Origin: Gemmobacter aquatilis
Lineage (GTDB): Bacteria > Pseudomonadota > Alphaproteobacteria > Rhodobacterales > Rhodobacteraceae
DNA: 64,000 bases
Direction of reading: 5' to 3'
Assembly: GCF_900110025.1 (NCBI RefSeq)
Contig: NZ_FOCE01000002.1
Span: 186,001 to 250,000, forward strand
Shown here one piece after another: positions 1-64,000 of the stretch; the first letter of the stretch is position 1; each line of letters opens with the position of its first letter. The notes below the pieces were generated by a model. The model ran no database searches, was not told the origin of the DNA, and was given only the letters and a program-made list of their open reading frames with translations. Both the position numbers and the translations under genes were made by a program.

Positions 1-575
1 AGGCGCTGCTGAAACAGGTGCGCAGCGGCTATTCCGGGCAGGGCGGCCCGCTGATGCCCATCGTCTCCACCAAGGGCAGCCCGCTCAGCCCCGACGAGGC
101 CCGCGCCAATGGCATCCTTGGCAGCCTTGACCGGATGAACCTTTACCGGCTGGCCGCCTTCAAGGCGCCTTTCGCCAACCCGATTCCTTCGGGCCGCTAC
201 CGCTTCACCTCCGGCTTCGGCGTGCGGTCAGACCCGTTCAACGGCGGCGCCCGCCGGCACGAGGGGCTGGATTTCGCCGGCTCCTACGGCACCCCCATCG
301 CCGCCACCGCCGACGGCACCGTTGTCACCGCAGGCTGGAAGAACGGTTATGGCCGCGCCATCGAGGTGCGCCACGACTTCGGCCTCACCACGCTTTACGG
401 ACATTTGTCTGAAATCCATGTGACCGTCGGTCAAAGGGTATCGCGCGGCGACGTGATCGGTGATATGGGCAATTCAGGCCGGTCCACCGGCACACATCTC
501 CACTATGAGGTCCATGTCGGCGGTCGCCCTGTCGATCCGATGACCTATATAAAGGCTGCGAGCAATGTTTTCTAA
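1..575 (+). CDS. M23-family (LytM-type) murein endopeptidase, C-terminal part; 5' end outside the window
   Basis: The reading frame is open to the left edge, so this is only the C-terminal part. Within the visible segment, a LytM/peptidase M23 domain contains the zinc motif HEGLD (His and Asp four residues apart, about residues 81-85 counted from the GTG at 18), a YGH, and the THLH pair near residue 160, so the Zn2+ ligands and catalytic His are all present. M23 enzymes of this kind cut peptide cross-links of periplasmic peptidoglycan. The signal or anchor sequence would lie upstream and cannot be seen. The gene overlaps the bactofilin start by 11 bp, which indicates translational coupling. 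M23/bactofilin pairs are known to set local wall shape in other bacteria; that role here is inference. Confidence 0.9.
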   Translation, partial: ALLKQVRSGYSGQGGPLMPIVSTKGSPLSPDEARANGILGSLDRMNLYRLAAFKAPFANPIPSGRYRFTSGFGVRSDPFNGGARRHEGLDFAGSYGTPIAATADGTVVTAGWKNGYGRAIEVRHDFGLTTLYGHLSEIHVTVGQRVSRGDVIGDMGNSGRSTGTHLHYEVHVGGRPVDPMTYIKAASNVF

Positions 576-1041
576 AAGCAGAATCAACGAACCCGGTCCG
601 AAGCAGGTTGAGGCTGACAAGCCGAAGACGCCCGACCTTCCGGCGACGAAGCCTGCCATGGATTTCGGCGCGCCGCTGAAAGCCAAACCCAATGCCTCCG
701 TGCTCTCCTCCGACCTCACGGTCGTCGGCAACCTGAAAACCTCCGGCGACATTCAGGTCGAAGGCACGGTGGAAGGCGACATTCGCGCCCATCTGCTGAC
801 CGTTGGCGAAACCGCCACCATCCGCGGTGAAATCGTGGCGGATGACATCGTGGTCAATGGCCGCGTCATCGGCCGCGTGCGCGGGCTGAAGGTTCGCCTC
901 ACCTCCACCGCGCGGGTCGAGGGCGACATCATCCACAAGACCATCGCCATCGAAAGCGGCGCGCATTTCGAAGGTTCGGTGCAGCGGCAGGACGATCCGC
1001 TGAACGGCGTGAAGGCCATCGCCCCGCCGCAAGCGGAATAA
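565..1041 (+). CDS. Bactofilin (polymer-forming cytoskeletal protein)
   Basis: A 158-residue protein with a disordered, Pro/Lys-rich N-terminus (about residues 1-45) followed by a repetitive right-handed beta-helix core (about 48-145) with the typical alternation seen in VVGNLKTSGDIQVEGTVEGDI and further rungs. Bactofilins (DUF583) self-assemble without nucleotides into filaments at the membrane and recruit wall enzymes. The start ATG lies inside the last codons of the M23 peptidase gene, so the two are coupled. A strong hairpin follows the stop. Length and domain arrangement are normal for the family. Confidence 0.92.
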   Translation: MFSKSRINEPGPKQVEADKPKTPDLPATKPAMDFGAPLKAKPNASVLSSDLTVVGNLKTSGDIQVEGTVEGDIRAHLLTVGETATIRGEIVADDIVVNGRVIGRVRGLKVRLTSTARVEGDIIHKTIAIESGAHFEGSVQRQDDPLNGVKAIAPPQAE

Positions 1042-1065
1042 GCAACCCGCACCCTACGGCAAACA

Positions 1066-1085
1066 GGGGCGCCTTCGGGCGCCCC
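1066..1085 (+). terminator. Hairpin terminator after bactofilin
   Basis: A perfect 8-bp stem (GGGGCGCC / GGCGCCCC) with a TTCG tetraloop is followed by a short T-rich stretch. It lies 25 bp after the bactofilin stop, between two convergent genes, so it may act on both. Confidence 0.7.
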
Positions 1086-1110
1086 TTCGCGTTTCAGGCC
1101 CCTGCGTGTT

Positions 1111-1884
1111 TCACGACAGCGCGCGCCGATACAGATGCCATGTCGCATGGCCCAGCACCGGCAGCACCACCAGCAGCCCCAGAAACCCCGGCAACATCGC
1201 CAGAAACAAGCTGGCGCCGACAAACGCGCCCCAGGCCAGCATCACCAGCGGATTGGCCTGCACCAGCGCGAAACTCGTCAGCATCGCGGTCACGAAATCC
1301 ACCTCGCGCTCCAGCAGCAGGGGCAGGCTGACCACGGTCAGCGCATATAGCAGCGTGGCGAACACCGCCCCCACGCCGCTGCCGATCAGCAGCATCAGCA
1401 AGCCCTGCCCGGTCAGGAACACCTCGAACGAGCTGGAGATATTGGTCAGCGTCGAAGTGCCCAGAAACAGCGCAAAGATCATATGCGCCAGAAAGTTCCA
1501 GAACAGGAAGAACACCACGATCACCGCCGCCATCGACGGGATCTGCCGGTCCTTCTGCCGAAAGATCACCCCGGCGATGCCGCCCCATTGCAGCGCCTCA
1601 CCCGCCTGCAAGCGCCGCGAAATCTCGTAAAAGCCGCAGGCGATGAACGGGCCAAGGATCGGAAACCCGGCGCTGGCGGGCAGCGTCCACCACAATTGCC
1701 CCTTGGCGGTCACCGCCCACAGGATCAGCCAGCCGCCCAGCACATAGACCGCCGAAAACGCCAGCCCATACAGTGGCGCGGCGCCAAAGTCGCGCAGCCC
1801 CGCCCGCAGGCTCGCCGCCAGATCGGCAAAGCCGACCTCGTTGATTTCCGGCACATCCGGCGGCCCGGTCTCGGTCTGCGGCAT
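1111..1884 (-). CDS. DUF2189 integral membrane protein
   Basis: A 257-residue protein with about six hydrophobic segments and the features of the DUF2189 family: an N-terminal cytoplasmic stretch, a GP-x-x-A-x-G-x-YEISRR-type motif after the second segment, then paired helices. The function of the family is unknown. It is transcribed towards bactofilin and lies downstream of prfB, separated by 144 bp that contains a likely prfB terminator. Nothing in the sequence shows a substrate. Confidence 0.8.
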   Translation of the reverse strand: MPQTETGPPDVPEINEVGFADLAASLRAGLRDFGAAPLYGLAFSAVYVLGGWLILWAVTAKGQLWWTLPASAGFPILGPFIACGFYEISRRLQAGEALQWGGIAGVIFRQKDRQIPSMAAVIVVFFLFWNFLAHMIFALFLGTSTLTNISSSFEVFLTGQGLLMLLIGSGVGAVFATLLYALTVVSLPLLLEREVDFVTAMLTSFALVQANPLVMLAWGAFVGASLFLAMLPGFLGLLVVLPVLGHATWHLYRRALS

Positions 1885-1924
1885 CTTGTCCTCCCTCTTT
1901 CGCCGCAGCTTAGGCGAGAGGGAA

Positions 1925-1956
1925 AGGCGCGGAAAAGATGTATCTTTCCCGCGCCT
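1925..1956 (-). terminator. Probable prfB terminator hairpin
   Basis: A long inverted repeat (arms of about 13 bp beginning GGCGCGG, one mismatch) followed on the minus strand by a TTTCCC stretch. It lies about 75 bp after the prfB stop, in the gap before the DUF2189 gene. Confidence 0.5.
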
Positions 1957-2028
1957 ATGCCTTGCTCGGCGCCAGCCCCTGCGCCCGCGCGTCTGTCTTC
2001 TGGAAACCCGTCAGAATCCCAGGGCGTC

Positions 2029-3156
2029 TCAGCCCTCGGCGTTGGCCTCGGCGCGCGATTTGCCCGCCACATCCATCGCCAGCGTCGCCGCCATGAACTT
2101 GTCCAGATCGCCGTTCAGCACCCCGTCGGTATCCGAGGTTTCCACCCCGGTCCGCAGATCCTTCACCATCTGATAGGGCTGCAACACATAGGACCGGATC
2201 TGGTTGCCCCAGCCCGCATCGCCCTTCGCCTCATGCGCCGCGTTGATCGCCGCATTCCGCTTGTCCAGCTCCATCTGATACAGCCGCGACTTCAGCGCCT
2301 TCATGGCGATGTCGCGGTTCTGGTGCTGCGATTTTTCCGAACTGGTGGTCACGATCCCGGTCGGCAAGTGGGTGATCCGCACCGCCGAGTCGGTGGTGTT
2401 GACGTGCTGCCCGCCCGCGCCAGACGAGCGATAGGTGTCGATGCGAATGTCGTTGGGCAGAACCTCGATCTCGATATTGTCGTCCACCACCGGATAGACC
2501 CAGACCGAAGAAAACGAGGTATGCCGCCGCGCCGCCGAATCATAGGGCGAAATCCGCACCAGCCGGTGCACGCCGCTTTCCGATTTCAGCCAGCCATAGG
2601 CATTCGGCCCGCTGATCTTGTAGGCCACCGATTTGATCCCGGCCTCTTCGCCCTCCGACATGGATTGCATCTCGACCTTGTAGCCCTTCTTCTCGGCCCA
2701 GCGGACATACATCCGCGCCAGCATGCTGGCCCAGTCGCAGCTTTCGGTGCCGCCCGCGCCGGCATTCACCTCAAGGAAGGTGTCATTGCCATCGGCCTCG
2801 CCGTCCAGCAGCGCCTCCAGTTCCTTCGCCCGCGCGGTTTCCACCAGCGCCTTGATCGCCGCCTCGGCCTCGGCCACGATTTCCGCGTCGCCTTCCATCT
2901 CGCCCAGCTCGATCAGCTCCAGATTGTCGCGCAACCCGCTGTCGATCAGCTTGTAGGTGCCCACGGCATCCATCAGCATCTGCCGCTCGCGCATCAGCTT
3001 CTGCGCCTTGGCCGGATCGTTCCACAGGTTCGGGTCTTCGATCATCGCGTTGAATTCTTCCAGGCGATGCGGCGCCGTCTCCCAATCCATGCGCTGCGCC
3101 AGCAGGGCCAGCGACTTGCGGATGGCTTCGGCGTGGTTCTGGGTCTCGGCGCGCAT
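2029..3156 (-). CDS. prfB: Peptide chain release factor 2
   Basis: RF2 recognises UGA and UAA stop codons and triggers peptide release. The ATG at 3156 gives 375 residues, normal for alphaproteobacterial RF2. The open frame extends 23 codons further upstream, but those residues are not RF2-like. The peptidyl-hydrolase motif GGQ is at about 248-250. The stop-recognition tripeptide position reads SPY (about 203-205) where E. coli has SPF. The C-terminus contains the expected DLRTGVET region. Unlike E. coli, no internal UGA or programmed frameshift is needed. Upstream on the same strand lies the PBP1A gene, 96 bp away. Confidence 0.97.
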
Positions 3157-3252
3157 GAAAAGGCTCTTTCCGTCGAAGGTATGGAACTTGGCGCGGGTGA
3201 TACCCGCTTGCAGGCCGCCGGGCAAGGGACAGGCGGCCCGCTGCAGGCAGGT

Positions 3253-5799
3253 TCAGTACAGCCCGCCCGAAGACAGCGTGCCGAAATCGGCCTTCTTGGG
3301 GATGACCTTGGTCTTGCCCGTGGCCGTGGTCACCGTCGAAGAGCCGCCGCTGTCCGTTTCCCCCGCCGCGAACAGCGGCAGATTGGCGCCCATGGCAAAG
3401 CCACCATCCACCATCTGGCCGATGCCATAGCTGTCTTCCTGTCCGTCGCGGAAATATTCCGCCACCACATTGTCGCCTGTCGCATCGTCGGACAGGCGCG
3501 CGCCGCTGAACCGGTCGATCTTCACGAAATGCCCGCCCGGCGGTATGGCAAATTCACCGCCACCATATTTCTTGATCGCGGTGCGCATGAAGCTTTCGAA
3601 CACCGGCCCGCAGAGCCCGCCCCCCGACACGCTGCCCAGCGTGCGCGGATTGTCATAGCCGATGTAGCAGCCCGCCACGATATTCGAGGTGAAGCCAAGG
3701 AACCACACGTCCTTCGCGTCATTCGTCGTCCCGGTCTTGCCCGCCACCGGCACCGGCAGGTTGATCCCCCGTGCCGTGCCGCGTTTCACCACCCCCTCCA
3801 TCATCGAGGTCAGCTGATAGGCGGTGATCGGGTCCATCACCCGCTCGCGTTCCGACACGATCTGCGGCGCGGCGCCACTTGCCAGAACCGGTGCCGCGCA
3901 ATCGTCGCAGCGGCGGGTGTCATGGCGATACACGGTCTTGCCATAGCGATCCTGCACCCGGTCCACCAGCGTCGGCTCCACCCGCTCGCCGCCATTGGCG
4001 AACATCGCATAGGCCGCCACCATCTTGAACAGCGTGGTTTCCTGCGCCCCCAGCGAATTCGACAGGAAGGGCTGCATCCGGTCATAGACGCCAAAGCGTT
4101 CGGCATAGGTCGCCACCGTCTCCATCCCGATTTCCTGCGCGATCCGCACGGTCATCAGGTTGCGGCTCTGCTCGATCCCGGTGCGCAGCGGCGTCGGCCC
4201 GTAGAACTTGTTCGACGCGTTCTTGGGCCGCCACAACCCCTGCGGCGTGTCCAGCTCGATCGGCGCATCGACCACGATGGTCGCGGGGGTAAAGCCGCTG
4301 TCCAAAGCCGCCGCATAGACAAAGGGCTTGAAGCTCGACCCCGGCTGCCGCGCCGCCTGCGTGGTGCGGTTGAACACCGAATCCTGATAGGAATAGCCGC
4401 CCTGCATCGCCAGCACGCGGCCCGAAAACACATCCATCGCCATGAAGGCGCCCTGCACCTCGGGCACCTGCCGCAGCGACCAGCGCACGAAACTGTTGTC
4501 CTCGTCCGAGGTGATCGCCCGCACCAGCACCACATCGCCGACATCGACCAGATCGGCGGCCACCCGGGCCTTCTTGGCCAGCTTGCCATCCGACAGCCGC
4601 TTGCGCGCCCAGACCACGTCCTCGGCCGGGATGAAATGCCCGTCGGCATCCTCCTCCACACCCTCGATGCCGATGCGCGCGGCACTCTCGCCAAGACTCA
4701 ACACCACCGCCGGATGCCAGCCCTCGATGTCGCGCGGCACCGCCGTCTCGGCCAGCGCCTTGCGCCAGTCGGCCTCGCGGCCCAGGTGATCGGCGCTGAT
4801 GGTCTTGCGGGTGCCGCGCCAGATGCCCAAGCCCCGGTCGTATTTCTCCAGCCCCGCCCGCAGCGCCTTGGCGGCGGCGGCCTGCAATTCCGGGTCCACC
4901 GTGGCGCGGATCGCCAGACCACCCGAGAAAAATTCCTTCTCGCCGAACGAGCCGGAAAGCTGCCGGCGGATTTCATCGGTGAAATAATCGCGCGGCGGCA
5001 GCGACTGGCGGAAGGCGCCGTAATCGCCGCGCTGCACCGATTTCAACTCGGTCGCGGCTTCCGCCTCGGCGGTGGCCGCGTCGATATAGCCATTCTGCCG
5101 CATCTCGCGCAGCACATAGTTGCGGCGATCCACCGCCTCGTCATATTGCCGCACCGGATGCAGTTCGGCAGGCTTTTTCGGCAGCGCCGCCAGATAGGCC
5201 GCCTCGCCCGCCGTCAGCGCCTGCAGCGGCTTGTTGAAATAGGTCTGCGCCGCCGCCGCCACGCCATAGCTGTTGGCGCCCAGATAGATCTCGTTCAGAT
5301 AGAGTTCCAGAATCTTGTCCTTGGGCAGCGCCTGCACCAGCCGGGTGGACAGGATCAATTCCTTGATCTTGCGCTCTGCCGTGCGGTCGCCCGACAGCAG
5401 CATGTTCTTCGCCACCTGCTGCGGAATGGTCGAGGCCCCGCGCAACCGCCCGCCCCGCGCCGCATCCAGCGCGGCCGAGGCCATGCCCATCAGATCGAAC
5501 CCCTGATGGGTGTAGAAATTCTTGTCCTCGGCGCTGATGAAGGCGTGTTTCACCAGATCGGGCACATCCTCGATCGGCACGAACAACCGCCGCTCTTCGG
5601 CGAATTCGTCGATCATCCGGCCCTCGCCGTCATAGATCCGGCTGATCGTCGCAGGGGTGTAATGGGTCAGCAGCTCATAGCTCGGCAGATCGCGCGAATA
5701 CATCCAGAACACCGCGCCAATCGACAGCGCCGTGAACAGCAGCCCCAGTGTCACCAATGTGAAAATGGCCCCGAAGAAGGATCCGATGAACCTGACCAC
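3253..5799 (-). CDS. mrcA: Penicillin-binding protein 1A, bifunctional glycosyltransferase/transpeptidase
   Basis: Class A PBP that polymerises and cross-links peptidoglycan at the periplasmic face. The GTG at 5799, preceded by a GGGGGTGA ribosome site, gives 848 residues with one N-terminal membrane helix (about 5-28). An open frame upstream of it lacks PBP character. The GT51 domain has the catalytic Glu in SAEDKNFY (about residue 91) and a second conserved stretch around GASTIPQQ. An OB-like insertion follows. The transpeptidase domain has SSFK (nucleophile Ser488, Lys491), SRN, and KTGT from Lys688, so both activities look intact. It lies downstream of the amidase gene with about 110 bp between. 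Confidence 0.95.
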   Translation of the reverse strand: MVRFIGSFFGAIFTLVTLGLLFTALSIGAVFWMYSRDLPSYELLTHYTPATISRIYDGEGRMIDEFAEERRLFVPIEDVPDLVKHAFISAEDKNFYTHQGFDLMGMASAALDAARGGRLRGASTIPQQVAKNMLLSGDRTAERKIKELILSTRLVQALPKDKILELYLNEIYLGANSYGVAAAAQTYFNKPLQALTAGEAAYLAALPKKPAELHPVRQYDEAVDRRNYVLREMRQNGYIDAATAEAEAATELKSVQRGDYGAFRQSLPPRDYFTDEIRRQLSGSFGEKEFFSGGLAIRATVDPELQAAAAKALRAGLEKYDRGLGIWRGTRKTISADHLGREADWRKALAETAVPRDIEGWHPAVVLSLGESAARIGIEGVEEDADGHFIPAEDVVWARKRLSDGKLAKKARVAADLVDVGDVVLVRAITSDEDNSFVRWSLRQVPEVQGAFMAMDVFSGRVLAMQGGYSYQDSVFNRTTQAARQPGSSFKPFVYAAALDSGFTPATIVVDAPIELDTPQGLWRPKNASNKFYGPTPLRTGIEQSRNLMTVRIAQEIGMETVATYAERFGVYDRMQPFLSNSLGAQETTLFKMVAAYAMFANGGERVEPTLVDRVQDRYGKTVYRHDTRRCDDCAAPVLASGAAPQIVSERERVMDPITAYQLTSMMEGVVKRGTARGINLPVPVAGKTGTTNDAKDVWFLGFTSNIVAGCYIGYDNPRTLGSVSGGGLCGPVFESFMRTAIKKYGGGEFAIPPGGHFVKIDRFSGARLSDDATGDNVVAEYFRDGQEDSYGIGQMVDGGFAMGANLPLFAAGETDSGGSSTVTTATGKTKVIPKKADFGTLSSGGLY

Positions 5800-5910
5800 G
5801 CAATCACCCCCGCTCAGCCGTGCCCCCATATAGGCGCAAAGGGGCGCAAGGTCAAAACCCCGCAGCCCCCGAACCGGCGCTTTCCCGCCCCGTTCGCGCA
5901 AGCGTGACCG

Positions 5911-7104
5911 TCAGTTATGCGCCGCCCCCTGCACCGCCGCATCTTCCGCCGCCCAGACCTTGATCCCGTCGCGGATCGCCCCGGCCATTTTCGCCCGCCA
6001 CTCCGGGTCGCGCAGCCGCGCCAGATCGCGTTCCGACGACATGAACCCCAACTCGATCAGGACCGAGGGGATATCAGGCGATTTCAGCACCGAAAACCCG
6101 GCCTCCTGATGCGGGTGGCGGTGCATCTTCAGCTTGGCCGCCTTGATCGCCGCCTCCAGCGCGGTCGCCAGCCGCGCCACGCGCGGCGCGGTTTCGGTGC
6201 GCGCCATGTCCATCAACACCTTGGCCACGGTATCATCCTGTTCGGTCAGATCGACCCCCGCCAGCAGATCGGCCCGGTCATGCCGTTCGGCCAGCGTTTC
6301 CGCCGCCACGTCAGACGCCGCGTCCGACAGGGTGTACAGCGTGGCGCCCACCGCCTCGCCCTCGGCCAGCGCATCGGCGTGCAGCGACAGAAACACCTGC
6401 GCCCCCGCCGCCCGCGCAATCGAGATGCGGGTTTCCAGCGGCACGAACACATCCTCCTCGCGCGTCAGCACCACCACAAAACCGCCATCGCGCAGCAGTT
6501 CTTCCTTCAACTCGCGCGCAAAGCCCAACACCAGATCGGCCTCGTTGCCACCCTCGCGCTCGGCGCCCGGATCAATCCCGCCATGGCCCGGGTCCAGCAC
6601 CACCACCAGCGGCCCCTCGCCCTGTTTCACCGGCTTGGGCACATCCGCCGCCGCCGGCAAGGCCCAGCCCGCAGGCTCCGGCGCCGCCGCCTTCTCGGCA
6701 AACTCCGCCGCCGTGGCGGGGCGCAGCGTCACCTCCACCGCCGCAGCGCCCTCGGTCACCATGCCCGCGCGGGCCACCACCATCGGCCCCGGCAACACCG
6801 CCACCAGCCGCGACCAGCCGGGGCGGAACACGCCCGCGCGCAGTTCCACATTGCCCTGACGCGGCACCGCATCCAGCCCCGCCCAATCCACCTCGCGGAA
6901 ATCCATCACCAGCCGGGGCGGCTGATCCAGCAGCCGCACCCGCCACGGCACCGGCTGCGTCAGCCCCAGCCGCAGGCTCAGCCCGCCGTCCTCCACCGCG
7001 ATGCGCGACACCTCCGGCTGCAACCGCGCCAGCGCCGAAAGCTCCTGCGCCACCGCGCCAAAAGCCGCCCAGATCATCACCAGCGCCAGACCCACAACCC
7101 GCAT
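5911..7104 (-). CDS. amiC: N-acetylmuramoyl-L-alanine amidase (AmiC-like, AMIN + Amidase_3)
   Basis: Zinc amidase that removes stem peptides from glycan strands in the periplasm, mainly during cell separation. The ATG at 7104 follows a GGGGGG ribosome site and gives 397 residues beginning with a clear signal peptide (cleavage near AVA/QE). An ATG four codons upstream (7116) is also possible. An N-terminal AMIN-type beta domain (about 25-130) is followed by the catalytic domain with DPGHGG, the NEADL Glu, SLHAD and LIELGFMS, which are the expected zinc-ligand and catalytic positions. It is followed by PBP1A, so envelope genes are grouped here. Confidence 0.93.
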   Translation of the reverse strand: MRVVGLALVMIWAAFGAVAQELSALARLQPEVSRIAVEDGGLSLRLGLTQPVPWRVRLLDQPPRLVMDFREVDWAGLDAVPRQGNVELRAGVFRPGWSRLVAVLPGPMVVARAGMVTEGAAAVEVTLRPATAAEFAEKAAAPEPAGWALPAAADVPKPVKQGEGPLVVVLDPGHGGIDPGAEREGGNEADLVLGFARELKEELLRDGGFVVVLTREEDVFVPLETRISIARAAGAQVFLSLHADALAEGEAVGATLYTLSDAASDVAAETLAERHDRADLLAGVDLTEQDDTVAKVLMDMARTETAPRVARLATALEAAIKAAKLKMHRHPHQEAGFSVLKSPDIPSVLIELGFMSSERDLARLRDPEWRAKMAGAIRDGIKVWAAEDAAVQGAAHN

Positions 7105-7158
7105 CACGCCCCCCATTTCACCCTGGCACAAATACTCTCGCCGAAGGCGCACATCCAA

Positions 7159-8310
7159 TCACGCCTGCGCGCGGCCCGCCATGAAGACCTGCAACCGCCG
7201 CAGCCCTTCCACGATATCCGCCGTGGACCGTGCATAGGAAAACCGCAACCTGCGCGCCCCGCGCACCGGATCGAAATCCAGCCCCGGCGTCACCGCCACC
7301 CCGGCGCCCTCCAGAATCTCCGCCGCAAAGCCCAGCGAATCCTCGGTCAGATCCGACACATCGGCATAGATGTAGAACGCCCCGTCCGGTGGCGCCAACC
7401 GGGTGAACCCGGCTTTCGGCAAACCCTCCAGCATCAGCCGCCGGTTTTCGGCGTAAACCGCCCGGTTCGCCTCCAGCTCGTCGATGCAATCCAGCGCCGC
7501 CAGCGCCGCGATCTGGCTGGCATGGGGCGGGCAGATGAACATGTTCTGCGCCAGCCGCTCGACAATGCGCACATGATCCTCCGGCACCACCATCCAGCCG
7601 ATCCGCCACCCCGTCATGCTGAAATACTTGGAGAAACTGTTGATCACATAGACATCGTCACTGATCTCCAGCGCACTCACCGCCCGGTCACCGTAATGCA
7701 GCCCGTGATAGATCTCGTCCGACACGAAGCTCACGCCCCGCTGATCGCAAAACCCGATCAGATCGGCCAACGCCTCGCGCGACAGCATGGTGCCCGACGG
7801 GTTGCCCGGGCTGGCCACGATCAGCCCGCGCATCGCCACCCCCTCCAGATCGGCGGGCACCGGCTGCAGCCGGTTCGCCTCGGAGGCCGGTATCCCCACC
7901 GGCTCCAGCGACAGGGCGCGCAGGATCTGCCGATAGCTCGGATAGCCCGGCTCCCCCAGCGCCACCCGGTCGCCCGCATCGAACAGCGCGGTGAAGGCCA
8001 GCAGAAACGCCGCCGAAGACCCCGCCGTCACCACCACCCGCTCGGGGTTCAGATCGACGCCATACCAGCGCTTGTACAGTGCCGCGATCCCGGCGCGCAG
8101 TTCCGGCAGCCCCAGCGCCACCGTATATCCCAGCGCATTGCCATCCATCGCCGCCGCCAGCGCCACCCGCGCGCCCGCTGGCGCCGGGGTGCTGGGCTGG
8201 CCCACCTCCATATGGATGATGTGCCGCCCTGCCGCCTCGGCCGCCCGGGCCGCCTCCATCACATCCATCACGATGAAGGGATCGACAATTCCGCGTCTTG
8301 AAACCTGCAT
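7159..8310 (-). CDS. PLP-dependent class I/II aminotransferase
   Basis: A 383-residue fold-type I aminotransferase. The ATG at 8310 follows AAGGGGGC; residues encoded further upstream in the open frame are not family-like. Seen: the cofactor-contact motif SPGNPSG, the SDEIYHGL segment with the Asp that contacts the pyridine nitrogen, the PLP lysine in NSFSKYFSMTGWRIGW (Lys228), and the C-terminal Arg in RLRFSYA that binds the substrate carboxylate. It resembles AspC/AatA-like enzymes of broad specificity; the actual amino donor cannot be read from sequence. It is divergent from the DsbA-like gene, with 99 bp between. Confidence 0.88.
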   Translation of the reverse strand: MQVSRRGIVDPFIVMDVMEAARAAEAAGRHIIHMEVGQPSTPAPAGARVALAAAMDGNALGYTVALGLPELRAGIAALYKRWYGVDLNPERVVVTAGSSAAFLLAFTALFDAGDRVALGEPGYPSYRQILRALSLEPVGIPASEANRLQPVPADLEGVAMRGLIVASPGNPSGTMLSREALADLIGFCDQRGVSFVSDEIYHGLHYGDRAVSALEISDDVYVINSFSKYFSMTGWRIGWMVVPEDHVRIVERLAQNMFICPPHASQIAALAALDCIDELEANRAVYAENRRLMLEGLPKAGFTRLAPPDGAFYIYADVSDLTEDSLGFAAEILEGAGVAVTPGLDFDPVRGARRLRFSYARSTADIVEGLRRLQVFMAGRAQA

Positions 8311-8409
8311 CACAGCCCCCTTAAAGTCGGCGCGACACTGGCCCGGCGGGGCGCGCGCGTCAAGGCGGGGCCCCGCTCTTGCGCGCCCGCCCCCCTGACG
8401 GAGACTTTG

Positions 8410-9162
8410 ATGCGCAAGACCCTGCTGACGACCGCCCTTCTCACCCTGCCCTTCGCCACCCCGGCGCTGGCCTTCGACCCCGCCGCGATGACCGAGGCCG
8501 AACGCGCCGCCTTCCGCACCGAAATCCGCAGCTATCTGATGGAAAACCCCGAAGTGCTGATGGAGGCGATCGGCGTGCTGGAACAACGCCAGCAGGAAAA
8601 CGCCGCGCAGGCCGATCTCGACATGCTCGCCACCAATCACGACACCATCTTCAACGATCCGGCAAGCTGGGTCGGCGGCAACCCCGAGGGCGACATCACC
8701 GTCGTCGAATTCCTCGATTACCGCTGCGGCTATTGCCGCAAATCCTATGAAGAGGTCGAGGAGCTGGTGAAATCAGACGGCAATATCCGCTTTGTCGTCA
8801 AGGAGTTCCCGATTCTCGGCGAACAATCCACCCTGTCCTCGCAATTCGCCATCGCCACCCGCATGGTCGCGGGCGACGAGGCCTATAAACGCGCCCATGA
8901 CGCGCTCATCACCCTGCGCGGCGATGCCACGCCGGACACGCTGGGCGCGCTGGCCAAAGACCTTGGCCTTGATGCCGACGCGATCCTTGCCAAGATGTCC
9001 GCGCCCGAGGTGCAGGCGATCATCGCCGCCAACCACGCGCTTGGCACCACGATGCAGATCAACGGCACGCCCAGCTTCGTGATCGACCAGACGATGGTGC
9101 GCGGCTATGTCCCGCTGGATGCGATGCGCCAGATCGTCGAAGGCCAGCGCCGCGACGGCTAA
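8410..9162 (+). CDS. DsbA-family thiol:disulfide oxidoreductase (Com1/ScsC-like), periplasmic
   Basis: A 250-residue exported protein: signal peptide of about 21 residues (ends ATPALA), a helical N-terminal segment of the ScsC type rich in Glu/Gln (about 25-70), then a thioredoxin-fold domain with the redox motif CGYC (Cys106, Cys109) and the cis-proline loop GTPSF near the C-terminus. It probably shuffles or forms disulfides in periplasmic proteins. The helical N-terminal domain may oligomerise the protein, as described for ScsC; that is inference. The start was chosen for its GGAG 8 bases upstream. The gene is convergent with the MFS gene, leaving only 6 bp. Confidence 0.9.
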   Translation: MRKTLLTTALLTLPFATPALAFDPAAMTEAERAAFRTEIRSYLMENPEVLMEAIGVLEQRQQENAAQADLDMLATNHDTIFNDPASWVGGNPEGDITVVEFLDYRCGYCRKSYEEVEELVKSDGNIRFVVKEFPILGEQSTLSSQFAIATRMVAGDEAYKRAHDALITLRGDATPDTLGALAKDLGLDADAILAKMSAPEVQAIIAANHALGTTMQINGTPSFVIDQTMVRGYVPLDAMRQIVEGQRRDG

Positions 9163-9168
9163 GCGGCC

Positions 9169-10380
9169 TCAGCGCGGCTCCGCCACCGGGGCCGCGCCGC
9201 GCACCTGCCGCAGCACGATCAGAAACGCGCCAAGCGCCAGCAGCCCGAAGCCCATCATCTCGAACGCGCCGCGCAGCCCGAAGGCGGCCACCAGCGGCGC
9301 CGACACCAGCGGCGAGGCGAACTGCCCGGCAAAGAACGCCGTGGTCAGCAGACCCGAAGCCCGGCCCCGCTGCGACGCGGGCACAAACCCCATGAAATAG
9401 GTGGTGTAATTGGGCATCGACGGCCCCATCCCCACCCCGGCCACCAAAGACCCCAGCACGATCAACCCCGCCGATTGCGCCTGCGAAATGATCAGCAGCC
9501 CCAGCCCCATCAACAGATAGGACGCCGCAAAGATCCCCATTGGCGACAGGAACCGCCGCACCTGCCCATACAGCAGCGCCCCGGGCATCGAGGCCAGCGT
9601 CATCGACGCCATGATCGCGCCGGTCACCAGCGTATTGGTCATCCCCAGCTCCGCCAGCAGGAACGGCAGCCGGGTCGGCATCACATAGAAGGTGACCATG
9701 AACAGAAAGGCCAGCGGCGCCACCACCGCAAAAGCCCGCCACGGAAACGCCTCGCGCGGGGCGGCGGCCTGCTGCGCGCGCCGCGCATCGCGGCTGGCGG
9801 CATGGGCGCGGGCATGGGGGGCCAAGGCGCTCAGCGCCAGCAGCGCAATCGGCAGCACCAGCGCATAAACCGCAAAAGCGCCGCGCCAGTGCAGCGTCGC
9901 CAGCGCGCCCCCCAGCAGCATCACCACGATGCCACCGCCCGACATCGCCGCCCCCTGCAAGCCCATATAGCGCGCCCGCGCCTCACCCTGCCACAGATCA
10001 GCGGCCCAGGCCATCGACAGCGTCATCGTGCCCGCGACCCCCAGCCCCAGCACCACCCGCCCGGCCAGCAGTTGCGGCAGCGTGTCCGCCCAAAGCCCCG
10101 CCGTGCCGCCCACCGCATAGGCCAGCGCCGCCAGCGCCAGCAGCATCTGCCGGTTCACCCGGTCCGCCAGCGCGCCGACCAGACTGGCGCTCAGCATGAT
10201 CGACAGCGAGGGCAGCGTGACGATCAGCCCCGCCAGCGTGTCGATCCCCGGCACATCGGCGAAATGCGCCTTCAATCCGGGCAGCGATGGCGCAATCGTC
10301 GCATTCGCCATGATGGTCATCGAGGCAAGCAGCAATACCGAAACGGTCAGCCGCCGGCCCGGCTGGGGCACGTCGGTCAT
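9169..10380 (-). CDS. MFS transporter, drug-efflux type
   Basis: A 403-residue major facilitator with 12 predicted membrane helices and a central loop near residues 185-205. The motif A-like loop between helices 2 and 3 reads GALADRVNRQ. Overall it resembles DHA1 (Bcr/CflA/arabinose-efflux-like) proton-coupled exporters; the substrate is unknown. It is divergently transcribed from a LysR regulator with 95 bp between starts, the usual arrangement for a regulator controlling its neighbouring pump. Confidence 0.85.
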   Translation of the reverse strand: MTDVPQPGRRLTVSVLLLASMTIMANATIAPSLPGLKAHFADVPGIDTLAGLIVTLPSLSIMLSASLVGALADRVNRQMLLALAALAYAVGGTAGLWADTLPQLLAGRVVLGLGVAGTMTLSMAWAADLWQGEARARYMGLQGAAMSGGGIVVMLLGGALATLHWRGAFAVYALVLPIALLALSALAPHARAHAASRDARRAQQAAAPREAFPWRAFAVVAPLAFLFMVTFYVMPTRLPFLLAELGMTNTLVTGAIMASMTLASMPGALLYGQVRRFLSPMGIFAASYLLMGLGLLIISQAQSAGLIVLGSLVAGVGMGPSMPNYTTYFMGFVPASQRGRASGLLTTAFFAGQFASPLVSAPLVAAFGLRGAFEMMGFGLLALGAFLIVLRQVRGAAPVAEPR

Positions 10381-10475
10381 AAGTTCACTCTTTCAGTCAG
10401 ATTATCTTGACCTCTAGATGCATCAATCCAACTATGTGGACAAGAAAGCCAACATGGGAAGCTTTGTTCACATTC
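10381..10475. promoter_or_regulatory. Divergent promoter region, MFS / LysR
   Basis: 95 AT-richer bases between divergent starts. A dyad TTGA-N12-TCAA lies at 10407-10426, a plausible LysR-type operator. No confident -35/-10 pair could be assigned. Confidence 0.45.
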
Positions 10476-11378
10476 ATGGAAAGTGATCTCGATCTCTCGG
10501 CGCTGCGCGCCTTCCGTGCCGTGGTGCGCGAAGGCTCGTTCACCGCCGCCGCCGCCGCCCTGCGCGTGCCCAAATCCACCCTCTCCAAACGCATCGCCGA
10601 TCTGGAATCGTTTCTCGGCGTGCGGCTGGTCGAACGCACCACCCGCCAGATCCGCGTCACCCAGGAAGGCGAGGTGCTGGCCGCCCGCGCCGAACGCCTG
10701 CTGGGCGAGGCCGAAGACATCCGGCGCGTGCTGGGCGAACAGGGCGGGATGCCCAAGGGCCATCTGCGCATCGCCGTGCCCTCGGTCACCGGCAATGTGC
10801 TGATCGGGCGCATCGCCGCCGAATTCCGCGCCCGCTTCCCCGATGTGGCGCTGGAGGTGCATTTTCTCGACCGCGCCCCCGATCTGCTGGAAGAAGGTTT
10901 TGACGGTGCGATGCGCTTCGGCCCGCTGGAGGATTCCGGTCAGGTGGCGCGGTTGCTGATGCACGGCCATGCCGTGCTGACCGCAGCCCCCGATCTGCCC
11001 GGCCTCGCCAGCATCAGCCATCCCGACGATCTGGCCCATGTGCCGCTGATCACCCAGTCAGCCGGCTGGCTTGGCCCCTGGCAACTCGTCAAAGGCAACG
11101 AAACCGTGCCGGTGATCCAACGCCCCGGCCTGGCCCTCGGCTCGTTTCTTGCAGCCCGCGATGCGGCGATTGCGGGGGCAGGCGTGGCGCTGCTGCCCTG
11201 GCTGCTGGCCAAACCCTCACTGGAACAGGGCATATTGGTCCGCGTGCTGCCCGAATGGGAAAGCCCGCGGCGCGGGCTTTATTTCGTCTACCCCTCGGCC
11301 CATAGCGTCACCGCCCGCCTGCGCGCCTTCATCGACCATCTGGCCGACAGCCTGCGCGGCATGGACGCGCCGCGCTGA
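10476..11378 (+). CDS. LysR-family transcriptional regulator
   Basis: A 300-residue LysR regulator. The ATG at 10476 puts the winged helix-turn-helix at the usual place: FRAVVREGSFTAAAAAL, then the recognition helix around KSTLSKRIADLE. A periplasmic-binding-protein-like effector domain follows (about 90-295). It is divergent from the MFS transporter and probably controls it. The effector domain is of the CrgA/YhjC-like type, and no ligand can be inferred. The gene ends directly against ispG (convergent, no gap). Confidence 0.9.
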   Translation: MESDLDLSALRAFRAVVREGSFTAAAAALRVPKSTLSKRIADLESFLGVRLVERTTRQIRVTQEGEVLAARAERLLGEAEDIRRVLGEQGGMPKGHLRIAVPSVTGNVLIGRIAAEFRARFPDVALEVHFLDRAPDLLEEGFDGAMRFGPLEDSGQVARLLMHGHAVLTAAPDLPGLASISHPDDLAHVPLITQSAGWLGPWQLVKGNETVPVIQRPGLALGSFLAARDAAIAGAGVALLPWLLAKPSLEQGILVRVLPEWESPRRGLYFVYPSAHSVTARLRAFIDHLADSLRGMDAPR

Positions 11379-12497
11379 TCACTCCGCCGCTTGCGCCGCC
11401 TCGATCTCGGCGGCGCGGACCTCGACCAGTTCCACGATATGGTCGATCATCTTGTCATTGCCCAGCTTGTGCACCTGCTTGCCCGCCAGATACACCATCC
11501 CCGATCCCGCCCCGCCCCCGGTAAAGCCGATATCGGTCATCAGCGCCTCGCCCGGCCCGTTCACCACGCAGCCGATGATGCTCAGGCTCAGGCTGGTCGT
11601 CACATGGGCCAGCCGCTCTTCCAGCGCCGAAACCGTCTTGATCACGTCGAACCCCTGCCGCGCACAAGACGGGCAGGAAATGATCGTCACCCCCCGGTGC
11701 CGCAAGCCCAGCGATTTCAGGATCTCGAACCCGACCTTCACCTCTTCCACCGGATCGGCCGACAGGCTCACCCGGATCGTGTCACCGATCCCCGACCACA
11801 GCAGATTGCCCAGACCGATGGCCGATTTCACCGTGCCCGACACCAGCCCGCCCGCCTCGGTGATTCCCAGATGGATCGGCGCATCCGTCACCTCGGCCAG
11901 TTGCTGATAGGCCGCCGCCGCCAGAAACACGTCCGATGCCTTGACCGAGATCTTGAACTCGTGAAAATCGTTGTCCTGCAACAGCTTGATGTGATCGAGG
12001 CCAGATTCCACCATCGCCTCGGGGCAGGGTTCGGCGTATTTCTCCAGCAGATGCCGCTCCAAAGACCCGGCATTCACCCCGATGCGGATCGAACAGCCGT
12101 GATCCTTGGCCGCCCGCACCACCTCGGCCACGCGCTTGGCGTCGCCGATATTGCCGGGGTTGATGCGCAGACAGGCCGCCCCGGCCTCTGCCGCCTCGAT
12201 GGCGCGTTTGTAGTGGAAATGGATATCCGCCACGATCGGCACCGGACTTTCCGCCACGATGGCGCGCAAGGCCCGCGTGCTGTCCTCGTCCGGGGTGGAG
12301 ATCCGCACAATATCGGCCCCCGCCACCGCACAGCGCTGCACCTGTTCCAGCGTCGCCGCCACGTCCGAGGTGATCGTGTTGGTCATCGTCTGCACCGAGA
12401 TCGGCGCATCGCCCCCCACGGCCACCTTGCCCACCATGATCTGCCGCGACTTGCGCCGCGCGATGTTACGCCAGGGACGAACGGGATTGTGCGACAT
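11379..12497 (-). CDS. ispG: 4-hydroxy-3-methylbut-2-enyl diphosphate synthase (GcpE/IspG)
   Basis: Sixth step of the MEP isoprenoid pathway: reductive ring opening of methylerythritol cyclodiphosphate to HMBPP with a [4Fe-4S] cluster. 372 residues, normal for the bacterial one-domain form plus cluster domain. N-terminal TIM barrel ([10 protein letters not shown] start); C-terminal cluster motif CPSCARQ with the third Cys in CVVNGPGE. It lies downstream of the RodZ-like gene, with a strong hairpin between, so it probably has its own promoter within 12498-12537. Confidence 0.96.
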
Positions 12498-12537
12498 GGG
12501 CGGGGCCTTTCACTGCATCTGGCGGGATAGATAAAAG

Positions 12538-12575
12538 CGAAACGGCCCCGGGGCAATGCCGCCGGGGCCGTTTCG
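12538..12575 (-). terminator. Strong hairpin between RodZ-like gene and ispG
   Basis: A perfect 14-bp inverted repeat (arms beginning CGAAACGGCCCCGG) with a 10-base loop, followed on the minus strand by CTTTTATC. It lies 20 bases after the RodZ-like stop and probably ends that transcript before ispG. Confidence 0.75.
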
Positions 12576-12594
12576 CATCAAACCCGCGTCAGGA

Positions 12595-13845
12595 TCACTC
12601 GCTCGGCGTGGCAACCGGCGCAACCGCCTGCGCATTTTCCGCAACGTTCACGATCTGCGCCAGCGCCTCGTCATCCGACAGATTGGCGATGCTGTATTTC
12701 GCCTTCAGCGCCTCTTCGCTCAGATCGACATTCTTCACCACCTGCGGGCCGGGCGCCGCCGGGCCATAGGTGGTGCCATTGACCACGAAATAGACCGAGC
12801 CGGAATTGCCCGAGCGCAGCAGCGCCGCCTGTTCCATCACCGGCACCGCATAGCGCTCGCCCGCGTCGAGGATCTTTTCAAACAGCACCGTGCCATCCGC
12901 CGCCGACACCCGCACCCAGGACGGGCGCACCGCCAGCACTTCGACGCCCGGTTTGGCATCGGCCACCACCTGCACCTGATCGGCCAGCGCCGCGCCGCCC
13001 GGTTGCTGTGCCGCCGGGGCCGCCGCCGTGCCGACCGTATTCGCCGCCACCTGCGCCGTGCCCGATCCGGCCAGAACGCCGCTCTGGTTCGGGTCGATCG
13101 AGGCAATCGGCCCATCGCGCGACACCATCACCGGCACATCCAGCGCCTCGGGGCGATAGACGCGGTTTAGCGGATCGACGGCTTCGGCCTGCGCCAGGTC
13201 CGTGCCGGGGGTGCTGCGCACCATCGGGGTCACAGCGTCCAGCGTGCTCAGCGGGTCGATCTCGGCCACCACTTCGGGCGCCTGATCCACCGGGGCCAGT
13301 TGCACGCGCTGCACTTCCTGCAACACCGACCAGCCGCCATATCCCAGCGCACCGATCAGCGCGACCAGCACCAGAACCGAGCCGACGGCGCCCGGCTCGA
13401 TCCGGCTCAGAAAGCTCTGGCTGCGCGGAATGAACAGGGCATTGGGGTTGGCCAGCGGATCACGCGATTCGAAATTCGCCGTGCGGGCGCGGGCAGCGGT
13501 GATCGCGGCCGGGGCAGCGGCGGCAGACATGCCATGTGCCACCTCGAAATTCGCCTCGACACAGAACCGCTTGAAGGCCAGATCCGGGTCCATGCCCAGA
13601 TAGCGCGCATAAGAGCGCACAAATCCCGCCACAAATCCCTGCGTTTCAAAGGCCGACACATCGCAGTTTTCAATCGCGGCGATATAGGTCGCCTTGATTT
13701 TCAGCTCCCGCTGCACATCCAGCAGCGATTTGCCAAGCGTCGCCCGCTCTCCGCGCATCATATCGCCGAGACGCAGTTCGAAATCGTCAAATCCCTTAGG
13801 CTTGTCGATCTCTGTCGTCGAAGGTGCCGTCCTCCGCCAGATCAT
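12595..13845 (-). CDS. RodZ-like helix-turn-helix membrane protein (HTH_25 + DUF4115)
   Basis: A 416-residue protein: cytoplasmic Xre-type HTH (about 20-85, GERATLGKSLLDVQRELKIK onward), a linker, one transmembrane helix (about 152-172), a long Pro/Ala-rich periplasmic linker, and a C-terminal DUF4115 domain (about 285-360). RodZ links MreB filaments to the elongation machinery; alphaproteobacterial homologues have the same architecture. The ATG at 13845 was chosen because the HTH follows at the usual distance; an open frame continues upstream without family character. Downstream of hemA on the same strand. Confidence 0.8.
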   Translation of the reverse strand: MIWRRTAPSTTEIDKPKGFDDFELRLGDMMRGERATLGKSLLDVQRELKIKATYIAAIENCDVSAFETQGFVAGFVRSYARYLGMDPDLAFKRFCVEANFEVAHGMSAAAAPAAITAARARTANFESRDPLANPNALFIPRSQSFLSRIEPGAVGSVLVLVALIGALGYGGWSVLQEVQRVQLAPVDQAPEVVAEIDPLSTLDAVTPMVRSTPGTDLAQAEAVDPLNRVYRPEALDVPVMVSRDGPIASIDPNQSGVLAGSGTAQVAANTVGTAAAPAAQQPGGAALADQVQVVADAKPGVEVLAVRPSWVRVSAADGTVLFEKILDAGERYAVPVMEQAALLRSGNSGSVYFVVNGTTYGPAAPGPQVVKNVDLSEEALKAKYSIANLSDDEALAQIVNVAENAQAVAPVATPSE

Positions 13846-13962
13846 GCGCGCCCCTGCCCCGTATCTGTCCCAAGATCCGAGTCGGGTTGATCCCCGACTC
13901 GCTCTGTCTATTGGCCTCAACGCTAACACAGGGCAAGCAGCATTTGCACCTGCAGAAGGAAT

Positions 13963-15186
13963 TCAGGCGCTGGCCTCGGCGCGATTCAGCGCACAATGCC
14001 CCCAAAGCGTGTCCATCGCCTTCACGAGTGCGTCAATCTGTTGCAGGTCATGTACGGGCGACGGGGTAAAGCGCAGCCGCTCGGTGCCACGCGGCACGGT
14101 GGGGAAGTTGATCGGCTGCACATAGACGCCGAACTGCTCCAGCAGCATGTCCGACAGCATCTTGGTATGCACCGGGTCGCCGATCACCACCGGCACGATA
14201 TGGCTGCCATGGTCGATGATCGGCAGCCCCAGCGCTTTCAGACGCATTTTCAAGACCTTGGCGTGCAACTGCTGCGCATCGCGCAAATGCTGCGCCGTCT
14301 TCAGCACCCGGACCGAGGCCGCCGCCCCCGCCGCCACCACCGGCGGCAGCGAGGTGGTGAAGATGAAGCCCGGCGCGTAGGACCGCACCGCGTCGATCAT
14401 CTTCGCGCTGGCCGCGATATAGCCGCCAAACACGCCAAAGGCCTTGCCCAGCGTGGCGTTGATGATGTCCACCCGCGCCATCTGGCCATCGCGTTCCGCC
14501 ACCCCGGCGCCGCGCGGGCCATACATGCCCACCGCGTGAACCTCGTCCAGATAGGTCAGCGCGCCGACCTCTTCCGCCAGATCGCAGATGTCCTTGATCG
14601 GTCCGAAATCGCCATCCATCGAATAGATCGACTCAAAGGCGATCAGCTTCGGCGCCGCCGGATCATCCGCCGCGATCAGCTCGCGCAGATGCGCCACGTC
14701 ATTGTGCCGGAACACCCGCCGCGCCCCGCCATTGCGCCGGATGCCTTCGATCATCGAGGCATGGTTCAGCGCGTCGGAATAGATGATCAGCCCCGGAAAC
14801 AGCTTGGGCAGCGTGCTCAGCGTGGCATCATTGGCAACATAAGCGCTTGAAAACACAAGCGCCGCATCCTTGCCATGCAGATCGGCCAGTTCGGCCTCCA
14901 GCCGGTTGTGATAGACGGTGGTGCCCGAAATGTTGCGCGTGCCGCCCGAGCCTGCGCCGGTGGCATCCAGCGCCTCGTGCATCGCGGCCAGCACCTCCGG
15001 GTGCTGCCCCATGCCCAGATAATCATTGCCGCACCAGACGGTGATCTCTTTCTCCGTGCCATCCGGCCTGCGCCAGATCGCATGGGGAAAATGGCCCTTG
15101 CGCCGCTCGATGTCGATGAAGGTGCGATAGCGCCCCTCCTCATGCAGCCGCGAAATCGCGCCATCGAGAGCCTTGTCGTAATCCAT
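13963..15186 (-). CDS. hemA: 5-aminolevulinate synthase
   Basis: Condenses glycine and succinyl-CoA to 5-aminolevulinate, the first committed step of tetrapyrrole synthesis by the Shemin (C4) pathway of alphaproteobacteria. 407 residues starting [20 protein letters not shown], very close to Rhodobacter HemA. The PLP lysine is Lys248 in [13 protein letters not shown], the same number as in the R. capsulatus enzyme; the glycine-rich stretch [12 protein letters not shown] and the DEVHAVG Asp are present. An FnrL-type box lies 73 bases upstream, consistent with oxygen control known for Rhodobacter hemA. Confidence 0.97.
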
Positions 15187-15259
15187 CTTCCATCTCCCTG
15201 GCTTCCGGCCTTGATCCGCCGTGCTGGGCCTCAGTTACGCCCCGCGATAGGGCGCCGCC

Positions 15260-15273
15260 TTGATACTGGTCAA
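15260..15273 (-). promoter_or_regulatory. FNR/FnrL-type box upstream of hemA
   Basis: TTGAT-ACTG-GTCAA matches the FNR consensus TTGAT-N4-ATCAA at nine of ten positions. Its near edge is 73 bases from the hemA start. FnrL control of hemA is established in R. sphaeroides; use of this copy is inferred. Confidence 0.65.
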
Positions 15274-15330
15274 ATGCTGCATCTCAAAGCAGGCATTTTG
15301 CCGCCCCTGTCAATCGGCACCTTTGGCCGA

Positions 15331-15903
15331 TCAGTCCGCAACCGCGACCACGCAATCCCCCGCCTTGGCCTTTTCCTCGCAGGCCGCCACCGCCGCCGCC
15401 CCGGCATCGGTGCCCTTGGCCAGCCCGAACATCCCCGTGGACCCCGAAATCGCCAAAGCCCCCGGCGCCGTGTAATCGCCCTGCACCGCCGCCGTCGCAT
15501 CGCTGGAAAGCTGCAAGTCGCGCGCCTCCCACCCCTCGGGCCGGATCAGCGCCACCACCGCACAGGCCGCCTCGCCCTTGCGCTTTTCCTCGCAGCCCTT
15601 CAGCGCCGCCGCTTCCGCCGCCTCGGTGCTGTGATGATTCACCGCCGCCACCGTCGCCTCGACCATCAACCCTTCCGAGGGCGAAATCGCGATGGCGCCA
15701 TAATAGGGCTGCCCGGTGCCCACCATGGTCAGCGCCTTCACATCCGTCTCGCTCAGCACATCTTGCGGCAGCATCTCCACCGCCGATCCCTTGGCCGGAT
15801 ACAGCAAGGCCCCGGCCGCCTCTGCCCCCATCGGCTCGGCCAGCACCGGCGCCGCACAGCACAGCACCCCACCCAGAACAGCCGCAAGTTTCCGCATGGT
15901 CAT
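15331..15903 (-). CDS. Small secreted protein of unknown function (DUF4189-like Cys-paired repeat)
   Basis: About 190 residues. ATG at 15903 has AAGGAG at good spacing; ATG at 15897 is the alternative. An N-terminal signal peptide (ends near VLA/EP) is followed by two similar modules: one around YYGAIAISPSEG...AEAAALKGCEEK...GEAACAVVALI and one around GALAISGSTGMFGLAKG...AAVAACEEKAKAGDCVVAVAD. Each has an A-x-x-x-C-E-E-K helix and a later Cys, which suggests one disulfide per module, as in DUF4189 domains. Located upstream of hemA on the same strand, so it may be read from a nearby promoter. Function unknown. Confidence 0.65.
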   Translation of the reverse strand: MTMRKLAAVLGGVLCCAAPVLAEPMGAEAAGALLYPAKGSAVEMLPQDVLSETDVKALTMVGTGQPYYGAIAISPSEGLMVEATVAAVNHHSTEAAEAAALKGCEEKRKGEAACAVVALIRPEGWEARDLQLSSDATAAVQGDYTAPGALAISGSTGMFGLAKGTDAGAAAVAACEEKAKAGDCVVAVAD

Positions 15904-16007
15904 GGACTCCTTCATCAATCGCCGCCCTTTTAACCGCTCCCGCCGCCTCTGGACAGGGGGGAGCAGCCTGCTACGCTCCGCCCGAAATCACGAACAGGAG
16001 AAGACCC

Positions 16008-17378
16008 ATGTCGCTTGATGCGGTGCTTGCGCAGATCGACACCACCCTGCCCGCGGCGCTGGACCGGCTGATGGCCCTGCTGCGCATCCCCTCGATCTCC
16101 ACCGATCCGGCCTTCAAGGCGGATTGCGACCGCGCCGCCGACTGGCTGGTGGCCGATCTGCAATCGCTCGGCTTCGATGCCGCCAAACGCCCCACGCCCG
16201 GTCACCCGATGGTCGTCGCCCATGGCGGGACAGGTGGCCCGCACCTGTTGTTCTACGGTCATTACGATGTGCAGCCCGTCGATCCGCTGGCGCTGTGGGA
16301 CCGTGATCCCTTCGATCCGCAGCTTCAGGACACGCCGAAAGGCCAGGTGATCCGCGCCCGCGGCGCCTCGGACGACAAGGGCCAGTTGATGACGTTTCTG
16401 GAGGCGCTGCGCGCCTGGAAGGCCGTGCACGGCACCCTGCCCTGCCGCCTGACGATCTTTCTGGAGGGCGAAGAGGAATCAGGCTCTCCCTCGCTCATCC
16501 CCTTCCTGCAGGAAAACGCCGCCGAACTGCGCGCCGACATCGCGCTGATCTGCGACACCGGCCTGTTTCAGGATACCGCCCCCGCCATCGTCACCATGCT
16601 GCGCGGGCTGCTGGGCGAGGAAATCACCATCCATGCCGCCAACAAGGATCTCCACTCCGGCATGTTCGGCGGCCTCGCCCGCAACCCGATTCATGTGCTG
16701 GCCTCGATCCTCGCCCGGATGCACGACGACACCGGCCACATCACCATCCCCGGCTTCTACGAAGGCGTCAGCGAATTGCCCGATGCGATTCGCGCGCAAT
16801 GGCAGAACCTCGCCTTCGATCACGCCAAATTCCTGGGCGATGTCGGCCTGTCGCTGCCTGCGGGCGAGCAGGACCGCACGCCGCTGGAAATGATCTGGGC
16901 CCGCCCCACCGCCGAGGTGAACGGCATCCTTGGCGGCTATACCGGCGATGGGTTCAAGACCGTGCTGCCCGCTCAGGCCCGCGCCAAGGTCAGCTTCCGC
17001 CTTGTCGGCACGCAAGACCCGGCCGCGATCAGCGCCAGCTTCCGCCAATGGGTGCGCGATCAGCTTCCCGCCGATTGCACGGCCACCTTCACCGAGCACG
17101 GCGGCAGCCCCGCCGGGGTGATGCAGATCACCCACCCGGCGTTCGAGGCCGCCCGCGCCGCCCTGGGCGAAGAATGGGGCCGCGCGGCAGCCTATGTCGG
17201 CTGCGGCGGCTCGATCCCGATTGCAGGCTATTTCAAGACGCATCTCGGCATGGATGCCATGCTGCTGGGCTTTGGCCGCGACGACGATCAGATCCACAGC
17301 CCGAACGAGAAATACGATCTCGAATGTTTCCACAAAGGCATCCGCTCCTGGGCCCGCCTGCTGGAGAAACTGGCATGA
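16008..17378 (+). CDS. M20/M25/M40-family metallopeptidase (cytosolic dipeptidase-like)
   Basis: A 456-residue di-zinc peptidase of the CNDP/DapE-like group. Seen: GHYDVQP (first metal His and Asp), ARGASDDKGQL (bridging Asp), EGEEESGSPSL (catalytic Glu and ligand Glu), DTG, and the C-terminal HSPNE-type His. The central dimerisation domain (about 200-350) includes the NILGGY-type stretch. It probably hydrolyses cytoplasmic dipeptides. It overlaps the GNAT gene by ATGA, so both are one operon. Confidence 0.9.
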   Translation: MSLDAVLAQIDTTLPAALDRLMALLRIPSISTDPAFKADCDRAADWLVADLQSLGFDAAKRPTPGHPMVVAHGGTGGPHLLFYGHYDVQPVDPLALWDRDPFDPQLQDTPKGQVIRARGASDDKGQLMTFLEALRAWKAVHGTLPCRLTIFLEGEEESGSPSLIPFLQENAAELRADIALICDTGLFQDTAPAIVTMLRGLLGEEITIHAANKDLHSGMFGGLARNPIHVLASILARMHDDTGHITIPGFYEGVSELPDAIRAQWQNLAFDHAKFLGDVGLSLPAGEQDRTPLEMIWARPTAEVNGILGGYTGDGFKTVLPAQARAKVSFRLVGTQDPAAISASFRQWVRDQLPADCTATFTEHGGSPAGVMQITHPAFEAARAALGEEWGRAAAYVGCGGSIPIAGYFKTHLGMDAMLLGFGRDDDQIHSPNEKYDLECFHKGIRSWARLLEKLA

Positions 17379-17848
17379 GCGCCGCCAGCCCCAGCCCCGC
17401 CCCCAGCCCCGTCGAAATCCGCGACGCCGCCCCCGGTGACGAGGCCGCCTGGCGCGCGCTCTGGGCGCAATACCTCGCCTTCTACAAGGTCGATCTGGCG
17501 CCCGAGATCACCGCCCGCACCTGGGCGCGGCTGATGGACGCGTCCGCCCCGCTGCAAGGCCGCTTCGCCTTTGTCGATGGCCAGATGCAGGGCTTTGCCC
17601 TGCATCACCACCATTGCAGCACCTGGGTCATGGGCGACGATTGCTATCTCGAAGACCTGTTCGTCGCCCCCACCGCCCGTGGCCACGGCCTGGGCCGCGC
17701 CTTGCTCGATGACCTCAAGGCGCTGGCCAAGGCCAAGGGCTGGCACCGGCTCTACTGGCACACCGACGAATCCAACAGCCGCGCCCGCGCGCTCTATGAC
17801 AGCTACGCCCCCTATGACGGCCATGTCCGCTACCGCCTGAAACTGTAA
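17375..17848 (+). CDS. GNAT-family N-acetyltransferase
   Basis: A 157-residue acetyl-CoA-dependent acyltransferase. The start ATG overlaps the dipeptidase stop (ATGA). The acetyl-CoA loop reads RGHGLGRALLDDL (motif A), followed by the NSRARALYDSY motif B region near the C-terminus. The N-terminus carries a Pro/Ala-rich extension of about 13 residues. The substrate is unknown. A GC-rich repeat block begins soon after the stop. Confidence 0.87.
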   Translation: MSAASPSPAPSPVEIRDAAPGDEAAWRALWAQYLAFYKVDLAPEITARTWARLMDASAPLQGRFAFVDGQMQGFALHHHHCSTWVMGDDCYLEDLFVAPTARGHGLGRALLDDLKALAKAKGWHRLYWHTDESNSRARALYDSYAPYDGHVRYRLKL

Positions 17849-17865
17849 TCACGCGCCCACCACCC

Positions 17866-18213
17866 CACACGCCAAAAAGCCCTCTCCCCCCGGGGGAGAG
17901 GGTTGGGTGAGGGGGCGCCCCCCCCAAAGCCCAACCCAAACCACCCGCGCCTCCCCTCCCCCTGACAGGGGGAGGGTCAGGGAGGGGGGAGCCGCACCCC
18001 CCAACAACCCGCACACGCCAAAAAGCCCTCTCCCCTCGGGGGAGAGGGTTGGGTGAGGGGGCGCCCCCCAAAGCCCAACCCAAACCACCCGCGCCGCGCC
18101 TCCCCCTGACAGGGGGAGGGTCAGGGAGGGGGTAGCCACCCCCCAACAACCCGCACACGCCCCAAAGCCCTCTCCCCCCGGGGGAGAGGGTTGGGTGAGG
18201 GGGCGCCCCCCGC
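17866..18213. repeat. GC-rich palindromic tandem repeat, two full and one partial unit (146- and 142-bp periods)
   Basis: Fills most of the 371-bp gap between the GNAT gene and the next gene. Units start at about 17866, 18012 and 18154, at CACACGCC. Each full unit holds two palindromes: one with arms CCCTCTCCC/GGGAGAGGG followed by TTGGGTGAGGGGG, and one with arms CTCCCCCT/AGGGGGAG. The third unit has only the first palindrome. Such REP-like sequences are scattered in many high-GC genomes and are often mis-called as small proteins. No coding capacity is credible. Confidence 0.85.
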
Positions 18214-18219
18214 CCCCCA

Positions 18220-18435
18220 TCACCCCGCCTTCACCGCCATCCGCGCCAGCTTCGCCCCCAACAGCACCCAGGGCGCCGCATGCAGCGCCAGATCGAACAT
18301 GTCGATCGGCCGCACCAGCGTCCCCGCCGCCAGCATCTTCAGCTTCTCCCAGATATGCGGCTCCGGCACGAAGGGCGCGAGGCCCAGCGTCAGCGCGGCA
18401 ATCACAAGATAGGGCAAGTGGTCAAGACTTTGCAT
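18220..18435 (-). CDS. Small membrane protein, conserved in Rhodobacteraceae-type genomes
   Basis: 71 residues with an N-terminal hydrophobic helix (about 8-26), the central stretch PEPHIWEKLKMLAAGTLVRPIDMFDL, and a second hydrophobic segment (about 50-65). The start at 18435 follows GGAGG at five bases. I recognise the pattern from small proteins in related genomes that are sometimes labelled RND transporter, a name not supported by the sequence. Function unknown. The gene ends at the repeat block. Confidence 0.65.
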   Translation of the reverse strand: MQSLDHLPYLVIAALTLGLAPFVPEPHIWEKLKMLAAGTLVRPIDMFDLALHAAPWVLLGAKLARMAVKAG

Positions 18436-18573
18436 GGAACCTCCGGTTTTCACGCCGTAGTCACATTCATATAAAGGAATATGTCAACCACACAAATCGC
18501 GGCACCGAAAGCCAACCGATGTCCGACAGGGGGTGTACGCATGTCACCCCCCCTTTTCCGCCCCCGGAAACGC

Positions 18574-18603
18574 AAACAGCCGGACCCGAAGGTCCGGCTG
18601 TTT
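18574..18603 (-). terminator. Terminator of the tRNA-Asp transcript
   Basis: A perfect 12-bp stem (AAACAGCCGGAC / GTCCGGCTGTTT) with a 6-base loop, 14 bases after the 3' end of the downstream tRNA-Asp. The minus-strand side ends in TTT followed by GCGTTTCC. Confidence 0.8.
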
Positions 18604-18617
18604 TGCCGTGTTGTAAG

Positions 18618-18694
18618 TGGCGCGGTGGACGGGGCTCGAACCCGCGACCCCCGGCGTGACAGGCCGGTACTCTAACCAACTGAGCTACCACCGC
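18618..18694 (-). tRNA. tRNA-Asp (GTC), copy 2
   Basis: 77 bases on the minus strand: acceptor stem GCGGTGG/CCACCGC, D-arm GCTC-AGTTGGTTA, anticodon stem CCGGC/GCCGG with loop CTGTCAC (anticodon GTC), T-arm with GGTTCGAGCC, discriminator G and an encoded CCA end. Identical to the copy 110 bp upstream. Confidence 0.95.
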
Positions 18695-18727
18695 GCATTT
18701 TACAACATCCGGGGCTGGCTTGGGCGG

Positions 18728-18804
18728 TGGCGCGGTGGACGGGGCTCGAACCCGCGACCCCCGGCGTGACAGGCCGGTACTCTAACCAACTGAGCTACCA
18801 CCGC
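18728..18804 (-). tRNA. tRNA-Asp (GTC), copy 1
   Basis: Same 77-base sequence, cloverleaf and encoded CCA as the neighbouring copy. First gene of a two-tRNA transcript; 33 bases separate the copies. A clear promoter lies 35 bases upstream. Confidence 0.95.
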
Positions 18805-18839
18805 ATTGCCGCCCGGGTCAGCGCCCGGATGTGGGGAGG

Positions 18840-18868
18840 GTATTACGGTTACCCGCGACCGCCGTCAA
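18840..18868 (-). promoter_or_regulatory. Sigma-70-type promoter of the tRNA-Asp pair
   Basis: On the minus strand, TTGACG (18868-18863) is separated by 17 bases from TAATAC (18845-18840), 35 bases before the mature 5' end of the first tRNA. Position and spacing fit a housekeeping promoter. Confidence 0.65.
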
Positions 18869-18918
18869 GCGCCCCCTGCGAGGATTTTTTCATAATCTCG
18901 CAAATTATTGGCAGGGCA

Positions 18919-19857
18919 TCATTTTTCCGGGGCCGGGATGAATTCTGCATTGTCATGCGGTGGCAGGCGAAAGCGGCCATGCGCCCAGTCTCCGGCGCGC
19001 CAGGCCTCCTTCGCGGCATCGATCCGGTCCTGGCTGGAGGCCACGAAATTCCACCAGATGAAGCGCGGCCCATCCATCGTGGCGCCGCCCAGAACCATCA
19101 CCCGCGCCCCCTGATCCCCTGCTTTTACAGCGATCCGGTCGCCCGGACGGAAGATCAGCATCTGCCCCGGCCCAAAGCTCTGCCCGCCCACCGACACCTC
19201 GCCCGACAGCACATAGACCCCGCGATCCTCATGGTCATCCGGCAAGGGCAAGCTGGCCCCCGCCGCCAGAATCGCATCGGCATAGATCGTCTCGCTCGCC
19301 GTCGGCACCGGCGCCCGCGCCCCCCAGCCATGCCCCATGATCAGCCGCACCTGCTTGCCCTCGCCCTCCAGCATCGGCAGCTCTGCCTTGCCGGAATGGT
19401 GAAAGGCGGCGGGGCTGTCCTCGGCCGATTTCGGCAGGGCGACCCAGCTTTGCAGACCCAGCAACCCATGGGGATGATTGCGAATTTCCCCATCCGTGCG
19501 CTCGGAATGGGTGATGCCGTGGCCCGCCGTCATCAGGTTCACCTCGCCCGGTTCGATCCAGCGGTCGGTGCCCAGACTGTCGCGGTGGTGCATCTTGCCG
19601 CGCAGCAGATAGGTCACCGTCGCCAGCCCGATATGCGGATGCGGACGCACGTCGATGCCCTGCCCGGTCACGAATTCGGCCGGCCCCATCTGGTCGAAAA
19701 AGATGAACGGCCCCACCATCTGCCGCCGGACCGAAGGCAGCGCGCGCCGCACCTCGAATCCGCCCAGATCGCGGGCGCGGGCAACGATCACCGTGTCGAT
19801 GGCATCGACGGCATCGCCGATCGGAATGTCGGGGTCCAGTGCGGGGTTCCAGCTCAT
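18919..19857 (-). CDS. Pirin-family bicupin protein
   Basis: 312 residues starting at the ATG at 19857 behind AGGAGGACGAG. The N-terminal cupin carries the metal site of pirins: HPHIGLATVTYL, the following MHHRDSLG, and GHGITHSE. A C-terminal cupin (about 180-290) follows. Bacterial pirins include quercetin 2,3-dioxygenases and regulators of metabolic enzymes; which applies here is not visible. It is the last gene of the leftward betaine-type locus, 93 bases after the oxidoreductase, and may be independent. Confidence 0.88.
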   Translation of the reverse strand: MSWNPALDPDIPIGDAVDAIDTVIVARARDLGGFEVRRALPSVRRQMVGPFIFFDQMGPAEFVTGQGIDVRPHPHIGLATVTYLLRGKMHHRDSLGTDRWIEPGEVNLMTAGHGITHSERTDGEIRNHPHGLLGLQSWVALPKSAEDSPAAFHHSGKAELPMLEGEGKQVRLIMGHGWGARAPVPTASETIYADAILAAGASLPLPDDHEDRGVYVLSGEVSVGGQSFGPGQMLIFRPGDRIAVKAGDQGARVMVLGGATMDGPRFIWWNFVASSQDRIDAAKEAWRAGDWAHGRFRLPPHDNAEFIPAPEK

Positions 19858-19950
19858 CTCGTCCTCCTGTGGCGTTGCAGGAAAGATAGGCGCTTCCCGC
19901 CTGCCCGTCATCTGCCGCAATCGGCAAAGACCTGTGCAAACGGGACGCTC

Positions 19951-22389
19951 TCAGCCCTTGATCCGCGCCATTTTGGGGTCATACAGCGGGGCGAGATGCA
20001 CCGTCGCGGGCAGTCTTTCGGTTGCAACTTCAAGCTCATAGCGGCCCGACAACACATAGTCCGCGCTCACCCCTTCGGGGTTGCGCACATAGCCCATCCC
20101 GATGGAAAGCCCCAGCGTGTGCCCATAACCGCCCGAGGAGAGCCAGCCCACGCGCACCCCGTCGCGGTAGATCGTCTCGCGCCCCGACAGGATCACATCG
20201 GGGCTTGCGGTAAAGGTGGCCAGCATCTTCTTCACCCCGCCCGCCCGCTGCGCCGCAATCGCCGCGCGGCCCTTGAAGGGGATGTTCTTGCGCAGCTTCA
20301 CCGCCCAACCCAACCCGGCCTCTTCCGGCGTATGGTCCGGCCCGATATCGCCCGCCCAGGCGCGATAGCCCTTTTCCAGCCGCAGCGTTTCAATCGCGCG
20401 GTAGCCCGCATTGCGCAGCCCCAGCGGCCCGCCCGCCGCGTGCAGCGCCTCGTAAATGCCCACGGCACATTCCACCGGGAAATGCAGTTCCCACCCCAGT
20501 TCGCCGACATAGGTCACCCGCAGCGCCTGCACCGGGCATCCGGCGATGCCGATGGTCTGCACCGTGCCGAAGGGGAAGGCCTCGTTCGACAGATCGGCCT
20601 CGGTCACCGCCTGCAAAATGGCGCGCGCCTGTGGCCCCATCAGGGCCAGAACGCCAAAACCGCTTGTGACATCAAACAGTTGTGCATTCATCCCGTCGGG
20701 GATGTTGCGCGCGATCCAGTCGAAATCATGGGTGGCAAAGCCCGTGCCGGTGACGATGTAGAACGCGTCGCGCTGCAACCGCGCCACCGTCACATCCGCC
20801 TCGATCCCGCCGCGGTCGTTCAGCATCTGCGTATAGGTCAGGCTGCCCGGCGGTTTGGCCACGTCATTGGCGCAGATCCAGCTCAGCGCCGCTTCGGCAT
20901 CCGGGCCTTTCAGCGCGAATTTGGCGAAGGAGGTCTGGTCGAACAGCACCGCCGCCTCGCGCGCGGCGCGGTGCTCGCGGCCCACGGCCTCGTGCCAGTT
21001 GGGGCGTGCGAAAGTGTAGATATCCTGCGCCACCTCGCCCGGCGCGGCGAACCAGTTCGGGCGCTCCCATCCCAGCTTTTCGCCGAACACCGCCCCTTCG
21101 GCCTTCAGCCGGTCATAGAGCGGCGAGCGGCGGCAGGGGCGGCCCGACTGATGCTCTTCGGAGGGCCAGGCCATGGTGTAATGCTTGCCATAAGCCTCGT
21201 AGGTGCGCTTCCTGATCCAGTCGCTGTCGAAATGCGGGCGGCCAAAGCGGCGGATGTCGGCGGGCCACAGGTCAAACGGCGCCTCGCCCTTGGCCACCCA
21301 TTCGGCCAGCGCCATGCCCGCCCCCCCGCCCGAGGCGATGCCAAAGGCGTTGAACCCCGCCCCCACGAAAAAGCCGGGCTGTTCCGGCGCCTCGCCCAGG
21401 ATGAACATGCCGTCGGGGGTAAAGCTTTCCGGCCCGTTGATCATCTGCTTGATCCCGGCGGTTTCCAGCGCGGGCACCCGGCCCAGGGCCAGTTCCATGA
21501 TCGGGGTGAAATGGTCGAAGTCATTGTCCAGCAAGGTATAATGAAAGCCCTGCGGCGGCACGCCCTTGCCCCAGAGCTTGGGGTTCGGCTCGTAGCCGCC
21601 CATCACCAGCCCGCCGACCTCTTCCTTGTAATAGGTCAGCCGGTCCGGGTCGCGCAGCGTGGGCAGGCCGGTCGGCACGCCTGCGATGCGGTCGGTGATG
21701 ATATATTGATGCTCCACCGGCACCAGCGGCACATTCACCCCATGGGCGGCGGCAAAGGGGCGCGTCCACATGCCCGCGCAGACCACCACCTTTTCGCAGC
21801 CGATCCGGCCCTGATCGGTCATCACACCCTTGATGACCCCATTCTCGATCTCGACCGACAGAACCTTCACATCCTCGAAGATCTGCGCCCCCGCCATCCG
21901 TGCGCCCTTGGCAAGGCTGAGCGTGATGTCCGACGGGTTGGCCTGCCCGTCGGTCGGCAGAAACGCGGCGCCGACCAGATCGGAAATATCCATGATCGGC
22001 CACAGATCGAACGCCTCTTGCGGGGTCAGCAACTGCATGTCCAGCCCGAAGGAATGGGCGGTGGTGGCTTGCCGCTTCACCTCGGTCCAGCGTTCGGGGG
22101 TGCAGGCCAGCCGCAGCCCGCCGTTCATCTTCCAGCCGGTGGCCTGCCCGGTTTCCGCCTCCAACCGCTTATACAGATCCACCGAATAGCCCAGCAATTG
22201 CGTGACATTGGCATTGCTGCGCAACTGCCCCACCAGCCCCGCCGCGTGGAAGGTGGTGCCCGAGGTCAGCTTCTTGCGTTCCAGCAGCGTGACCTCCACC
22301 CCCAGTTTGGCAAGGTGATAGGCGGTCGAGCAGCCGATGATGCCGCCACCGACGATCACGACTTTCGAGGCGCTGGGAAGGTCTGTCAT
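19951..22389 (-). CDS. FAD-dependent oxidoreductase with GcvT domain (dimethylglycine/sarcosine dehydrogenase-like), copy 1
   Basis: 812 residues. N-terminal FAD-binding DAO domain (VVIVGGGIIGCSTAYHLAKLG at about 9-29), followed by an FAD-dependent oxidoreductase central domain, then GcvT aminomethyltransferase and C-terminal barrel domains (about 430-800). These enzymes oxidise N-methyl groups of dimethylglycine or sarcosine and pass the methyl to tetrahydrofolate. The start is at 22389 behind GAGGATACC. It is 7 bases after the kinase gene and belongs to the operon with the ABC importer, so its substrate is probably a betaine-derived methylamine. A second copy lies at 29949-32372. Confidence 0.87.
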   Translation of the reverse strand: MTDLPSASKVVIVGGGIIGCSTAYHLAKLGVEVTLLERKKLTSGTTFHAAGLVGQLRSNANVTQLLGYSVDLYKRLEAETGQATGWKMNGGLRLACTPERWTEVKRQATTAHSFGLDMQLLTPQEAFDLWPIMDISDLVGAAFLPTDGQANPSDITLSLAKGARMAGAQIFEDVKVLSVEIENGVIKGVMTDQGRIGCEKVVVCAGMWTRPFAAAHGVNVPLVPVEHQYIITDRIAGVPTGLPTLRDPDRLTYYKEEVGGLVMGGYEPNPKLWGKGVPPQGFHYTLLDNDFDHFTPIMELALGRVPALETAGIKQMINGPESFTPDGMFILGEAPEQPGFFVGAGFNAFGIASGGGAGMALAEWVAKGEAPFDLWPADIRRFGRPHFDSDWIRKRTYEAYGKHYTMAWPSEEHQSGRPCRRSPLYDRLKAEGAVFGEKLGWERPNWFAAPGEVAQDIYTFARPNWHEAVGREHRAAREAAVLFDQTSFAKFALKGPDAEAALSWICANDVAKPPGSLTYTQMLNDRGGIEADVTVARLQRDAFYIVTGTGFATHDFDWIARNIPDGMNAQLFDVTSGFGVLALMGPQARAILQAVTEADLSNEAFPFGTVQTIGIAGCPVQALRVTYVGELGWELHFPVECAVGIYEALHAAGGPLGLRNAGYRAIETLRLEKGYRAWAGDIGPDHTPEEAGLGWAVKLRKNIPFKGRAAIAAQRAGGVKKMLATFTASPDVILSGRETIYRDGVRVGWLSSGGYGHTLGLSIGMGYVRNPEGVSADYVLSGRYELEVATERLPATVHLAPLYDPKMARIKG

Positions 22390-22396
22390 GGTATCC

Positions 22397-23278
22397 TCAC
22401 AGGGATTGCAGGTCTTGATGCGCGGCCCGGTAGGCCGCGAGGTTGTCCGCCGTATAGGTGGCGTAATCGAAGGCGATGGCGGAGGTCAGTTCCGACACCA
22501 TGCTCCACAGGGTTTCGCGCAAGAGCGAGGCGCATTTCATCGCCTGATAGCTGCGCCACAGCGCAGGCGCAGGCGGAGTGCCGAAATAATGGGTCAGCAA
22601 GGCACGCTCCTCCTCGGCCGAAAACCCGGCATTGGAGGCCAGCCCGCCCAGATCGAACAGCGGGCTGTTGAAGCCGCCATATTCCCAGTCGATCAGCCAG
22701 AAGCGGCTGCCATCGGTCAGGATATTGGCGGGCAGCAGGTCGTTATGGCCCAGCGTCAGGGTGACGGGGCCGACCATCGCCTCCAACCCCGCCGCCTGCG
22801 CCAGAAGGCCGGGCAGCAGCGGCAGATGCGGCGACTGGCGGGCGGCCAGCGTATGGCCGTAATCGCGGATCACATGGAATACCCAGAAGGTGAGGATCGG
22901 CCCGCGCAGGTGTTGCGGCACCTCGCCGTGCATCTGCCGCAACAGCGCGGCCAGCGGCGCCAGATGGGCGCGCACATCGGCGGGTTCCAGCGGGCTTGCG
23001 TCAAGATACTCCAGCACCATCACGCCGGGGGCCGCGTAATGCACGGCAGGTGCCAGCCCTGCGGCATGGGCGGCGCGGCTGATCGCCAGCTCGTTGAACC
23101 GCATCACCCCATGTTCCGGGATGTCATGGCCCAGCCGCACGACAAAGTGGCGCCCGGCATCCTCGATCAGAACATTGTGGTTGGTCTTGCCGCCGCCCAG
23201 CAGCCGCGCGCCATGCGGCGCGACCCAGCAGGGCAAGGCCATGGCGCGGGCAAGCGCCGCGTGCTGTCTGTCACCCAT
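22397..23278 (-). CDS. Choline/ethanolamine-kinase-like phosphotransferase (APH fold), copy 1
   Basis: 293 residues. N-terminal lobe with GGKTNHNVLIE; Brenner motif LGHNDLLPANIL (catalytic Asp and Asn); and LIDWEYGGFNSPLFDLGGLA, which matches the choline-kinase signature better than aminoglycoside kinases. It probably phosphorylates an amino alcohol taken up by the neighbouring importer. It overlaps the permease gene by 8 bp and precedes the oxidoreductase by 7 bp. Confidence 0.83.
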   Translation of the reverse strand: MGDRQHAALARAMALPCWVAPHGARLLGGGKTNHNVLIEDAGRHFVVRLGHDIPEHGVMRFNELAISRAAHAAGLAPAVHYAAPGVMVLEYLDASPLEPADVRAHLAPLAALLRQMHGEVPQHLRGPILTFWVFHVIRDYGHTLAARQSPHLPLLPGLLAQAAGLEAMVGPVTLTLGHNDLLPANILTDGSRFWLIDWEYGGFNSPLFDLGGLASNAGFSAEEERALLTHYFGTPPAPALWRSYQAMKCASLLRETLWSMVSELTSAIAFDYATYTADNLAAYRAAHQDLQSL

Positions 23279-25250
23279 GACCGGCCTCCCCCCGCTCCAT
23301 CCCGCGGGCGGCGGCGGTCAGGATGCGGTCCACCATGATGGCGATGAAAGCCACGCAGAGCCCCGCCACGATCCCCTGCCCGGTATTGGCCTTGGTCAGC
23401 GCCATATAGACCTGCTGACCCAGATCGCGCGTGCCCACCAGCGCGGTGATCACCAGCATAGACAGCGCCAGCATCACCGTCTGGTTCATCCCCACGATCA
23501 GCGAGGGCAGCGCCAGCGGCAGCTTGATGCGCCACAGGATCTGCCGCCGGGTGCAGCCCGAAACGATGCCAGCCTCCACCATCTGCGGGTCAATCTCGCG
23601 GATGCCATGGGCGGCATAGCGGATCGCGGGCACGATGGAATAGGCGACCACCGCGATCATCGCCGAAAAATCGCCCACCCGGAACAGCATCACCACCGGG
23701 ATCAGATAGACAAAAGACGGCAGCGTCTGCAGCGTGTCGATCAGCGCCGACAGCACGGTATTCGCCCGGTCGGATTGCCCGGCCCAGATGCCAAGCGGCA
23801 CCCCGATCAGCATGGCGACAAACACCGACACGCCACACAGATAGACGGTGATCATCGCCTCGGGCCAGAAGCCGGTCAGCGCGATGAAGCCGGTCATAAG
23901 CAGCGCCATCAGCCCCAGCCGCCAGCCCGCCATGCGCCAGCCGATCAGCCCCATCGCCACGATGCCCCAGGCCCATGGGATGCCAAGGAAGAACCCCTTC
24001 ACCGGCAGCAGCAGCCCGATCAGGATCGCCACTTTGACCGCCTCGATATGATCGTAAAGATTGATGTTGATCCACTCGATGGCCTGCGCCCAGATCGTGC
24101 CGGTGGTCAGCGTGGCCCCGGCCGGATAGGTCTGCACAAAGGGCAGCACATATCCCAGCGCCGAAGTGGCAAGGATCACCGCCAGCCCGATCCAGACCAA
24201 CCGCCCGCCCCGGCCCGTGCCGGGCACCCGCCGCGCCTCGGCCTGGCTCAGCCGGTCCAGCGCGATGGCCATGACGACGATCGCCACCCCGGCCTCCACC
24301 CCGCCGCCGATGTCGAGCTTGCGCAGAGCGGTCAGCACGTCATAGCCAAGCCCCCCCGCGCCGATCATCGAGGCGATGATGACCATGTTCAGCGACAGCA
24401 TGATCACCTGATTGACCCCCACCATCAGCATGGGCATCGCCGTGGGGATCAGGCATTTCCACAGCAGTTGCCGCCGGGTGCAGCCCGCCATGCGCCCGGC
24501 CTCGGCCACCTCTTCGGGCACTTCGCGCAGCGCCAGCGTGGTCAGCCGCACCATCGGCGGCATGGCATAGATCACGGTCGCCACCAGCGCCGCCGTGGGG
24601 CCAAAGCCGAACATGAACAGGATCGGCACCAGATAGGCGAACACCGGCACCGTCTGCATCAGATCCAACACCGGGCGCATCGCGCGTTCGGCCCAAGGGT
24701 GGCGAAAGGCCAGAATCCCCAGCGCCACGCCTCCCGCCACCCCCATCGGCACCGAGATCAGCACCGAGGCCAGCGTCGCCATGGCGCTTTCCCAGCGCCC
24801 GAACACCGCAAGATACAGGAAACAGGCGCCGACCAGCCCCACCAGCCCGCGCCGCCCGCTGCGCCAGGCCAGCAGGCAGAAGATCGTGGTCACCGCGATC
24901 CACGACAGCGGCGGCAGGATCTGCACCGCATAGCTGCCCTGCCCGCGTTGCAGCCCATCCACCAACAGCCCGCGCACCGCCAGATAGGGCGCCTCGATCA
25001 GCGCCGAGATGAAGCGCGTCACCGCATGAAAGGACAGCGGCCCGATGGCGGCCTCTTCCAGCAGCCATTTCATCGCGGCGGAAATCAGCTTGTCCAGCGG
25101 CAGTTCCAGCGGTTTGGGGAATTTCATCACCCATTTTGCGCCGATGTCCTTGGCCAGATCACCCGCGAACAGCGACAGCGCCAGTGTCAGCGCGAACAGC
25201 CCGCCCCAGAACAGCCGTGGGTCGCGGATCAGCCGGTGCAGCGCCGTCAT
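23271..25250 (-). CDS. Glycine betaine/choline-type ABC permease, two permease domains in one chain
   Basis: 659 residues holding two BPD_transp_1 permease domains in tandem. Each has the EAA-type loop: AGRMAGCTRRQLLWKCLIPTA in the first half and AGIVSGCTRRQILWRIKLPLA in the second, followed by similar sequences. Ordinary ProW/ChoW proteins have one such domain and dimerise, so one chain may replace the dimer. The start overlaps the ATPase stop (ATGA). Cytoplasmic membrane; acts with the ATPase at 25247 and binding protein at 26326. Confidence 0.88.
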   Translation of the reverse strand: MTALHRLIRDPRLFWGGLFALTLALSLFAGDLAKDIGAKWVMKFPKPLELPLDKLISAAMKWLLEEAAIGPLSFHAVTRFISALIEAPYLAVRGLLVDGLQRGQGSYAVQILPPLSWIAVTTIFCLLAWRSGRRGLVGLVGACFLYLAVFGRWESAMATLASVLISVPMGVAGGVALGILAFRHPWAERAMRPVLDLMQTVPVFAYLVPILFMFGFGPTAALVATVIYAMPPMVRLTTLALREVPEEVAEAGRMAGCTRRQLLWKCLIPTAMPMLMVGVNQVIMLSLNMVIIASMIGAGGLGYDVLTALRKLDIGGGVEAGVAIVVMAIALDRLSQAEARRVPGTGRGGRLVWIGLAVILATSALGYVLPFVQTYPAGATLTTGTIWAQAIEWININLYDHIEAVKVAILIGLLLPVKGFFLGIPWAWGIVAMGLIGWRMAGWRLGLMALLMTGFIALTGFWPEAMITVYLCGVSVFVAMLIGVPLGIWAGQSDRANTVLSALIDTLQTLPSFVYLIPVVMLFRVGDFSAMIAVVAYSIVPAIRYAAHGIREIDPQMVEAGIVSGCTRRQILWRIKLPLALPSLIVGMNQTVMLALSMLVITALVGTRDLGQQVYMALTKANTGQGIVAGLCVAFIAIMVDRILTAAARGMERGEAGHG

Positions 25251-26272
25251 CGCGGCACCTCGCGCCCGATCAGCACATCGACCACCGCCTGCCGCGCCAC
25301 CTGCCCCACGGGCTGCCCGGCCTCGTCCAGCACGCGATGGGGCAGATCGGCGCGCTCTACCGCATCGGCCACATCCCCCACCCGCGCCTGGCCCGGCAGA
25401 TCGCCCGCAAAGGGGCCAGCGCCCAGAGGCGCCATGATTGTGGCCAGCCGCACCACCTTGGCCCGCGCCACATGCTGGGTAAATTCGGCCACATAGGCAT
25501 CGGCGGGATTCAGCACCAGCTCTTCCGGCGTGGCGGTCTGCACGATGGCCCCGTCTTTCATCACCGCGATACGGTCGGCCAGACGGATCGCCTCGTCAAA
25601 ATCATGGGTGATGAAGACGATGGTCTTTTGCAGCCGCGCCTGAAGGCGCAGCAATTCGTCCTGCATCTCGCGCCGGATCAGCGGGTCCAGCGCGGAAAAC
25701 GGTTCATCCAGAAACCACAGATCGGGTTCGACGATCAGGCTGCGCGCGATACCCACCCGCTGCTGCTGCCCGCCTGAAAGCTGGCGCGGGTAATGCCCCT
25801 CGCGGCCCTGCAGCCCGACCAGTTCGATCACCGCGCGGGCGCGGTCTTCGCGGGTCTTGCGGTCGATCCCCTGCACCTCCAGCGGGAAGGCGGCGTTTTG
25901 CAGCACGGTCAGATGCGGCAGCAGCGCGAAATGCTGGAACACCATGCCCATCCGCTTGCGCCGCAGGTCGATCAGCTCCGCCTCGCCCATCTGCAGCAGA
26001 TCGCGCCCCTCGAACCGCACCTCGCCGCCCGAGGGTTCGATGAGCCGCGACAGACAGCGCACCAGCGTCGATTTGCCCGATCCCGACAGGCCCATGATGA
26101 CGAAAATCTCGCCCTTGCGGATGGTCACATCCGCCGCGCGCACCGCGCCGACCAGATGCGCCGCGCGCAGGGTTTCCGCCGTGGGGGCGCCGTGACGGGC
26201 GAGGAAGGTTTCGGCATTCGGGCCATACAGCTTCCACACGCCCCGGCAGTCGAGCATGACCGGACGATCCAT
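25247..26272 (-). CDS. Glycine betaine/choline-type ABC transporter ATP-binding protein (ProV-like)
   Basis: 341 residues. Walker [10 protein letters not shown], signature [10 protein letters not shown], Walker [13 protein letters not shown], switch His in [11 protein letters not shown]-terminal extension (about 270-335) resembles a degenerate CBS region that in OpuA/ProV senses ionic strength. The start at 26272 follows AGGATAAG; upstream open-frame residues are not ABC-like. Belongs with the double permease and the ProX-like protein. Confidence 0.9.
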
Positions 26273-26325
26273 GAACTTATCCTGACTTGGGGAAAGGAGG
26301 GGGCAGCACGCCGCCCCCGGCCGCC

Positions 26326-27267
26326 TCACTTGATCCAGGCGGACCAGATCGCCTCGTTCTTCGCCACCCAGTCGGCGGCCACATCCTCGACGGTCTTGCC
26401 ATCCAGATCGACCGCACCGACCATGGCGCCCATGTCTTCATTGGTCAGCGTGAAGGCGCGGATCGCCTTGGCCGCCCCCGGCCATTTGGCATCCACCCCC
26501 TTCCACGCCGCCTTGTAGATCGGGCCGCTGGGCTTGCCGCAATCATAGGCCATGTCGGGGTTCAGACCCACCGCCGGATCTTCGTAACATTCCTTCGAAT
26601 AGGCCGGGAATTCGACGAATTTGCCCTCGTATTTCGCGGGCGCCCAATGCGGCGAATAGATCCACAGGATGATCGGGTCTTTCCGCTGATAGGCGGCTTC
26701 CAGTTCCGCGAACAGCGCCGCATCGGTGCCCGCATGAACCACCTCGAAATCCAGCCCCAGCGCCTCGACCCGCTCCTCGTCATAGCCGCCCCAGGTGACC
26801 GGCCCGCCCAGATAGCGCCCTTTCGGGGCGGTTTCGGGGGTGGAGAACGCCTCGGCGCAGTCTTTCAGCGCTTCCCAGTTCGGCAGGCCGGGGCAGCTTT
26901 CCTCCATATAGGACGGATACCACCATTCCTCGATGGCCTTCATGCCGGTCTCGCCCATGTTGACGACATCGCCGGTCGCCACCGCCTCGTCCAGCGCCTC
27001 TTTCGCGGTGGTGGCCCAAAGCTCCATCGCCACATCCAGATCGCCGGTGCGCATCCCGGCGAATTGCGCCAGATAATCGGCCTGCACATATTCGACGTTG
27101 TAACCGGCCTTTTTCAGCACATCCCCCATGATGGTGGTGGTGATAAGTTGCCCCGTCCAGTCGTGCAGGGTCAGTTTGATTGGGTCGGTCGATTCCACTT
27201 CCGCATGAGCCGTCGTCGCCAGTAGCATGGCGAGCAGACACGCAGGAGCCTTGGTCAGAAAGGTCAT
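26326..27267 (-). CDS. Glycine betaine/choline-type ABC substrate-binding protein (OpuAC/ProX-like)
   Basis: 313 residues with a 22-residue signal peptide (ends TTAHA/EV) and an OpuAC domain. Aromatic residues that could form a cage for a quaternary ammonium group are spread as in ProX (for example around LHDWTGQ, MELWATT and WIYSPHW). Periplasmic; first gene of the leftward importer operon, 53 bases before the ATPase gene. The ligand is unproven: glycine betaine, choline or a related methylated amine. Confidence 0.88.
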   Translation of the reverse strand: MTFLTKAPACLLAMLLATTAHAEVESTDPIKLTLHDWTGQLITTTIMGDVLKKAGYNVEYVQADYLAQFAGMRTGDLDVAMELWATTAKEALDEAVATGDVVNMGETGMKAIEEWWYPSYMEESCPGLPNWEALKDCAEAFSTPETAPKGRYLGGPVTWGGYDEERVEALGLDFEVVHAGTDAALFAELEAAYQRKDPIILWIYSPHWAPAKYEGKFVEFPAYSKECYEDPAVGLNPDMAYDCGKPSGPIYKAAWKGVDAKWPGAAKAIRAFTLTNEDMGAMVGAVDLDGKTVEDVAADWVAKNEAIWSAWIK

Positions 27268-27454
27268 GGCAGTCTCCCCGTTGGTCTTGTTATGGGCGCG
27301 ACGGGTCGGAATCGTCCGTCACAGAAAAACGGTAACAAGAAACCAACACGAATCAACGAAGTTTCCACAAAATCCATCACGCATTTGGCCTGAAATGTTG
27401 ATTTCCCGCGGCATTTCGCCTAATCCACAGGAAAGCGGCACAAGGAGCAGGCAG

Positions 27455-28234
27455 ATGGCCCAAACGGATGCCTCGACCAACCATCGCCAGAGCGAAATCC
27501 TGCAGGCGCTGCGCCGGGCGGGCGGGTCTTTGCGCATCCAGTCGCTGGCGGCCGAGCTTGAGGTGACCGACGAAACCGTGCGCCGCAACATCAAGCGGCT
27601 CGCCGAAGACGGGCTGGTCGAAAAGCTGCATGGCGGGGTGCGGCTGGTCGATGACAGCGACGAGGGCGACTTTCAGACCCGCCTGCAAGACAGCCCCGAC
27701 GCCAAGCGCCGCATCGCCGGATGCGTGGCGGGCATGGTGGCCGACGGATCGTCGCTGTTTCTGGATGTGGGCAGCACCACCGCCTTCATCGCCGATGCGC
27801 TGCGCGATCACCGGCGGCTGACCGTGGTCACCAATTCGGTCGTGGTGGCCTACAAGCTGGCCACGCGCAACGGCAACCGGGTGTATTTCGCCGGGGGCGA
27901 ACTGCGGGCGCAGGATGGCGGGTCGTTCGGGCCGGATGCCACCGCCTTTGTCGAGAATTTCAGCCCCGATCTGGCAATCCTGTCCACCACCGGGCTGAGC
28001 GCCGAGCGCGGCTTCATGCTGTTCGATCTGGCCGAAGCGCGGCTGGCGCGGCTGGTGCTGACACGCGCCACGCGCACCATCGTCGCCGCCGACAGCCGCA
28101 AGTTCAACCGCATCGCGCCGGTCACGCTGGGCGATCCGCAGCGCGTGCGGATGCTGGTGACCGAAGCCGCCCCGCCCGCCGACATCGCCGCCGCCGCCGC
28201 CGACTGGGGCATGGAAATCCGGATCGCGCCGTAA
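27455..28234 (+). CDS. DeoR-family transcriptional regulator
   Basis: 259 residues. N-terminal DeoR winged HTH (RQSEILQALRRAGGSLRIQSLAAELEVTDETVRRNIKRL) and a C-terminal isomerase-like sensor domain (about 80-250) with SLFLDVGSTT, typical for sensing a phosphorylated sugar or polyol. The ATG at 27455 has AAGGAG upstream. Divergent from the ABC importer operon across 187 bases and 10 bases before the phosphatase gene. It probably represses the importer locus, with a phosphorylated intermediate as effector; the two kinases could supply it. That is inference. Confidence 0.88.
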   Translation: MAQTDASTNHRQSEILQALRRAGGSLRIQSLAAELEVTDETVRRNIKRLAEDGLVEKLHGGVRLVDDSDEGDFQTRLQDSPDAKRRIAGCVAGMVADGSSLFLDVGSTTAFIADALRDHRRLTVVTNSVVVAYKLATRNGNRVYFAGGELRAQDGGSFGPDATAFVENFSPDLAILSTTGLSAERGFMLFDLAEARLARLVLTRATRTIVAADSRKFNRIAPVTLGDPQRVRMLVTEAAPPADIAAAAADWGMEIRIAP

Positions 28235-28244
28235 GGAGCCACTG

Positions 28245-29015
28245 ATGCAGACCCCCGACATTCTGGCGCAGGCCATTGCCATTGCCGAAGCCGCCAGCGC
28301 CCTGCCGATGGGCCATTTCCGCACACCGCTGCCGGTCGAAGCGAAAGAGGATGACAGCCCGGTAACCATCGCCGACCGCGCGACCGAGGCCTTCATCCGC
28401 GACCGTCTGCGCGCAGCCTTTCCGCAGGACGGCATCTTCGGCGAGGAGATGGGGGTGGAAAACGGCGAGGCCGAGGCGCTGTGGATCATCGACCCGATTG
28501 ATGGCACGCGGTCCTTCATCACCGGCAATCCGCTGTTCGGGATGCTGCTGGGCCGCGTGTTGGCCGGGGTGCCGCAAATCGGCATCGTGCGGATGCCTGC
28601 GCTGGGGGAAACCTTTGCCGGCAGGACTGGCGGGGGCGCCACGCTGAACGGCGCGGCGATCCGCTGCCGGATGACCACCCGCCTTGACGGTGCGCTGGTC
28701 TATATCAACGAGGCGGAAAAGATCCATGCCGCCGATCCGGCGCGCTTTGCGCGGCTGTGCGGCATCGGCCATACGCGGCGGATGGCCTATGACTGCTACC
28801 CCCATGCGCTGGTCGCGGCGGGGCAGATCGACGCGGTGGTGGATTGCGGCTTGCAGCCCTATGACTATCTGCCGCTGATCGCGCTGGTCGAGGCGGCGGG
28901 CGGGGTGATCTGCGACTGGCAGGGTCAGCCGCTGACGCTGCAATCCGATGGGCGGGTGGTGACCGCCGCAACGCCTGCGCTGCGCGACGCGCTTCTGGCG
29001 GTGCTGGCCGCTTAA
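28245..29015 (+). CDS. Inositol-monophosphatase-family phosphatase (histidinol-phosphatase-like)
   Basis: 256 residues of the Mg2+-dependent IMPase fold: metal site DDSPVTIADRATE, FGEEMG, WIIDPIDGTRSFITG, and the C-terminal motif position that reads DCGLQPYDYLPLIALVEAAGG (Asp present). It could act on inositol phosphate, histidinol phosphate or another small phosphate ester. Translationally close to the DeoR regulator. Its 3' end overlaps the convergent kinase copy 2 by 4 bases. Confidence 0.87.
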   Translation: MQTPDILAQAIAIAEAASALPMGHFRTPLPVEAKEDDSPVTIADRATEAFIRDRLRAAFPQDGIFGEEMGVENGEAEALWIIDPIDGTRSFITGNPLFGMLLGRVLAGVPQIGIVRMPALGETFAGRTGGGATLNGAAIRCRMTTRLDGALVYINEAEKIHAADPARFARLCGIGHTRRMAYDCYPHALVAAGQIDAVVDCGLQPYDYLPLIALVEAAGGVICDWQGQPLTLQSDGRVVTAATPALRDALLAVLAA

Positions 29016-29941
29016 CCGGCGCGCACCGCCGCCAGATGGGCGGCGAAATCGGCGTTTTGCATCAGCGCCTTGCAGCGCGCAAAGCGGGCAAAGGCATAGG
29101 CCCGGAAATCATCCGCCGGATTGCCGTCGGCATGCTGGATCAGCCCCCACAGCGTCCAGAGCAGATCGCACATCGCCTTGTAGATCACCACCCGCCCCTG
29201 TTCGGCCGGTGTGGGCGGACGCCCGAAATAGGCCTGCAACAAGGCGTCCTGCTGCGCCGCATCCATCCCCGCCTCCACCGCCAGATCGCCCAGATCCCAA
29301 AGCGGGTCGTTCATGCCGGAATATTCCCAATCGACGATCCACATCCGCGCGCCGTCATCGAGGAAGTTTTCGCACAGCGGGTCGCAATGGCAGGGGGCAA
29401 GCCGCGCCGGATGGGCGGCCAGCGCGGCCTTGACCGGCGCCGCCTCGGCCACCACGGCGCCATAGCCTTCGGGCAGGCTGACGGTTTTCGTGGCCAGCAA
29501 CGCCAGATAATCCTCGATCATCGTGAACAGTTCGAAGCGGAAATCGAAGATCTGGCCAGAGCGGTGCAGGTGCCCCAGCGCCACCCCGGCGCGGGCGGGC
29601 GCGCCGGGGTGGCTGCGGAACAGATCGGGGGTCATCGTCGTGATCCCCGGCAGAGCGCGGGTGATCATCACCCCGGTTGTGGCATCGGCCCAGATCACCT
29701 CGGGCGCCACGCCCGCGCGATGGGCCGCGCGGGCATTGGCAATTTCGACCCGTCTGTCGATATAGGCCTCGGTGCCGCTGCCGGGAATGCGGACGATCAC
29801 CGCCTGCCCCCGCACCTCGACCCGATGCACCAGATTGGTGAGGCCACCCAGCCGGGTGATGCGCGCCTCGCCTGCCGAAAGCCCGGCAAAATCGGGCAGA
29901 ACGGAAAGGGCCGCCAGAAGCTCTGCCTCATGCTCTGCCAT
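29012..29941 (-). CDS. Choline/ethanolamine-kinase-like phosphotransferase (APH fold), copy 2
   Basis: 309 residues; same fold as the gene at 22397. The catalytic motif reads CHCDPLCENFL (Asp and Asn kept), and the signature WIVDWEYSGMNDPLWDLGDL is present. The two copies differ clearly in sequence, so this is not a recent duplication. It lies 7 bases downstream of oxidoreductase copy 2, the reverse of the order in copy 1 (kinase then oxidoreductase). Confidence 0.83.
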   Translation of the reverse strand: MAEHEAELLAALSVLPDFAGLSAGEARITRLGGLTNLVHRVEVRGQAVIVRIPGSGTEAYIDRRVEIANARAAHRAGVAPEVIWADATTGVMITRALPGITTMTPDLFRSHPGAPARAGVALGHLHRSGQIFDFRFELFTMIEDYLALLATKTVSLPEGYGAVVAEAAPVKAALAAHPARLAPCHCDPLCENFLDDGARMWIVDWEYSGMNDPLWDLGDLAVEAGMDAAQQDALLQAYFGRPPTPAEQGRVVIYKAMCDLLWTLWGLIQHADGNPADDFRAYAFARFARCKALMQNADFAAHLAAVRAG

Positions 29942-29948
29942 GGCGCCC

Positions 29949-32372
29949 CTACCCTTTCAGCCGCAGGTTCTGAGGGTCATAGAGCGGTCCGTCCACGCGG
30001 CGGATCGGGAAACGATCCCCGAACACCTCGATCTCGAAATCCTCCTGCGCCAGATCGGCGGTGTCGAGATAGCCGAAGACGATGGTCTGCCCCAGCGTAT
30101 GGCCAAACCCGGCAGAAGACACCAGCGAGGCCACGCGGTTGCCCAGCAGGATCGTCTCGCCGCCATACAGCGGCAGGCGCGCGGGCGTGGTGAAGGTACA
30201 AAGCCGCCGCTTCGGCCCGGTTGCGCGTTCCGCCTCCAGCGCCGCGCGGCCCCGGAAGGCGCCTTTCGCGGCCAGATGCACCCGGAAGCCCAGCCCGGCC
30301 TCGTAGGGCGTGTAATCGGGCGAAATATCCGAGGACCAGTAAAGATACCCCTTCTCCAGCCGCAGCGTATCAATCGCGCGATAGCCGACATCGCGGATGC
30401 CATGGGCGGCGCCCGCCGCGCGCAGCGTGTCATAGACATGCAGGCCGAATTCGGTCGGCACATGCAGTTCCCACCCCAGTTCGCCCACAAAGCCGATGCG
30501 CACCGCGCGCACCGGCGCCGCCCCGATGGTGAGAGTGCGGGCGGTGGCAAAGGGGAAGGCGGCGTTCGACACGTCCTCTTCGCAGACCTGCGCCAACACC
30601 TCGCGCGCTTTCGGCCCGCACAGGTTGATGACGGCACGGGCCGAGGTCATGTCGATCAGGTGCAGCGTGCCATCGCCGGGCATTTGGCGGCGGATCCAGT
30701 CGGCGTCATGGGTGCCGAAGGCGGCGCCGGTGACGATGTAATACTGCTCGGGCGCCAGCCGGGTGATCGTCAGATCCGCCTCGATCCCGCCGCGATCATT
30801 GCAAAGCTGGGTGTAGATGACAGACCCCACCGGCCGATCCATGTTCGCCGCCGCGATGGATTGCAGAAAATCGGTGGCGCCCGGCCCGATCAGTTCGAAT
30901 TTTGAAAAGCTGGACTGGTCGATCAGCGCCACGCCATCGCGCACCGCGCGGTGTTCTTCGGCGGCAAAGGCGTGCCAGCCGGGGGCGAGGAAATCCAGTT
31001 GATCCACCGGCGGCACCCCTTCCGGTGCGAACCACAAGGGGCGCTCCCAGCCGTTGCGGGTGCCATAGACGGCGCCGTTGCCCTTCAGCCGCTCATACAG
31101 CGGCGACAGGCGCAATTGCCGCACGGTTTGATGTTCGGTCCCCGGATACCGCATCTTGTAGTGATGCGCGTAATGTTCCACCGCGCGCGGATACATGAAG
31201 GCGCGGCTGCCGTGATGCGGGCCAAAGCGGCGCACATCCAGCGGCCAGAGGTTCAGCGAAGGCGCGCCCTGCACGATCCACTCCGCGATCATCTCGCCCG
31301 CGCCGCCGCCTGCGGCAATCCCATACAGAAAGCCGGTCGCCATCATCAGGTTCTGGAAGCCCGGCGCCCAGCCCAGCACGAAATCGCCATCCGCCGAATA
31401 GGGGATCGGCCCGTTGATCACCTGCCGCACGCCGACCTCGTTCAGCACCGGCGTCACCTGCGCGGCCAACTCGGCCAAGGGGGCAAAGCGTTCCATGTTG
31501 TCGGGCAGCAACTGGCGCACGAAATCGCCGGGGATGCCCCGGTTGCCAAAGGGCAGCGTGTCATCCTCGTAACCGCCCACCACCAGCCGCCCGCCCGCAT
31601 CGGGCTTGTAATAGACCAGCCGTTCGGGGTCGCGCAGCGTCGGCAGGCGTTTCACCAGTTCCACATCGGGCAAGGGTTCGGTGACGATATACTGATGCTC
31701 CACCGCGCAGGCGGGCACCTTGATCCCCAGTTTCGCGCCCAGCTCGCGGCTCCACATCCCCGCCGCAAGGGTGACGGTTTCCGCCTGCCATGTGCCTTCC
31801 GAGGTGAGAACCTCGGTAATCCGCCCGTTCTTCACCGTGAAATCCAGCACCGTGACGCCCTGCCGGATCTGCGCGCCATATTTGCGCGCACCCGCCGCCA
31901 CCGCCTGACACAGGCTCGCCGGGTCCACATGGCCATCCGAGGGGATGAAGGCCGCGCCCTCCAGCCCGGTCGCGTCGATATAGGGGAACAGGTCTTTCGC
32001 CTCGGATGCCGAGATGATGTGCATTTCCAGATCGAAACTGCGCGCCATGGTGGCCAGACGCTTCGCCTCCAGCAGGCGCTCGGTCGTGGCGGCAAGACGC
32101 AGGCTGCCGACCTTCTTCCAGTCGAACTCCATCCCGGTTTCGGCGGCAAGCCGGTCATACATCGCCACCGAGCGTTTCAGCATCCGCGTGGTATTGCGCG
32201 AAGATCGCAACTGCCCCACCAGCCCCGCCGCGTGCCATGTGGCGCCTTCGGTCAACGCAGCCTTTTCCAGCAGCACCACATCCTTTTCACCGTTCTTCGC
32301 CAGATGATAGGCCGTCGAACAGCCGATGATGCCCCCGCCGATGATGAGGTGCCTCGCCGCAAACTGCGCCAT
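29949..32372 (-). CDS. FAD-dependent oxidoreductase with GcvT domain (dimethylglycine/sarcosine dehydrogenase-like), copy 2
   Basis: 807 residues; same architecture as the protein at 19951 (FAD motif LIIGGGIIGCSTAYHLAKNG, then FAO_M-like, GcvT and GcvT C-terminal domains). Active-site stretch EGATWHAAGLVGQLRSS matches the equivalent GTTFHAAGLVGQLRSN in copy 1; the His is the flavin-attachment or catalytic position in this family. It probably oxidises a different N-methyl compound or a later intermediate than copy 1. Confidence 0.86.
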   Translation of the reverse strand: MAQFAARHLIIGGGIIGCSTAYHLAKNGEKDVVLLEKAALTEGATWHAAGLVGQLRSSRNTTRMLKRSVAMYDRLAAETGMEFDWKKVGSLRLAATTERLLEAKRLATMARSFDLEMHIISASEAKDLFPYIDATGLEGAAFIPSDGHVDPASLCQAVAAGARKYGAQIRQGVTVLDFTVKNGRITEVLTSEGTWQAETVTLAAGMWSRELGAKLGIKVPACAVEHQYIVTEPLPDVELVKRLPTLRDPERLVYYKPDAGGRLVVGGYEDDTLPFGNRGIPGDFVRQLLPDNMERFAPLAELAAQVTPVLNEVGVRQVINGPIPYSADGDFVLGWAPGFQNLMMATGFLYGIAAGGGAGEMIAEWIVQGAPSLNLWPLDVRRFGPHHGSRAFMYPRAVEHYAHHYKMRYPGTEHQTVRQLRLSPLYERLKGNGAVYGTRNGWERPLWFAPEGVPPVDQLDFLAPGWHAFAAEEHRAVRDGVALIDQSSFSKFELIGPGATDFLQSIAAANMDRPVGSVIYTQLCNDRGGIEADLTITRLAPEQYYIVTGAAFGTHDADWIRRQMPGDGTLHLIDMTSARAVINLCGPKAREVLAQVCEEDVSNAAFPFATARTLTIGAAPVRAVRIGFVGELGWELHVPTEFGLHVYDTLRAAGAAHGIRDVGYRAIDTLRLEKGYLYWSSDISPDYTPYEAGLGFRVHLAAKGAFRGRAALEAERATGPKRRLCTFTTPARLPLYGGETILLGNRVASLVSSAGFGHTLGQTIVFGYLDTADLAQEDFEIEVFGDRFPIRRVDGPLYDPQNLRLKG

Positions 32373-32521
32373 GACTCACGATCCCTGTTGCCCTGCTTTC
32401 CCGCATCATGCGCCAGATCACACATATATCAATGATCTTGTGTTGGGTTTTGTTGGATTATGCGCGTATCCGTCAGGCCCGCGCCCGCAGCGCCCGAAAA
32501 CCGGGCAGCCCCCAAAACGCG

Positions 32522-32558
32522 ACAGGCCCCGCGCCGCGATCTGCGGAACGGGGCCTGT
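32522..32558 (-). terminator. Terminator of the nadABC operon
   Basis: A perfect 10-bp stem (ACAGGCCCCG / CGGGGCCTGT) lies 20 bases after the nadC stop. The minus-strand side continues CGCGTTTTGG, giving a short T-run. Confidence 0.65.
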
Positions 32559-32577
32559 GCCTGCGTTTGGGAAGGGG

Positions 32578-33414
32578 TCAGAAATCCAGACCCAGATCCA
32601 GCACCGGCGCCGAATGGGTCAGCGCGCCGACCGAAATGAAATCGACGCCGGTCGCCGCCACTTCGGCGATGCGCGGCAAGGCCATGTTGCCCGAGGCTTC
32701 CAGCACCACGCGCCCCTTGGCCAGCCGCACCGCCGCCGCCAGATCGGCGGTGGTCATGTTGTCCAGCAGCACGACATCCGCCCCGCCGATCTCCAGCACC
32801 TCGGCCAGTTGATCCAGCCGGTCCACCTCGATCTCCACCCGCATCATATGCGAGCGGGCGCGGCTGGCGGCGGCCAGAACCGGGGCGATGCCACCGGCGG
32901 CGGCAATGTGATTGTCCTTGATCAGGATCGCATCCGACAGGCCATAGCGGTGGTTCGATCCGCCGCCATGGCGCACCGCCTCTTTCTCCACCGCGCGCAG
33001 GCCGGGGGTGGTTTTGCGCGTGCAGGTGATGCGCGCCTTGGTGCCGTGGGTTTGCGCCACGAACCGCGCGGTCAGGCTGGCAATGCCGCACATCCGCCCG
33101 GCGAAGTTCAGCGCCACCCGTTCCGCCATCAGGATCGACGCGGCAGAGCCCGCGATCACCATCAGCGTATCTTCGTGGCCGATCTCTTGCCCGTCCTGCG
33201 CCAACGCCTCGATCCGCAAGGCCGGATCGACCAGCCGGAACGCCAGCGCCGCCAGCCGCAGACCCGAGGCCACGCCCGCGCCCCGCGCATTCAGCCGCGC
33301 CTCGTAGGTCAGCCCCGGCGGGATCACCGCGCGGCAGGTGGCATCGCCCATCGGGCCCAGATCCTCGATCAGCGCGGCGCGGACGAGCGGTTCCAGCAGA
33401 AGGTCGGGCAACAT
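32578..33414 (-). CDS. nadC: Nicotinate-nucleotide (quinolinate) pyrophosphorylase
   Basis: 278 residues. Converts quinolinate and PRPP to nicotinate mononucleotide, the third step of de novo NAD synthesis. Seen: CTRKTTPGLRAVEKEAVRHGGGSNHRYGLSDAILIKDNH, which carries the substrate-binding Arg, Lys and His residues, and the EASGNM C-terminal barrel motif. The start overlaps the nadB stop by one base (TGATG). Last gene of the operon. Confidence 0.96.
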   Translation of the reverse strand: MLPDLLLEPLVRAALIEDLGPMGDATCRAVIPPGLTYEARLNARGAGVASGLRLAALAFRLVDPALRIEALAQDGQEIGHEDTLMVIAGSAASILMAERVALNFAGRMCGIASLTARFVAQTHGTKARITCTRKTTPGLRAVEKEAVRHGGGSNHRYGLSDAILIKDNHIAAAGGIAPVLAAASRARSHMMRVEIEVDRLDQLAEVLEIGGADVVLLDNMTTADLAAAVRLAKGRVVLEASGNMALPRIAEVAATGVDFISVGALTHSAPVLDLGLDF

Positions 33415-34961
33415 CAGGCAGTCTCCGGTTGCGGCAATTGGTCAAGCGTCAGGCGGCTGCGCTGCGCCTGTGCGGGGTCAGTGCCGGGGTAATCGGTGCG
33501 GCAATGGCCACCCCGGCTTTCCTGCCGCAAAAGCGCCGCCCCGGCAATCAGCCGCGCGGCGGTCAGCATATTGGTCAGCGCCTCGGACGGGGTGGCGCCT
33601 GCGGCGATTGCGTCCATCTCGGCCAGCGCATGGCGCAGGCCCGGCCCGTCGCGCAGCACGCCGACATGCTCGGTCATCACTCGGCGCAGTTGCGCCACGG
33701 CAGCGTCATCCAGCCGTTGCGATCCGGGCGGGAAGGCGATCTGCACCGGGGCGGCAGGCGAGCCGGGCTGCTCGGGCGTTGCCGCCGCCAGCGAATCTGC
33801 CGCCAGCCGCGCAAAGACCAGCGCCTCCAGGAGCCCGTTGGAGGCAAGGCGGTTGCCGCCATGCAGGCCGGTGGAGGCCGCCTCGCCACAAACCCACAGC
33901 CCCGGCAGGGACGCGCGGCCCGCATGGTCCACCGCTACACCGCCCATATGGTAATGGGCAGCGGCGGCCACCGGGATCGCATCGCGCACCGGATCAATGC
34001 CCGCGCGCAGGCAGGCGCCCGCAACCGCCGGGAACCGATCAAGGATGTCAGCGCCCAGACAGGCGCGGGTGTCCAGCATCGGGCGCAGCCCGGCCTGGGT
34101 TTGCGCAAAGATCGCGCGGGCCACCACATCGCGCGGCGCCAGTTCGGCATCGGGGTGCAGGGCGACCATGAAGCGCTGGCCCTGCGTGTTGATCAGCACG
34201 GCCCCCTCGCCGCGCAACGCCTCGGTCGCCAAGGGCGCCGGGTCTTCGCCGGTGGCAATGGCGGTGGGGTGGAACTGTACGAATTCCGCATCGGCGATCA
34301 CCGCCCCCGCCCGCGCCGCCATGCCCATCGCCTGCCCGCGTATCCGCGCCGGATTGGTGGTGACCGCATAAAGCCCCGCCGCCCCGCCCGCCGCCAGCAG
34401 CACCGCAGGCGCGCGCAGCAGCGCCAGCCCCGAGGTGCCATCGGCCCGGCCCAGCCAGACCCCAACCACCCGGCCTGCCTGCACCTCCAGCCGCGCCGCC
34501 GCCACGCCTTCCAGCACCTGAACCGAGGGCGTGGCGCGCACGGCAGCGATCAGCGTCGCCATGATCTCGCGCCCGGCCTGATCACCCTTCACCCGCACCA
34601 CCCGCGCCCGGCCATGCGCCGCCTCGCGCGACAGGACATAGTTGCCCTGCGCATCGCGGTCGAAGGGGGCGCCCTTGGCCGTCAGGTCCAGAATATGGTC
34701 GCGCGCCAGACGGGTCACCAGATCCGCCACCGCCGGATCGACGATCCCCGCCCCGGCGCGGCGCGTATCGGCCGCGTGATCCTCCGCACTGTCGCCCGCG
34801 CCCATCGCTGCCGCCACCCCGCCCTGCGCCCAGGCGGAACTGGCCCCTTCGCCCAGCGGCTCGGGCGAGATCACCAGCACCGGACGGGGGCTCAGCCGCA
34901 GCGCAGCGGACAGCGCGGCCATCCCCGCGCCGACGATCACGATGCGCGGGGTTGTCTGCAT
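33414..34961 (-). CDS. nadB: L-aspartate oxidase
   Basis: 515 residues. Flavoenzyme that oxidises L-aspartate to iminoaspartate, the first step of de novo NAD synthesis. N-terminal FAD motif RIVIVGAGMAALSAALRL; active-site region GASSAWAQGGVAAAMG and HPTAI; C-terminal helical domain with the RTDYPG stretch. The first Gly of the usual GSGIAG motif is GAGMAA here. The start ATG shares one base with the nadA stop (TGATG). Confidence 0.95.
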   Translation of the reverse strand: MQTTPRIVIVGAGMAALSAALRLSPRPVLVISPEPLGEGASSAWAQGGVAAAMGAGDSAEDHAADTRRAGAGIVDPAVADLVTRLARDHILDLTAKGAPFDRDAQGNYVLSREAAHGRARVVRVKGDQAGREIMATLIAAVRATPSVQVLEGVAAARLEVQAGRVVGVWLGRADGTSGLALLRAPAVLLAAGGAAGLYAVTTNPARIRGQAMGMAARAGAVIADAEFVQFHPTAIATGEDPAPLATEALRGEGAVLINTQGQRFMVALHPDAELAPRDVVARAIFAQTQAGLRPMLDTRACLGADILDRFPAVAGACLRAGIDPVRDAIPVAAAAHYHMGGVAVDHAGRASLPGLWVCGEAASTGLHGGNRLASNGLLEALVFARLAADSLAAATPEQPGSPAAPVQIAFPPGSQRLDDAAVAQLRRVMTEHVGVLRDGPGLRHALAEMDAIAAGATPSEALTNMLTAARLIAGAALLRQESRGGHCRTDYPGTDPAQAQRSRLTLDQLPQPETA

Positions 34962-36013
34962 CACGCCGCAGCCTTGCGCGACAGGGCGATCATCCGCTCC
35001 ACCGCCACGCGGGCCTTGGCTGCCACGCTGTCCTCCACCTCCACCGGGGTGGTCATCGAATGCAGCGACCACAGCACCTTTTCCAGCGTGATCATCTTCA
35101 TGTAGGGGCACATGTTGCAGGGCCCGACAAACTCCACCTCGGGCAGCGCATCGGCGATGTTCGACGCCATGGAACATTCGGTCACCAGCAGCGCCTTGGC
35201 CGGGCGATGGCGCTCCACAAACTCGATGATGCCAGAGGTGGAGCCGGAAAAATCCGCCTCGGCCACCACATCGGGCGGGCATTCGGGATGGGCGATGATC
35301 GTGGTATCCGGCTGGAAGGCGCGGAAATCGCGCAGATCGGCGGCGGTGAAGCGTTCATGCACGATGCACGACCCCTCCCACCAGACGATGCGCTTGTGCG
35401 GCACCTGTTTGGCCACGTTCTGCGCCAGATACTGGTCGGGCGTCATGATCACCGTGTCGCCCGGCATCGCCGCCACGATCTGCGCCGCGTTGGACGAGGT
35501 GCAGCACACATCCGACGCCGCCTTCACCGCCGCCGTGGTGTTCACATAACTGACCACTGCCGCACCGGGAAAGCGGGCGCGCATCTGCGCGATCCCCTCA
35601 GGCGTGATCGATTCGGCCAGGCTGCAGCCCGCGCCCATGTCGGGCATCAGCACGGTTTTCGCCGGGTTCAGGATCTTCGAGGTTTCGGCCATGAAATGCA
35701 CACCGCATTGCACGATGACCTGCGCACGCACCTTGGTCGCCTCGATCGCCAGTTGCAGGCTGTCGCCCACCACATCGGCGATGCCGTGATAGATGTCGGG
35801 CGTCATGTAGTTATGCGCCAGGATCACCGCGTCGCGTTCGGCCTTCAGCTTGTTGATGGCGATCACATAGGGCGCGTGGCGGGCCCAATCGGCCAAGGGC
35901 ACGACGCGGGCCATTTTCGCATGGATGTCGCGCGTTGCCTCGGCCGCCTGCAACGAGGGGGCGAGGTCATAGTGCCGGGCAAGCTCGGCGCGCAGGGCGG
36001 CGGTGGCGGTCAT
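34961..36013 (-). CDS. nadA: Quinolinate synthase A ([4Fe-4S])
   Basis: 350 residues. Condenses iminoaspartate with dihydroxyacetone phosphate to quinolinate. The cysteines expected to hold the [4Fe-4S] cluster are seen in QCGVHFMAETSK, the CNMCPYMK region, and MGAGCSLAE; substrate residues include HNYMTPDIYH and HPECPPDV. First gene of a tightly coupled nadA-nadB-nadC operon. A palindrome 43 bases upstream is a candidate operator. Confidence 0.96.
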   Translation of the reverse strand: MTATAALRAELARHYDLAPSLQAAEATRDIHAKMARVVPLADWARHAPYVIAINKLKAERDAVILAHNYMTPDIYHGIADVVGDSLQLAIEATKVRAQVIVQCGVHFMAETSKILNPAKTVLMPDMGAGCSLAESITPEGIAQMRARFPGAAVVSYVNTTAAVKAASDVCCTSSNAAQIVAAMPGDTVIMTPDQYLAQNVAKQVPHKRIVWWEGSCIVHERFTAADLRDFRAFQPDTTIIAHPECPPDVVAEADFSGSTSGIIEFVERHRPAKALLVTECSMASNIADALPEVEFVGPCNMCPYMKMITLEKVLWSLHSMTTPVEVEDSVAAKARVAVERMIALSRKAAA

Positions 36014-36055
36014 GGGCTGTCCTCGCGGGGCGCAAAATCGCGGCGAGGCTTACAG

Positions 36056-36069
36056 CACTGTGGACAGTG
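36056..36069 (-). promoter_or_regulatory. Palindromic operator candidate upstream of nadA
   Basis: CACTGT-N2-ACAGTG, a perfect dyad 42 bases before the nadA start, next to an AT-rich stretch (36070-36125) that could hold the promoter. Alphaproteobacterial nadABC operons are known to be under repressors such as NadQ; whether this sequence is such a site is not known to me. Confidence 0.45.
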
Positions 36070-36133
36070 TTACAATATCTTTCTAAATCAATGGGTTATT
36101 GTTTGCATACACACAGATGCACACATATGAACC

Positions 36134-37468
36134 CTAAGCCACCTGCCGCCCCGACACCCAGACCCGCGCGATATTGGCGCGGCTGGTGCCGTAGAGGATA
36201 CGCTCCAGCAGCAGCGCGCCGCTTTGGCCGGGCCAGAGCCGCAGCGTGCCTTGCGGGGCTGTGGGGTCGATCAGCATGGCGTCGAACTGCAGGCCGGGGC
36301 GAAAGCTGCCCACCGGCAGTTCCAGCGCCGCGGCCCCGCCCGCAGTGGCAAGGTGGAACGCAGTCGCCATGTCGATCCGCGCGCCGGGATGGGCCGAGCG
36401 TTGGGCGGGCGGCAGATCGGGGTCCACGCCGCTTTCCAGCATCCGTGCTGCGGCCACCGCCATGCGCGCGGTTTCCCAGATCGTGCCCGCCGGGCCGCCC
36501 GAAATGTCGGACCCCAGCCCCACCCGCAGCCCCCGGTCCAGTGCCGCGCGCAGGGGAAATGCTGCACCTGCAAAATACGCATTCGACAGCGGACAATGCG
36601 CCACGCCGCTGCGATTGCTGCGCAGCAATTCCATGTCCGGGGGCGACAGGAAATTGCCATGCGCAAAGACCGAACCGGGGGTCATCAGCCCGAAATGATG
36701 CAGGGATTGCGCATCCGAACAGCCATGCCGCGCCTGCACATGACTGTGCTCCCAATCGCTTTCCGACACATGGCTTTGCACCCGGCAGCCGGTTTCCTGC
36801 GCCAGCGCGCCCAAGCCTCGCAACGCCGCGTCAGAGCAGGCCGGAATGAAGCGCGGCGTCACTACCGGCTGCACCAGCCCGTCATTGCCGGGCAGGCCCC
36901 GGATATGGTCGATCACCGCCCGCGTGCCCGCCACCGCCTCGGCAGCCGAGCCATCGCGGTAATAATCGGGGCAGGTCTCGGGGTGATCCATCGCCACCTT
37001 GCCGATCAACGCGCGCTGCCCGGCCTTCAGGCACAGATCGGCCAGCAGTTTTGTCGCCTCTACATGGACCGTTGCGAAATACAGCGCGGTCGTGGTGCCG
37101 CAGGCCAGCAGATCGGCCACCAGCAGGCGGTAAACCCGCTCGGCAAACCCCAGATCGGCATAGCGCGCCTCCAGCGGGAAGGTATGGCGGTGCAGCCAGT
37201 CTTCCAGCGGCACATCCAGCGCGCTGCCCAGTTGCGGATATTGCGGCGCGTGGACATGCAGATCGACAAAGCCGGGCAGCAGGATCTGGCCTTCAGGCAG
37301 ATGCAGCGCGTCGTTCGACACGCTGTAGCCATCGCTGCCCGGATGCCGCACCGCCGCAATCGTGCCATCGGCACCGATCTCGATCACTGCATCGCGGAAT
37401 TCCTCCACCCCGCCCCGCTCCGGCGCGTGAAAGCCCGAGGCGACGAGCGTCCGCCCGCGCAGGGTCAT
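36134..37468 (-). CDS. guaD: Guanine deaminase (amidohydrolase family)
   Basis: 444 residues. Converts guanine to xanthine. Metal site DLHVHAPQYPQLG matches the guanine-deaminase signature (H-x-H-A-P-Q-Y); also LEDWLHRHTFPLEARYAD, the QSHVSE His, AHGNFL, and the GSDISGG Asp. Last gene of a leftward operon that begins with the BMP binding protein; its start overlaps the stop of the Rieske-less oxygenase subunit (ATGA). The importer, deaminases and molybdenum hydroxylase together point to purine-type substrates. Confidence 0.85.
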   Translation of the reverse strand: MTLRGRTLVASGFHAPERGGVEEFRDAVIEIGADGTIAAVRHPGSDGYSVSNDALHLPEGQILLPGFVDLHVHAPQYPQLGSALDVPLEDWLHRHTFPLEARYADLGFAERVYRLLVADLLACGTTTALYFATVHVEATKLLADLCLKAGQRALIGKVAMDHPETCPDYYRDGSAAEAVAGTRAVIDHIRGLPGNDGLVQPVVTPRFIPACSDAALRGLGALAQETGCRVQSHVSESDWEHSHVQARHGCSDAQSLHHFGLMTPGSVFAHGNFLSPPDMELLRSNRSGVAHCPLSNAYFAGAAFPLRAALDRGLRVGLGSDISGGPAGTIWETARMAVAAARMLESGVDPDLPPAQRSAHPGARIDMATAFHLATAGGAAALELPVGSFRPGLQFDAMLIDPTAPQGTLRLWPGQSGALLLERILYGTSRANIARVWVSGRQVA

Positions 37469-38313
37469 GCGGCGTCCTGCGCGGTGCCCAATGTCGTGCC
37501 GTAGGTCAGCCCCTTTTCCTTCAGCCAGCGCCGATAGGCGATGGAGGAGGCGTCGGCCCGTGTCGGAATCTCGGCCCGGGGTTCCAGCGGCAGCAAGACG
37601 GGGCGCTGGTTTTCAAGGATGATGCGATCCTGCAGGAAGATCACCTGCTGGAAGCCGATCAGATCGGCGCTGCGCGCGGCATCGTCGATCAGAAACATCA
37701 CCGGATGCGCCCGGCACCGTCCGGGGTCGAGCGGTTGCACAAACAGGCAGATCACATCCCAGCGATCCGCCGCCATCGGGCAGGTTTTATACAGCAGCAC
37801 GGTAAAGGGCGTGGTGATGCGATAGATGTAATCGGTCTTGATCGCACCGCCCGCCGACAGCGCCGCTTTCGGCTGCACAAAGGTGCAGTTGGTGGCCCAG
37901 ACCTCATCCACATCGCGGCGGATTTCGCAATCGTAGTGTTCGACCTCGGTATGGGGTTCGGAACCCAGAATATCGGTATGCACAAAGGGAAAATGCGCCA
38001 TGTCGAGAAAGTTTTCCACAATCCGCAAGCCAGAGGCTTTCACCGCAATGGCGCCGCAGGGCACATAGCGGCGGTCGGGTTCGTCCGCCTCGGGGATCGG
38101 CGGCACCTCGGGCGGGGCCTCGCCCAGCGTGACCCACAGATAGCCATAGCGTTGCCGCGTGGGCAGCGCGCGCCCCTCGGCCATCACGGCGATGCCTTCG
38201 CCCCGCGTCACCGTCAGATCCACCCCCAGCAGGCGGTTGCGGCTTTCGCCCATGGGAATATCGGCCAGATTGTCGATGCAATACCACTGATCAAGAGCGG
38301 CTTTTTCGGCCAT
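37465..38313 (-). CDS. Rieske-oxygenase catalytic subunit lacking the [2Fe-2S] domain, paralogue A
   Basis: 282 residues. The C-terminal catalytic domain of a VanA/NdmA-type Rieske non-heme iron oxygenase is intact: ENFLDMAHFPFVH gives the bridging Asp104 and iron ligands His107 and His112, and the family end EIPTRADASSIAYRRWLKEKGL-type tail is present. The N-terminus keeps the outer Rieske-domain strands (DQWYCIDNLADI ... YGYLWVTLGEAP) but the cluster segment with C-x-H and C-x2-H is missing, so it cannot hold a [2Fe-2S] centre. It must receive electrons from another protein, most simply the stand-alone Rieske protein at 45010. Lies between 8-oxoguanine-deaminase-like and guaD genes. Closely related to the protein at 51316. 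Confidence 0.85.
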   Translation of the reverse strand: MAEKAALDQWYCIDNLADIPMGESRNRLLGVDLTVTRGEGIAVMAEGRALPTRQRYGYLWVTLGEAPPEVPPIPEADEPDRRYVPCGAIAVKASGLRIVENFLDMAHFPFVHTDILGSEPHTEVEHYDCEIRRDVDEVWATNCTFVQPKAALSAGGAIKTDYIYRITTPFTVLLYKTCPMAADRWDVICLFVQPLDPGRCRAHPVMFLIDDAARSADLIGFQQVIFLQDRIILENQRPVLLPLEPRAEIPTRADASSIAYRRWLKEKGLTYGTTLGTAQDAA

Positions 38314-38316
38314 CGG

Positions 38317-39723
38317 TCAGACCTCATAGATGCGGCGCACGGTGGCGCGATGATCGGCCAGGGCCTGCCCGATGTCGAGCCGGGTAAAGCCGCCCCCGTC
38401 CACCACCTGCACGCCGTTGATGAAGGAATGGTTCACCTTGAACGGGCCGCACATCACGAGGGCGGCCAGCGGGTCACGTTCGGTGCCCGCAAAGCCCAAC
38501 TGGTTCAGGTTCACCGCGATAATGTCTGCAGATTTGCCCGGCGCGATCTGGCCGATGTCCTCTCGCCCCAGCAGCTTTGCGCCGCCGCGTGTGGCCATCC
38601 ACAGCGCCTCGCGCGCCGACAAGGCGCCGGGCGTGCCGCCAAAACCGCCCCGCCCGCCGGGCTTGGCCGAAAGGTAACGGTCAGGCGCCACGCGTTGCAG
38701 AAACTGCGCCATGCGCACCTCTTGAAACATGTCCGACGTGTCGTTCGAGGCGGAACCGTCCACCCCCAGCCCCACCGTCACCCCCGCATCCAGCATTTCG
38801 CGCGCCCGCATGATGCCAAGACCGCAGCGCATATGCGCCGAGGGGCAGAAGGTTGCCCCCGTGCCGGTTTCGGCGAACAGCCGGATCTCACTGTCATCCA
38901 GAAAGATCGCATGGGCAAACCACACATCCGGCCCCAGCCAGCCCACGCTTTCGGCGAATCCGACCGAGCGCATCCCGTAGATCTGCTGGCAATAGGTTTC
39001 CTCATCCAGCACCTCCGCGATATGCGAATGCAGGCGCACGCCGTGGTGGCGCCGCGCCAGTGCGGCGGCATCTTTCATCAGTTGCGGGGTCACCGAAAAC
39101 GGCGAACAGGGCGCCAGCACGATGCGCGTCATCGCATGGTCGGCCATATCGTGATACCGCCCGATCAGCCGTTCGGCATCGGCCAGAATGGCGTCTTCCT
39201 CCTCCACACAGCTATCGGGCGGCAGCCCCCCTTTGCTTTCGCCGCGCGACATGGCGCCCCGCGCGGCGTGAAAGCGCAGGCCCATCTCGGCCGCGACCTC
39301 GATGGTGGTATCCAGCGTGCAATTGTTGGGCAGGATATACAGGTGATCGGAGGATGTGGTGCAGCCGGTGGCGATCAGTTCTGCCATCGCCATCTGCGCC
39401 GAAACCCGGATCGCCGCATCATCCAGCCGCGCCCAGATCGGGTAAAGCGTCTTCAACCAGACGAACAGCGGGTCATCCTGCACCATGACGCGGGTCAGGT
39501 TCTGATACATGTGATGGTGGGTGTTCACCATTCCGGGCATCACCACATGGTCGGTCAGATCCACAACCCGGTCGCCCTGCCCGGCCAGATCGCAGGCCTT
39601 GCCCACGGCAATGATGCGGTTGCCGTCAATCAGCACCGCGGCATCGGTCAATTCGCGCCCCGCCGGGCCGCCTGCATCGTCAAAAGTGGCCAGATGGGCG
39701 ATATTTGTCAGCAGGGTTTTCAT
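38317..39723 (-). CDS. 8-oxoguanine-deaminase-like amidohydrolase
   Basis: 468 residues. Zinc aminohydrolase: MPGMVNTHHHMYQNLTR carries H-x-H and matches the marker of the Pseudomonas PA0142 8-oxoguanine deaminase group; further metal/active positions RLHSHIAE, WFAHAIFL and GLGVDGSASND. Likely product: urate from 8-oxoguanine, but related enzymes act on other guanine- or isocytosine-like rings. The start overlaps the permease stop (ATGA). Open frame upstream of 39723 belongs to the permease in another frame. Confidence 0.82.
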   Translation of the reverse strand: MKTLLTNIAHLATFDDAGGPAGRELTDAAVLIDGNRIIAVGKACDLAGQGDRVVDLTDHVVMPGMVNTHHHMYQNLTRVMVQDDPLFVWLKTLYPIWARLDDAAIRVSAQMAMAELIATGCTTSSDHLYILPNNCTLDTTIEVAAEMGLRFHAARGAMSRGESKGGLPPDSCVEEEDAILADAERLIGRYHDMADHAMTRIVLAPCSPFSVTPQLMKDAAALARRHHGVRLHSHIAEVLDEETYCQQIYGMRSVGFAESVGWLGPDVWFAHAIFLDDSEIRLFAETGTGATFCPSAHMRCGLGIMRAREMLDAGVTVGLGVDGSASNDTSDMFQEVRMAQFLQRVAPDRYLSAKPGGRGGFGGTPGALSAREALWMATRGGAKLLGREDIGQIAPGKSADIIAVNLNQLGFAGTERDPLAALVMCGPFKVNHSFINGVQVVDGGGFTRLDIGQALADHRATVRRIYEV

Positions 39724-40655
39724 CGCATATCCCGGAAGAACGGCACCGACAGCGCGGCAGGCGCGGCCATCAGGCGGCGCATCCGCTGCACCGCCACCAC
39801 CGGCACGATGATCAGCGTGATGGTGCCAAGGTAAGGCAGCATCGACAGGATCGAGGCGGCGATGGGCCAGTTGCGCGCCTGCCCCACGAAGCCAAGCGCG
39901 GTGATGAAGCCGAACAGCAGCGCCGCCCCCGCCGCGTTGATCGGGCGGAAGCCTGCAAAGATCACCAGCGCCACCGCGATCCAGCCGCGCCCGGCCACCA
40001 CCCCTTCGGACCACGAGGGCACGAAGGCCAGCGTCAGATAGGCCCCCGACCCCGCCGCCATCGCCGCCCCGATCGCGGTATACCAGAAGCGGAACGCCAT
40101 CACATTGATCCCCGCCGCATCCGCCGCTGCCGGGTTTTCGCCCACTGCCCGCATGTTCAGCCCGTGACGGGTGCGGAACATCAGCCCGTGCAGGATCACC
40201 GGCAGGATGAAGAAGATCAGGTAGACCAGCACGTTATGGCTGAACAGCGCCCTGCCCAGAAACGGCAGGTCCGACAGGACCGGAATGTGGATCGGCCGGA
40301 AGGTCGCGGGGGCCGGCATCCCCGAATAGGCCTTGCCGATGGTCGCGGCCAGCCCGGTGCCGATCAGCGTCAGCGCCAGCCCGCACAGCACCTGATTGGC
40401 CCGCACCACCACGGTGGCCAGCGCGAAGGCCATGCCCACCACCAGCCCCACCGCCAGCGCCGCCGCAAATCCCAGCGCGGGGATCGGCACCGCCAGCACC
40501 GTGGCAATCGCCGTCACCGCCCCCAGCGCCATCAACCCCTCGACGCCCAGATTGACCACGCCCACCCGTTCGGCCAGCACCTCGCCCAGGGCCGCCAGCG
40601 CCAATACGCCCCCCGCCAGAAACGCCGTCTGGATCAGCCCCGCCAGAACATCCAT
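39720..40655 (-). CDS. Nucleoside/purine ABC permease 2 (YufQ/NupQ-like)
   Basis: 311 residues, about nine hydrophobic helices, BPD_transp_2 fold. Contains the GEN-x-x-A-A-D-A-A-G-I-N cytoplasmic loop (residues about 172-184) that contacts the ATPase. It pairs with the permease encoded 3 bases upstream. BMP-linked importers of this type carry nucleosides or purine bases into the cell. Confidence 0.87.
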   Translation of the reverse strand: MDVLAGLIQTAFLAGGVLALAALGEVLAERVGVVNLGVEGLMALGAVTAIATVLAVPIPALGFAAALAVGLVVGMAFALATVVVRANQVLCGLALTLIGTGLAATIGKAYSGMPAPATFRPIHIPVLSDLPFLGRALFSHNVLVYLIFFILPVILHGLMFRTRHGLNMRAVGENPAAADAAGINVMAFRFWYTAIGAAMAAGSGAYLTLAFVPSWSEGVVAGRGWIAVALVIFAGFRPINAAGAALLFGFITALGFVGQARNWPIAASILSMLPYLGTITLIIVPVVAVQRMRRLMAAPAALSVPFFRDMR

Positions 40656-40658
40656 CGC

Positions 40659-41708
40659 CTAGCCCTTTTCCTGTCTGCGGATCACCCGGTAATGCGCCAG
40701 CTCGTCACCAATGGCGGAAAACAGCAGGATCAGCCCGGTCACCGCCAACACCGTGTTGGTGGTCAGCCCCTGCGTCTGCAGAATGATCCCGCCGTTCAGG
40801 ATCACCGCCATCAGCAGCGCCGAAGCCAGCACGCCCAGGGGCGCCGCCCGCGCCAGCACGGCCACCATGATGCCCAGATACCCGTAATTGTTGGAAATCC
40901 CGCCCTGCAAGCGGCCCACGGTGCCCGCGACCTCCATCATGCCGCCTAGGCCCGCCAGCGCGCCCGACAGCAGCATGACGCCGATCAGATGCCGGGTGAC
41001 CGGGATGCCCGCATAACGCGCCGCGCCGGGGTTCGACCCCGAAATCCGCACCTCGTACCCCCAGCGGCTGAAGGCAAACACCACAGCCAGCAAAAGCGCC
41101 AGCGCCACCGCGACGGGAAAGCCCCAATGCACGATGCCCCAGAATTCGGGCACCGCCACCGGCAGCCGCGCCGTGGTGGCCAGCGCATGGCCCGACGGGT
41201 CCAGCCACGGCCCGGTCGCCACGAAATAGACCAGCAGCAAGGCCACGAAGTTCAGCAGCAAGGTGGTGATCAGCTCGCTGACATCGGCATAGGCCCGGGC
41301 CAGTGTCGGCACCAGAATCCACAACGCGCCACCCATGGCCCCCGCCACCATCATCAGCGGCAGCAGCAGCCAGACCGGGCCGGGCACGAACAGCGCCACC
41401 CCGGCAGCGCAAAAGGCGCCGATGTTGAACTGGCCCTCTGCGCCGATGTTCCACGCCCCGATGCGCAGCCCCACCGCCACCGCCAGCCCGGTATAGATCA
41501 GCGGCGTCAGCAGCAGGCCCAGATCCTCCAATCCGAAGCGCGACCCGAAGGTGGATCGCAGCACCTGCGCCGCAAGGTCCAGCGGTGCAAAGCCCGCCGC
41601 CGCCAGCACCGCCGCCGCCGTCAGCAGCGCCAGCACCAGCGCGGCCACCCGCGCGCCAAAGGCCATACCGGGCCGGGCCGAGGGCAGCCGTTGCAGATGC
41701 AGGTTCAT
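40659..41708 (-). CDS. Nucleoside/purine ABC permease 1 (YufP/NupP-like)
   Basis: 349 residues, about ten hydrophobic segments, BPD_transp_2 fold with the coupling loop ISGSNPGAARYAGI. The NIGAEGQFNIGA motif is typical of permeases that work with BMP-family binding proteins. Overlaps the ATPase stop by ATGA. Forms the membrane channel with the following permease. Confidence 0.88.
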   Translation of the reverse strand: MNLHLQRLPSARPGMAFGARVAALVLALLTAAAVLAAAGFAPLDLAAQVLRSTFGSRFGLEDLGLLLTPLIYTGLAVAVGLRIGAWNIGAEGQFNIGAFCAAGVALFVPGPVWLLLPLMMVAGAMGGALWILVPTLARAYADVSELITTLLLNFVALLLVYFVATGPWLDPSGHALATTARLPVAVPEFWGIVHWGFPVAVALALLLAVVFAFSRWGYEVRISGSNPGAARYAGIPVTRHLIGVMLLSGALAGLGGMMEVAGTVGRLQGGISNNYGYLGIMVAVLARAAPLGVLASALLMAVILNGGIILQTQGLTTNTVLAVTGLILLFSAIGDELAHYRVIRRQEKG

Positions 41709-43294
41709 GCCGCCGCCCCGTTCTGACTATCGCCGTTCTGGCTGTTCCGGCTCTGGCCGCCCATCATCAACCCGATCTCGTCCAGATCGGCCTCGGCCCC
41801 TTCCACCACGCCCATGATGCGGCCATGGAACAGCACGGCGATCCGGTCTGACAGGTTCAGCAATTCCTCAAGCTCCTCCGACACCAGCACCACCGCCACG
41901 CCCTGATCGCGCAATTCGGTGAAATAGCGCATCATCGTGTTGATCGCGCCAACATCGAGCCCGCGCGACGGATAGGCCGCCACCAGCACCTTGCGGGCGA
42001 TGCGCATCTCGCGCCGCGCCACCAGCCGCTGCTGATTGCCGCCCGACAGGTTGCGCACCGGCATGGCGAAATCGGGCACCGCCACCTCGGCCACGCCCGC
42101 GATCTGCTGAGCCAGCGCTAGGGCGGCGCGCGGCAGGAACCACGGCCCGCGCGACACCGGCGGCGCGCGATATTCGCGCAGCACCGCGTTGTCGGTGATC
42201 GACAAGGCCGGCGCCACGCCCGAGGCCAGACGATCCTCCGGGATATGCCCGACGCCGACCGCAGCCACCTTGCCCGGCCCGGCGGTGGAAAGATCCACCC
42301 CCTCCAGCAGCACCCGGCCTTCGGTCGGGCGCGCAAGGCCGGTCATCACCTGGCACAGCTCGCGCTGGCCATTGCCCGCCACCCCCGCCACGCCCAGAAT
42401 CTCGCCCGCCCGCACCTCAAGCGTGATGCCGGTCAACAGCCCCTTCAGCCCCACGCCTTCCAGCCGCAGCACTGGCGCGCCCGGCCCGGCCACGCCATCG
42501 GGGCGCCCGCGCAGATCGCTCAGCACAATATCGCGGCCCACCATCAACTGCGCCAGCGACCGTTCGGTGCAATCTTCGGCCCATTCGGTGGCGACCTTGC
42601 GCCCCTGCCGCAGAATGGTGATGCGGCCCGCGATCTCCAGCACCTCGTCCAGCTTGTGGCTGATGAAGATCACCGCATTGCCCTGCGCCACAAAACCGCG
42701 CAGCGCCACGAACAGCTCCTGCGCCTCGGCCGGGGTCAGCACGGCGGTCGGTTCATCAAGGATCAGCACGCGAGCCTGCCGCGACAGCACGCGCAGGATT
42801 TCCACCCGCTGCTGCTCGCCGGTGGACAGATCGGCGACCACCGCGCCGGGCTTCACCGCAAGGTTCAGCGTCGCGGCCAGCGCTGCCGTGCGCGCCTCCA
42901 GATCCGCCGCGGAAATCCGGGCCGGGGTGTCGCCCCAGCCCAGATGCACGTTTTCGGCGACGGTGAAGGCCTGCACCAGCTTGAAATGCTGGTGCACCAT
43001 GCCGATACCCGCCGCGATGGCATCCTGTGGCGCGGCAAAGCTTTGCGCATAGCCGCCCACCAGAATCTCGCCCGAATCCGGCTGGTAGATGCCGGTCAGC
43101 ACATTCATCAGCGTCGACTTTCCGGCGCCATTCTCGCCCAGCAGGGCGTGGATTTCGCCGGGGAGCACCTCGAAATCCACATCCGCATTGGCGATGACCC
43201 CGGGGAAGATCTTGCCGATCCCGCGCAGCGCCACCAAGGGCGGCGTGCCCGGCTCCAGCCCCAGCCGCTGGCGGATATCGGCCTCGTCGCGCAT
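41705..43294 (-). CDS. Nucleoside/purine ABC ATP-binding protein, two ABC domains (YufO/NupO-like)
   Basis: About 529 residues with two ATP-binding cassettes. First: GENGAGKST, signature DLSTGEQQRVEIL, Walker B LILDEPTAVL. Second: degenerate Walker A GVAGNGQREL, signature NLSGGNQQRLVARRE. This pattern is normal for importers of the RbsA/YufO group. I prefer the ATG at 43294, four bases after the upstream gene; an ATG at 43345 would overlap that gene by 47 bases. Confidence 0.87.
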   Translation of the reverse strand: MRDEADIRQRLGLEPGTPPLVALRGIGKIFPGVIANADVDFEVLPGEIHALLGENGAGKSTLMNVLTGIYQPDSGEILVGGYAQSFAAPQDAIAAGIGMVHQHFKLVQAFTVAENVHLGWGDTPARISAADLEARTAALAATLNLAVKPGAVVADLSTGEQQRVEILRVLSRQARVLILDEPTAVLTPAEAQELFVALRGFVAQGNAVIFISHKLDEVLEIAGRITILRQGRKVATEWAEDCTERSLAQLMVGRDIVLSDLRGRPDGVAGPGAPVLRLEGVGLKGLLTGITLEVRAGEILGVAGVAGNGQRELCQVMTGLARPTEGRVLLEGVDLSTAGPGKVAAVGVGHIPEDRLASGVAPALSITDNAVLREYRAPPVSRGPWFLPRAALALAQQIAGVAEVAVPDFAMPVRNLSGGNQQRLVARREMRIARKVLVAAYPSRGLDVGAINTMMRYFTELRDQGVAVVLVSEELEELLNLSDRIAVLFHGRIMGVVEGAEADLDEIGLMMGGQSRNSQNGDSQNGAAA

Positions 43295-43298
43295 CGGC

Positions 43299-44420
43299 TC
43301 AGGCGTCCAGACCGGAAACCCCTTCGATGGACCAGTTCCATTCATAAAGCTCGCGCTCGGTCATGGTCTGGCCCGCGGCGACCTTGATCGCGCCATTGCT
43401 GTCCTTGATCTCGCCGGTGAACGGGCTCCAGCCGCTCAGAATCTTTTCGCGGGCGGCATCGGCCTGCGCTGCCACCTCGGGCGGCACGCTTTCGCCCCAG
43501 GCGTCACGATCCACGCCCTTGGCCATCGGCAGGATGTCTTCGCTCGGCGTCCATTCGCCTGCCAGACGGCGGCGCACCTGTTCCACATACCACGGCCCGA
43601 AATCCACCATGATCGAGCTGATATAGGCGCTGGGGCCATAGCGGCGGATGTCGGTGTTCCACATCACCGCTTTCGCGCCGCGCTGTTCGGCCACCTGCAG
43701 ATAGGCGGCCTCGTCCATAATGCCGAACAGCACATCGCAGCCATTGTCCAGCAGCGCCGTGCCTGCCTGCGCCGCCGCCTGCGGATCGAACCAGCTGTTG
43801 ATCACGATCGCCTGCACCGTCGCCGCCGGGTTCACCGAACGCGCCCCCATCAGGAAGGCATTGGTGCCGGAATAGACCGAGGGCACCGGGAAAGATGCCA
43901 CATAGCCCAGCTTGCCGGTTTTCGACATCAGCCCCGCCGCAACGCCGGTCACATAGGACGGATACCAGTGCTGCACATAATAGGTGCCCAGATTCTCCAT
44001 CGCCAGACGGCCATCGCATTCATAAAAGGCCACCTCGGGCGCGCGCTTGGCCACATCATACAGGAAGTCACCGTAGTTGGAGTTGGCAAAGACCATGTTG
44101 GCGCCATCCGCCACGAACTGACGGTAGATGCGGCTGGCATCAGCCGAATAGGGCACGCTTTCCACGAAGCTGGTCTTCAGCTTGGGGAAGGCCTTTTCCA
44201 CCGCCAGACGGCCCTGATCATGCGCCCAGGTCCAACCCTCGTCGGCGGTCGGGCCGACATAGCCCCAGGCGATCATCGCCGCCTCCTCGGCCACGGGCGG
44301 CAGCGGCGCTGCGGCAAAGGCCGGGCGGATCAGCCCGGTTTTCGGCAGCATCAGGCCAAGGCCCGCCGCCGCCCCCATGTTCAGAAAGCCACGCCGGGAA
44401 AGCTCGCGGATCAGTGTCAT
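43299..44420 (-). CDS. BMP-family ABC substrate-binding protein (nucleoside/purine), Tat-exported
   Basis: 373 residues. The N-terminus has a twin-arginine signal, SRRGFLNMGAAAG, with cleavage near AFA/AAP and no lipobox; so it is likely exported folded and free in the periplasm. The rest is a BMP (PnrA/Med) fold, with WGYVGPTADEGWTWAHDQGR near its start. The ATG at 44420 has GAGG upstream. First gene of the leftward operon; its promoter region holds the LysR-type palindrome. Confidence 0.88.
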   Translation of the reverse strand: MTLIRELSRRGFLNMGAAAGLGLMLPKTGLIRPAFAAAPLPPVAEEAAMIAWGYVGPTADEGWTWAHDQGRLAVEKAFPKLKTSFVESVPYSADASRIYRQFVADGANMVFANSNYGDFLYDVAKRAPEVAFYECDGRLAMENLGTYYVQHWYPSYVTGVAAGLMSKTGKLGYVASFPVPSVYSGTNAFLMGARSVNPAATVQAIVINSWFDPQAAAQAGTALLDNGCDVLFGIMDEAAYLQVAEQRGAKAVMWNTDIRRYGPSAYISSIMVDFGPWYVEQVRRRLAGEWTPSEDILPMAKGVDRDAWGESVPPEVAAQADAAREKILSGWSPFTGEIKDSNGAIKVAAGQTMTERELYEWNWSIEGVSGLDA

Positions 44421-44743
44421 CGGGAATACCTCGCTGTCATCGGGCCTCTTTTGGCGGGCCCATCGGTGGGGATCTGCCGCGCGGCTCTGTCGGGCGCTTT
44501 GCAGGTGCAGCAACCAGCGTTCCAAATGCCGTGCGTTCTGAATAGGCGGTATTATTCGACCTAGATGTTGCGTTTTACGCAACACTTGACGCGGGGCCGC
44601 CGCTGCGCGCTTACTGGATTCCGCTGCGGGTGCAGCATTGCCGGAGTGTGCGGCAACTGCCCACGCAGCAAGGATTTTCCGGGGAAGACTCGGCGCAGCA
44701 CAGCGTAGATTTTCCCGCTCAGGTAGAAGGCGGCGCAGAACGG
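44421..44743. promoter_or_regulatory. Divergent promoter region of the split-Rieske regulon
   Basis: 323 bases between the leftward importer operon and the rightward small-protein/Rieske operon. I see no further gene with confidence. The central part (44540-44620) is AT-richer than its surroundings and contains the palindrome at 44566-44584. A TTGACG at 44586 just right of it could be a rightward -35 element. Leftward, TAAT-like sequences follow the palindrome. Confidence 0.6.
44566..44584. promoter_or_regulatory. LysR-type operator, perfect 7-bp palindrome
   Basis: TGTTGCG-N5-CGCAACA; the inner part TGC-N7-GCA gives the classic T-N11-A LysR box. It abuts the putative rightward -35 and overlaps the leftward promoter area. 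A second copy with one mismatch lies at 47215-47233. The regulator encoded at 46286 is the obvious candidate. Confidence 0.75.
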
Positions 44744-45013
44744 ATGGATGAAACGGTGATCCTTGGCTTTACCGGGCGGATCGGGATGGCAAGTTTCGAG
44801 GAATTCGCCCGCCACCGCGCCGCCCGTCTTGCGCTGGGGCTTACGGTGCTTGGCCTTGCCGCCCACGCCGCGCGCTTTGCCGTCAGCGGCCCGCCCGACC
44901 TGATCGACGCTTTTGAAATGGCGCTCAGCCTCGGCCCCAGCGATTGCCTGGTGCTGGAGGTGACGCGCGCGACCAACGGGCCAGACGCCCGGCAGACAGG
45001 GATTGCAGGATGA
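44744..45013 (+). CDS. Small acylphosphatase-fold-like protein, catalytic Arg replaced
   Basis: 89 residues from the ATG at 44744 (a GTG at 44630 is an alternative). The order beta strand (ETVILGFTGRI), loop, helix (EEFARHRAARLALGL), strands, then VSGPPDLIDAFEMALSLGP helix and final strand follows acylphosphatases in length and pattern. The active-site loop Q-G-V-G-F-R is replaced by GMASFE, so the catalytic Arg is Glu and hydrolysis is unlikely. The link to acylphosphatase is my inference and needs a profile search. First gene of the operon with the Rieske and GST-like proteins (ATGA overlap with the Rieske gene), so perhaps an accessory or assembly protein. Confidence 0.5.
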   Translation: MDETVILGFTGRIGMASFEEFARHRAARLALGLTVLGLAAHAARFAVSGPPDLIDAFEMALSLGPSDCLVLEVTRATNGPDARQTGIAG

Positions 45014-45657
45014 CGGAAGACGCATGGGTTCCGCTGGCACTGTCCAGCATGATCGAGGTGGGCACGTCGGCGGGCGCCGTGGTGCAGGGGCAGGAAATCG
45101 TGGTCTGGCGCGACAGTTCGGGCGTGGCGCACACCTGGGAAGACCGTTGCCCGCATCGCGGCATGAAGATGAGCTTCGGCTTCGTGCGCGGCGATCACAT
45201 CGCCTGCCTCTATCACGGCTGGGAATATGATCAGGCCGGGCAATGCCGCTACATCCCGGCCCATCCGCAACTGGAAGTGCCGAAAACCATCTGCGTGAAA
45301 ACCTGGGCCGTGGCCGAGGCGGCGGGAATGATCTGGGTCGCCCTGGGCGCGGTGCCACCCCCCCCGGCAGAGGCCGAGGTGACGGCGCTGCGCAGCCTCT
45401 ATCTGGATGCGCCGCTGGCTGCGGTGCTGGCCGCCCTGCCCGAAGGATTTGGCGGCACGCTTGCCGGGCAGGTGCCGCTGGTCACGCTGGACACCGATCT
45501 TGGCACCCTGCGCATCGGCGTGCAGCCCATCGACGCCCGCCGCACCGCGCTGCACCTGACCGTTGCGGGGCCCGCAACACCCGACACGCTGCTGGCGCTG
45601 GCCACCCGCAGCGATGCCTTCCGCCTGAGCCTTGAGACTGCCGGAGCCGCAGCATGA
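45010..45657 (+). CDS. Stand-alone Rieske [2Fe-2S] protein with unknown C-terminal extension
   Basis: 215 residues. The Rieske domain (about 5-118) has C47-P-H49 and C66-L-Y-H69 with 16 residues between, the Rieske-oxygenase form: DRCPHRGMKMSFG ... CLYHGWEYDQAGQC. No catalytic iron motif and no reductase domain follow; residues about 119-215 are unlike either. It resembles the Rieske part of NdmA/NdmD-type proteins. It probably carries electrons to the cluster-less catalytic subunits at 37465 and 51316. Starts inside the stop of the preceding gene (ATGA) and overlaps the GST-like gene the same way. Confidence 0.87.
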   Translation: MTEDAWVPLALSSMIEVGTSAGAVVQGQEIVVWRDSSGVAHTWEDRCPHRGMKMSFGFVRGDHIACLYHGWEYDQAGQCRYIPAHPQLEVPKTICVKTWAVAEAAGMIWVALGAVPPPPAEAEVTALRSLYLDAPLAAVLAALPEGFGGTLAGQVPLVTLDTDLGTLRIGVQPIDARRTALHLTVAGPATPDTLLALATRSDAFRLSLETAGAAA

Positions 45658-46286
45658 CCGCGCCGATCCTGTATAACTACGACCTCGACGAAAACTGCTA
45701 CCGCGTGCGGCTGGTGGCCTCGTGCCTTGGGGTGGCGCTGACGCTGCACGGGATCGACATGTATCCCGGGCGCGAACATCTGGGCGCAGCGATGCGCGCG
45801 CTGAACCCGGCAGGCCGCCTGCCGGTGCTGCAAGACGGCGATCTGCTGCTGACCCAGACCGAAGCGATCCTGATGCATCTGGCCGAAGCCCACGCCCCCA
45901 CCACCCCGCTTTTGCCGCAGGATGCCGCAACCCGCGCGCGGATGATGGATTGGCTGGCCTTCTGCGCCCGCGATCTGGGCGTGGCGGCACAGGCCCGCAC
46001 CTGCGCCATGCTGGATGCGCCGGGCGATGCGCAGGCGCTGCGTGCAAGCGCCCGCGCCTGCCTGCGGTTGATGGAGGATCACATGGTCAAACAGGGCATC
46101 CGGGGCTGCGGCTTCTTTGCCGGGCCAGCCGCCACGCTGGCCGATCTGGCACTGTTCCCCGCCTTTGCCCTGTCGCGCGATTTCAACGTGGATCATGACG
46201 AATTCCCCGCCCTGCGGCTTTGGGCGCGGCGGGTGCGGCGGCTGCCGGGCTTCATCACCATGCCCGGCATCCCGGATTACCACTGA
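45654..46286 (+). CDS. Glutathione-S-transferase-like protein (possible NdmE-type complex partner)
   Basis: 210 residues: N-terminal thioredoxin-like domain (ILYNYDLDENCYRVRL to about 80; conserved cis-Pro in GRLPVL and TEAILMHLAE for the gamma-glutamyl site) and C-terminal helical GST domain (about 90-205). Glutathione-dependent chemistry such as a maleylacetoacetate isomerase is possible. In the caffeine pathway the GST homologue NdmE holds the Rieske-less NdmC and NdmD together, and the position here, directly after the Rieske gene, suggests the same structural role. That role is inference. Confidence 0.8.
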   Translation: MTAPILYNYDLDENCYRVRLVASCLGVALTLHGIDMYPGREHLGAAMRALNPAGRLPVLQDGDLLLTQTEAILMHLAEAHAPTTPLLPQDAATRARMMDWLAFCARDLGVAAQARTCAMLDAPGDAQALRASARACLRLMEDHMVKQGIRGCGFFAGPAATLADLALFPAFALSRDFNVDHDEFPALRLWARRVRRLPGFITMPGIPDYH

Positions 46287-47209
46287 TGGATCTGCACCGC
46301 CTCGGCCTCGTCTCCAGCCGGGTTCACAACTTTCTGCTGGTGGCCCGGCTCGGCTCGATCCGCGCCGCCGCCAAGGCGCTGAACGTCGCACCCTCGTCGA
46401 TCAGCCGCACCATCAAGCAGTTGGAGGAAGACCTGGCCGCACCGCTGTTCGAGCGCACGCAACAGCGGCTGAAGCTCACCTCGGCGGGCGAACTGCTGTA
46501 TTACCACATCCGCCAGAGCACCGGCGAACTGAACCGCGCCATCACCGAAATCACCGATCTGCAAGGGCTGCGCCGGGGCACGGTGACCATTGCCACGGTG
46601 GAAAGTGCGGCGCGCGGCTTCCTGTCCGATGTGCTGGCCGGGTTCTGGGTGCGCCACCCGGAAATCACCGTCGATGTGCATGTGGGCGGCTCGGCCGATG
46701 TGGCCGGGCTGGTGGCGCAGGGCGAGGCGGATCTGGGCGTGGTCTTCGACCTGCGCCCGCCCAAGAACACCCGCCGCATCGCCTCGGTCGCCATGCCGAT
46801 GGGGGTGATGGTCGCGCCGGGCAGCCGCCTTGCGCTGAAGGGCGACAGCCTGCGCGTCTATGATCTGGCGGGGGAGCGGGTGATCCTGTCGGACGCCAGC
46901 CTCACGCTCGGCTCCACCATCGAAGACGCGCTGTCGGGGTCGTTCGTGGAATTTTCGCGCCGGGCGCGCACCAATTCCATCGGTGTGATGATTGATCTGG
47001 CGACCAAGGGGCTGGGCACCATCCTGCAAACCCGCATCGGCGTGGAACGCGAAGTGGCGCGCGGCGATCTGGTGTTCATCCCGCTGGTGGACCCGCGCCT
47101 GCAACCGCGCCGCCTGCATCTGCTGTCCCGCCCCAAGGCCGAGATTTCCGAGGCGGCATCGGCGCTTGCCGCCATGCTGGCCACCGCGATGGAACGTCTG
47201 GCACCCTGA
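46286..47209 (+). CDS. LysR-family regulator of the split-Rieske regulon
   Basis: 307 residues. Winged HTH at about 10-65 (FLLVARLGSIRAAAKALNVAPSSISRTIKQLEEDL) and an effector domain (about 95-295). Its start overlaps the GST-like stop (TGATG), so it is part of the operon and probably autoregulated. Palindromes of the T-N11-A kind in front of the divergent operons and right after this gene are likely its binding sites. The inducer is presumably a pathway substrate or intermediate. Confidence 0.9.
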   Translation: MDLHRLGLVSSRVHNFLLVARLGSIRAAAKALNVAPSSISRTIKQLEEDLAAPLFERTQQRLKLTSAGELLYYHIRQSTGELNRAITEITDLQGLRRGTVTIATVESAARGFLSDVLAGFWVRHPEITVDVHVGGSADVAGLVAQGEADLGVVFDLRPPKNTRRIASVAMPMGVMVAPGSRLALKGDSLRVYDLAGERVILSDASLTLGSTIEDALSGSFVEFSRRARTNSIGVMIDLATKGLGTILQTRIGVEREVARGDLVFIPLVDPRLQPRRLHLLSRPKAEISEAASALAAMLATAMERLAP

Positions 47210-47214
47210 CCCGG

Positions 47215-47233
47215 TGTTGCGCAAGGCACAACA
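47215..47233. promoter_or_regulatory. LysR-type operator, second copy, before the ThDP decarboxylase genes
   Basis: TGTTGCG-N5-CACAACA: left half identical to the box at 44566, right half with one change (CACAACA for CGCAACA), same 5-base spacer. It lies in the 106-base gap between the LysR gene and the ThDP genes, the only real gap in the rightward set. Confidence 0.65.
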
Positions 47234-47315
47234 ACTGCATCGACATTCAACACCTATGCACAACATCCCCCCTTTGCCATCTTTGACCGCAACGCGACCA
47301 GACAGGGCAGGACAG

Positions 47316-47816
47316 ATGAAACAAAGCGCCGTCGATGCGGTGATCCGCGGGTTGAAGAAGGCAGGGGTCAGCATCGTCTGCTACCTGCCCGATTCGCTGT
47401 TCAAGGAACTTTATCCCGCGCTGGATGCCGATCCCGACATCCGCACCATCCGCGTGACGAACGAGGGCGAAGGGGCGGCGATCTGCGGCGGGGTGTTCCT
47501 GTCGGGCAAGCGCGCGGCGCTGGTGATGGAAAACTCCGGCCTGCGCGCCAGCGTCGAACCCTTGGCCCGCATGGGCCTTGGCGCGGGCATCCCGGTGGTG
47601 ATGCTGATGAGCTATCGCGGCGAATTGGGCGAAAACAACTGGTGGGCCATTCCCCACGGCATCACCATGGAACCCATCCTCGATGCCCTTCGCATCCCCT
47701 ACCGCGTGGTGCGCGAGGAGGACGCGATCGAGCAATCCATCATCGACGCCTATAACTGGAGCTACAACGCCTATTACCACTCGGCCATCGCCCTGGGCGG
47801 GAGTGTCGTGCGATGA
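47316..47816 (+). CDS. ThDP-dependent decarboxylase, N-terminal (PYR-domain) subunit
   Basis: 166 residues forming the pyrimidine-binding half of a split thiamine-diphosphate enzyme, like the alpha subunit of sulfopyruvate (ComD) or phosphonopyruvate decarboxylase. The catalytic Glu is seen in VTNEGEGAAICGGVFLSGK. Acts as a heteromer with the next gene's product. Substrate unknown; a 2-oxo acid from ring or side-chain breakdown is a reasonable guess. Confidence 0.85.
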   Translation: MKQSAVDAVIRGLKKAGVSIVCYLPDSLFKELYPALDADPDIRTIRVTNEGEGAAICGGVFLSGKRAALVMENSGLRASVEPLARMGLGAGIPVVMLMSYRGELGENNWWAIPHGITMEPILDALRIPYRVVREEDAIEQSIIDAYNWSYNAYYHSAIALGGSVVR

Positions 47817-48421
47817 AACGCTATGATTGCATGACCCGCCTCGCCGCCCGGCTGCGCGATGAACTGGTGATCCTGTCGCTGGGGGCCTCGGTCGATGAAT
47901 GGTATAATGCCGCGCCGCATATGCGGGCGGCCAGCCTGTTCCAGCAGCAACTGGGTTGCGTGACGCCGCAGGCCTTCGGGCTGGCCGCAGGCTTGCCGCA
48001 CCGGCGGATCATCTCGTTGGATACCGACGGGGGGATGATGTTCAACCTCGGGATTCTGGCCACCTTAGGCAATGAACAGCCCAAGAACCTGTTCACCGTG
48101 GTCTGGGATAACGAATGTTATCAATCCATCGGCGGCCCGCCCACCCATACCGCCTTTGGCCGGGTGGATATTGCCGCCATCGCGCGCGGTGCCGGGATAG
48201 ACCACGCCTATACCGCCCGCACGCTGGAGGAGTTTGACGCGCATTGCGCCGCCGGGCTGGCGGCCGAGGTGCCCTATCTCGTTGTGGCCAAGGTGGCCGG
48301 CACCGTGCAGCCCGACATCCGCCGCAAACATTCCGACGGGCGTGAGGACAAATACATCTTCGTCCGCCATGTCGAGGCGACGGAGGGTATCGTGATCATG
48401 GGCCCATCGGAACATAACTGA
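47813..48421 (+). CDS. ThDP-dependent decarboxylase, C-terminal (PP-domain) subunit
   Basis: 202 residues with the ThDP/Mg2+ motif: SLDTDGGMMFNLGILATL followed by VVWDNECYQS, i.e. the GDG-type Asp and the later Asn-Glu pair. Like the ComE subunit of sulfopyruvate decarboxylase. Overlaps the partner gene by 4 bases (ATGA). Residues 148-190 include PYLVVAKVAGT, the usual C-terminal strand. Confidence 0.86.
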   Translation: MKRYDCMTRLAARLRDELVILSLGASVDEWYNAAPHMRAASLFQQQLGCVTPQAFGLAAGLPHRRIISLDTDGGMMFNLGILATLGNEQPKNLFTVVWDNECYQSIGGPPTHTAFGRVDIAAIARGAGIDHAYTARTLEEFDAHCAAGLAAEVPYLVVAKVAGTVQPDIRRKHSDGREDKYIFVRHVEATEGIVIMGPSEHN

Positions 48422-48434
48422 GGCGGGGCCGGGC

Positions 48435-49946
48435 ATGGACAGCTTCGATTTCATCGTGATCGGGTCCGGCTCGGGGGGCGCTGCCGTCGCGCGGCGCCTG
48501 TCCGACGCCGGGGCCGAGGTCGCGGTGGTCGAAGCCGGGGCCGACCCGGCGGGCGATCCGCGCATCGCCGATCCGGCGCAATGGTTCGGGCTGCAACAGG
48601 GGGACTGGGATTGGGGCCACAGCTACCGCCCGTCCGACCGGCTGCTGGGCCGCGCCGTGCCGATCCCGCGCGGGCGGGCGCTGGGGGGATCTTCGGCCAC
48701 CAATGCGATGATGTGGTATCGCGGCACCCCCGCCGATTATGCCCGCTGGGACGCCGTGGCGCCCGGCTGGGGCTGGGAGGATTGCCTGCCCGCCTTCCGC
48801 GCCTGCGAGGATTGGGCGGGCGGCGCCACCCCGCTGCGCGGTGCAGGCGGGCCGCTGAAGATCAGCCGCGCCGCATGGGGCCATCCGCTGACCCGCGCGA
48901 TGATCCAGGGCGGCATTTCCATGGGCCTGCCGCTGGTGTCAGACCCCAACGGGCCCGCGCCGGAATGTGTCGGTCTGGCCAATTTCAACATCGCAGACGG
49001 GCGGCGCTGGACCTCGGCCGACGGCTATCTGCGGGGCGCGGCGCTGACGCTGCTGACCGAAACCCGCGCGCTGGAGCTGCTGTTCACCGGCGACCGCGCA
49101 ACCGGGCTGCGCGTGGCCCATGCCGGGGCCGAACGCGGCCTCACCGCCCGCAAGGGCCTGATCCTGGCCGCCGGTGCGCTGGAAACCCCACGCCTGTTGA
49201 TGCTGTCGGGCATCGGGCCCGAAGCGGAGCTGGCCCGCCTTGGCCTGTCCTGCCGCCTGCGCGCCGAAGGCGTGGGCCAGAACCTGCAAGACCACCCTTT
49301 GCTGCGCGCGCTGAACTTCCGCGCCCGCCACCCGCTTGGCCCGGTGGTGGGCAATGGCGGCGGCACGCTGACCATCTGGAAATCCGACCCCGCGCTGCCT
49401 CAGGCCGATCTGCTGGCCTTCCCGATTCAGGGCCGATCCGCCGTGCCAACGCTGGCCGATCACTATGACCTGAGCGGCGATCTGTTTGCCATCGGTCTGG
49501 GGGTGATGCGGTCCCATTCCCGCGGCTGGCTGCGGCTGACCGGCCCCGGCCCCGATGCCCCGCTGGAGATCGAGCCGAACCTGCTGGCCGATCCGCGCGA
49601 TCTGGCGGCGCTGCTGCGCGGGGTCGAATTCCTGCAAGCCATGGCGCTGACCCCCGCCTTCGCCGATCTGTTCGCCGGTTTTGCCGCCCCCGACGCGCGA
49701 CTGGACCGCGCGGGCCTTGAGACCTTCGTGCGCCGCGCCTGCTCCACCTTCTTTCACTGCTGCGGCACGGCGCGGATGGGCGCCGATGCCGATGCGGTCT
49801 GCTCGCCCCGGCTGGCGGTGAACGGGGCACACGGGCTCTGGATCGCCGACGCCTCGGTCATCCCCGAAATCCCGGCCTGTCACACCCACGCCCCCGTCAC
49901 CATGATCGGCGAACGCGCCGCGACGTTCATTCTGGAGGACGCATGA
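48435..49946 (+). CDS. GMC-family FAD-dependent alcohol/choline oxidoreductase
   Basis: 503 residues. FAD motif FIVIGSGSGGAAVARRL; GMC signature 1 GRALGGSSATNAMMWYRG; signature 2 GALETPRLLMLSGIG; active-site region FFHCCGTARMG (His as base) and the C-terminal HAPVTMIGERAA with FAD contacts. Oxidises an alcohol to aldehyde, which could feed the aldehyde dehydrogenase at 55780. Start behind GAGGCGGGG. Overlaps the next amidohydrolase gene (ATGA). Confidence 0.9.
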   Translation: MDSFDFIVIGSGSGGAAVARRLSDAGAEVAVVEAGADPAGDPRIADPAQWFGLQQGDWDWGHSYRPSDRLLGRAVPIPRGRALGGSSATNAMMWYRGTPADYARWDAVAPGWGWEDCLPAFRACEDWAGGATPLRGAGGPLKISRAAWGHPLTRAMIQGGISMGLPLVSDPNGPAPECVGLANFNIADGRRWTSADGYLRGAALTLLTETRALELLFTGDRATGLRVAHAGAERGLTARKGLILAAGALETPRLLMLSGIGPEAELARLGLSCRLRAEGVGQNLQDHPLLRALNFRARHPLGPVVGNGGGTLTIWKSDPALPQADLLAFPIQGRSAVPTLADHYDLSGDLFAIGLGVMRSHSRGWLRLTGPGPDAPLEIEPNLLADPRDLAALLRGVEFLQAMALTPAFADLFAGFAAPDARLDRAGLETFVRRACSTFFHCCGTARMGADADAVCSPRLAVNGAHGLWIADASVIPEIPACHTHAPVTMIGERAATFILEDA

Positions 49947-51319
49947 CACCTGATCTGATCCTGACCGCCGATGCCGTGGTGACCATGGATGCCACGCTGA
50001 CAGTGATCCCGCAGGGCGCCGTGGCGCTCACCGGCGGCACCATCGCCGCCGTCGGCCCCGCCGCCGATCTGCTGGCCGCCCATCCCGGCGTGAAGGTCAA
50101 GGCGATGGGCCGCGCCGTGCTGATGCCCGGCCTGATCAATGCGCACGCCCATTCCGGTTTCCTGCGCGGCACCGCCGAACATCTGCCGGTCTGGGATTGG
50201 CTGACGCAGCACATCAACCCCATGCACCGGATGCTGCGCGCCGAAGAGGCCGAGGCAGCCAGTTACCTCTGCTATGCCGAAAGCCTGCTGTCGGGCACCA
50301 CCACCGTGGTGGACATGTGGCGCTTCATGGAAGGCTCTGCCCGCGCGGCCGAGGTGCTGGGCAACCGGCTGGTCGCCGTGCCCTATGTCGGCGAACATCC
50401 GGATTACGATTATTTCGACCGGCTCGACATGAACGAGGCGCTGATTGACGCGTGGAACGGCGGCGCATGCGGGCGCGTCTCGGTCTGGGTCGGGCTGGAA
50501 CACCTGTTCTACGCCGACGAGGCCGGGCAGGCCCGTGCCATCGACATGGCCAAGAAATACAATGTGCCCTTCCACACCCATTGCTCCGAAGCCGAGATCG
50601 AGGTGGCGGAATTCCTCACCCGCTATGGCAAGAAACCCATGCAGGTCTTTGCCGATATTGGGTTTTTCGAAACGCCGCTGACCATGTTCGCCCATGCCGT
50701 CTGGCTGGATCCCGAAGAGGTGGCGCTGATCGCCCGCCACCGCGTCTCGGTCGCGCATAACCCGGTGTCGAACATGAAACTCGCCTCAGGCATCGCCCCG
50801 GTGGCCGAGATGCTGGCGCTGGGCGTGCCTGTCGGCCTTGGCACCGATGGCGAGAAGGAAAACAACAATTTCGACATGTTCGAGGAAATGAAGGCCGCCA
50901 GCCTGCTGGGCAAGCTGCGCCACCGCGACGCCGCGGCGATGGACAGTTGGACCTGCCTGCGCATGGCCACCAGCCTTGGGGCTGCGGCCATCGGGCAGGC
51001 CGACCGCATTGGCAGCCTGGAGCCCGGCAAGCGCGCCGACATCATCGCCGTCCGGGCAGACACGCCACGCCTCACGCCGTTCTTTGCCGAAGGGCCGTGG
51101 TTCAACCTGCAACACAACCTTGTTCACGCCGTGCGCGGGTCCGACGTGGCGATGACCATGGTCGATGGGCAGATCGTGGTCGAGGACGGCAAGCTGAAAA
51201 CCGGCGACATGGCCGAAATCATCGACCGCATCCACCGGCTGGCACCGGGCCATTTCACCCGCCGCGCCGACTGGCTAGCGGCCAATGGCGGCGGCACCAA
51301 GCAATGGACGGACCAATGA
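49943..51319 (+). CDS. Amidohydrolase-family deaminase (AtzA/TrzN/8-oxoguanine deaminase-like)
   Basis: 458 residues of the metal-dependent aminohydrolase fold: LINAHAHSGFLRG (H-x-H), HTHCSEAEIEVAEF, FAHAVWLD, and LGTDGEKENN (metal Asp). The group includes deaminases and dechlorinases of purine- and triazine-like rings. It differs from the deaminase at 38317, so the locus has three amidohydrolases. Its neighbour on the right is Rieske-less subunit B, just as the other 8-oxoguanine-deaminase-like gene adjoins subunit A. Confidence 0.83.
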   Translation: MTPDLILTADAVVTMDATLTVIPQGAVALTGGTIAAVGPAADLLAAHPGVKVKAMGRAVLMPGLINAHAHSGFLRGTAEHLPVWDWLTQHINPMHRMLRAEEAEAASYLCYAESLLSGTTTVVDMWRFMEGSARAAEVLGNRLVAVPYVGEHPDYDYFDRLDMNEALIDAWNGGACGRVSVWVGLEHLFYADEAGQARAIDMAKKYNVPFHTHCSEAEIEVAEFLTRYGKKPMQVFADIGFFETPLTMFAHAVWLDPEEVALIARHRVSVAHNPVSNMKLASGIAPVAEMLALGVPVGLGTDGEKENNNFDMFEEMKAASLLGKLRHRDAAAMDSWTCLRMATSLGAAAIGQADRIGSLEPGKRADIIAVRADTPRLTPFFAEGPWFNLQHNLVHAVRGSDVAMTMVDGQIVVEDGKLKTGDMAEIIDRIHRLAPGHFTRRADWLAANGGGTKQWTDQ

Positions 51320-52167
51320 AGACCACCGATCCCGTCGCGCTGAACCAGTGGTATGCCGTGGCCACGCTGGCCGATCTGGGCGCCACGCCGATCCGCACCC
51401 GGCTGCTGGGACAAGAGATCGAGATCACGCGTGGGCCACATGGCCCCGAGGTGCGCGAGGCGGGCAACCCCGCCCCCCTGCCGGTGCGCGAGAAATTCCT
51501 CTGCCTGTGGACAAGCCTCGGCACGCCCGAGGCCGAGATCTTCGACATCGCCGAAAGCCATGACCCCACCCGCCGCGTGGTGCCCTGTGGCTGGGTGACG
51601 ATGCGCGCCAGCGGGCTGCGCGTGGTGGAAAACTTTCTCGACATGGCGCATTTCCCCTTTGTCCATACCGACATCCTCGGCTCCGAACCCCATACCGAGG
51701 TGCCGCAGTATACCTCGGAAATCCGCCGCGACGTGGATGAGGTCTGGGCGACCAACTGCCGCTTCTTTCAGCCGCAAATGACCGCCAGCCGCCCGGAAGG
51801 CGAGTTTGCGCAACTGATCTACCGCGTGCCACAACCCTTCGTTGTGATGCTGTATCGTCAGGTGCCCGACACGCTCGGGCTGCAGGATGCCATCGCCCTG
51901 TTCATCCACCCGCTGGAGCAAGACCTCTGCCGCGCGCAGCCGGTGATGTGGCTGACCGACCAGACCGCCAGCCACACCGCGCTGCTGCGCTTTGAACAGG
52001 TGATCTTCCTGCAGGATCGCATCATCGTGGAAAACCAGCGCCCGCTGCTGTTGCCGCTGGAGCCGCGGTCGGAAATCCCGACGCGGGCCGACAGTTCCTC
52101 GGTCGCCTATCGGCGCTGGCTGAAGGAAAAGGGCCTGCGCTTTGGCACCACGGCGGGGGCGGCGTGA
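51316..52167 (+). CDS. Rieske-oxygenase catalytic subunit lacking the [2Fe-2S] domain, paralogue B
   Basis: 283 residues. Catalytic domain with VVENFLDMAHFPFVHTD: bridging Asp109 and iron ligands His112 and His117. The stretch through ILGSEPHTEV and IRRDVDEVWATNC is nearly the same as in paralogue A, as is the C-terminal EIPTRADSSSVAYRRWLKEKGL-type tail. The N-terminus again keeps WYAVATLADLG ... FLCLWTSLGTPE but has no cluster cysteines or histidines. It overlaps both neighbours (ATGA with the deaminase, TGATG with the molybdenum hydroxylase). Probably partners with the Rieske protein at 45010. Confidence 0.85.
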   Translation: MKTTDPVALNQWYAVATLADLGATPIRTRLLGQEIEITRGPHGPEVREAGNPAPLPVREKFLCLWTSLGTPEAEIFDIAESHDPTRRVVPCGWVTMRASGLRVVENFLDMAHFPFVHTDILGSEPHTEVPQYTSEIRRDVDEVWATNCRFFQPQMTASRPEGEFAQLIYRVPQPFVVMLYRQVPDTLGLQDAIALFIHPLEQDLCRAQPVMWLTDQTASHTALLRFEQVIFLQDRIIVENQRPLLLPLEPRSEIPTRADSSSVAYRRWLKEKGLRFGTTAGAA

Positions 52168-55100
52168 TGCGGATCCTGCGCCCCGCGACCCTGACCGAGG
52201 CACTGGCCGCGCTGCGCGATCCGGCGGCGGCGGCGGCGGCGGTGGCCGGGGGCACGGCGCATCAGTTGCAATGGTCGCAGGGCAAGCCCCGGCCCGAGCT
52301 TCTGGTGGAGATCGGCCCCTTGCTGCCTGCCGGGATCCTCCCCGATTATTCTGCGAATAATCGCCTGCCGCCACCGGGCGCGACCCCTTCCGATTTTTCG
52401 CAGAAAAATCGCGCGGGCAGCCTGATCCGCATCGGCGCGGCCACCACTTTGGACGCGCTGCACCACGCCAATCTGCCCTTGCTGTCGCAGGCCGCCGCCG
52501 ATGTGGCCGCCCCCGGCATCCGGCGGCTGGCCACGCTGGGCGGCAGCATCGGCTGGGGCGCGGGCTGCCTGCTGCCCGCGCTGCTGGCGCTTGACGCCCA
52601 GCTGGACACGACCGGCGGCCCTGTCGCACTGGCAGACTGGCTAACCGCCCCCTCCGGCCTGATCCTTGCTATCGAACTTGCCGCGCCGCCGCCCACGGCC
52701 CACCTCGTCTGGCGCAAGATCGGGCTGCGCGCCGGGTTCAGCCCGGCAATCCTGACGCTGGCCGCCGTGATGACACGGACCGAGGGGCGCATCGCCACGC
52801 TGTCGCTCGCCGTCGGCGGGGGCATCGTGCCGCCGCAGCGCCTGACCACCGCCGAGGCGCAACTGATCGGCACCCCGCCCAACGCCGCCGCCATCGAAGC
52901 CGCCGTGGCCGCCGCCTTCAGCCCGCCCGCCTGCCCCCTGCGCAGCGCGTCTTTCCGCCGCCGTGTTGCCGCGCGGGCACTGGCGCAGGGCCTTGCCCCC
53001 CGGGCCGCAGCACCGCCGCAGCCGCGCCTGCACCTCGCCAGCACCACCCCGCCGCTGCCCCCGCTGACCCGCCACAGCCCGCGCTGGCACAACCGCCCCG
53101 ACATGGAAACGAAAGTGGCAGGCACCCTGCCCTACCTGACCGACACCCGCCGCCCCGACATGCTGGTGGGCCGCATCCTGCGCGCCGCCCATCCCCATGC
53201 CCGCATCCTTGCCATCGACACCGCGGCCGCCGAGGCGCTGCCCGGCGTCGCCGCCGTGGTGACGCATCGCGATGTGCCCGGCCTCAACGCCTTTGGCATC
53301 CTGTTCCCCGATCAGCCCGCCCTCTGCCACGACAAGGTGCGCCACCTTGGCGATCCCGTCGCCGCCGTCGCCGCGTGCGATGACGCCACCGCCGAGGCCG
53401 CGCTTGCCCTGATCCGTGTCACCTATGCCCCACTGCCCGTCGTGACCGACGCCGAGGCCGCCCTCGCCCCCGAAGCCCCGCCGATCCATGACAACTGCAA
53501 CCTGATCACCGATCTGGGCCTGACGCGCGGCGATCCCGACGCCGCCTTTGCCACCGCCGCCCATGTGGTGGAAGACATTTATGTCACCCCCCGCCAGATG
53601 CACGGCTTCCTGGAAACCGAAGGCGGCCATGCCGAACTGCTGCCCGATGGCACGTTGCTGGTGGCCGTCGGCGGCCAGCATGGCGCGCGTGATCGCAGCC
53701 AGTTGGCCCGCATCCTGAACCGCCCCGAACGCAGCATCCGCGTCATCACCAGCCCCACCGGCGGCGCCTTCGGCGGCAAGGACGAGCTGACCGTGCAACC
53801 CGCCCTTGCCCTGCTGGCGCTGAAGGCGGGCGCGCCTGTGCGGTTGCAGTTGTCGCGCGCCGAATCCGTGCGGGCCGGGATCAAGCGCAACCCGATGCGC
53901 CTGCATCTTCGCAGCGCCTGCGATGCCGAAGGCCGCCTTCTGGCGCAGGAGGTGACGGTGATCGCCGATGCCGGCGCCTATGCCTCGCTGTCGCCCGGCG
54001 TGCTGGAAACCGCGATGGAACATGCGGCGGGGCCCTATGTCATCCCGAACATCCGCACGCGCGGGCGGCTGGCCTATACCAACAACGGCATCTGTGGCGC
54101 CTTCCGGGGCTTTGGTGCCAATCAGATGGCCTATGCGGTGGAATGTCAGATCGACCGGCTGGCCGCCGCCTGCGGGCTGGATCCGGCAGAAATGCGGCGG
54201 CGCAACCTGCGCATCCCCGGCAGCCCCGGCTTTCTGGGCCAGCGCGTGGCGCCCTCGGAACGGCTGGCCGAGATGCTTACGGCGGCGGCGGGCAGCCCCC
54301 TCTGGCAGCCCGTCACCGATGATGGCGAATGGATCACCGGCACCGGCATGGCGCTGATGTGGCAGGGCAACGGGCTGGGCACCCTGCCGACGGACGAGGC
54401 CGAAGGCACGCTGCGCCTTACCCCCGATGGCGCGGTGGAGGTGCTGTGCGGGCTGGACGAGATGGGGCAAGGCCTGCTGGCCGCGTTGCAGGCCAGCGTG
54501 GCCGACCGGCTGGGCATCGCCCGCGCCGATGTGCGCCCGGTCACCGGCGATACCGGCTGCACGCCCGACAGCGGGTCCACCACCGCATCGCGCGGCGGCT
54601 ATGTCGTCTGGACCATCGCGCAGAACACCGCGCCGGGGTTCACCGCGCAACTGCTGGCCGGGGCCGCCCGGCTGACCGGCCTGCCGCCCGAGGCGTTGCG
54701 CCTTGTGCCCGGCGGCGTGGCCGAGATCGCGCGCAACCTGCCCGACCCCTTGGTCCGCTTCGCCGATCTGGCCCATGCCCTGCACCCGCAGGGCCTGCCC
54801 GTCGAGACCACCGCCTTCGCCTTCCCGAAAACCGAATACACCAAGGGCAATGCCCGCTTCATCTTTTGCGCCGGGGCCACCGTTGCCCGCGTGGCCGCCA
54901 GCCGCGTGACCGGCGCGCTGCGTGTCACCGATCTGCATCTGCACACCGCCGCAGGCCCGGTGATCGACCTTGCCGCCTATCTGGGCCAGATGGAGGGTGG
55001 CGCGGTGCAGGGTCTTGGCTTCACGCTCAGCGAAGACATCCTGATGCAGGGCGGGCGGATGCTGACCGCGAACCTCGACACCTACGCCATGCCCACCATC

Positions 55101-55319
55101 CTTGATGCGCCAGACCGGATGCAGATCACCGCGCTGGAAACGCTGGATGCGGGCGATCCCTACGGGCCACGCGGCGCGGGCGAGTTGGGCATCGGCGGCG
55201 TCACCCCGGCGATCTGCAATGCCGTGGCCGATGCGCTGGGGCGCTGGCCCACGGTGACGCCGATCCCGCCCGAAACCATCCTGACCTTTGCCGAGACCGC
55301 CCGGGGGGCCACCCCATGA
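52167..55319 (+). CDS. Xanthine-dehydrogenase-family molybdenum hydroxylase, FAD domain fused to molybdopterin subunit
   Basis: 1050 residues. N-terminal FAD-binding domain (about 1-310) with AGGTAHQLQW and a CO-dehydrogenase-M-like C-terminal part, followed by the molybdopterin-binding large-subunit domain (about 325-1045): VGRILRAAHPHARIL, SPTGGAFGGKDELTVQPALALL, GAFRGFGANQMAYAVE, and the end GAGELGIGGVTPAICNAVADALG holding the catalytic Glu. Fusing these without the [2Fe-2S] domain is uncommon; usually they are separate genes or all three are fused. A 69-base palindromic doublet encodes residues 60-82. It probably hydroxylates a purine or similar ring. Pairs with the [2Fe-2S] subunit downstream. 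Confidence 0.86.
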   Translation: MRILRPATLTEALAALRDPAAAAAAVAGGTAHQLQWSQGKPRPELLVEIGPLLPAGILPDYSANNRLPPPGATPSDFSQKNRAGSLIRIGAATTLDALHHANLPLLSQAAADVAAPGIRRLATLGGSIGWGAGCLLPALLALDAQLDTTGGPVALADWLTAPSGLILAIELAAPPPTAHLVWRKIGLRAGFSPAILTLAAVMTRTEGRIATLSLAVGGGIVPPQRLTTAEAQLIGTPPNAAAIEAAVAAAFSPPACPLRSASFRRRVAARALAQGLAPRAAAPPQPRLHLASTTPPLPPLTRHSPRWHNRPDMETKVAGTLPYLTDTRRPDMLVGRILRAAHPHARILAIDTAAAEALPGVAAVVTHRDVPGLNAFGILFPDQPALCHDKVRHLGDPVAAVAACDDATAEAALALIRVTYAPLPVVTDAEAALAPEAPPIHDNCNLITDLGLTRGDPDAAFATAAHVVEDIYVTPRQMHGFLETEGGHAELLPDGTLLVAVGGQHGARDRSQLARILNRPERSIRVITSPTGGAFGGKDELTVQPALALLALKAGAPVRLQLSRAESVRAGIKRNPMRLHLRSACDAEGRLLAQEVTVIADAGAYASLSPGVLETAMEHAAGPYVIPNIRTRGRLAYTNNGICGAFRGFGANQMAYAVECQIDRLAAACGLDPAEMRRRNLRIPGSPGFLGQRVAPSERLAEMLTAAAGSPLWQPVTDDGEWITGTGMALMWQGNGLGTLPTDEAEGTLRLTPDGAVEVLCGLDEMGQGLLAALQASVADRLGIARADVRPVTGDTGCTPDSGSTTASRGGYVVWTIAQNTAPGFTAQLLAGAARLTGLPPEALRLVPGGVAEIARNLPDPLVRFADLAHALHPQGLPVETTAFAFPKTEYTKGNARFIFCAGATVARVAASRVTGALRVTDLHLHTAAGPVIDLAAYLGQMEGGAVQGLGFTLSEDILMQGGRMLTANLDTYAMPTILDAPDRMQITALETLDAGDPYGPRGAGELGIGGVTPAICNAVADALGRWPTVTPIPPETILTFAETARGATP
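52343..52411. repeat. Palindromic doublet inside the molybdenum-hydroxylase gene (REP/BIME-like)
   Basis: Two 21-base palindromes 27 bases apart: CGATTATTC-TGC-GAATAATCG at 52343-52363, and CGATTTTTC-GCA-GAAAAATCG at 52391-52411. The second is the same element on the opposite strand (centre TGC), differing by two bases. The doublet is exactly 69 bases (23 codons), so the frame is kept; it codes for a low-complexity segment in the FAD domain. Confidence 0.75.
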
Positions 55320-55780
55320 TCCGCTTCACCCTCAACGGCACCCCGGTCAGCATCGCGGCCCCCCCGGATCGCAGCCTCGCCACAATCCTGCGCGAGGATC
55401 TGGGCCAGACCGGCAGCAAGATCGGCTGCGCCATCGGCCGCTGCGGCGCCTGCATGGTGCTGCTGGACGGGCAGGCGATGAATGGCTGCCTGCTCATGGC
55501 CTGGCAGGTGGCGGGGCGGCAGATCACCACCATCGAAGGCATCGCCAGCCACCCGGCAGGCGCCGCCCTGCTGCGTGGGCTGACCGAGGAAAACGCCTTC
55601 CAATGCGGCTATTGCGCCCCCGGCATGGTGATCGCACTGGCGGGCCTGCTGGCCACCACGCCTGCCGCCGATGCCGAAACCATCAAGGCCGCGCTGACCG
55701 GCAACCTGTGCCGCTGCACCGGCTATCACTCCATCCTGCGCGGCGCCTTGCGTGCCGTGGCCCTGCTGAAAGACGCCTGA
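55316..55780 (+). CDS. Molybdenum hydroxylase [2Fe-2S] subunit
   Basis: 154 residues with two [2Fe-2S] clusters: a ferredoxin-like domain with GCAIGRCGACMVLLDG and the following Cys in NGC, and a helical domain with QCGYCAPGM and NLCRCTGYH. All eight cluster cysteines are present. Overlaps the FAD-molybdopterin subunit (ATGA) and is one base from the ALDH start. Electron relay between molybdenum centre and FAD. Confidence 0.95.
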   Translation: MIRFTLNGTPVSIAAPPDRSLATILREDLGQTGSKIGCAIGRCGACMVLLDGQAMNGCLLMAWQVAGRQITTIEGIASHPAGAALLRGLTEENAFQCGYCAPGMVIALAGLLATTPAADAETIKAALTGNLCRCTGYHSILRGALRAVALLKDA

Positions 55781-57279
55781 TGCCCGCATCCCTGCCCCCC
55801 CAAACCCCGCAAACCGCAGGCGCCCGGGCCTTCCTTGCCACCGGGCCAAAATGCCTGCTGATCAATAGCGCATGGGTCGCCACCACCAGCCATTTCCCCA
55901 GCCATGATCCCGCCACCGGCGCCCCCCTGGCCCAGATTGCCCGCGCCGGTCAGGCCGAGGCCGAGGCCGCCGTCGCCGCCGCGACCGAGGCCTTGCACCG
56001 TGCCGACTGGGCCGGGATGCTGCCCACCGCCCGCGCCGCCCTGCTGTGGCGCATCGCCGATCTGATCGAGACCCATGCCGACGAACTGGCCGAACTGGAG
56101 GTGCTGGATCAGGGCAAGACCTACCGCACGGCCCGCTTTGCCGAAATCCCCGGCGCCATCGCGCAATTCCGCTATTACGCCGGTTACGCCACCAAGATCA
56201 CCGGCGAAACGATCCAACCCTCGATCGGCTATCAGCCCGCCGGGAAACAGCTTTTCGCCTATACACGGCGCGAACCCATCGGCGTGGTCGCGGCGATCAC
56301 GCCGTGGAACTCGCCCCTGCTGATGGCCGCAATGAAGCTGGCCCCGGCGCTGTGTGCGGGTTGCACGGTGATCCTGAAACCGGCCGAGGAAACCCCGCTC
56401 ACCGCGCTGCGTCTGGGCGAGTTGCTGCTGGAGGCCGGGTTGCCGCGCGGTGTGGTCAACATCCTCACCGGCTTCGGGGCCGAGGTCGGCGCGGCACTGG
56501 CCGCCCATCCGGGCGTGGCCAAGGTGGCCTTCACCGGCTCGACCGAGGTGGGGCGCCTGCTGCTGGACGCCGCGCGCGGCAACCTGAAGAAGCTGACGCT
56601 GGAGCTGGGCGGCAAATCGCCCGCGCTGGTGCTGGCCGATGCCGATCTGGCGCTGGCGATCCCCGGTATCGCGCGCGGCATCTTCGCCAATTCCGGGCAG
56701 GTCTGCGTCGCGGGCAGCCGCGTCTATGTCCATCGCAGCCGGTATGACGCGCTGGTGGAAGGTCTGGCAGCCGAGGCTGGCAAGCTGCGGCTCGGGCATG
56801 GGCTGAACCCGGCGTCCGACCTTGGCCCGCTGGTCAGCCCCGCGCAGGCCACCCGCGTGGCCGCCTATATCACCGAAGGCCGCGCGCAGGGGGCCGAGGT
56901 TGTTGCGGGCGGCAGCCATGACGGCGCCTTTCACGCGCCCACCGTGCTGACCAACACCCGCCCCGAGATGCGCCTGATGCGCGAAGAGATCTTTGGCCCG
57001 GTGACCGCCATCACCCCGTTTGACGATCTGGATGAAGCGCTGGCCCTGGCCAATGACAGCGCTTTCGGCCTCGCCGCCAGTGTCTGGACCGAAAGCCTGA
57101 CGCTGGCCCATCGCGCCTCTGCCGCGCTGCGGGCGGGCACGGTCTGGGTCAACTGCCACTCTTATTTTTCGCCCGAACTGCCCAAGGGCGGATGGAAGCA
57201 AAGCGGCTGGGGCACCGAAAACGGCGCGCAGGGGTTGGAAAATTACCTGGAAACCAAGACCGTCTGCATGGTGATCTGA
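55780..57279 (+). CDS. NAD(P)-dependent aldehyde dehydrogenase, end of the catabolic operon
   Basis: 499 residues. ALDH fold with PWNSPLLMAAMKLAPALCAG, Glu in [11 protein letters not shown], nucleophile Cys in ANSGQVCVAGSR, and the C-terminal KQSGWGTENGAQGLENYLETK. Belongs to the group of betaine/aliphatic aldehyde dehydrogenases; substrate unknown. TGATG coupling to the upstream gene makes it the last gene of the rightward set. It may oxidise the aldehyde made by the GMC enzyme or the decarboxylase. Confidence 0.9.
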   Translation: MPASLPPQTPQTAGARAFLATGPKCLLINSAWVATTSHFPSHDPATGAPLAQIARAGQAEAEAAVAAATEALHRADWAGMLPTARAALLWRIADLIETHADELAELEVLDQGKTYRTARFAEIPGAIAQFRYYAGYATKITGETIQPSIGYQPAGKQLFAYTRREPIGVVAAITPWNSPLLMAAMKLAPALCAGCTVILKPAEETPLTALRLGELLLEAGLPRGVVNILTGFGAEVGAALAAHPGVAKVAFTGSTEVGRLLLDAARGNLKKLTLELGGKSPALVLADADLALAIPGIARGIFANSGQVCVAGSRVYVHRSRYDALVEGLAAEAGKLRLGHGLNPASDLGPLVSPAQATRVAAYITEGRAQGAEVVAGGSHDGAFHAPTVLTNTRPEMRLMREEIFGPVTAITPFDDLDEALALANDSAFGLAASVWTESLTLAHRASAALRAGTVWVNCHSYFSPELPKGGWKQSGWGTENGAQGLENYLETKTVCMVI

Positions 57280-57511
57280 GCCCCCAAAACAAAACGCCCG
57301 CCTTCGCCCGGGAGGTGGGGCAAGACGGGCGTCACCCCGGCCCAAGCCTGCCGGGAATACTGCCGGTGTCGGAGAACGGGGGTGCGGGGAGGCACCGGAG
57401 TCCGGCAGGTCGCAGAGACAGAAGACACCATGGGCACCGACTAACAACTCAGCCAAGGCGGGCACAAAGCCCCTCTTGCCCTTCATCTTGGAAAAAATAT
57501 CCTCGGGGGGT

Positions 57512-57534
57512 CCGGGGGGCAGAAAGCCCCCCGG
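57512..57534 (-). terminator. Hairpin in the convergent gap between two aldehyde dehydrogenase genes
   Basis: A perfect 9-bp stem (CCGGGGGGC / GCCCCCCGG) with an AGAAA loop, eight bases after the aldehyde dehydrogenase stop on the minus strand. The flank to the left (AAAAAATATCC) is a stretch I recognise as common near 3' ends in Rhodobacteraceae. Confidence 0.55.
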
Positions 57535-57542
57535 CCTTGACC

Positions 57543-59060
57543 TTAGAAGAAGCCGAGCTTGTTCGGGTTGTAGCTCACCAGCAGGTTCTTGGTTTCCTGA
57601 TAGTGGTCCAGCATCATCTTGTGGGTCTCGCGGCCCATGCCCGACTGCTTGTAGCCACCGAAGGCCGCACCCGCCGGGTAGGCGTGGTAGCAGTTGGTCC
57701 AGACCCGGCCCGCTTCGATGCCACGACCGGCGCGGTAAGCCTGGTTCATGTCCCGGCTCCACACCCCGGCGCCCAGACCGAACACGGTGTCATTGGCGAT
57801 TTCCAGCGCCTCTTCCATCGTCTTGAAGGTGGTCACCGACACGACCGGCCCGAAGATTTCTTCCTGGAAGACCCGCATCTTGTTGTGGCCTTCAAAGATC
57901 GTCGGCTGGATGTAGAACCCGTTGGCCAGATCGCCGCCAAAGTGGTTGGCCGACCCGCCGGTCAGGATGTTCGCGCCTTCCGCCCGACCGATTTCCAGAT
58001 AGCTGGAGATCTTGTCGAACTGCTGCTTGCTGGCCTGTGCGCCGACCATGGTGTTGGTCGCCCGCGGGTCGCCCGCCACGATCGCCTCGACGCGCTTCAG
58101 CGCCCGTTCCATGAAGCGGTCATAGATCGATTCCTGCACCAGCGCGCGCGATGGGCAGGTGCAGACCTCGCCCTGGTTCAGCGCGAACAGGGTGAACCCT
58201 TCCAGCGCCTTGTCGAGATATTCGTCATCCTCGTTCATCACGTCGGCGAAGAACACGTTCGGCGATTTGCCGCCCAGTTCCAGCGTGATGTTGGTCAGGT
58301 TGTCGGCGGCGGCCTTCATGATGGCCTTGCCGACGGGGGTGGAGCCGGTGAAGGCGATCTTGGCGATGCGCTTGCTCGAGGCCAGCGGCGCGCCAGCTTC
58401 CAGCCCGGTGCCGTTGACGATGTTCAGCACGCCCGGCGGCAGCAGGTCTTCGATGAAGCCCAGCAGGAACAGGATCGAGGCCGGGGTCTGTTCGGCCGGT
58501 TTCAGCACCACGCAGTTGCCTGCCGCCAGCGCCGGGGCCAGTTTCCACGCCGCCATCAGGATCGGGAAGTTCCACGGGATGATCTGGCCGACAACGCCCA
58601 GCGGCTCGTGGAAGTGATAGGCCACGGTGTCATTGTCGATCTGCCCGATCGAGCCTTCCTGCGCGCGGATGCAGCCCGCGAAGTAACGGAAGTGATCCAC
58701 GGCCAGCGGGATGTCGGCGGCCAGCGTCTCGCGCAGCGGCTTGCCGTTGTCCCAGGTTTCGGCGATGGCGATGGCTTCCAGGTTCTGCTCGATCCGGTCG
58801 GCGATCTTCAGCAGGATGTTGGAGCGTTCGGTGACCGAGGTCGTGCCCCAACGCTGACGCACGGCATGGGCGGCATCCAGCGCGGCTTCGATATCGGCGG
58901 CGTCGGACCGGGCGACTTCGCACACAACCTGGCCGGTCACCGGCGAGATATTGTCCATGTAACGGCCGGATTTCGGCGCAACCCACTGGCCGCCGATATA
59001 GTTGTCATAACGTGCCTTGAACGGCGCTGCCGTCAGGTCGAAGGTTTCGAGCTTGGTCAT
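57543..59060 (-). CDS. NAD-dependent aldehyde dehydrogenase (ExaC/acetaldehyde-type)
   Basis: 505 residues, start at 59060 behind AGGAGGAA. Typical [25 protein letters not shown], Glu in [12 protein letters not shown], Cys in [15 protein letters not shown], and the [15 protein letters not shown] tail. The CTCPSR form is characteristic of the acetaldehyde/exaC group used in alcohol oxidation. The gene is paired with an AcoR-like regulator upstream. It is distinct from the ALDH at 55780. Confidence 0.93.
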
Positions 59061-59162
59061 TGGGGTTCCTCCTCTGCTGGCCGCCTCCACGCGACCGATG
59101 CAACGAAGGTGGACGACAGGCCCGAGTCGGTCACTGGGGGGGCAAGCGGTCACCGGGCCGAC

Positions 59163-59182
59163 CTGTCTCAGATCTGCGACAG
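59163..59182. promoter_or_regulatory. Palindromic operator candidate upstream of the aldehyde dehydrogenase
   Basis: CTGTC-N2-AGATCT-N2-GACAG, a near-perfect 20-base dyad 103 bases before the gene start and 15 bases after the regulator stop. Fis-type activators of this family bind such dyads. Confidence 0.45.
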
Positions 59183-59196
59183 TCCGGCGCGCGATC

Positions 59197-60153
59197 TCAG
59201 CTCAGCCGCGCGCCCAGCTTGCGGTGGAAGGTCGCGCGGCTGATCCCCAGATCGCGCGCCGCCGCAGACACGTTGCCGCCCGCCCGCGCCAGGGCCCGTG
59301 CCATCACCGCGCGCTCGCCTTCTTCCAGCGTGCTGGCCGAGGCGATGCCCAGCAGATCGGCGGCGGGCACCGGGCGGCTGGTCAGATCGCCCTTCAGCCC
59401 GAAATGCGCCCGTGCCGCCCGTGTGGCGCCGATCACCAACTCGTCGGCATCCACCGCCAGCAAGGCCCCCGCACCCCGGTCCAGCCCCGGCACGATCATC
59501 AGCCGCGCCTCGGGATAGGCGGCGCGGAACAGATCCGATTCGATGCGCCGCGCCGTATCGCTGACGGAATGGCTGATCAGTGCCGCCACGCCCTCGCTCA
59601 GATCCGGCTTGGCCGAGGACACATCCAGTACCGCCACCAGCGCGCCTTCGGCATCATGCACCGGCGCGCTCATGCAGCTCAGCGCGGTATTGGCCGACAG
59701 GAAATGCTGGTCGCGGTGGATGGTGACGGCGCGCCCCTCGGCCAGACAGGTGCCGATGCCATTGGTGCCCGCCGCCGCTTCCGACCACAGCGTGCCGGTC
59801 CACAGCCCCATCGCCTCGAAATCCGCATCCTCGCCGGAATTGCCGCGCCGCTCCATCGGCACACCGTTGCGATCCGCCAGAATCACGCAGGCGCCCAAAC
59901 CGCCCACCGCCTGAAACAGCCGGTCCAGACTGGGCCGCGCCGTGTTCAGCATCGGCTCCAGCGCCTCGCGCAACTGCGCAAACTCCGTCCCGGTCAGCCG
60001 GTCGCCCGGATGGCGCCGCGCCGGTTCCAGCCCATGCAGCCGCCACGACCGGCTCCAGCTTGCCACGATGGCCGACCGGGCCGCCTCGCCCGCCGCCAGT
60101 GCCGCCTCCACAAAGGCCTGATGCGACCGTGCATCCTTCGCCATGAAAATCAT
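59197..60153 (-). CDS. AcoR-like regulator: GAF domain plus Fis-type HTH, without AAA+ domain
   Basis: 318 residues. N-terminal region with [15 protein letters not shown], as in AcoR/activators of acetoin and alcohol oxidation, a GAF sensor domain (about 60-190, [23 protein letters not shown]), a short region (about 200-260), and a C-terminal Fis-type HTH ([27 protein letters not shown]). The sigma-54-interacting AAA+ domain with Walker A and GAFTGA is absent, so it cannot activate sigma-54 polymerase in the usual way. The start at 60153 follows AGGAGG. Probably controls the ALDH downstream. Confidence 0.83.
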
Positions 60154-60253
60154 CTGCGCTTCCCTCCTGAGCCGGTGGGGGCGCACCCCGGCCCGGCCTG
60201 ACAGATCTACCCCCGTCCCCCCGACCGCGACACCCTCCTTTGGTCGCAGCCAG

Positions 60254-60277
60254 CGATATTTCCGTCAGGAAATATCG
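60254..60277. promoter_or_regulatory. ModE-type box between the GAF-Fis regulator and the modE-like gene
   Basis: CGATATTTCC-N4-GGAAATATCG, a perfect 10-bp dyad, 80 bases before the ModE-like start. A related site lies before modA. Consistent with molybdate-dependent autoregulation by the ModE-like protein. Confidence 0.7.
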
Positions 60278-60357
60278 CCCAACACCGCCGCGCTGGCAAT
60301 GATCCGAAGGTCGTGCGCCCCCTTGCGCCCCCGCCCGCCTGCGCCGATGATCCGGCC

Positions 60358-60732
60358 ATGACAGACACCCCGCCCCCTCCCGTGCTGCATCTGCGGCTGA
60401 TCTTCCCCGACCGCGCCATGTTCGGCCCCGGCAAGGGGGAATTGCTGGCGCTGATCCGCGACACCGGCTCCATCTCTGCCGCAGGCCGCCAGATGGGGAT
60501 GAGCTACAAGCGCGCCTGGTCGCTGGTCGAGGAAATGAACACCGCCTGCCGCAGCCCGCTGGTGGAAAGCGCGCGTGGCGGCGCAGGCGGCGGCGGGGCC
60601 AGGCTGACCGAGGTCGGGATGCAGGCCCTGGCCGCCTATCAGGCGCTGGTCGAAGCCGCGCGCAGCGCAGGCGCCCCCCATATTGCCACACTGGAAGCCC
60701 TGCTCGCCCCCGATATGTCCGCCGGAAAATAG
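60358..60732 (+). CDS. ModE-like molybdate regulator, DNA-binding domain only
   Basis: 124 residues: the LysR-like winged HTH of ModE (about 15-110), with LLALIRDTGSISAAGRQMGMSYKRAWSLVEEMN and GGAGGGGARLTEVG. The C-terminal molybdate-binding (molbindin) domains of E. coli ModE are absent; such short forms exist in other bacteria. Located upstream of modABC in the same direction, with ModE-type boxes before both genes. Confidence 0.85.
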   Translation: MTDTPPPPVLHLRLIFPDRAMFGPGKGELLALIRDTGSISAAGRQMGMSYKRAWSLVEEMNTACRSPLVESARGGAGGGGARLTEVGMQALAAYQALVEAARSAGAPHIATLEALLAPDMSAGK

Positions 60733-60757
60733 CGCTTGCCAGAGGCACCCCACCGCG

Positions 60758-60781
60758 CATTATATCCGTCGAAACATATCG
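60758..60781. promoter_or_regulatory. ModE-type box upstream of modA
   Basis: 24-base site starting CATTATATCC and ending ACATATCG, 13 bases before the modA start. It matches the dyad at 60254-60277 at 17 of 24 positions; its own symmetry is imperfect. Its position suits repression of modABC when molybdate is plentiful. Confidence 0.6.
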
Positions 60782-60794
60782 ACCGGAGCCCCCG

Positions 60795-61541
60795 ATGCGC
60801 CCGCTGCTGTTCGCCGCCGCCCTCGCCCTGCTGCCCGCCGCTGCCAGCGCGGCAGAGATCACCGTCTTCGCCGCCGCCTCGCTGAAAACCGCGCTGGATC
60901 GCATCGCCGCCGACTGGCAGGCGCAAACCGGCCATAGCGCGGTGATCTCCTATGACGGCTCCTCCAAACTCGCCAAACAGATCCAGTCCGGGGCGCCCGC
61001 CGATCTGTTCCTCTCCGCCGCCGAAAACTGGATGGATGTGCTGGAGGCCGACAAGCTGCTGGTCGAAGGCTCCCGCCGCGATCTGCTGGGCAATACCCTT
61101 GTCCTCATTGGCCATGGCCCCAGCACCCCGATAACGCTGGATGCCAGGACCGACCTGAAAGGCCTGCTGGGCGGCGGCAAGCTGGCCATGGCGCTGGTCG
61201 AATCCGTGCCCGCCGGGCAATATGGCAAAGAGGCGCTGACCACGCTTGGGCTGTGGGACAGTGTGGCGGCAGATGTGGCGCAGGCCGACAATGTGCGCGC
61301 CGCCCTGAAACTGGTGGCGCTGGACGAGGCCCCCTTCGGCATCGTCTATGCCTCTGACGCCGTGGCCGAACCCACCGTCAGCGTCGCCGCCACCTTCCCC
61401 GCCTCCAGCCACACCCCCATCACCTACCCCGCCGCCCTGATTGCCCCCGCCCGCCCCGAAGCGCAGGCCTTCCTCGATTTCCTCTCGACGCAGGCCGCCG
61501 TTACAGTGTTTGAAGGGCAGGGATTCACCGTGATGAAATGA
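60795..61541 (+). CDS. modA: Molybdate ABC transporter periplasmic binding protein
   Basis: 248 residues with a signal peptide (ends ASA/AE) and the ModA opening ITVFAAASLKTALD, VISYDGSSKLAKQIQSGAPADLFLSA and PAGQYGKEAL. Binds molybdate or tungstate. First gene of modABC; the next start overlaps its stop (ATGA). Confidence 0.95.
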   Translation: MRPLLFAAALALLPAAASAAEITVFAAASLKTALDRIAADWQAQTGHSAVISYDGSSKLAKQIQSGAPADLFLSAAENWMDVLEADKLLVEGSRRDLLGNTLVLIGHGPSTPITLDARTDLKGLLGGGKLAMALVESVPAGQYGKEALTTLGLWDSVAADVAQADNVRAALKLVALDEAPFGIVYASDAVAEPTVSVAATFPASSHTPITYPAALIAPARPEAQAFLDFLSTQAAVTVFEGQGFTVMK

Positions 61542-62245
61542 GACTTATGGCCGATTGGCTGCCCCCGGAGGAAGCGCAGGCCCTTGCCCTGTCGCTGCGC
61601 GTGTCGCTCTGGGCCACCGCGCTCAGCCTGCCCTTCGGCATCTTCGTCGCCCATGCGCTGGCGCGCTGGCGCTTTCCGGGGCGGGGGCTGCTGAACGGGC
61701 TGGTGCATCTGCCGCTGATCCTGCCGCCGGTGGTCACCGGCTATCTGCTGCTGCTGGCCTTCGGGCGGCGCGGCCCGGTGGGGGCGCTGCTGGATCAGTG
61801 GTTCGGCATCACCCTCGCCTTCCGCTGGACGGGGGCGGTGCTGGCCGCCGCCGTCATGGCCTTTCCGCTGATGGTGCGCGCCATCCGTCTGGCGATCGAG
61901 GCGGTGGACCCCAAGCTGGAACAGGCCGCCAGCACGCTGGGCGCGCCGCGCGGGCTGGTGTTCCTGACGGTAACCCTGCCGTTGATCCTGCCCGGCGTGA
62001 TCGCCGGTGCCATCCTCGCCTTCGCCAAGGCGATGGGTGAATTTGGCGCCACCATCACCTTCGTTTCCAACATCCCCGGCCAGACGCAAACCCTGCCCTC
62101 CGCCATCTACGCCTTTCTGCAAGTGCCGGGCGGCGACGCGCCTGCGCTGCGCCTCGTGCTGATCTCGGTCGCGGTCGCCATGCTGGCACTGCTGCTGTCG
62201 GAATGGGTAGGCCGCGCCGCAGCGCGCCGGGTGGCGGGGAAATGA
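61538..62245 (+). CDS. modB: Molybdate ABC transporter permease
   Basis: 235 residues with about five membrane helices and the coupling motif EQAASTLGAPRGLVFLTVTLPLILPGVIAG. The start overlaps modA (ATGA); an ATG at 61547 is the alternative. Overlaps modC by ATGA. Confidence 0.94.
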   Translation: MRLMADWLPPEEAQALALSLRVSLWATALSLPFGIFVAHALARWRFPGRGLLNGLVHLPLILPPVVTGYLLLLAFGRRGPVGALLDQWFGITLAFRWTGAVLAAAVMAFPLMVRAIRLAIEAVDPKLEQAASTLGAPRGLVFLTVTLPLILPGVIAGAILAFAKAMGEFGATITFVSNIPGQTQTLPSAIYAFLQVPGGDAPALRLVLISVAVAMLALLLSEWVGRAAARRVAGK

Positions 62246-63327
62246 GCCTTCAGGTCACCCTGCATCACCGCCTGCCCGGCTTCACGCTCGATGCCTGCTT
62301 CGAGGCCCCGCCCGGCGTCACCGCGCTGTTCGGCCGCTCCGGCGCCGGAAAAACCACCCTCGTCAATGCGGTGGCAGGGCTGCTGCGCCCCGATGCGGGC
62401 CGGATCGCGCTGAACGACACCCTGCTGTTCGACAGCGCCGCCCGGGTGAACCTGCCGCCCCACCGCCGCCGCATCGGCTATGTGTTTCAGGAAGGCCGCC
62501 TGTTTCCGCACCTGACCGTGCGCCAGAACCTGCTCTATGGCCGCTGGTTCGCCCCGCGCACCAGCACCGGCGCCGATTTCGACCGCATCGTCGCCCTGCT
62601 GGACATCGCAGCCTTGCTGCCGCGCCGCCCCGCCACCCTGTCGGGCGGCGAAAAACAGCGCGTCGCCATTGGCCGCGCCATCCTGTCCAACCCGGCGCTG
62701 CTGCTGCTGGACGAACCGCTGGCGGCGCTGGATGCCGCGCGCAAGGCCGAAATCCTGCCCTATCTGGAACGGCTGCGCGACGAGACCGGCCTGCCGATGC
62801 TGCTGGTCAGCCATGCACTGGCCGAGGTCGCCCGCCTCGCCACCACCCTCGTGCTGATCGAAGCCGGGCAGGTGCGCCGCTCCGGCCCCGCAGCAGACCT
62901 GCTGTCAGACCCGAGCCTCGCCCCCGCGCTTGGCATCCGCAGCGCGGGCGCCCTGCTGCCCGCCCGCCTTGCCGCGCAGGAACCCGACGGGCTCAGCCGG
63001 CTTGACAGCCCGGCTGGCCCGCTCTGGCTGCCGCATGTCGCAGCCCCCTTGGGCACGGCCTTGCGCCTGCGCATTCTTGCACAGGACGTGATGCTGGCCA
63101 CCACCCGGCCCAGTGGCATCTCGGCGCTCAACATCCTGCCCGGCACCGTCACCGCCCTGCGCATGGGCGAAGGCCCCGGCGTGCTGGTGCAGATCGAGGC
63201 GGGCGGCATCCCGCTGCTCGCCCGCATCACCCGCCGCTCGGCCGAGGCGCTGGCACTGGCCCCCGGCCAACCCGTCTTCGCCATAATCAAAGCCCTCGCC
63301 ACCGCCCCCGACGACGTGGGCGCCTGA
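62242..63327 (+). CDS. modC: Molybdate ABC transporter ATP-binding protein
   Basis: 361 residues. Walker A GRSGAGKTT, signature LSGGEKQRVAIGRA, Walker B LLLDEPLAALD, and a C-terminal TOBE/MOP regulatory domain (about 285-360). Completes the importer; ends 6 bases from the convergent selO gene. Confidence 0.95.
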   Translation: MSLQVTLHHRLPGFTLDACFEAPPGVTALFGRSGAGKTTLVNAVAGLLRPDAGRIALNDTLLFDSAARVNLPPHRRRIGYVFQEGRLFPHLTVRQNLLYGRWFAPRTSTGADFDRIVALLDIAALLPRRPATLSGGEKQRVAIGRAILSNPALLLLDEPLAALDAARKAEILPYLERLRDETGLPMLLVSHALAEVARLATTLVLIEAGQVRRSGPAADLLSDPSLAPALGIRSAGALLPARLAAQEPDGLSRLDSPAGPLWLPHVAAPLGTALRLRILAQDVMLATTRPSGISALNILPGTVTALRMGEGPGVLVQIEAGGIPLLARITRRSAEALALAPGQPVFAIIKALATAPDDVGA

Positions 63328-63333
63328 CGCCAC

Positions 63334-64000
63334 TCAGGTGCCGCAGAAGGTGCGGAACCCGGCGACAAAAGCCTCGGGCGCAGGCAGCGCATAGGCCTCC
63401 AGCCCGGCCCGCTCCTGATACGGATCGCCGATCACCGCCAGCAGCGCCTCGAACGGCGCCAGATCGCCCTCGCCCGCCGCCGCCAGCGCCGCCTCCACCT
63501 TCTCGTTGCGCGGGATGTAGATCGGGTTCACCGCCCGGATGCGCGCCGCCGCATCCGCCGCCCGCCGCGCCCGCCACTGCGGCAGCCACCGCTCCAGCGC
63601 CGCCGTATCGGTGAACATGCCCCGCAGCTTGCCCTCATCCGTCACCGCATCGGCCAGCCGCCGAAAGCCCAGCGTGAAATCGCTGCCCTGCAGTGCCGCC
63701 AGAAACCCCTCGGCCAGCGCCAGATCGCCGGGGTCTTCCCCCGCCAGCCCCAGCTTGCCCCGCATCACCGCCAGCCATTCGGCGCGATACTGCCCGGCAA
63801 TCGCCTCCAGCCGCCCATTCGCCAGATCAATCGCCCGTGTCTCGTCGGCATCGAACAGCGGCAGCAACGCCTCGGCCAGCCGCGCCAGATTCCATGCCAG
63901 AATCAGCGGCTGGTTGGCATAGGCATAGCGCCCCTGCCGGTCGATCGAGGAAAACACCGCGCCGGGGCTATAGGCCTCCATGAAGGCGCAGGGGCCATAG
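63334..64000 (-). CDS. selO: SelO/YdiU-family protein adenylyltransferase, C-terminal part; 5' end outside the window
   Basis: The frame is open past the right edge; the visible part includes CAFMEAYSPGAVFSSIDRQGRYAYANQP and WNLARLAEALLPL, the marker stretches of SelO (UPF0061) pseudokinases that AMPylate proteins. The catalytic Lys and the metal-binding Asp/Asn lie outside. The C-terminus ends FRTFCGT, keeping the Cys near the end that is typical of the non-selenocysteine bacterial form. Confidence 0.88.
   Translation of the reverse strand, partial: YGPCAFMEAYSPGAVFSSIDRQGRYAYANQPLILAWNLARLAEALLPLFDADETRAIDLANGRLEAIAGQYRAEWLAVMRGKLGLAGEDPGDLALAEGFLAALQGSDFTLGFRRLADAVTDEGKLRGMFTDTAALERWLPQWRARRAADAAARIRAVNPIYIPRNEKVEAALAAAGEGDLAPFEALLAVIGDPYQERAGLEAYALPAPEAFVAGFRTFCGT

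Follow-up and report, generated by a model that had tools for sequence, protein, structure and literature searches.

Most Rieske oxygenases lock specificity and electron delivery into a single chain. A locus in the 64,000-nucleotide stretch of Gemmobacter aquatilis DNA analysed here (the window) appears to divide these tasks: the first-pass annotation described one free-standing Rieske protein and two cluster-less catalytic subunits, and proposed that a single carrier serves both subunits interchangeably. The question that this locus raises is whether one Rieske protein can supply two catalytic subunits and, if so, for which chemistry.

Cluster and iron motifs lie on separate proteins

All three open reading frames were found where they had been placed: catA (37465..38313), whose minus strand had gone unstated, and, on the plus strand, the gene for the Rieske protein (45010..45657) and catB (51316..52167). 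The 215-aa Rieske protein has PF00355 as its sole Pfam match (residues 6-89, at the N-terminus); it contains all four cluster ligands and is without a catalytic iron site, as annotated. When the window protein was aligned with 44 of 51 non-redundant Rieske proteins, the ligands C47, H49, C66 and H69 were kept in 45/45. For the two catalytic subunits (282 and 283 aa, 58% identity), profile searches, which the first-pass annotation had suggested as a check, found VanA_C in both catA and catB (2.9e-23 and 4.4e-14, respectively) and Rieske only in the 45010 product; no Rieske model was matched in the Pfam scan of either subunit. Their cluster ligands are absent and their non-heme iron motif is intact: H112, H117 and D234, together with the bridging-type D109, were kept in 48/48 aligned catalytic subunits (both window proteins plus 46 of 47 others, one 536-aa read-through ORF being excluded). 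The three iron-motif residues align with GxtA residues 164, 169 and 280, given as the iron ligands of SxtT/GxtA in PMC7293229.

The predicted model of catB matched full-length SxtT/GxtA (TMq 0.80-0.86, ranks 1-24), and the first 71 columns of the catalytic subunits matched a Rieske-domain profile at 90.7% in hhalign (E 1.5e-7), against 0.1% for the reversed control. Profile and predicted structure together indicate that the catalytic subunits retain a Rieske remnant without the cluster. The careful tree of catalytic subunits excludes one long-branch sequence (L172_Pred_11800). An apparent in-frame TGA in five full-length relatives was rejected, since in those inspected the alignments overran the natural stop.

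The free Rieske protein, as modelled by AF2 (pLDDT 95.2), is more than a Rieske domain alone: a second, C-terminal domain of about 95 residues (124-214) is predicted, with the order strand, helix, four strands, helix. The modelled protein looks like an oxygenase chain with a shrunken catalytic domain, although the sequence-profile test of this domain against catalytic domains was negative twice (hhalign 0.0%).

Two divergent operons carry the split genes

The window genes form two divergent operons, with catA on the minus strand and the Rieske gene and catB on the plus strand. On the minus strand, catA overlaps by 4 bp a gene for a guanine deaminase-like amidohydrolase (36134..37468; 368.0 bits, just below the NCBIfam cut-off of 375.4) and lies 3 bp from an 8-oxoguanine deaminase gene (38317..39723; 590.3 bits against a cut-off of 532, scanned as 38317-39720 with the start set by eye). 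Next by coordinate is an ABC transporter (39720..43345), comprising a permease recognised by Pfam (39720-40655) and a second permease (40659-41708) and ATPase (41705-43345), both assigned by eye and from the order annotated in a related locus, L014. A BMP/PnrA-family substrate-binding protein (43299..44585, minus strand) is given by its ORF limits; judged by eye, its real start is probably lower.

On the plus strand, a small acylphosphatase-like ORF (44744..45013; scanned as 44747-45013, Pfam match below cut-off) precedes the Rieske gene, which overlaps by 4 bp the gene for an NdmE-like glutathione S-transferase (GST)-family protein (45654..46286). There follow a LysR-family regulator (46286..47209; scanned as 46280-47209, start by eye), a TPP-dependent decarboxylase-like pair of two subunits (47247..48421), a GMC-family oxidoreductase (48435..49946), a TRZ/ATZ-type amidohydrolase (49943..51319) overlapping catB by 4 bp and, beyond catB, a xanthine-dehydrogenase-like molybdoenzyme (52164..55780; NCBIfam scores under cut-offs), whose FAD and Mo subunits are fused (52164-55319) and whose 2Fe-2S subunit is separate (55316-55780).

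The operons had been annotated as meeting at a palindromic operator. The divergence holds and so does the palindrome, TGTTGCGT-TTT-ACGCAACA (44566..44584), with perfect 8-nt arms and a 3-nt spacer. As a possible operator it is statistically weak: 29 of 200 shuffled versions of this stretch did at least as well, which is not significant, and among the 60 listed of 70 relatives' regions GTTGC...GCAAC ranked as the top palindrome in L020, L023 and L075 alone.

None of the genome's seven NAD_binding_1 matches, as candidate reductases, falls in the window. A VanB-type reductase elsewhere in the genome (contig C17) was rejected as a dedicated partner, as it adjoins a dimethylamine monooxygenase-like cluster (genes read by eye). 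SxtT and GxtA were assayed with the reductase VanB, according to PMC7293229, so an unlinked reductase would be workable.

One Rieske/GST pair, probably shared by two catalytic subunits

Across two genome samples, a Rieske unit and a GST lie in the same locus in 38/38 genomes with a split catalytic subunit; this linkage is not chance. The loci set comprised the best 80 of a longer list, and hand-picked sets covered 14 genomes for the locus survey and 10 for whole-genome Rieske and GST counts. Eight genomes of the phylum sample were classed as having full-length oxygenases only, six confirmed on sequence and two (G624, G800) called by match position and frame length. One locus, L019, holds an orphan A-type subunit with neither Rieske nor GST within 12 kb.

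The linkage bears on whether the Rieske protein might simply be a soluble ferredoxin of the usual sort, feeding a full-length oxygenase encoded elsewhere, with the catalytic subunits inactive or otherwise supplied. Rieske ferredoxins do exist, and the window's genome holds five other matches to the Rieske protein, but all are distant (<=35% identity) and lend no support to a full-length oxygenase as the true partner, a possibility that the first-pass annotation had raised. The closest matches of the Rieske protein are oxygenase Rieske domains, with ferredoxins not among the best; in the tree, a single branch (support 98/94) sets the split Rieske proteins apart from the sampled full-length oxygenases; and NdmD-type relatives carry the same family fused to a reductase, beside NdmC-type catalytic subunits. 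Linkage, fold and tree argue against a simple ferredoxin, and we regard this alternative as very improbable.

The window's whole genome encodes two catalytic subunits, one split-type Rieske protein and one GST. The whole-genome Rieske counts used a cut-off of E 1e-25, outside which full-length oxygenases fall; one of these might act as electron donor. Two catalytic subunits accompany one Rieske unit in 8/38 genomes, five of them with A- and B-type subunits and three with tandem subunits and an NdmD-type fusion. The A+B and tandem arrangements are different paralogue pairs, and they would be of independent origin unless an ancient duplication followed by losses lies hidden behind them. In Kaistia dalseonensis (G811) and Mesorhizobium sp. 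BR1-1-16 (G812), the contig that bears catB is not the one with the A-type subunit and the sole split-type Rieske/GST pair, and neither member of the pair occurs at less than 10 kb from catB; sharing of the pair in trans by both catalytic subunits is therefore the simplest reading.

The same two genomes could also be taken to mean that the Rieske protein and GST serve catA alone, with catB drawing electrons from another protein, such as the Rieske domain of a full-length oxygenase or a ferredoxin elsewhere, and A-type-only genomes (G157, G244, G810) do carry Rieske and GST beside their catalytic subunit. However, B-type-only genomes (G802, G803) have both within the catB locus, the window's Rieske and GST genes head those on the catB strand, and each of the 10 hand-picked genomes has a single split-type Rieske protein. 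We consider service to catA alone quite unlikely. The proposal of one carrier for two interchangeable subunits gains support as to sharing, from genome counts and the separate catB contigs, and none as to interchangeability: catA and catB are paralogues that have diverged, sit among different genes and probably act on different substrates.

Purine context and candidate substrates

The locus probably serves the breakdown of modified purine bases, and its substrates are probably modified guanines. The neighbours of catA are the guanine deaminase-like and 8-oxoguanine deaminase-like genes; those of catB indicate no single substrate. Among relatives, an amidohydrolase of the N2,N2-dimethylguanine hydrolase (NdmH) type stands beside the catalytic subunit in 17/38 genomes, the other 21, including the window's, being without it; all 17 distinct genomes bearing an NdmH-type enzyme in the two samples have it in that position. 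With numbering anchored on the PCQP motif, 20/20 amidohydrolases with this motif have 11/11 NdmH residues (W85, W93, Y98, Y133, N165, C213, Q214, N217, E243, H275 and D326; PMC13054789). The window's 8-oxoguanine deaminase-like protein was rejected as an NdmH, having APCSPFS in place of APCQPVN, and the window's genome gave no NdmH-type match at E 1e-100; the methylguanine link is therefore carried over from relatives. Taken by itself, we hold methylguanine to be a serious candidate, if somewhat short of probable. Literature searches found no 7-methylguanine demethylase, and nothing on a cytokinin lead. The linkage to NdmH-type enzymes offers a testable role for genes whose sole name in many rhizobial plasmid records is 'aromatic ring-hydroxylating dioxygenase'.

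The same split enzyme could instead hydroxylate the purine ring in the manner of HpxD, for example converting guanine to 8-oxoguanine, from which the linked deaminase would make urate. The 8-oxoguanine deaminase gene next to catA fits this scheme, as do two HpxD-annotated proteins distantly related to catB (29.8 and 30.1% identity). Against it, A-type loci L014, L153 and L155 lack such a deaminase in the stretch examined, one-catalytic-subunit cassettes are linked to the NdmH-type enzyme in the 17 genomes above, and the precedent of NdmC is N7-demethylation. Ring hydroxylation is rather unlikely on this balance.

Proposed mechanism

From the gene inventory, motifs, linkage, one-Rieske/two-subunit genomes, trees and predicted folds, we infer a physical complex, an electron path and a chemistry. 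The locus probably encodes a split Rieske oxygenase assisted by a GST, with a single Rieske protein and a single NdmE-type GST serving two catalytic subunits. A reductase encoded elsewhere would pass electrons to the Rieske protein, which would dock across a subunit interface like the Rieske domains of ordinary alpha3 oxygenases and deliver them to the iron centre of either catA or catB through Asp109, a conserved residue. The GST would keep the assembly together, a role that has been proposed for NdmE. Each catalytic subunit would be an oxygenase chain that has lost its cluster-binding loops, and the Rieske protein its apparent reciprocal, a chain with a shrunken catalytic domain. The substrates would be imported purine-like bases. 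Most likely, catA would strip a methylguanine of an N-methyl group, at N7 if NdmC is a guide, either ahead of the guanine deaminase step or following it, and catB would act on a related compound in a branch with the amidohydrolase and the xanthine-dehydrogenase-like enzyme. Such a natural one-Rieske/GST, two-subunit system would allow docking requirements to be studied and is a potential ready-made modular platform.

A broader, speculative reading, which we put forward as improbable in its entirety, joins these points. The Rieske protein and GST would form a general electron-delivery hub into which duplicated catalytic subunits were plugged at least twice independently, and the halves would stem from two whole oxygenases that each decayed in the part kept by the other, with no single gene having been cut. 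The system would supply a missing route for RNA-derived N-methylated guanines, with catA converting 7-methylguanine (from cap and rRNA) to guanine and the NdmH-bearing cassettes converting 2,2,7-trimethylguanine (from the small nuclear RNA cap) to N2,N2-dimethylguanine for NdmH.

Relation to known systems

SxtT and GxtA, Rieske oxygenases of the saxitoxin pathway, are the closest solved structures for both halves and their iron ligands align, but one chain bears both metal sites. NdmA, NdmB and other VanA-type demethylases share the VanA_C-type match and, in NdmA/B, purine N-demethylation; they differ in being full-length with their own Rieske cluster and in having no described need for a GST. 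Full-length oxygenases from the same phylum (L220-L225) are the next-best matches after the split catalytic subunits in the phylum sample and have BMP-type transporter genes in 6/6 stretches, but one ORF carries their Rieske and catalytic parts, and neither a split partner nor a GST was matched in their 10-kb stretches.

The nearest precedent is NdmCDE, the split N7-demethylase of the caffeine pathway in Pseudomonas putida CBB5 that converts 7-methylxanthine to xanthine. According to the review PMC4408171, NdmC has no cluster, an extra Rieske cluster sits on NdmD, NdmE is required, and homologous clusters occur in 18 more organisms. The first-pass annotation rightly cited NdmC and NdmD as a known arrangement of this kind and overlooked the GST, although that precedent needs one. 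Compared by description, not by sequence, with the P. putida system, the window likewise has a cluster-less catalytic subunit with an iron motif, a separate Rieske protein and a GST-like protein in the locus, and relatives with NdmD-like fusions (S. meliloti, a Klebsiella plasmid) match the same catalytic, Rieske and GST profiles. It differs in having two catalytic subunits per Rieske protein, no linked reductase, and guanine-type deaminases and a BMP transporter as neighbours in place of ndmA/B. NdmD is a Rieske protein fused to a VanB-type reductase, whereas the window's 215-aa ORF is free, with a Rieske match only in Pfam; for lack of this fusion we class the set as a variant and not as NdmCDE itself. 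The NdmCDE complex structure is stated as unsolved in PMC13237722, and the free Rieske protein would be a smaller way into a complex of this type. The window's genes encode a relative of NdmCDE without its fusion, and their kind is therefore already known.

A Rieske protein probably shared by two catalytic subunits

The split Rieske oxygenase proposed by the first-pass annotation rested on three open reading frames, all of which are present in the window, and profile searches agreed with the role assigned to each. The catalytic subunits CatA (37465-38313, minus strand) and CatB (51316-52167, plus strand) are 58% identical, and Pfam finds VanA_C but no Rieske domain in either; the Rieske gene (45010-45657, plus strand) encodes 215 residues with a Rieske domain alone (residues 6-89). 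All 45 aligned Rieske proteins keep the four cluster ligands, and all 48 aligned catalytic subunits keep the iron ligands and the bridging-type Asp (D109).

The Rieske gene overlaps a gene for an NdmE-like, glutathione S-transferase-family protein (GST) by 4 bp. A guanine deaminase-like gene (368.0 bits, just missing the cut-off of 375.4) overlaps catA; 3 bp separate catA from an 8-oxoguanine deaminase gene that passes its NCBIfam cut-off, and BMP-type ABC transporter genes are on the same strand. catB overlaps genes for an amidohydrolase of a second type and a xanthine-dehydrogenase-like molybdoenzyme. A small acylphosphatase-like ORF (44744-45013) precedes the Rieske gene and recurs in several cassettes (loci L015-L018), before the Rieske gene or elsewhere, with a Pfam match mostly below cut-off. 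Two long minus-strand ORFs (19951-22389 and 29949-32372) resemble, by eye, dimethylglycine/sarcosine dehydrogenase-type proteins.

Conservation of the three-part set

To guard against cherry-picking, we drew two even samples, one of 390 genomes from the order and one of 397 from the phylum. Split catalytic subunits occurred in 24 and 20 of these, six common to both, giving 38 distinct genomes; eight further matches in the phylum sample were full-length oxygenases (6/8 confirmed from locus sequence). In all 38, the locus also encodes a Rieske unit and a GST, and so do 77 of the best 80 loci from a longer match list; the other three (L045, L049 and L059, the last cut by a contig end) show the catalytic subunit alone. 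By this gene content, Rieske protein, catalytic subunit and GST form a conserved, predicted three-part enzyme. An orphan A-type (CatA-like) catalytic-subunit gene on Roseicitreum antarcticum plasmid pRA01 (L019, 11971-12837), annotated '(2Fe-2S)-binding protein', has no Rieske or GST gene annotated or matched within 12 kb.

The surroundings of the set vary. Rhizobium tumorigenes plasmid pRt932 is annotated with the window's two-operon layout minus the 8-oxoguanine deaminase; Rhizobium and Qingshengfaniella have simpler cassettes (Rieske-catalytic subunit-GST-amidohydrolase-BMP transporter), and Paracoccus alcaliphilus a simple cassette plus a VanB-type reductase. The Rieske unit is fused to a reductase in Sinorhizobium meliloti and on a Klebsiella plasmid, and in Variovorax the Rieske protein is free and the catalytic subunit carries the reductase. 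The single fusion gene of S. meliloti strain M162 appears in the annotation of AK57 pSymA (L102, 9919-11686) as a Rieske gene overlapping a VanB-type gene.

Among the 38 genomes, the reductase is an NdmD-type (Rieske-reductase) fusion in seven and a separate local gene in three, with none in the locus stretch examined in 28. The window has no linked reductase: none of the genome's seven NAD_binding_1 matches falls within it. Of these, the one most similar (37% identity) to the reductase of P. alcaliphilus sits in a cluster that resembles, by eye, dimethylamine monooxygenase genes and occupies about 5954-9830 of L120, on contig C17 of the same genome. Dimethylamine is the expected product of NdmH-type enzymes (N2,N2-dimethylguanine hydrolases), to which this genome has no match. 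By analogy with SxtT and GxtA, saxitoxin-pathway oxygenases that were assayed with VanB (PMC7293229), an unlinked general reductase is a plausible electron donor.

One Rieske unit with two catalytic subunits

Two catalytic subunits per Rieske unit were found in 8/38 genomes: five share the window's arrangement, and in the other three tandem catalytic subunits lie beside an NdmD-type fusion; one further genome has two complete sets flanking one reductase. At L172 (7131-12627, genome G328), a full Rieske-catalytic subunit-GST set lies either side of a reductase gene, the second very divergent. We also searched ten hand-picked whole genomes, the window's included. At E 1e-25 or better, each has one split-type Rieske protein. 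Each also has one strong GST, with a second, weaker GST in one genome, and seven have two catalytic subunits. Kaistia dalseonensis and Mesorhizobium sp. BR1-1-16 carry catB (69% identity to that of the window) on one contig and the A-type subunit, Rieske gene and GST on another; the 10 kb either side of catB contain neither Rieske nor GST. A working CatB in these genomes would have to recruit the Rieske protein in trans or rely on something else altogether. An A-type subunit alone occurs in genomes G157 and G244 and in Neorhizobium galegae, and a B-type alone in Rhodococcus sp. CH91 and one MAG; in all five, the locus also encodes the Rieske protein and the GST.

In the catalytic-subunit tree, 56/56 split subunits group against six full-length rows (support 100/100). 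A-type (99/96) and B-type (100/99) are each recovered, and join at 94/71. The S. meliloti tandem subunits branch apart (100/97 and 100/98), and the smallest group to include both holds 55/56 split rows (81/81), so the two arrangements are different paralogue pairs. Barring the loss of old duplications in other lineages, the two-subunit layout probably has at least two origins. In the Rieske tree, built on few columns, 25/27 rows labelled A- or B-type group with the window protein, plus three otherwise labelled (99/89).

The full-length oxygenases nearest the split subunits (L220-L225, same phylum) have BMP-type transporter genes in 6/6 stretches, and guanine-deaminase-like genes lie near them in three (L222, L223, L225). 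They are possible unsplit purine oxygenases.

Predicted folds

SxtT/GxtA, which hold both metal sites in one chain (311-329 residues), took ranks 1-24 for the CatB AF2 model (pLDDT 86.9), with TMq 0.80-0.86 over 329-335 columns. Over their first 71 alignment columns, the catalytic subunits matched a Rieske-domain profile (90.7% probability, E 1.5e-7; reversed control 0.1%), the cluster-binding middle being missing. The model of the Rieske protein (pLDDT 95.2) has a second domain of strand, helix, four strands and long helix, and reached TMq 0.71-0.75 against SxtT/GxtA (ranks 1-24). Since the Rieske domain covers only ~118/215 residues, by itself it could account for a score of no more than 0.55, and the model suggests a catalytic origin, with shrinkage, for the second domain. 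Profile comparison of this domain with catalytic domains does not back the step (0.0%), so we infer it from predicted structure. NdmD-type proteins have a region of similar length after the Rieske domain, which aligns weakly to it. Could catalytic subunit and Rieske protein be two decayed whole oxygenases?

Substrate and comparison with known systems

The characterised relative, NdmC, removes the N7-methyl of 7-methylxanthine together with NdmD and NdmE (PMC4408171). PMC13054789 (2026) describes the hydrolase NdmH and names eleven active-site residues; a search of its main text for 'Rieske', 'operon' and 'transporter' returned nothing. The amidohydrolase in one group of one-subunit cassettes has 11/11 of these residues at the same spacing in 20/20 cases (17 from the two samples, three from plasmids). 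Searching both samples with a cassette member at a strict cut-off (1e-100), which covers that subfamily rather than every NdmH, returned 17 distinct genomes (11 from one and 8 from the other, less two present in both), and in 17/17 the gene adjoins a split catalytic subunit. The other 21/38 split-subunit genomes, the window's included, gave no NdmH-type match; in its place, the window carries genes resembling guanine and 8-oxoguanine deaminases. Because of the NdmC precedent, the NdmH-type linkage and these deaminase-like genes, we tentatively expect the substrates to be modified guanines and the likeliest CatA reaction to be N7-demethylation, at somewhat less than an even chance; the main chemical rival is purine hydroxylation.

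In the literature searched, with most subscription journals outside reach, we found no report of one Rieske unit common to two catalytic subunits, of a link between split Rieske oxygenases and NdmH, or of reciprocal decay of two oxygenases. A split Rieske oxygenase with a GST is already in print as NdmCDE, the caffeine-pathway N7-demethylase of Pseudomonas putida CBB5, with homologous clusters noted in 18 more organisms (PMC4408171). The Rieske-reductase fusions of S. meliloti and the Klebsiella plasmid resemble NdmD, whereas a Variovorax paradoxus plasmid (L103, 8313-10806), encoding a free Rieske protein, a 604-aa fusion of catalytic subunit and VanB-type reductase, and a GST, has the reverse arrangement, with the reductase on the catalytic subunit instead of the Rieske unit.
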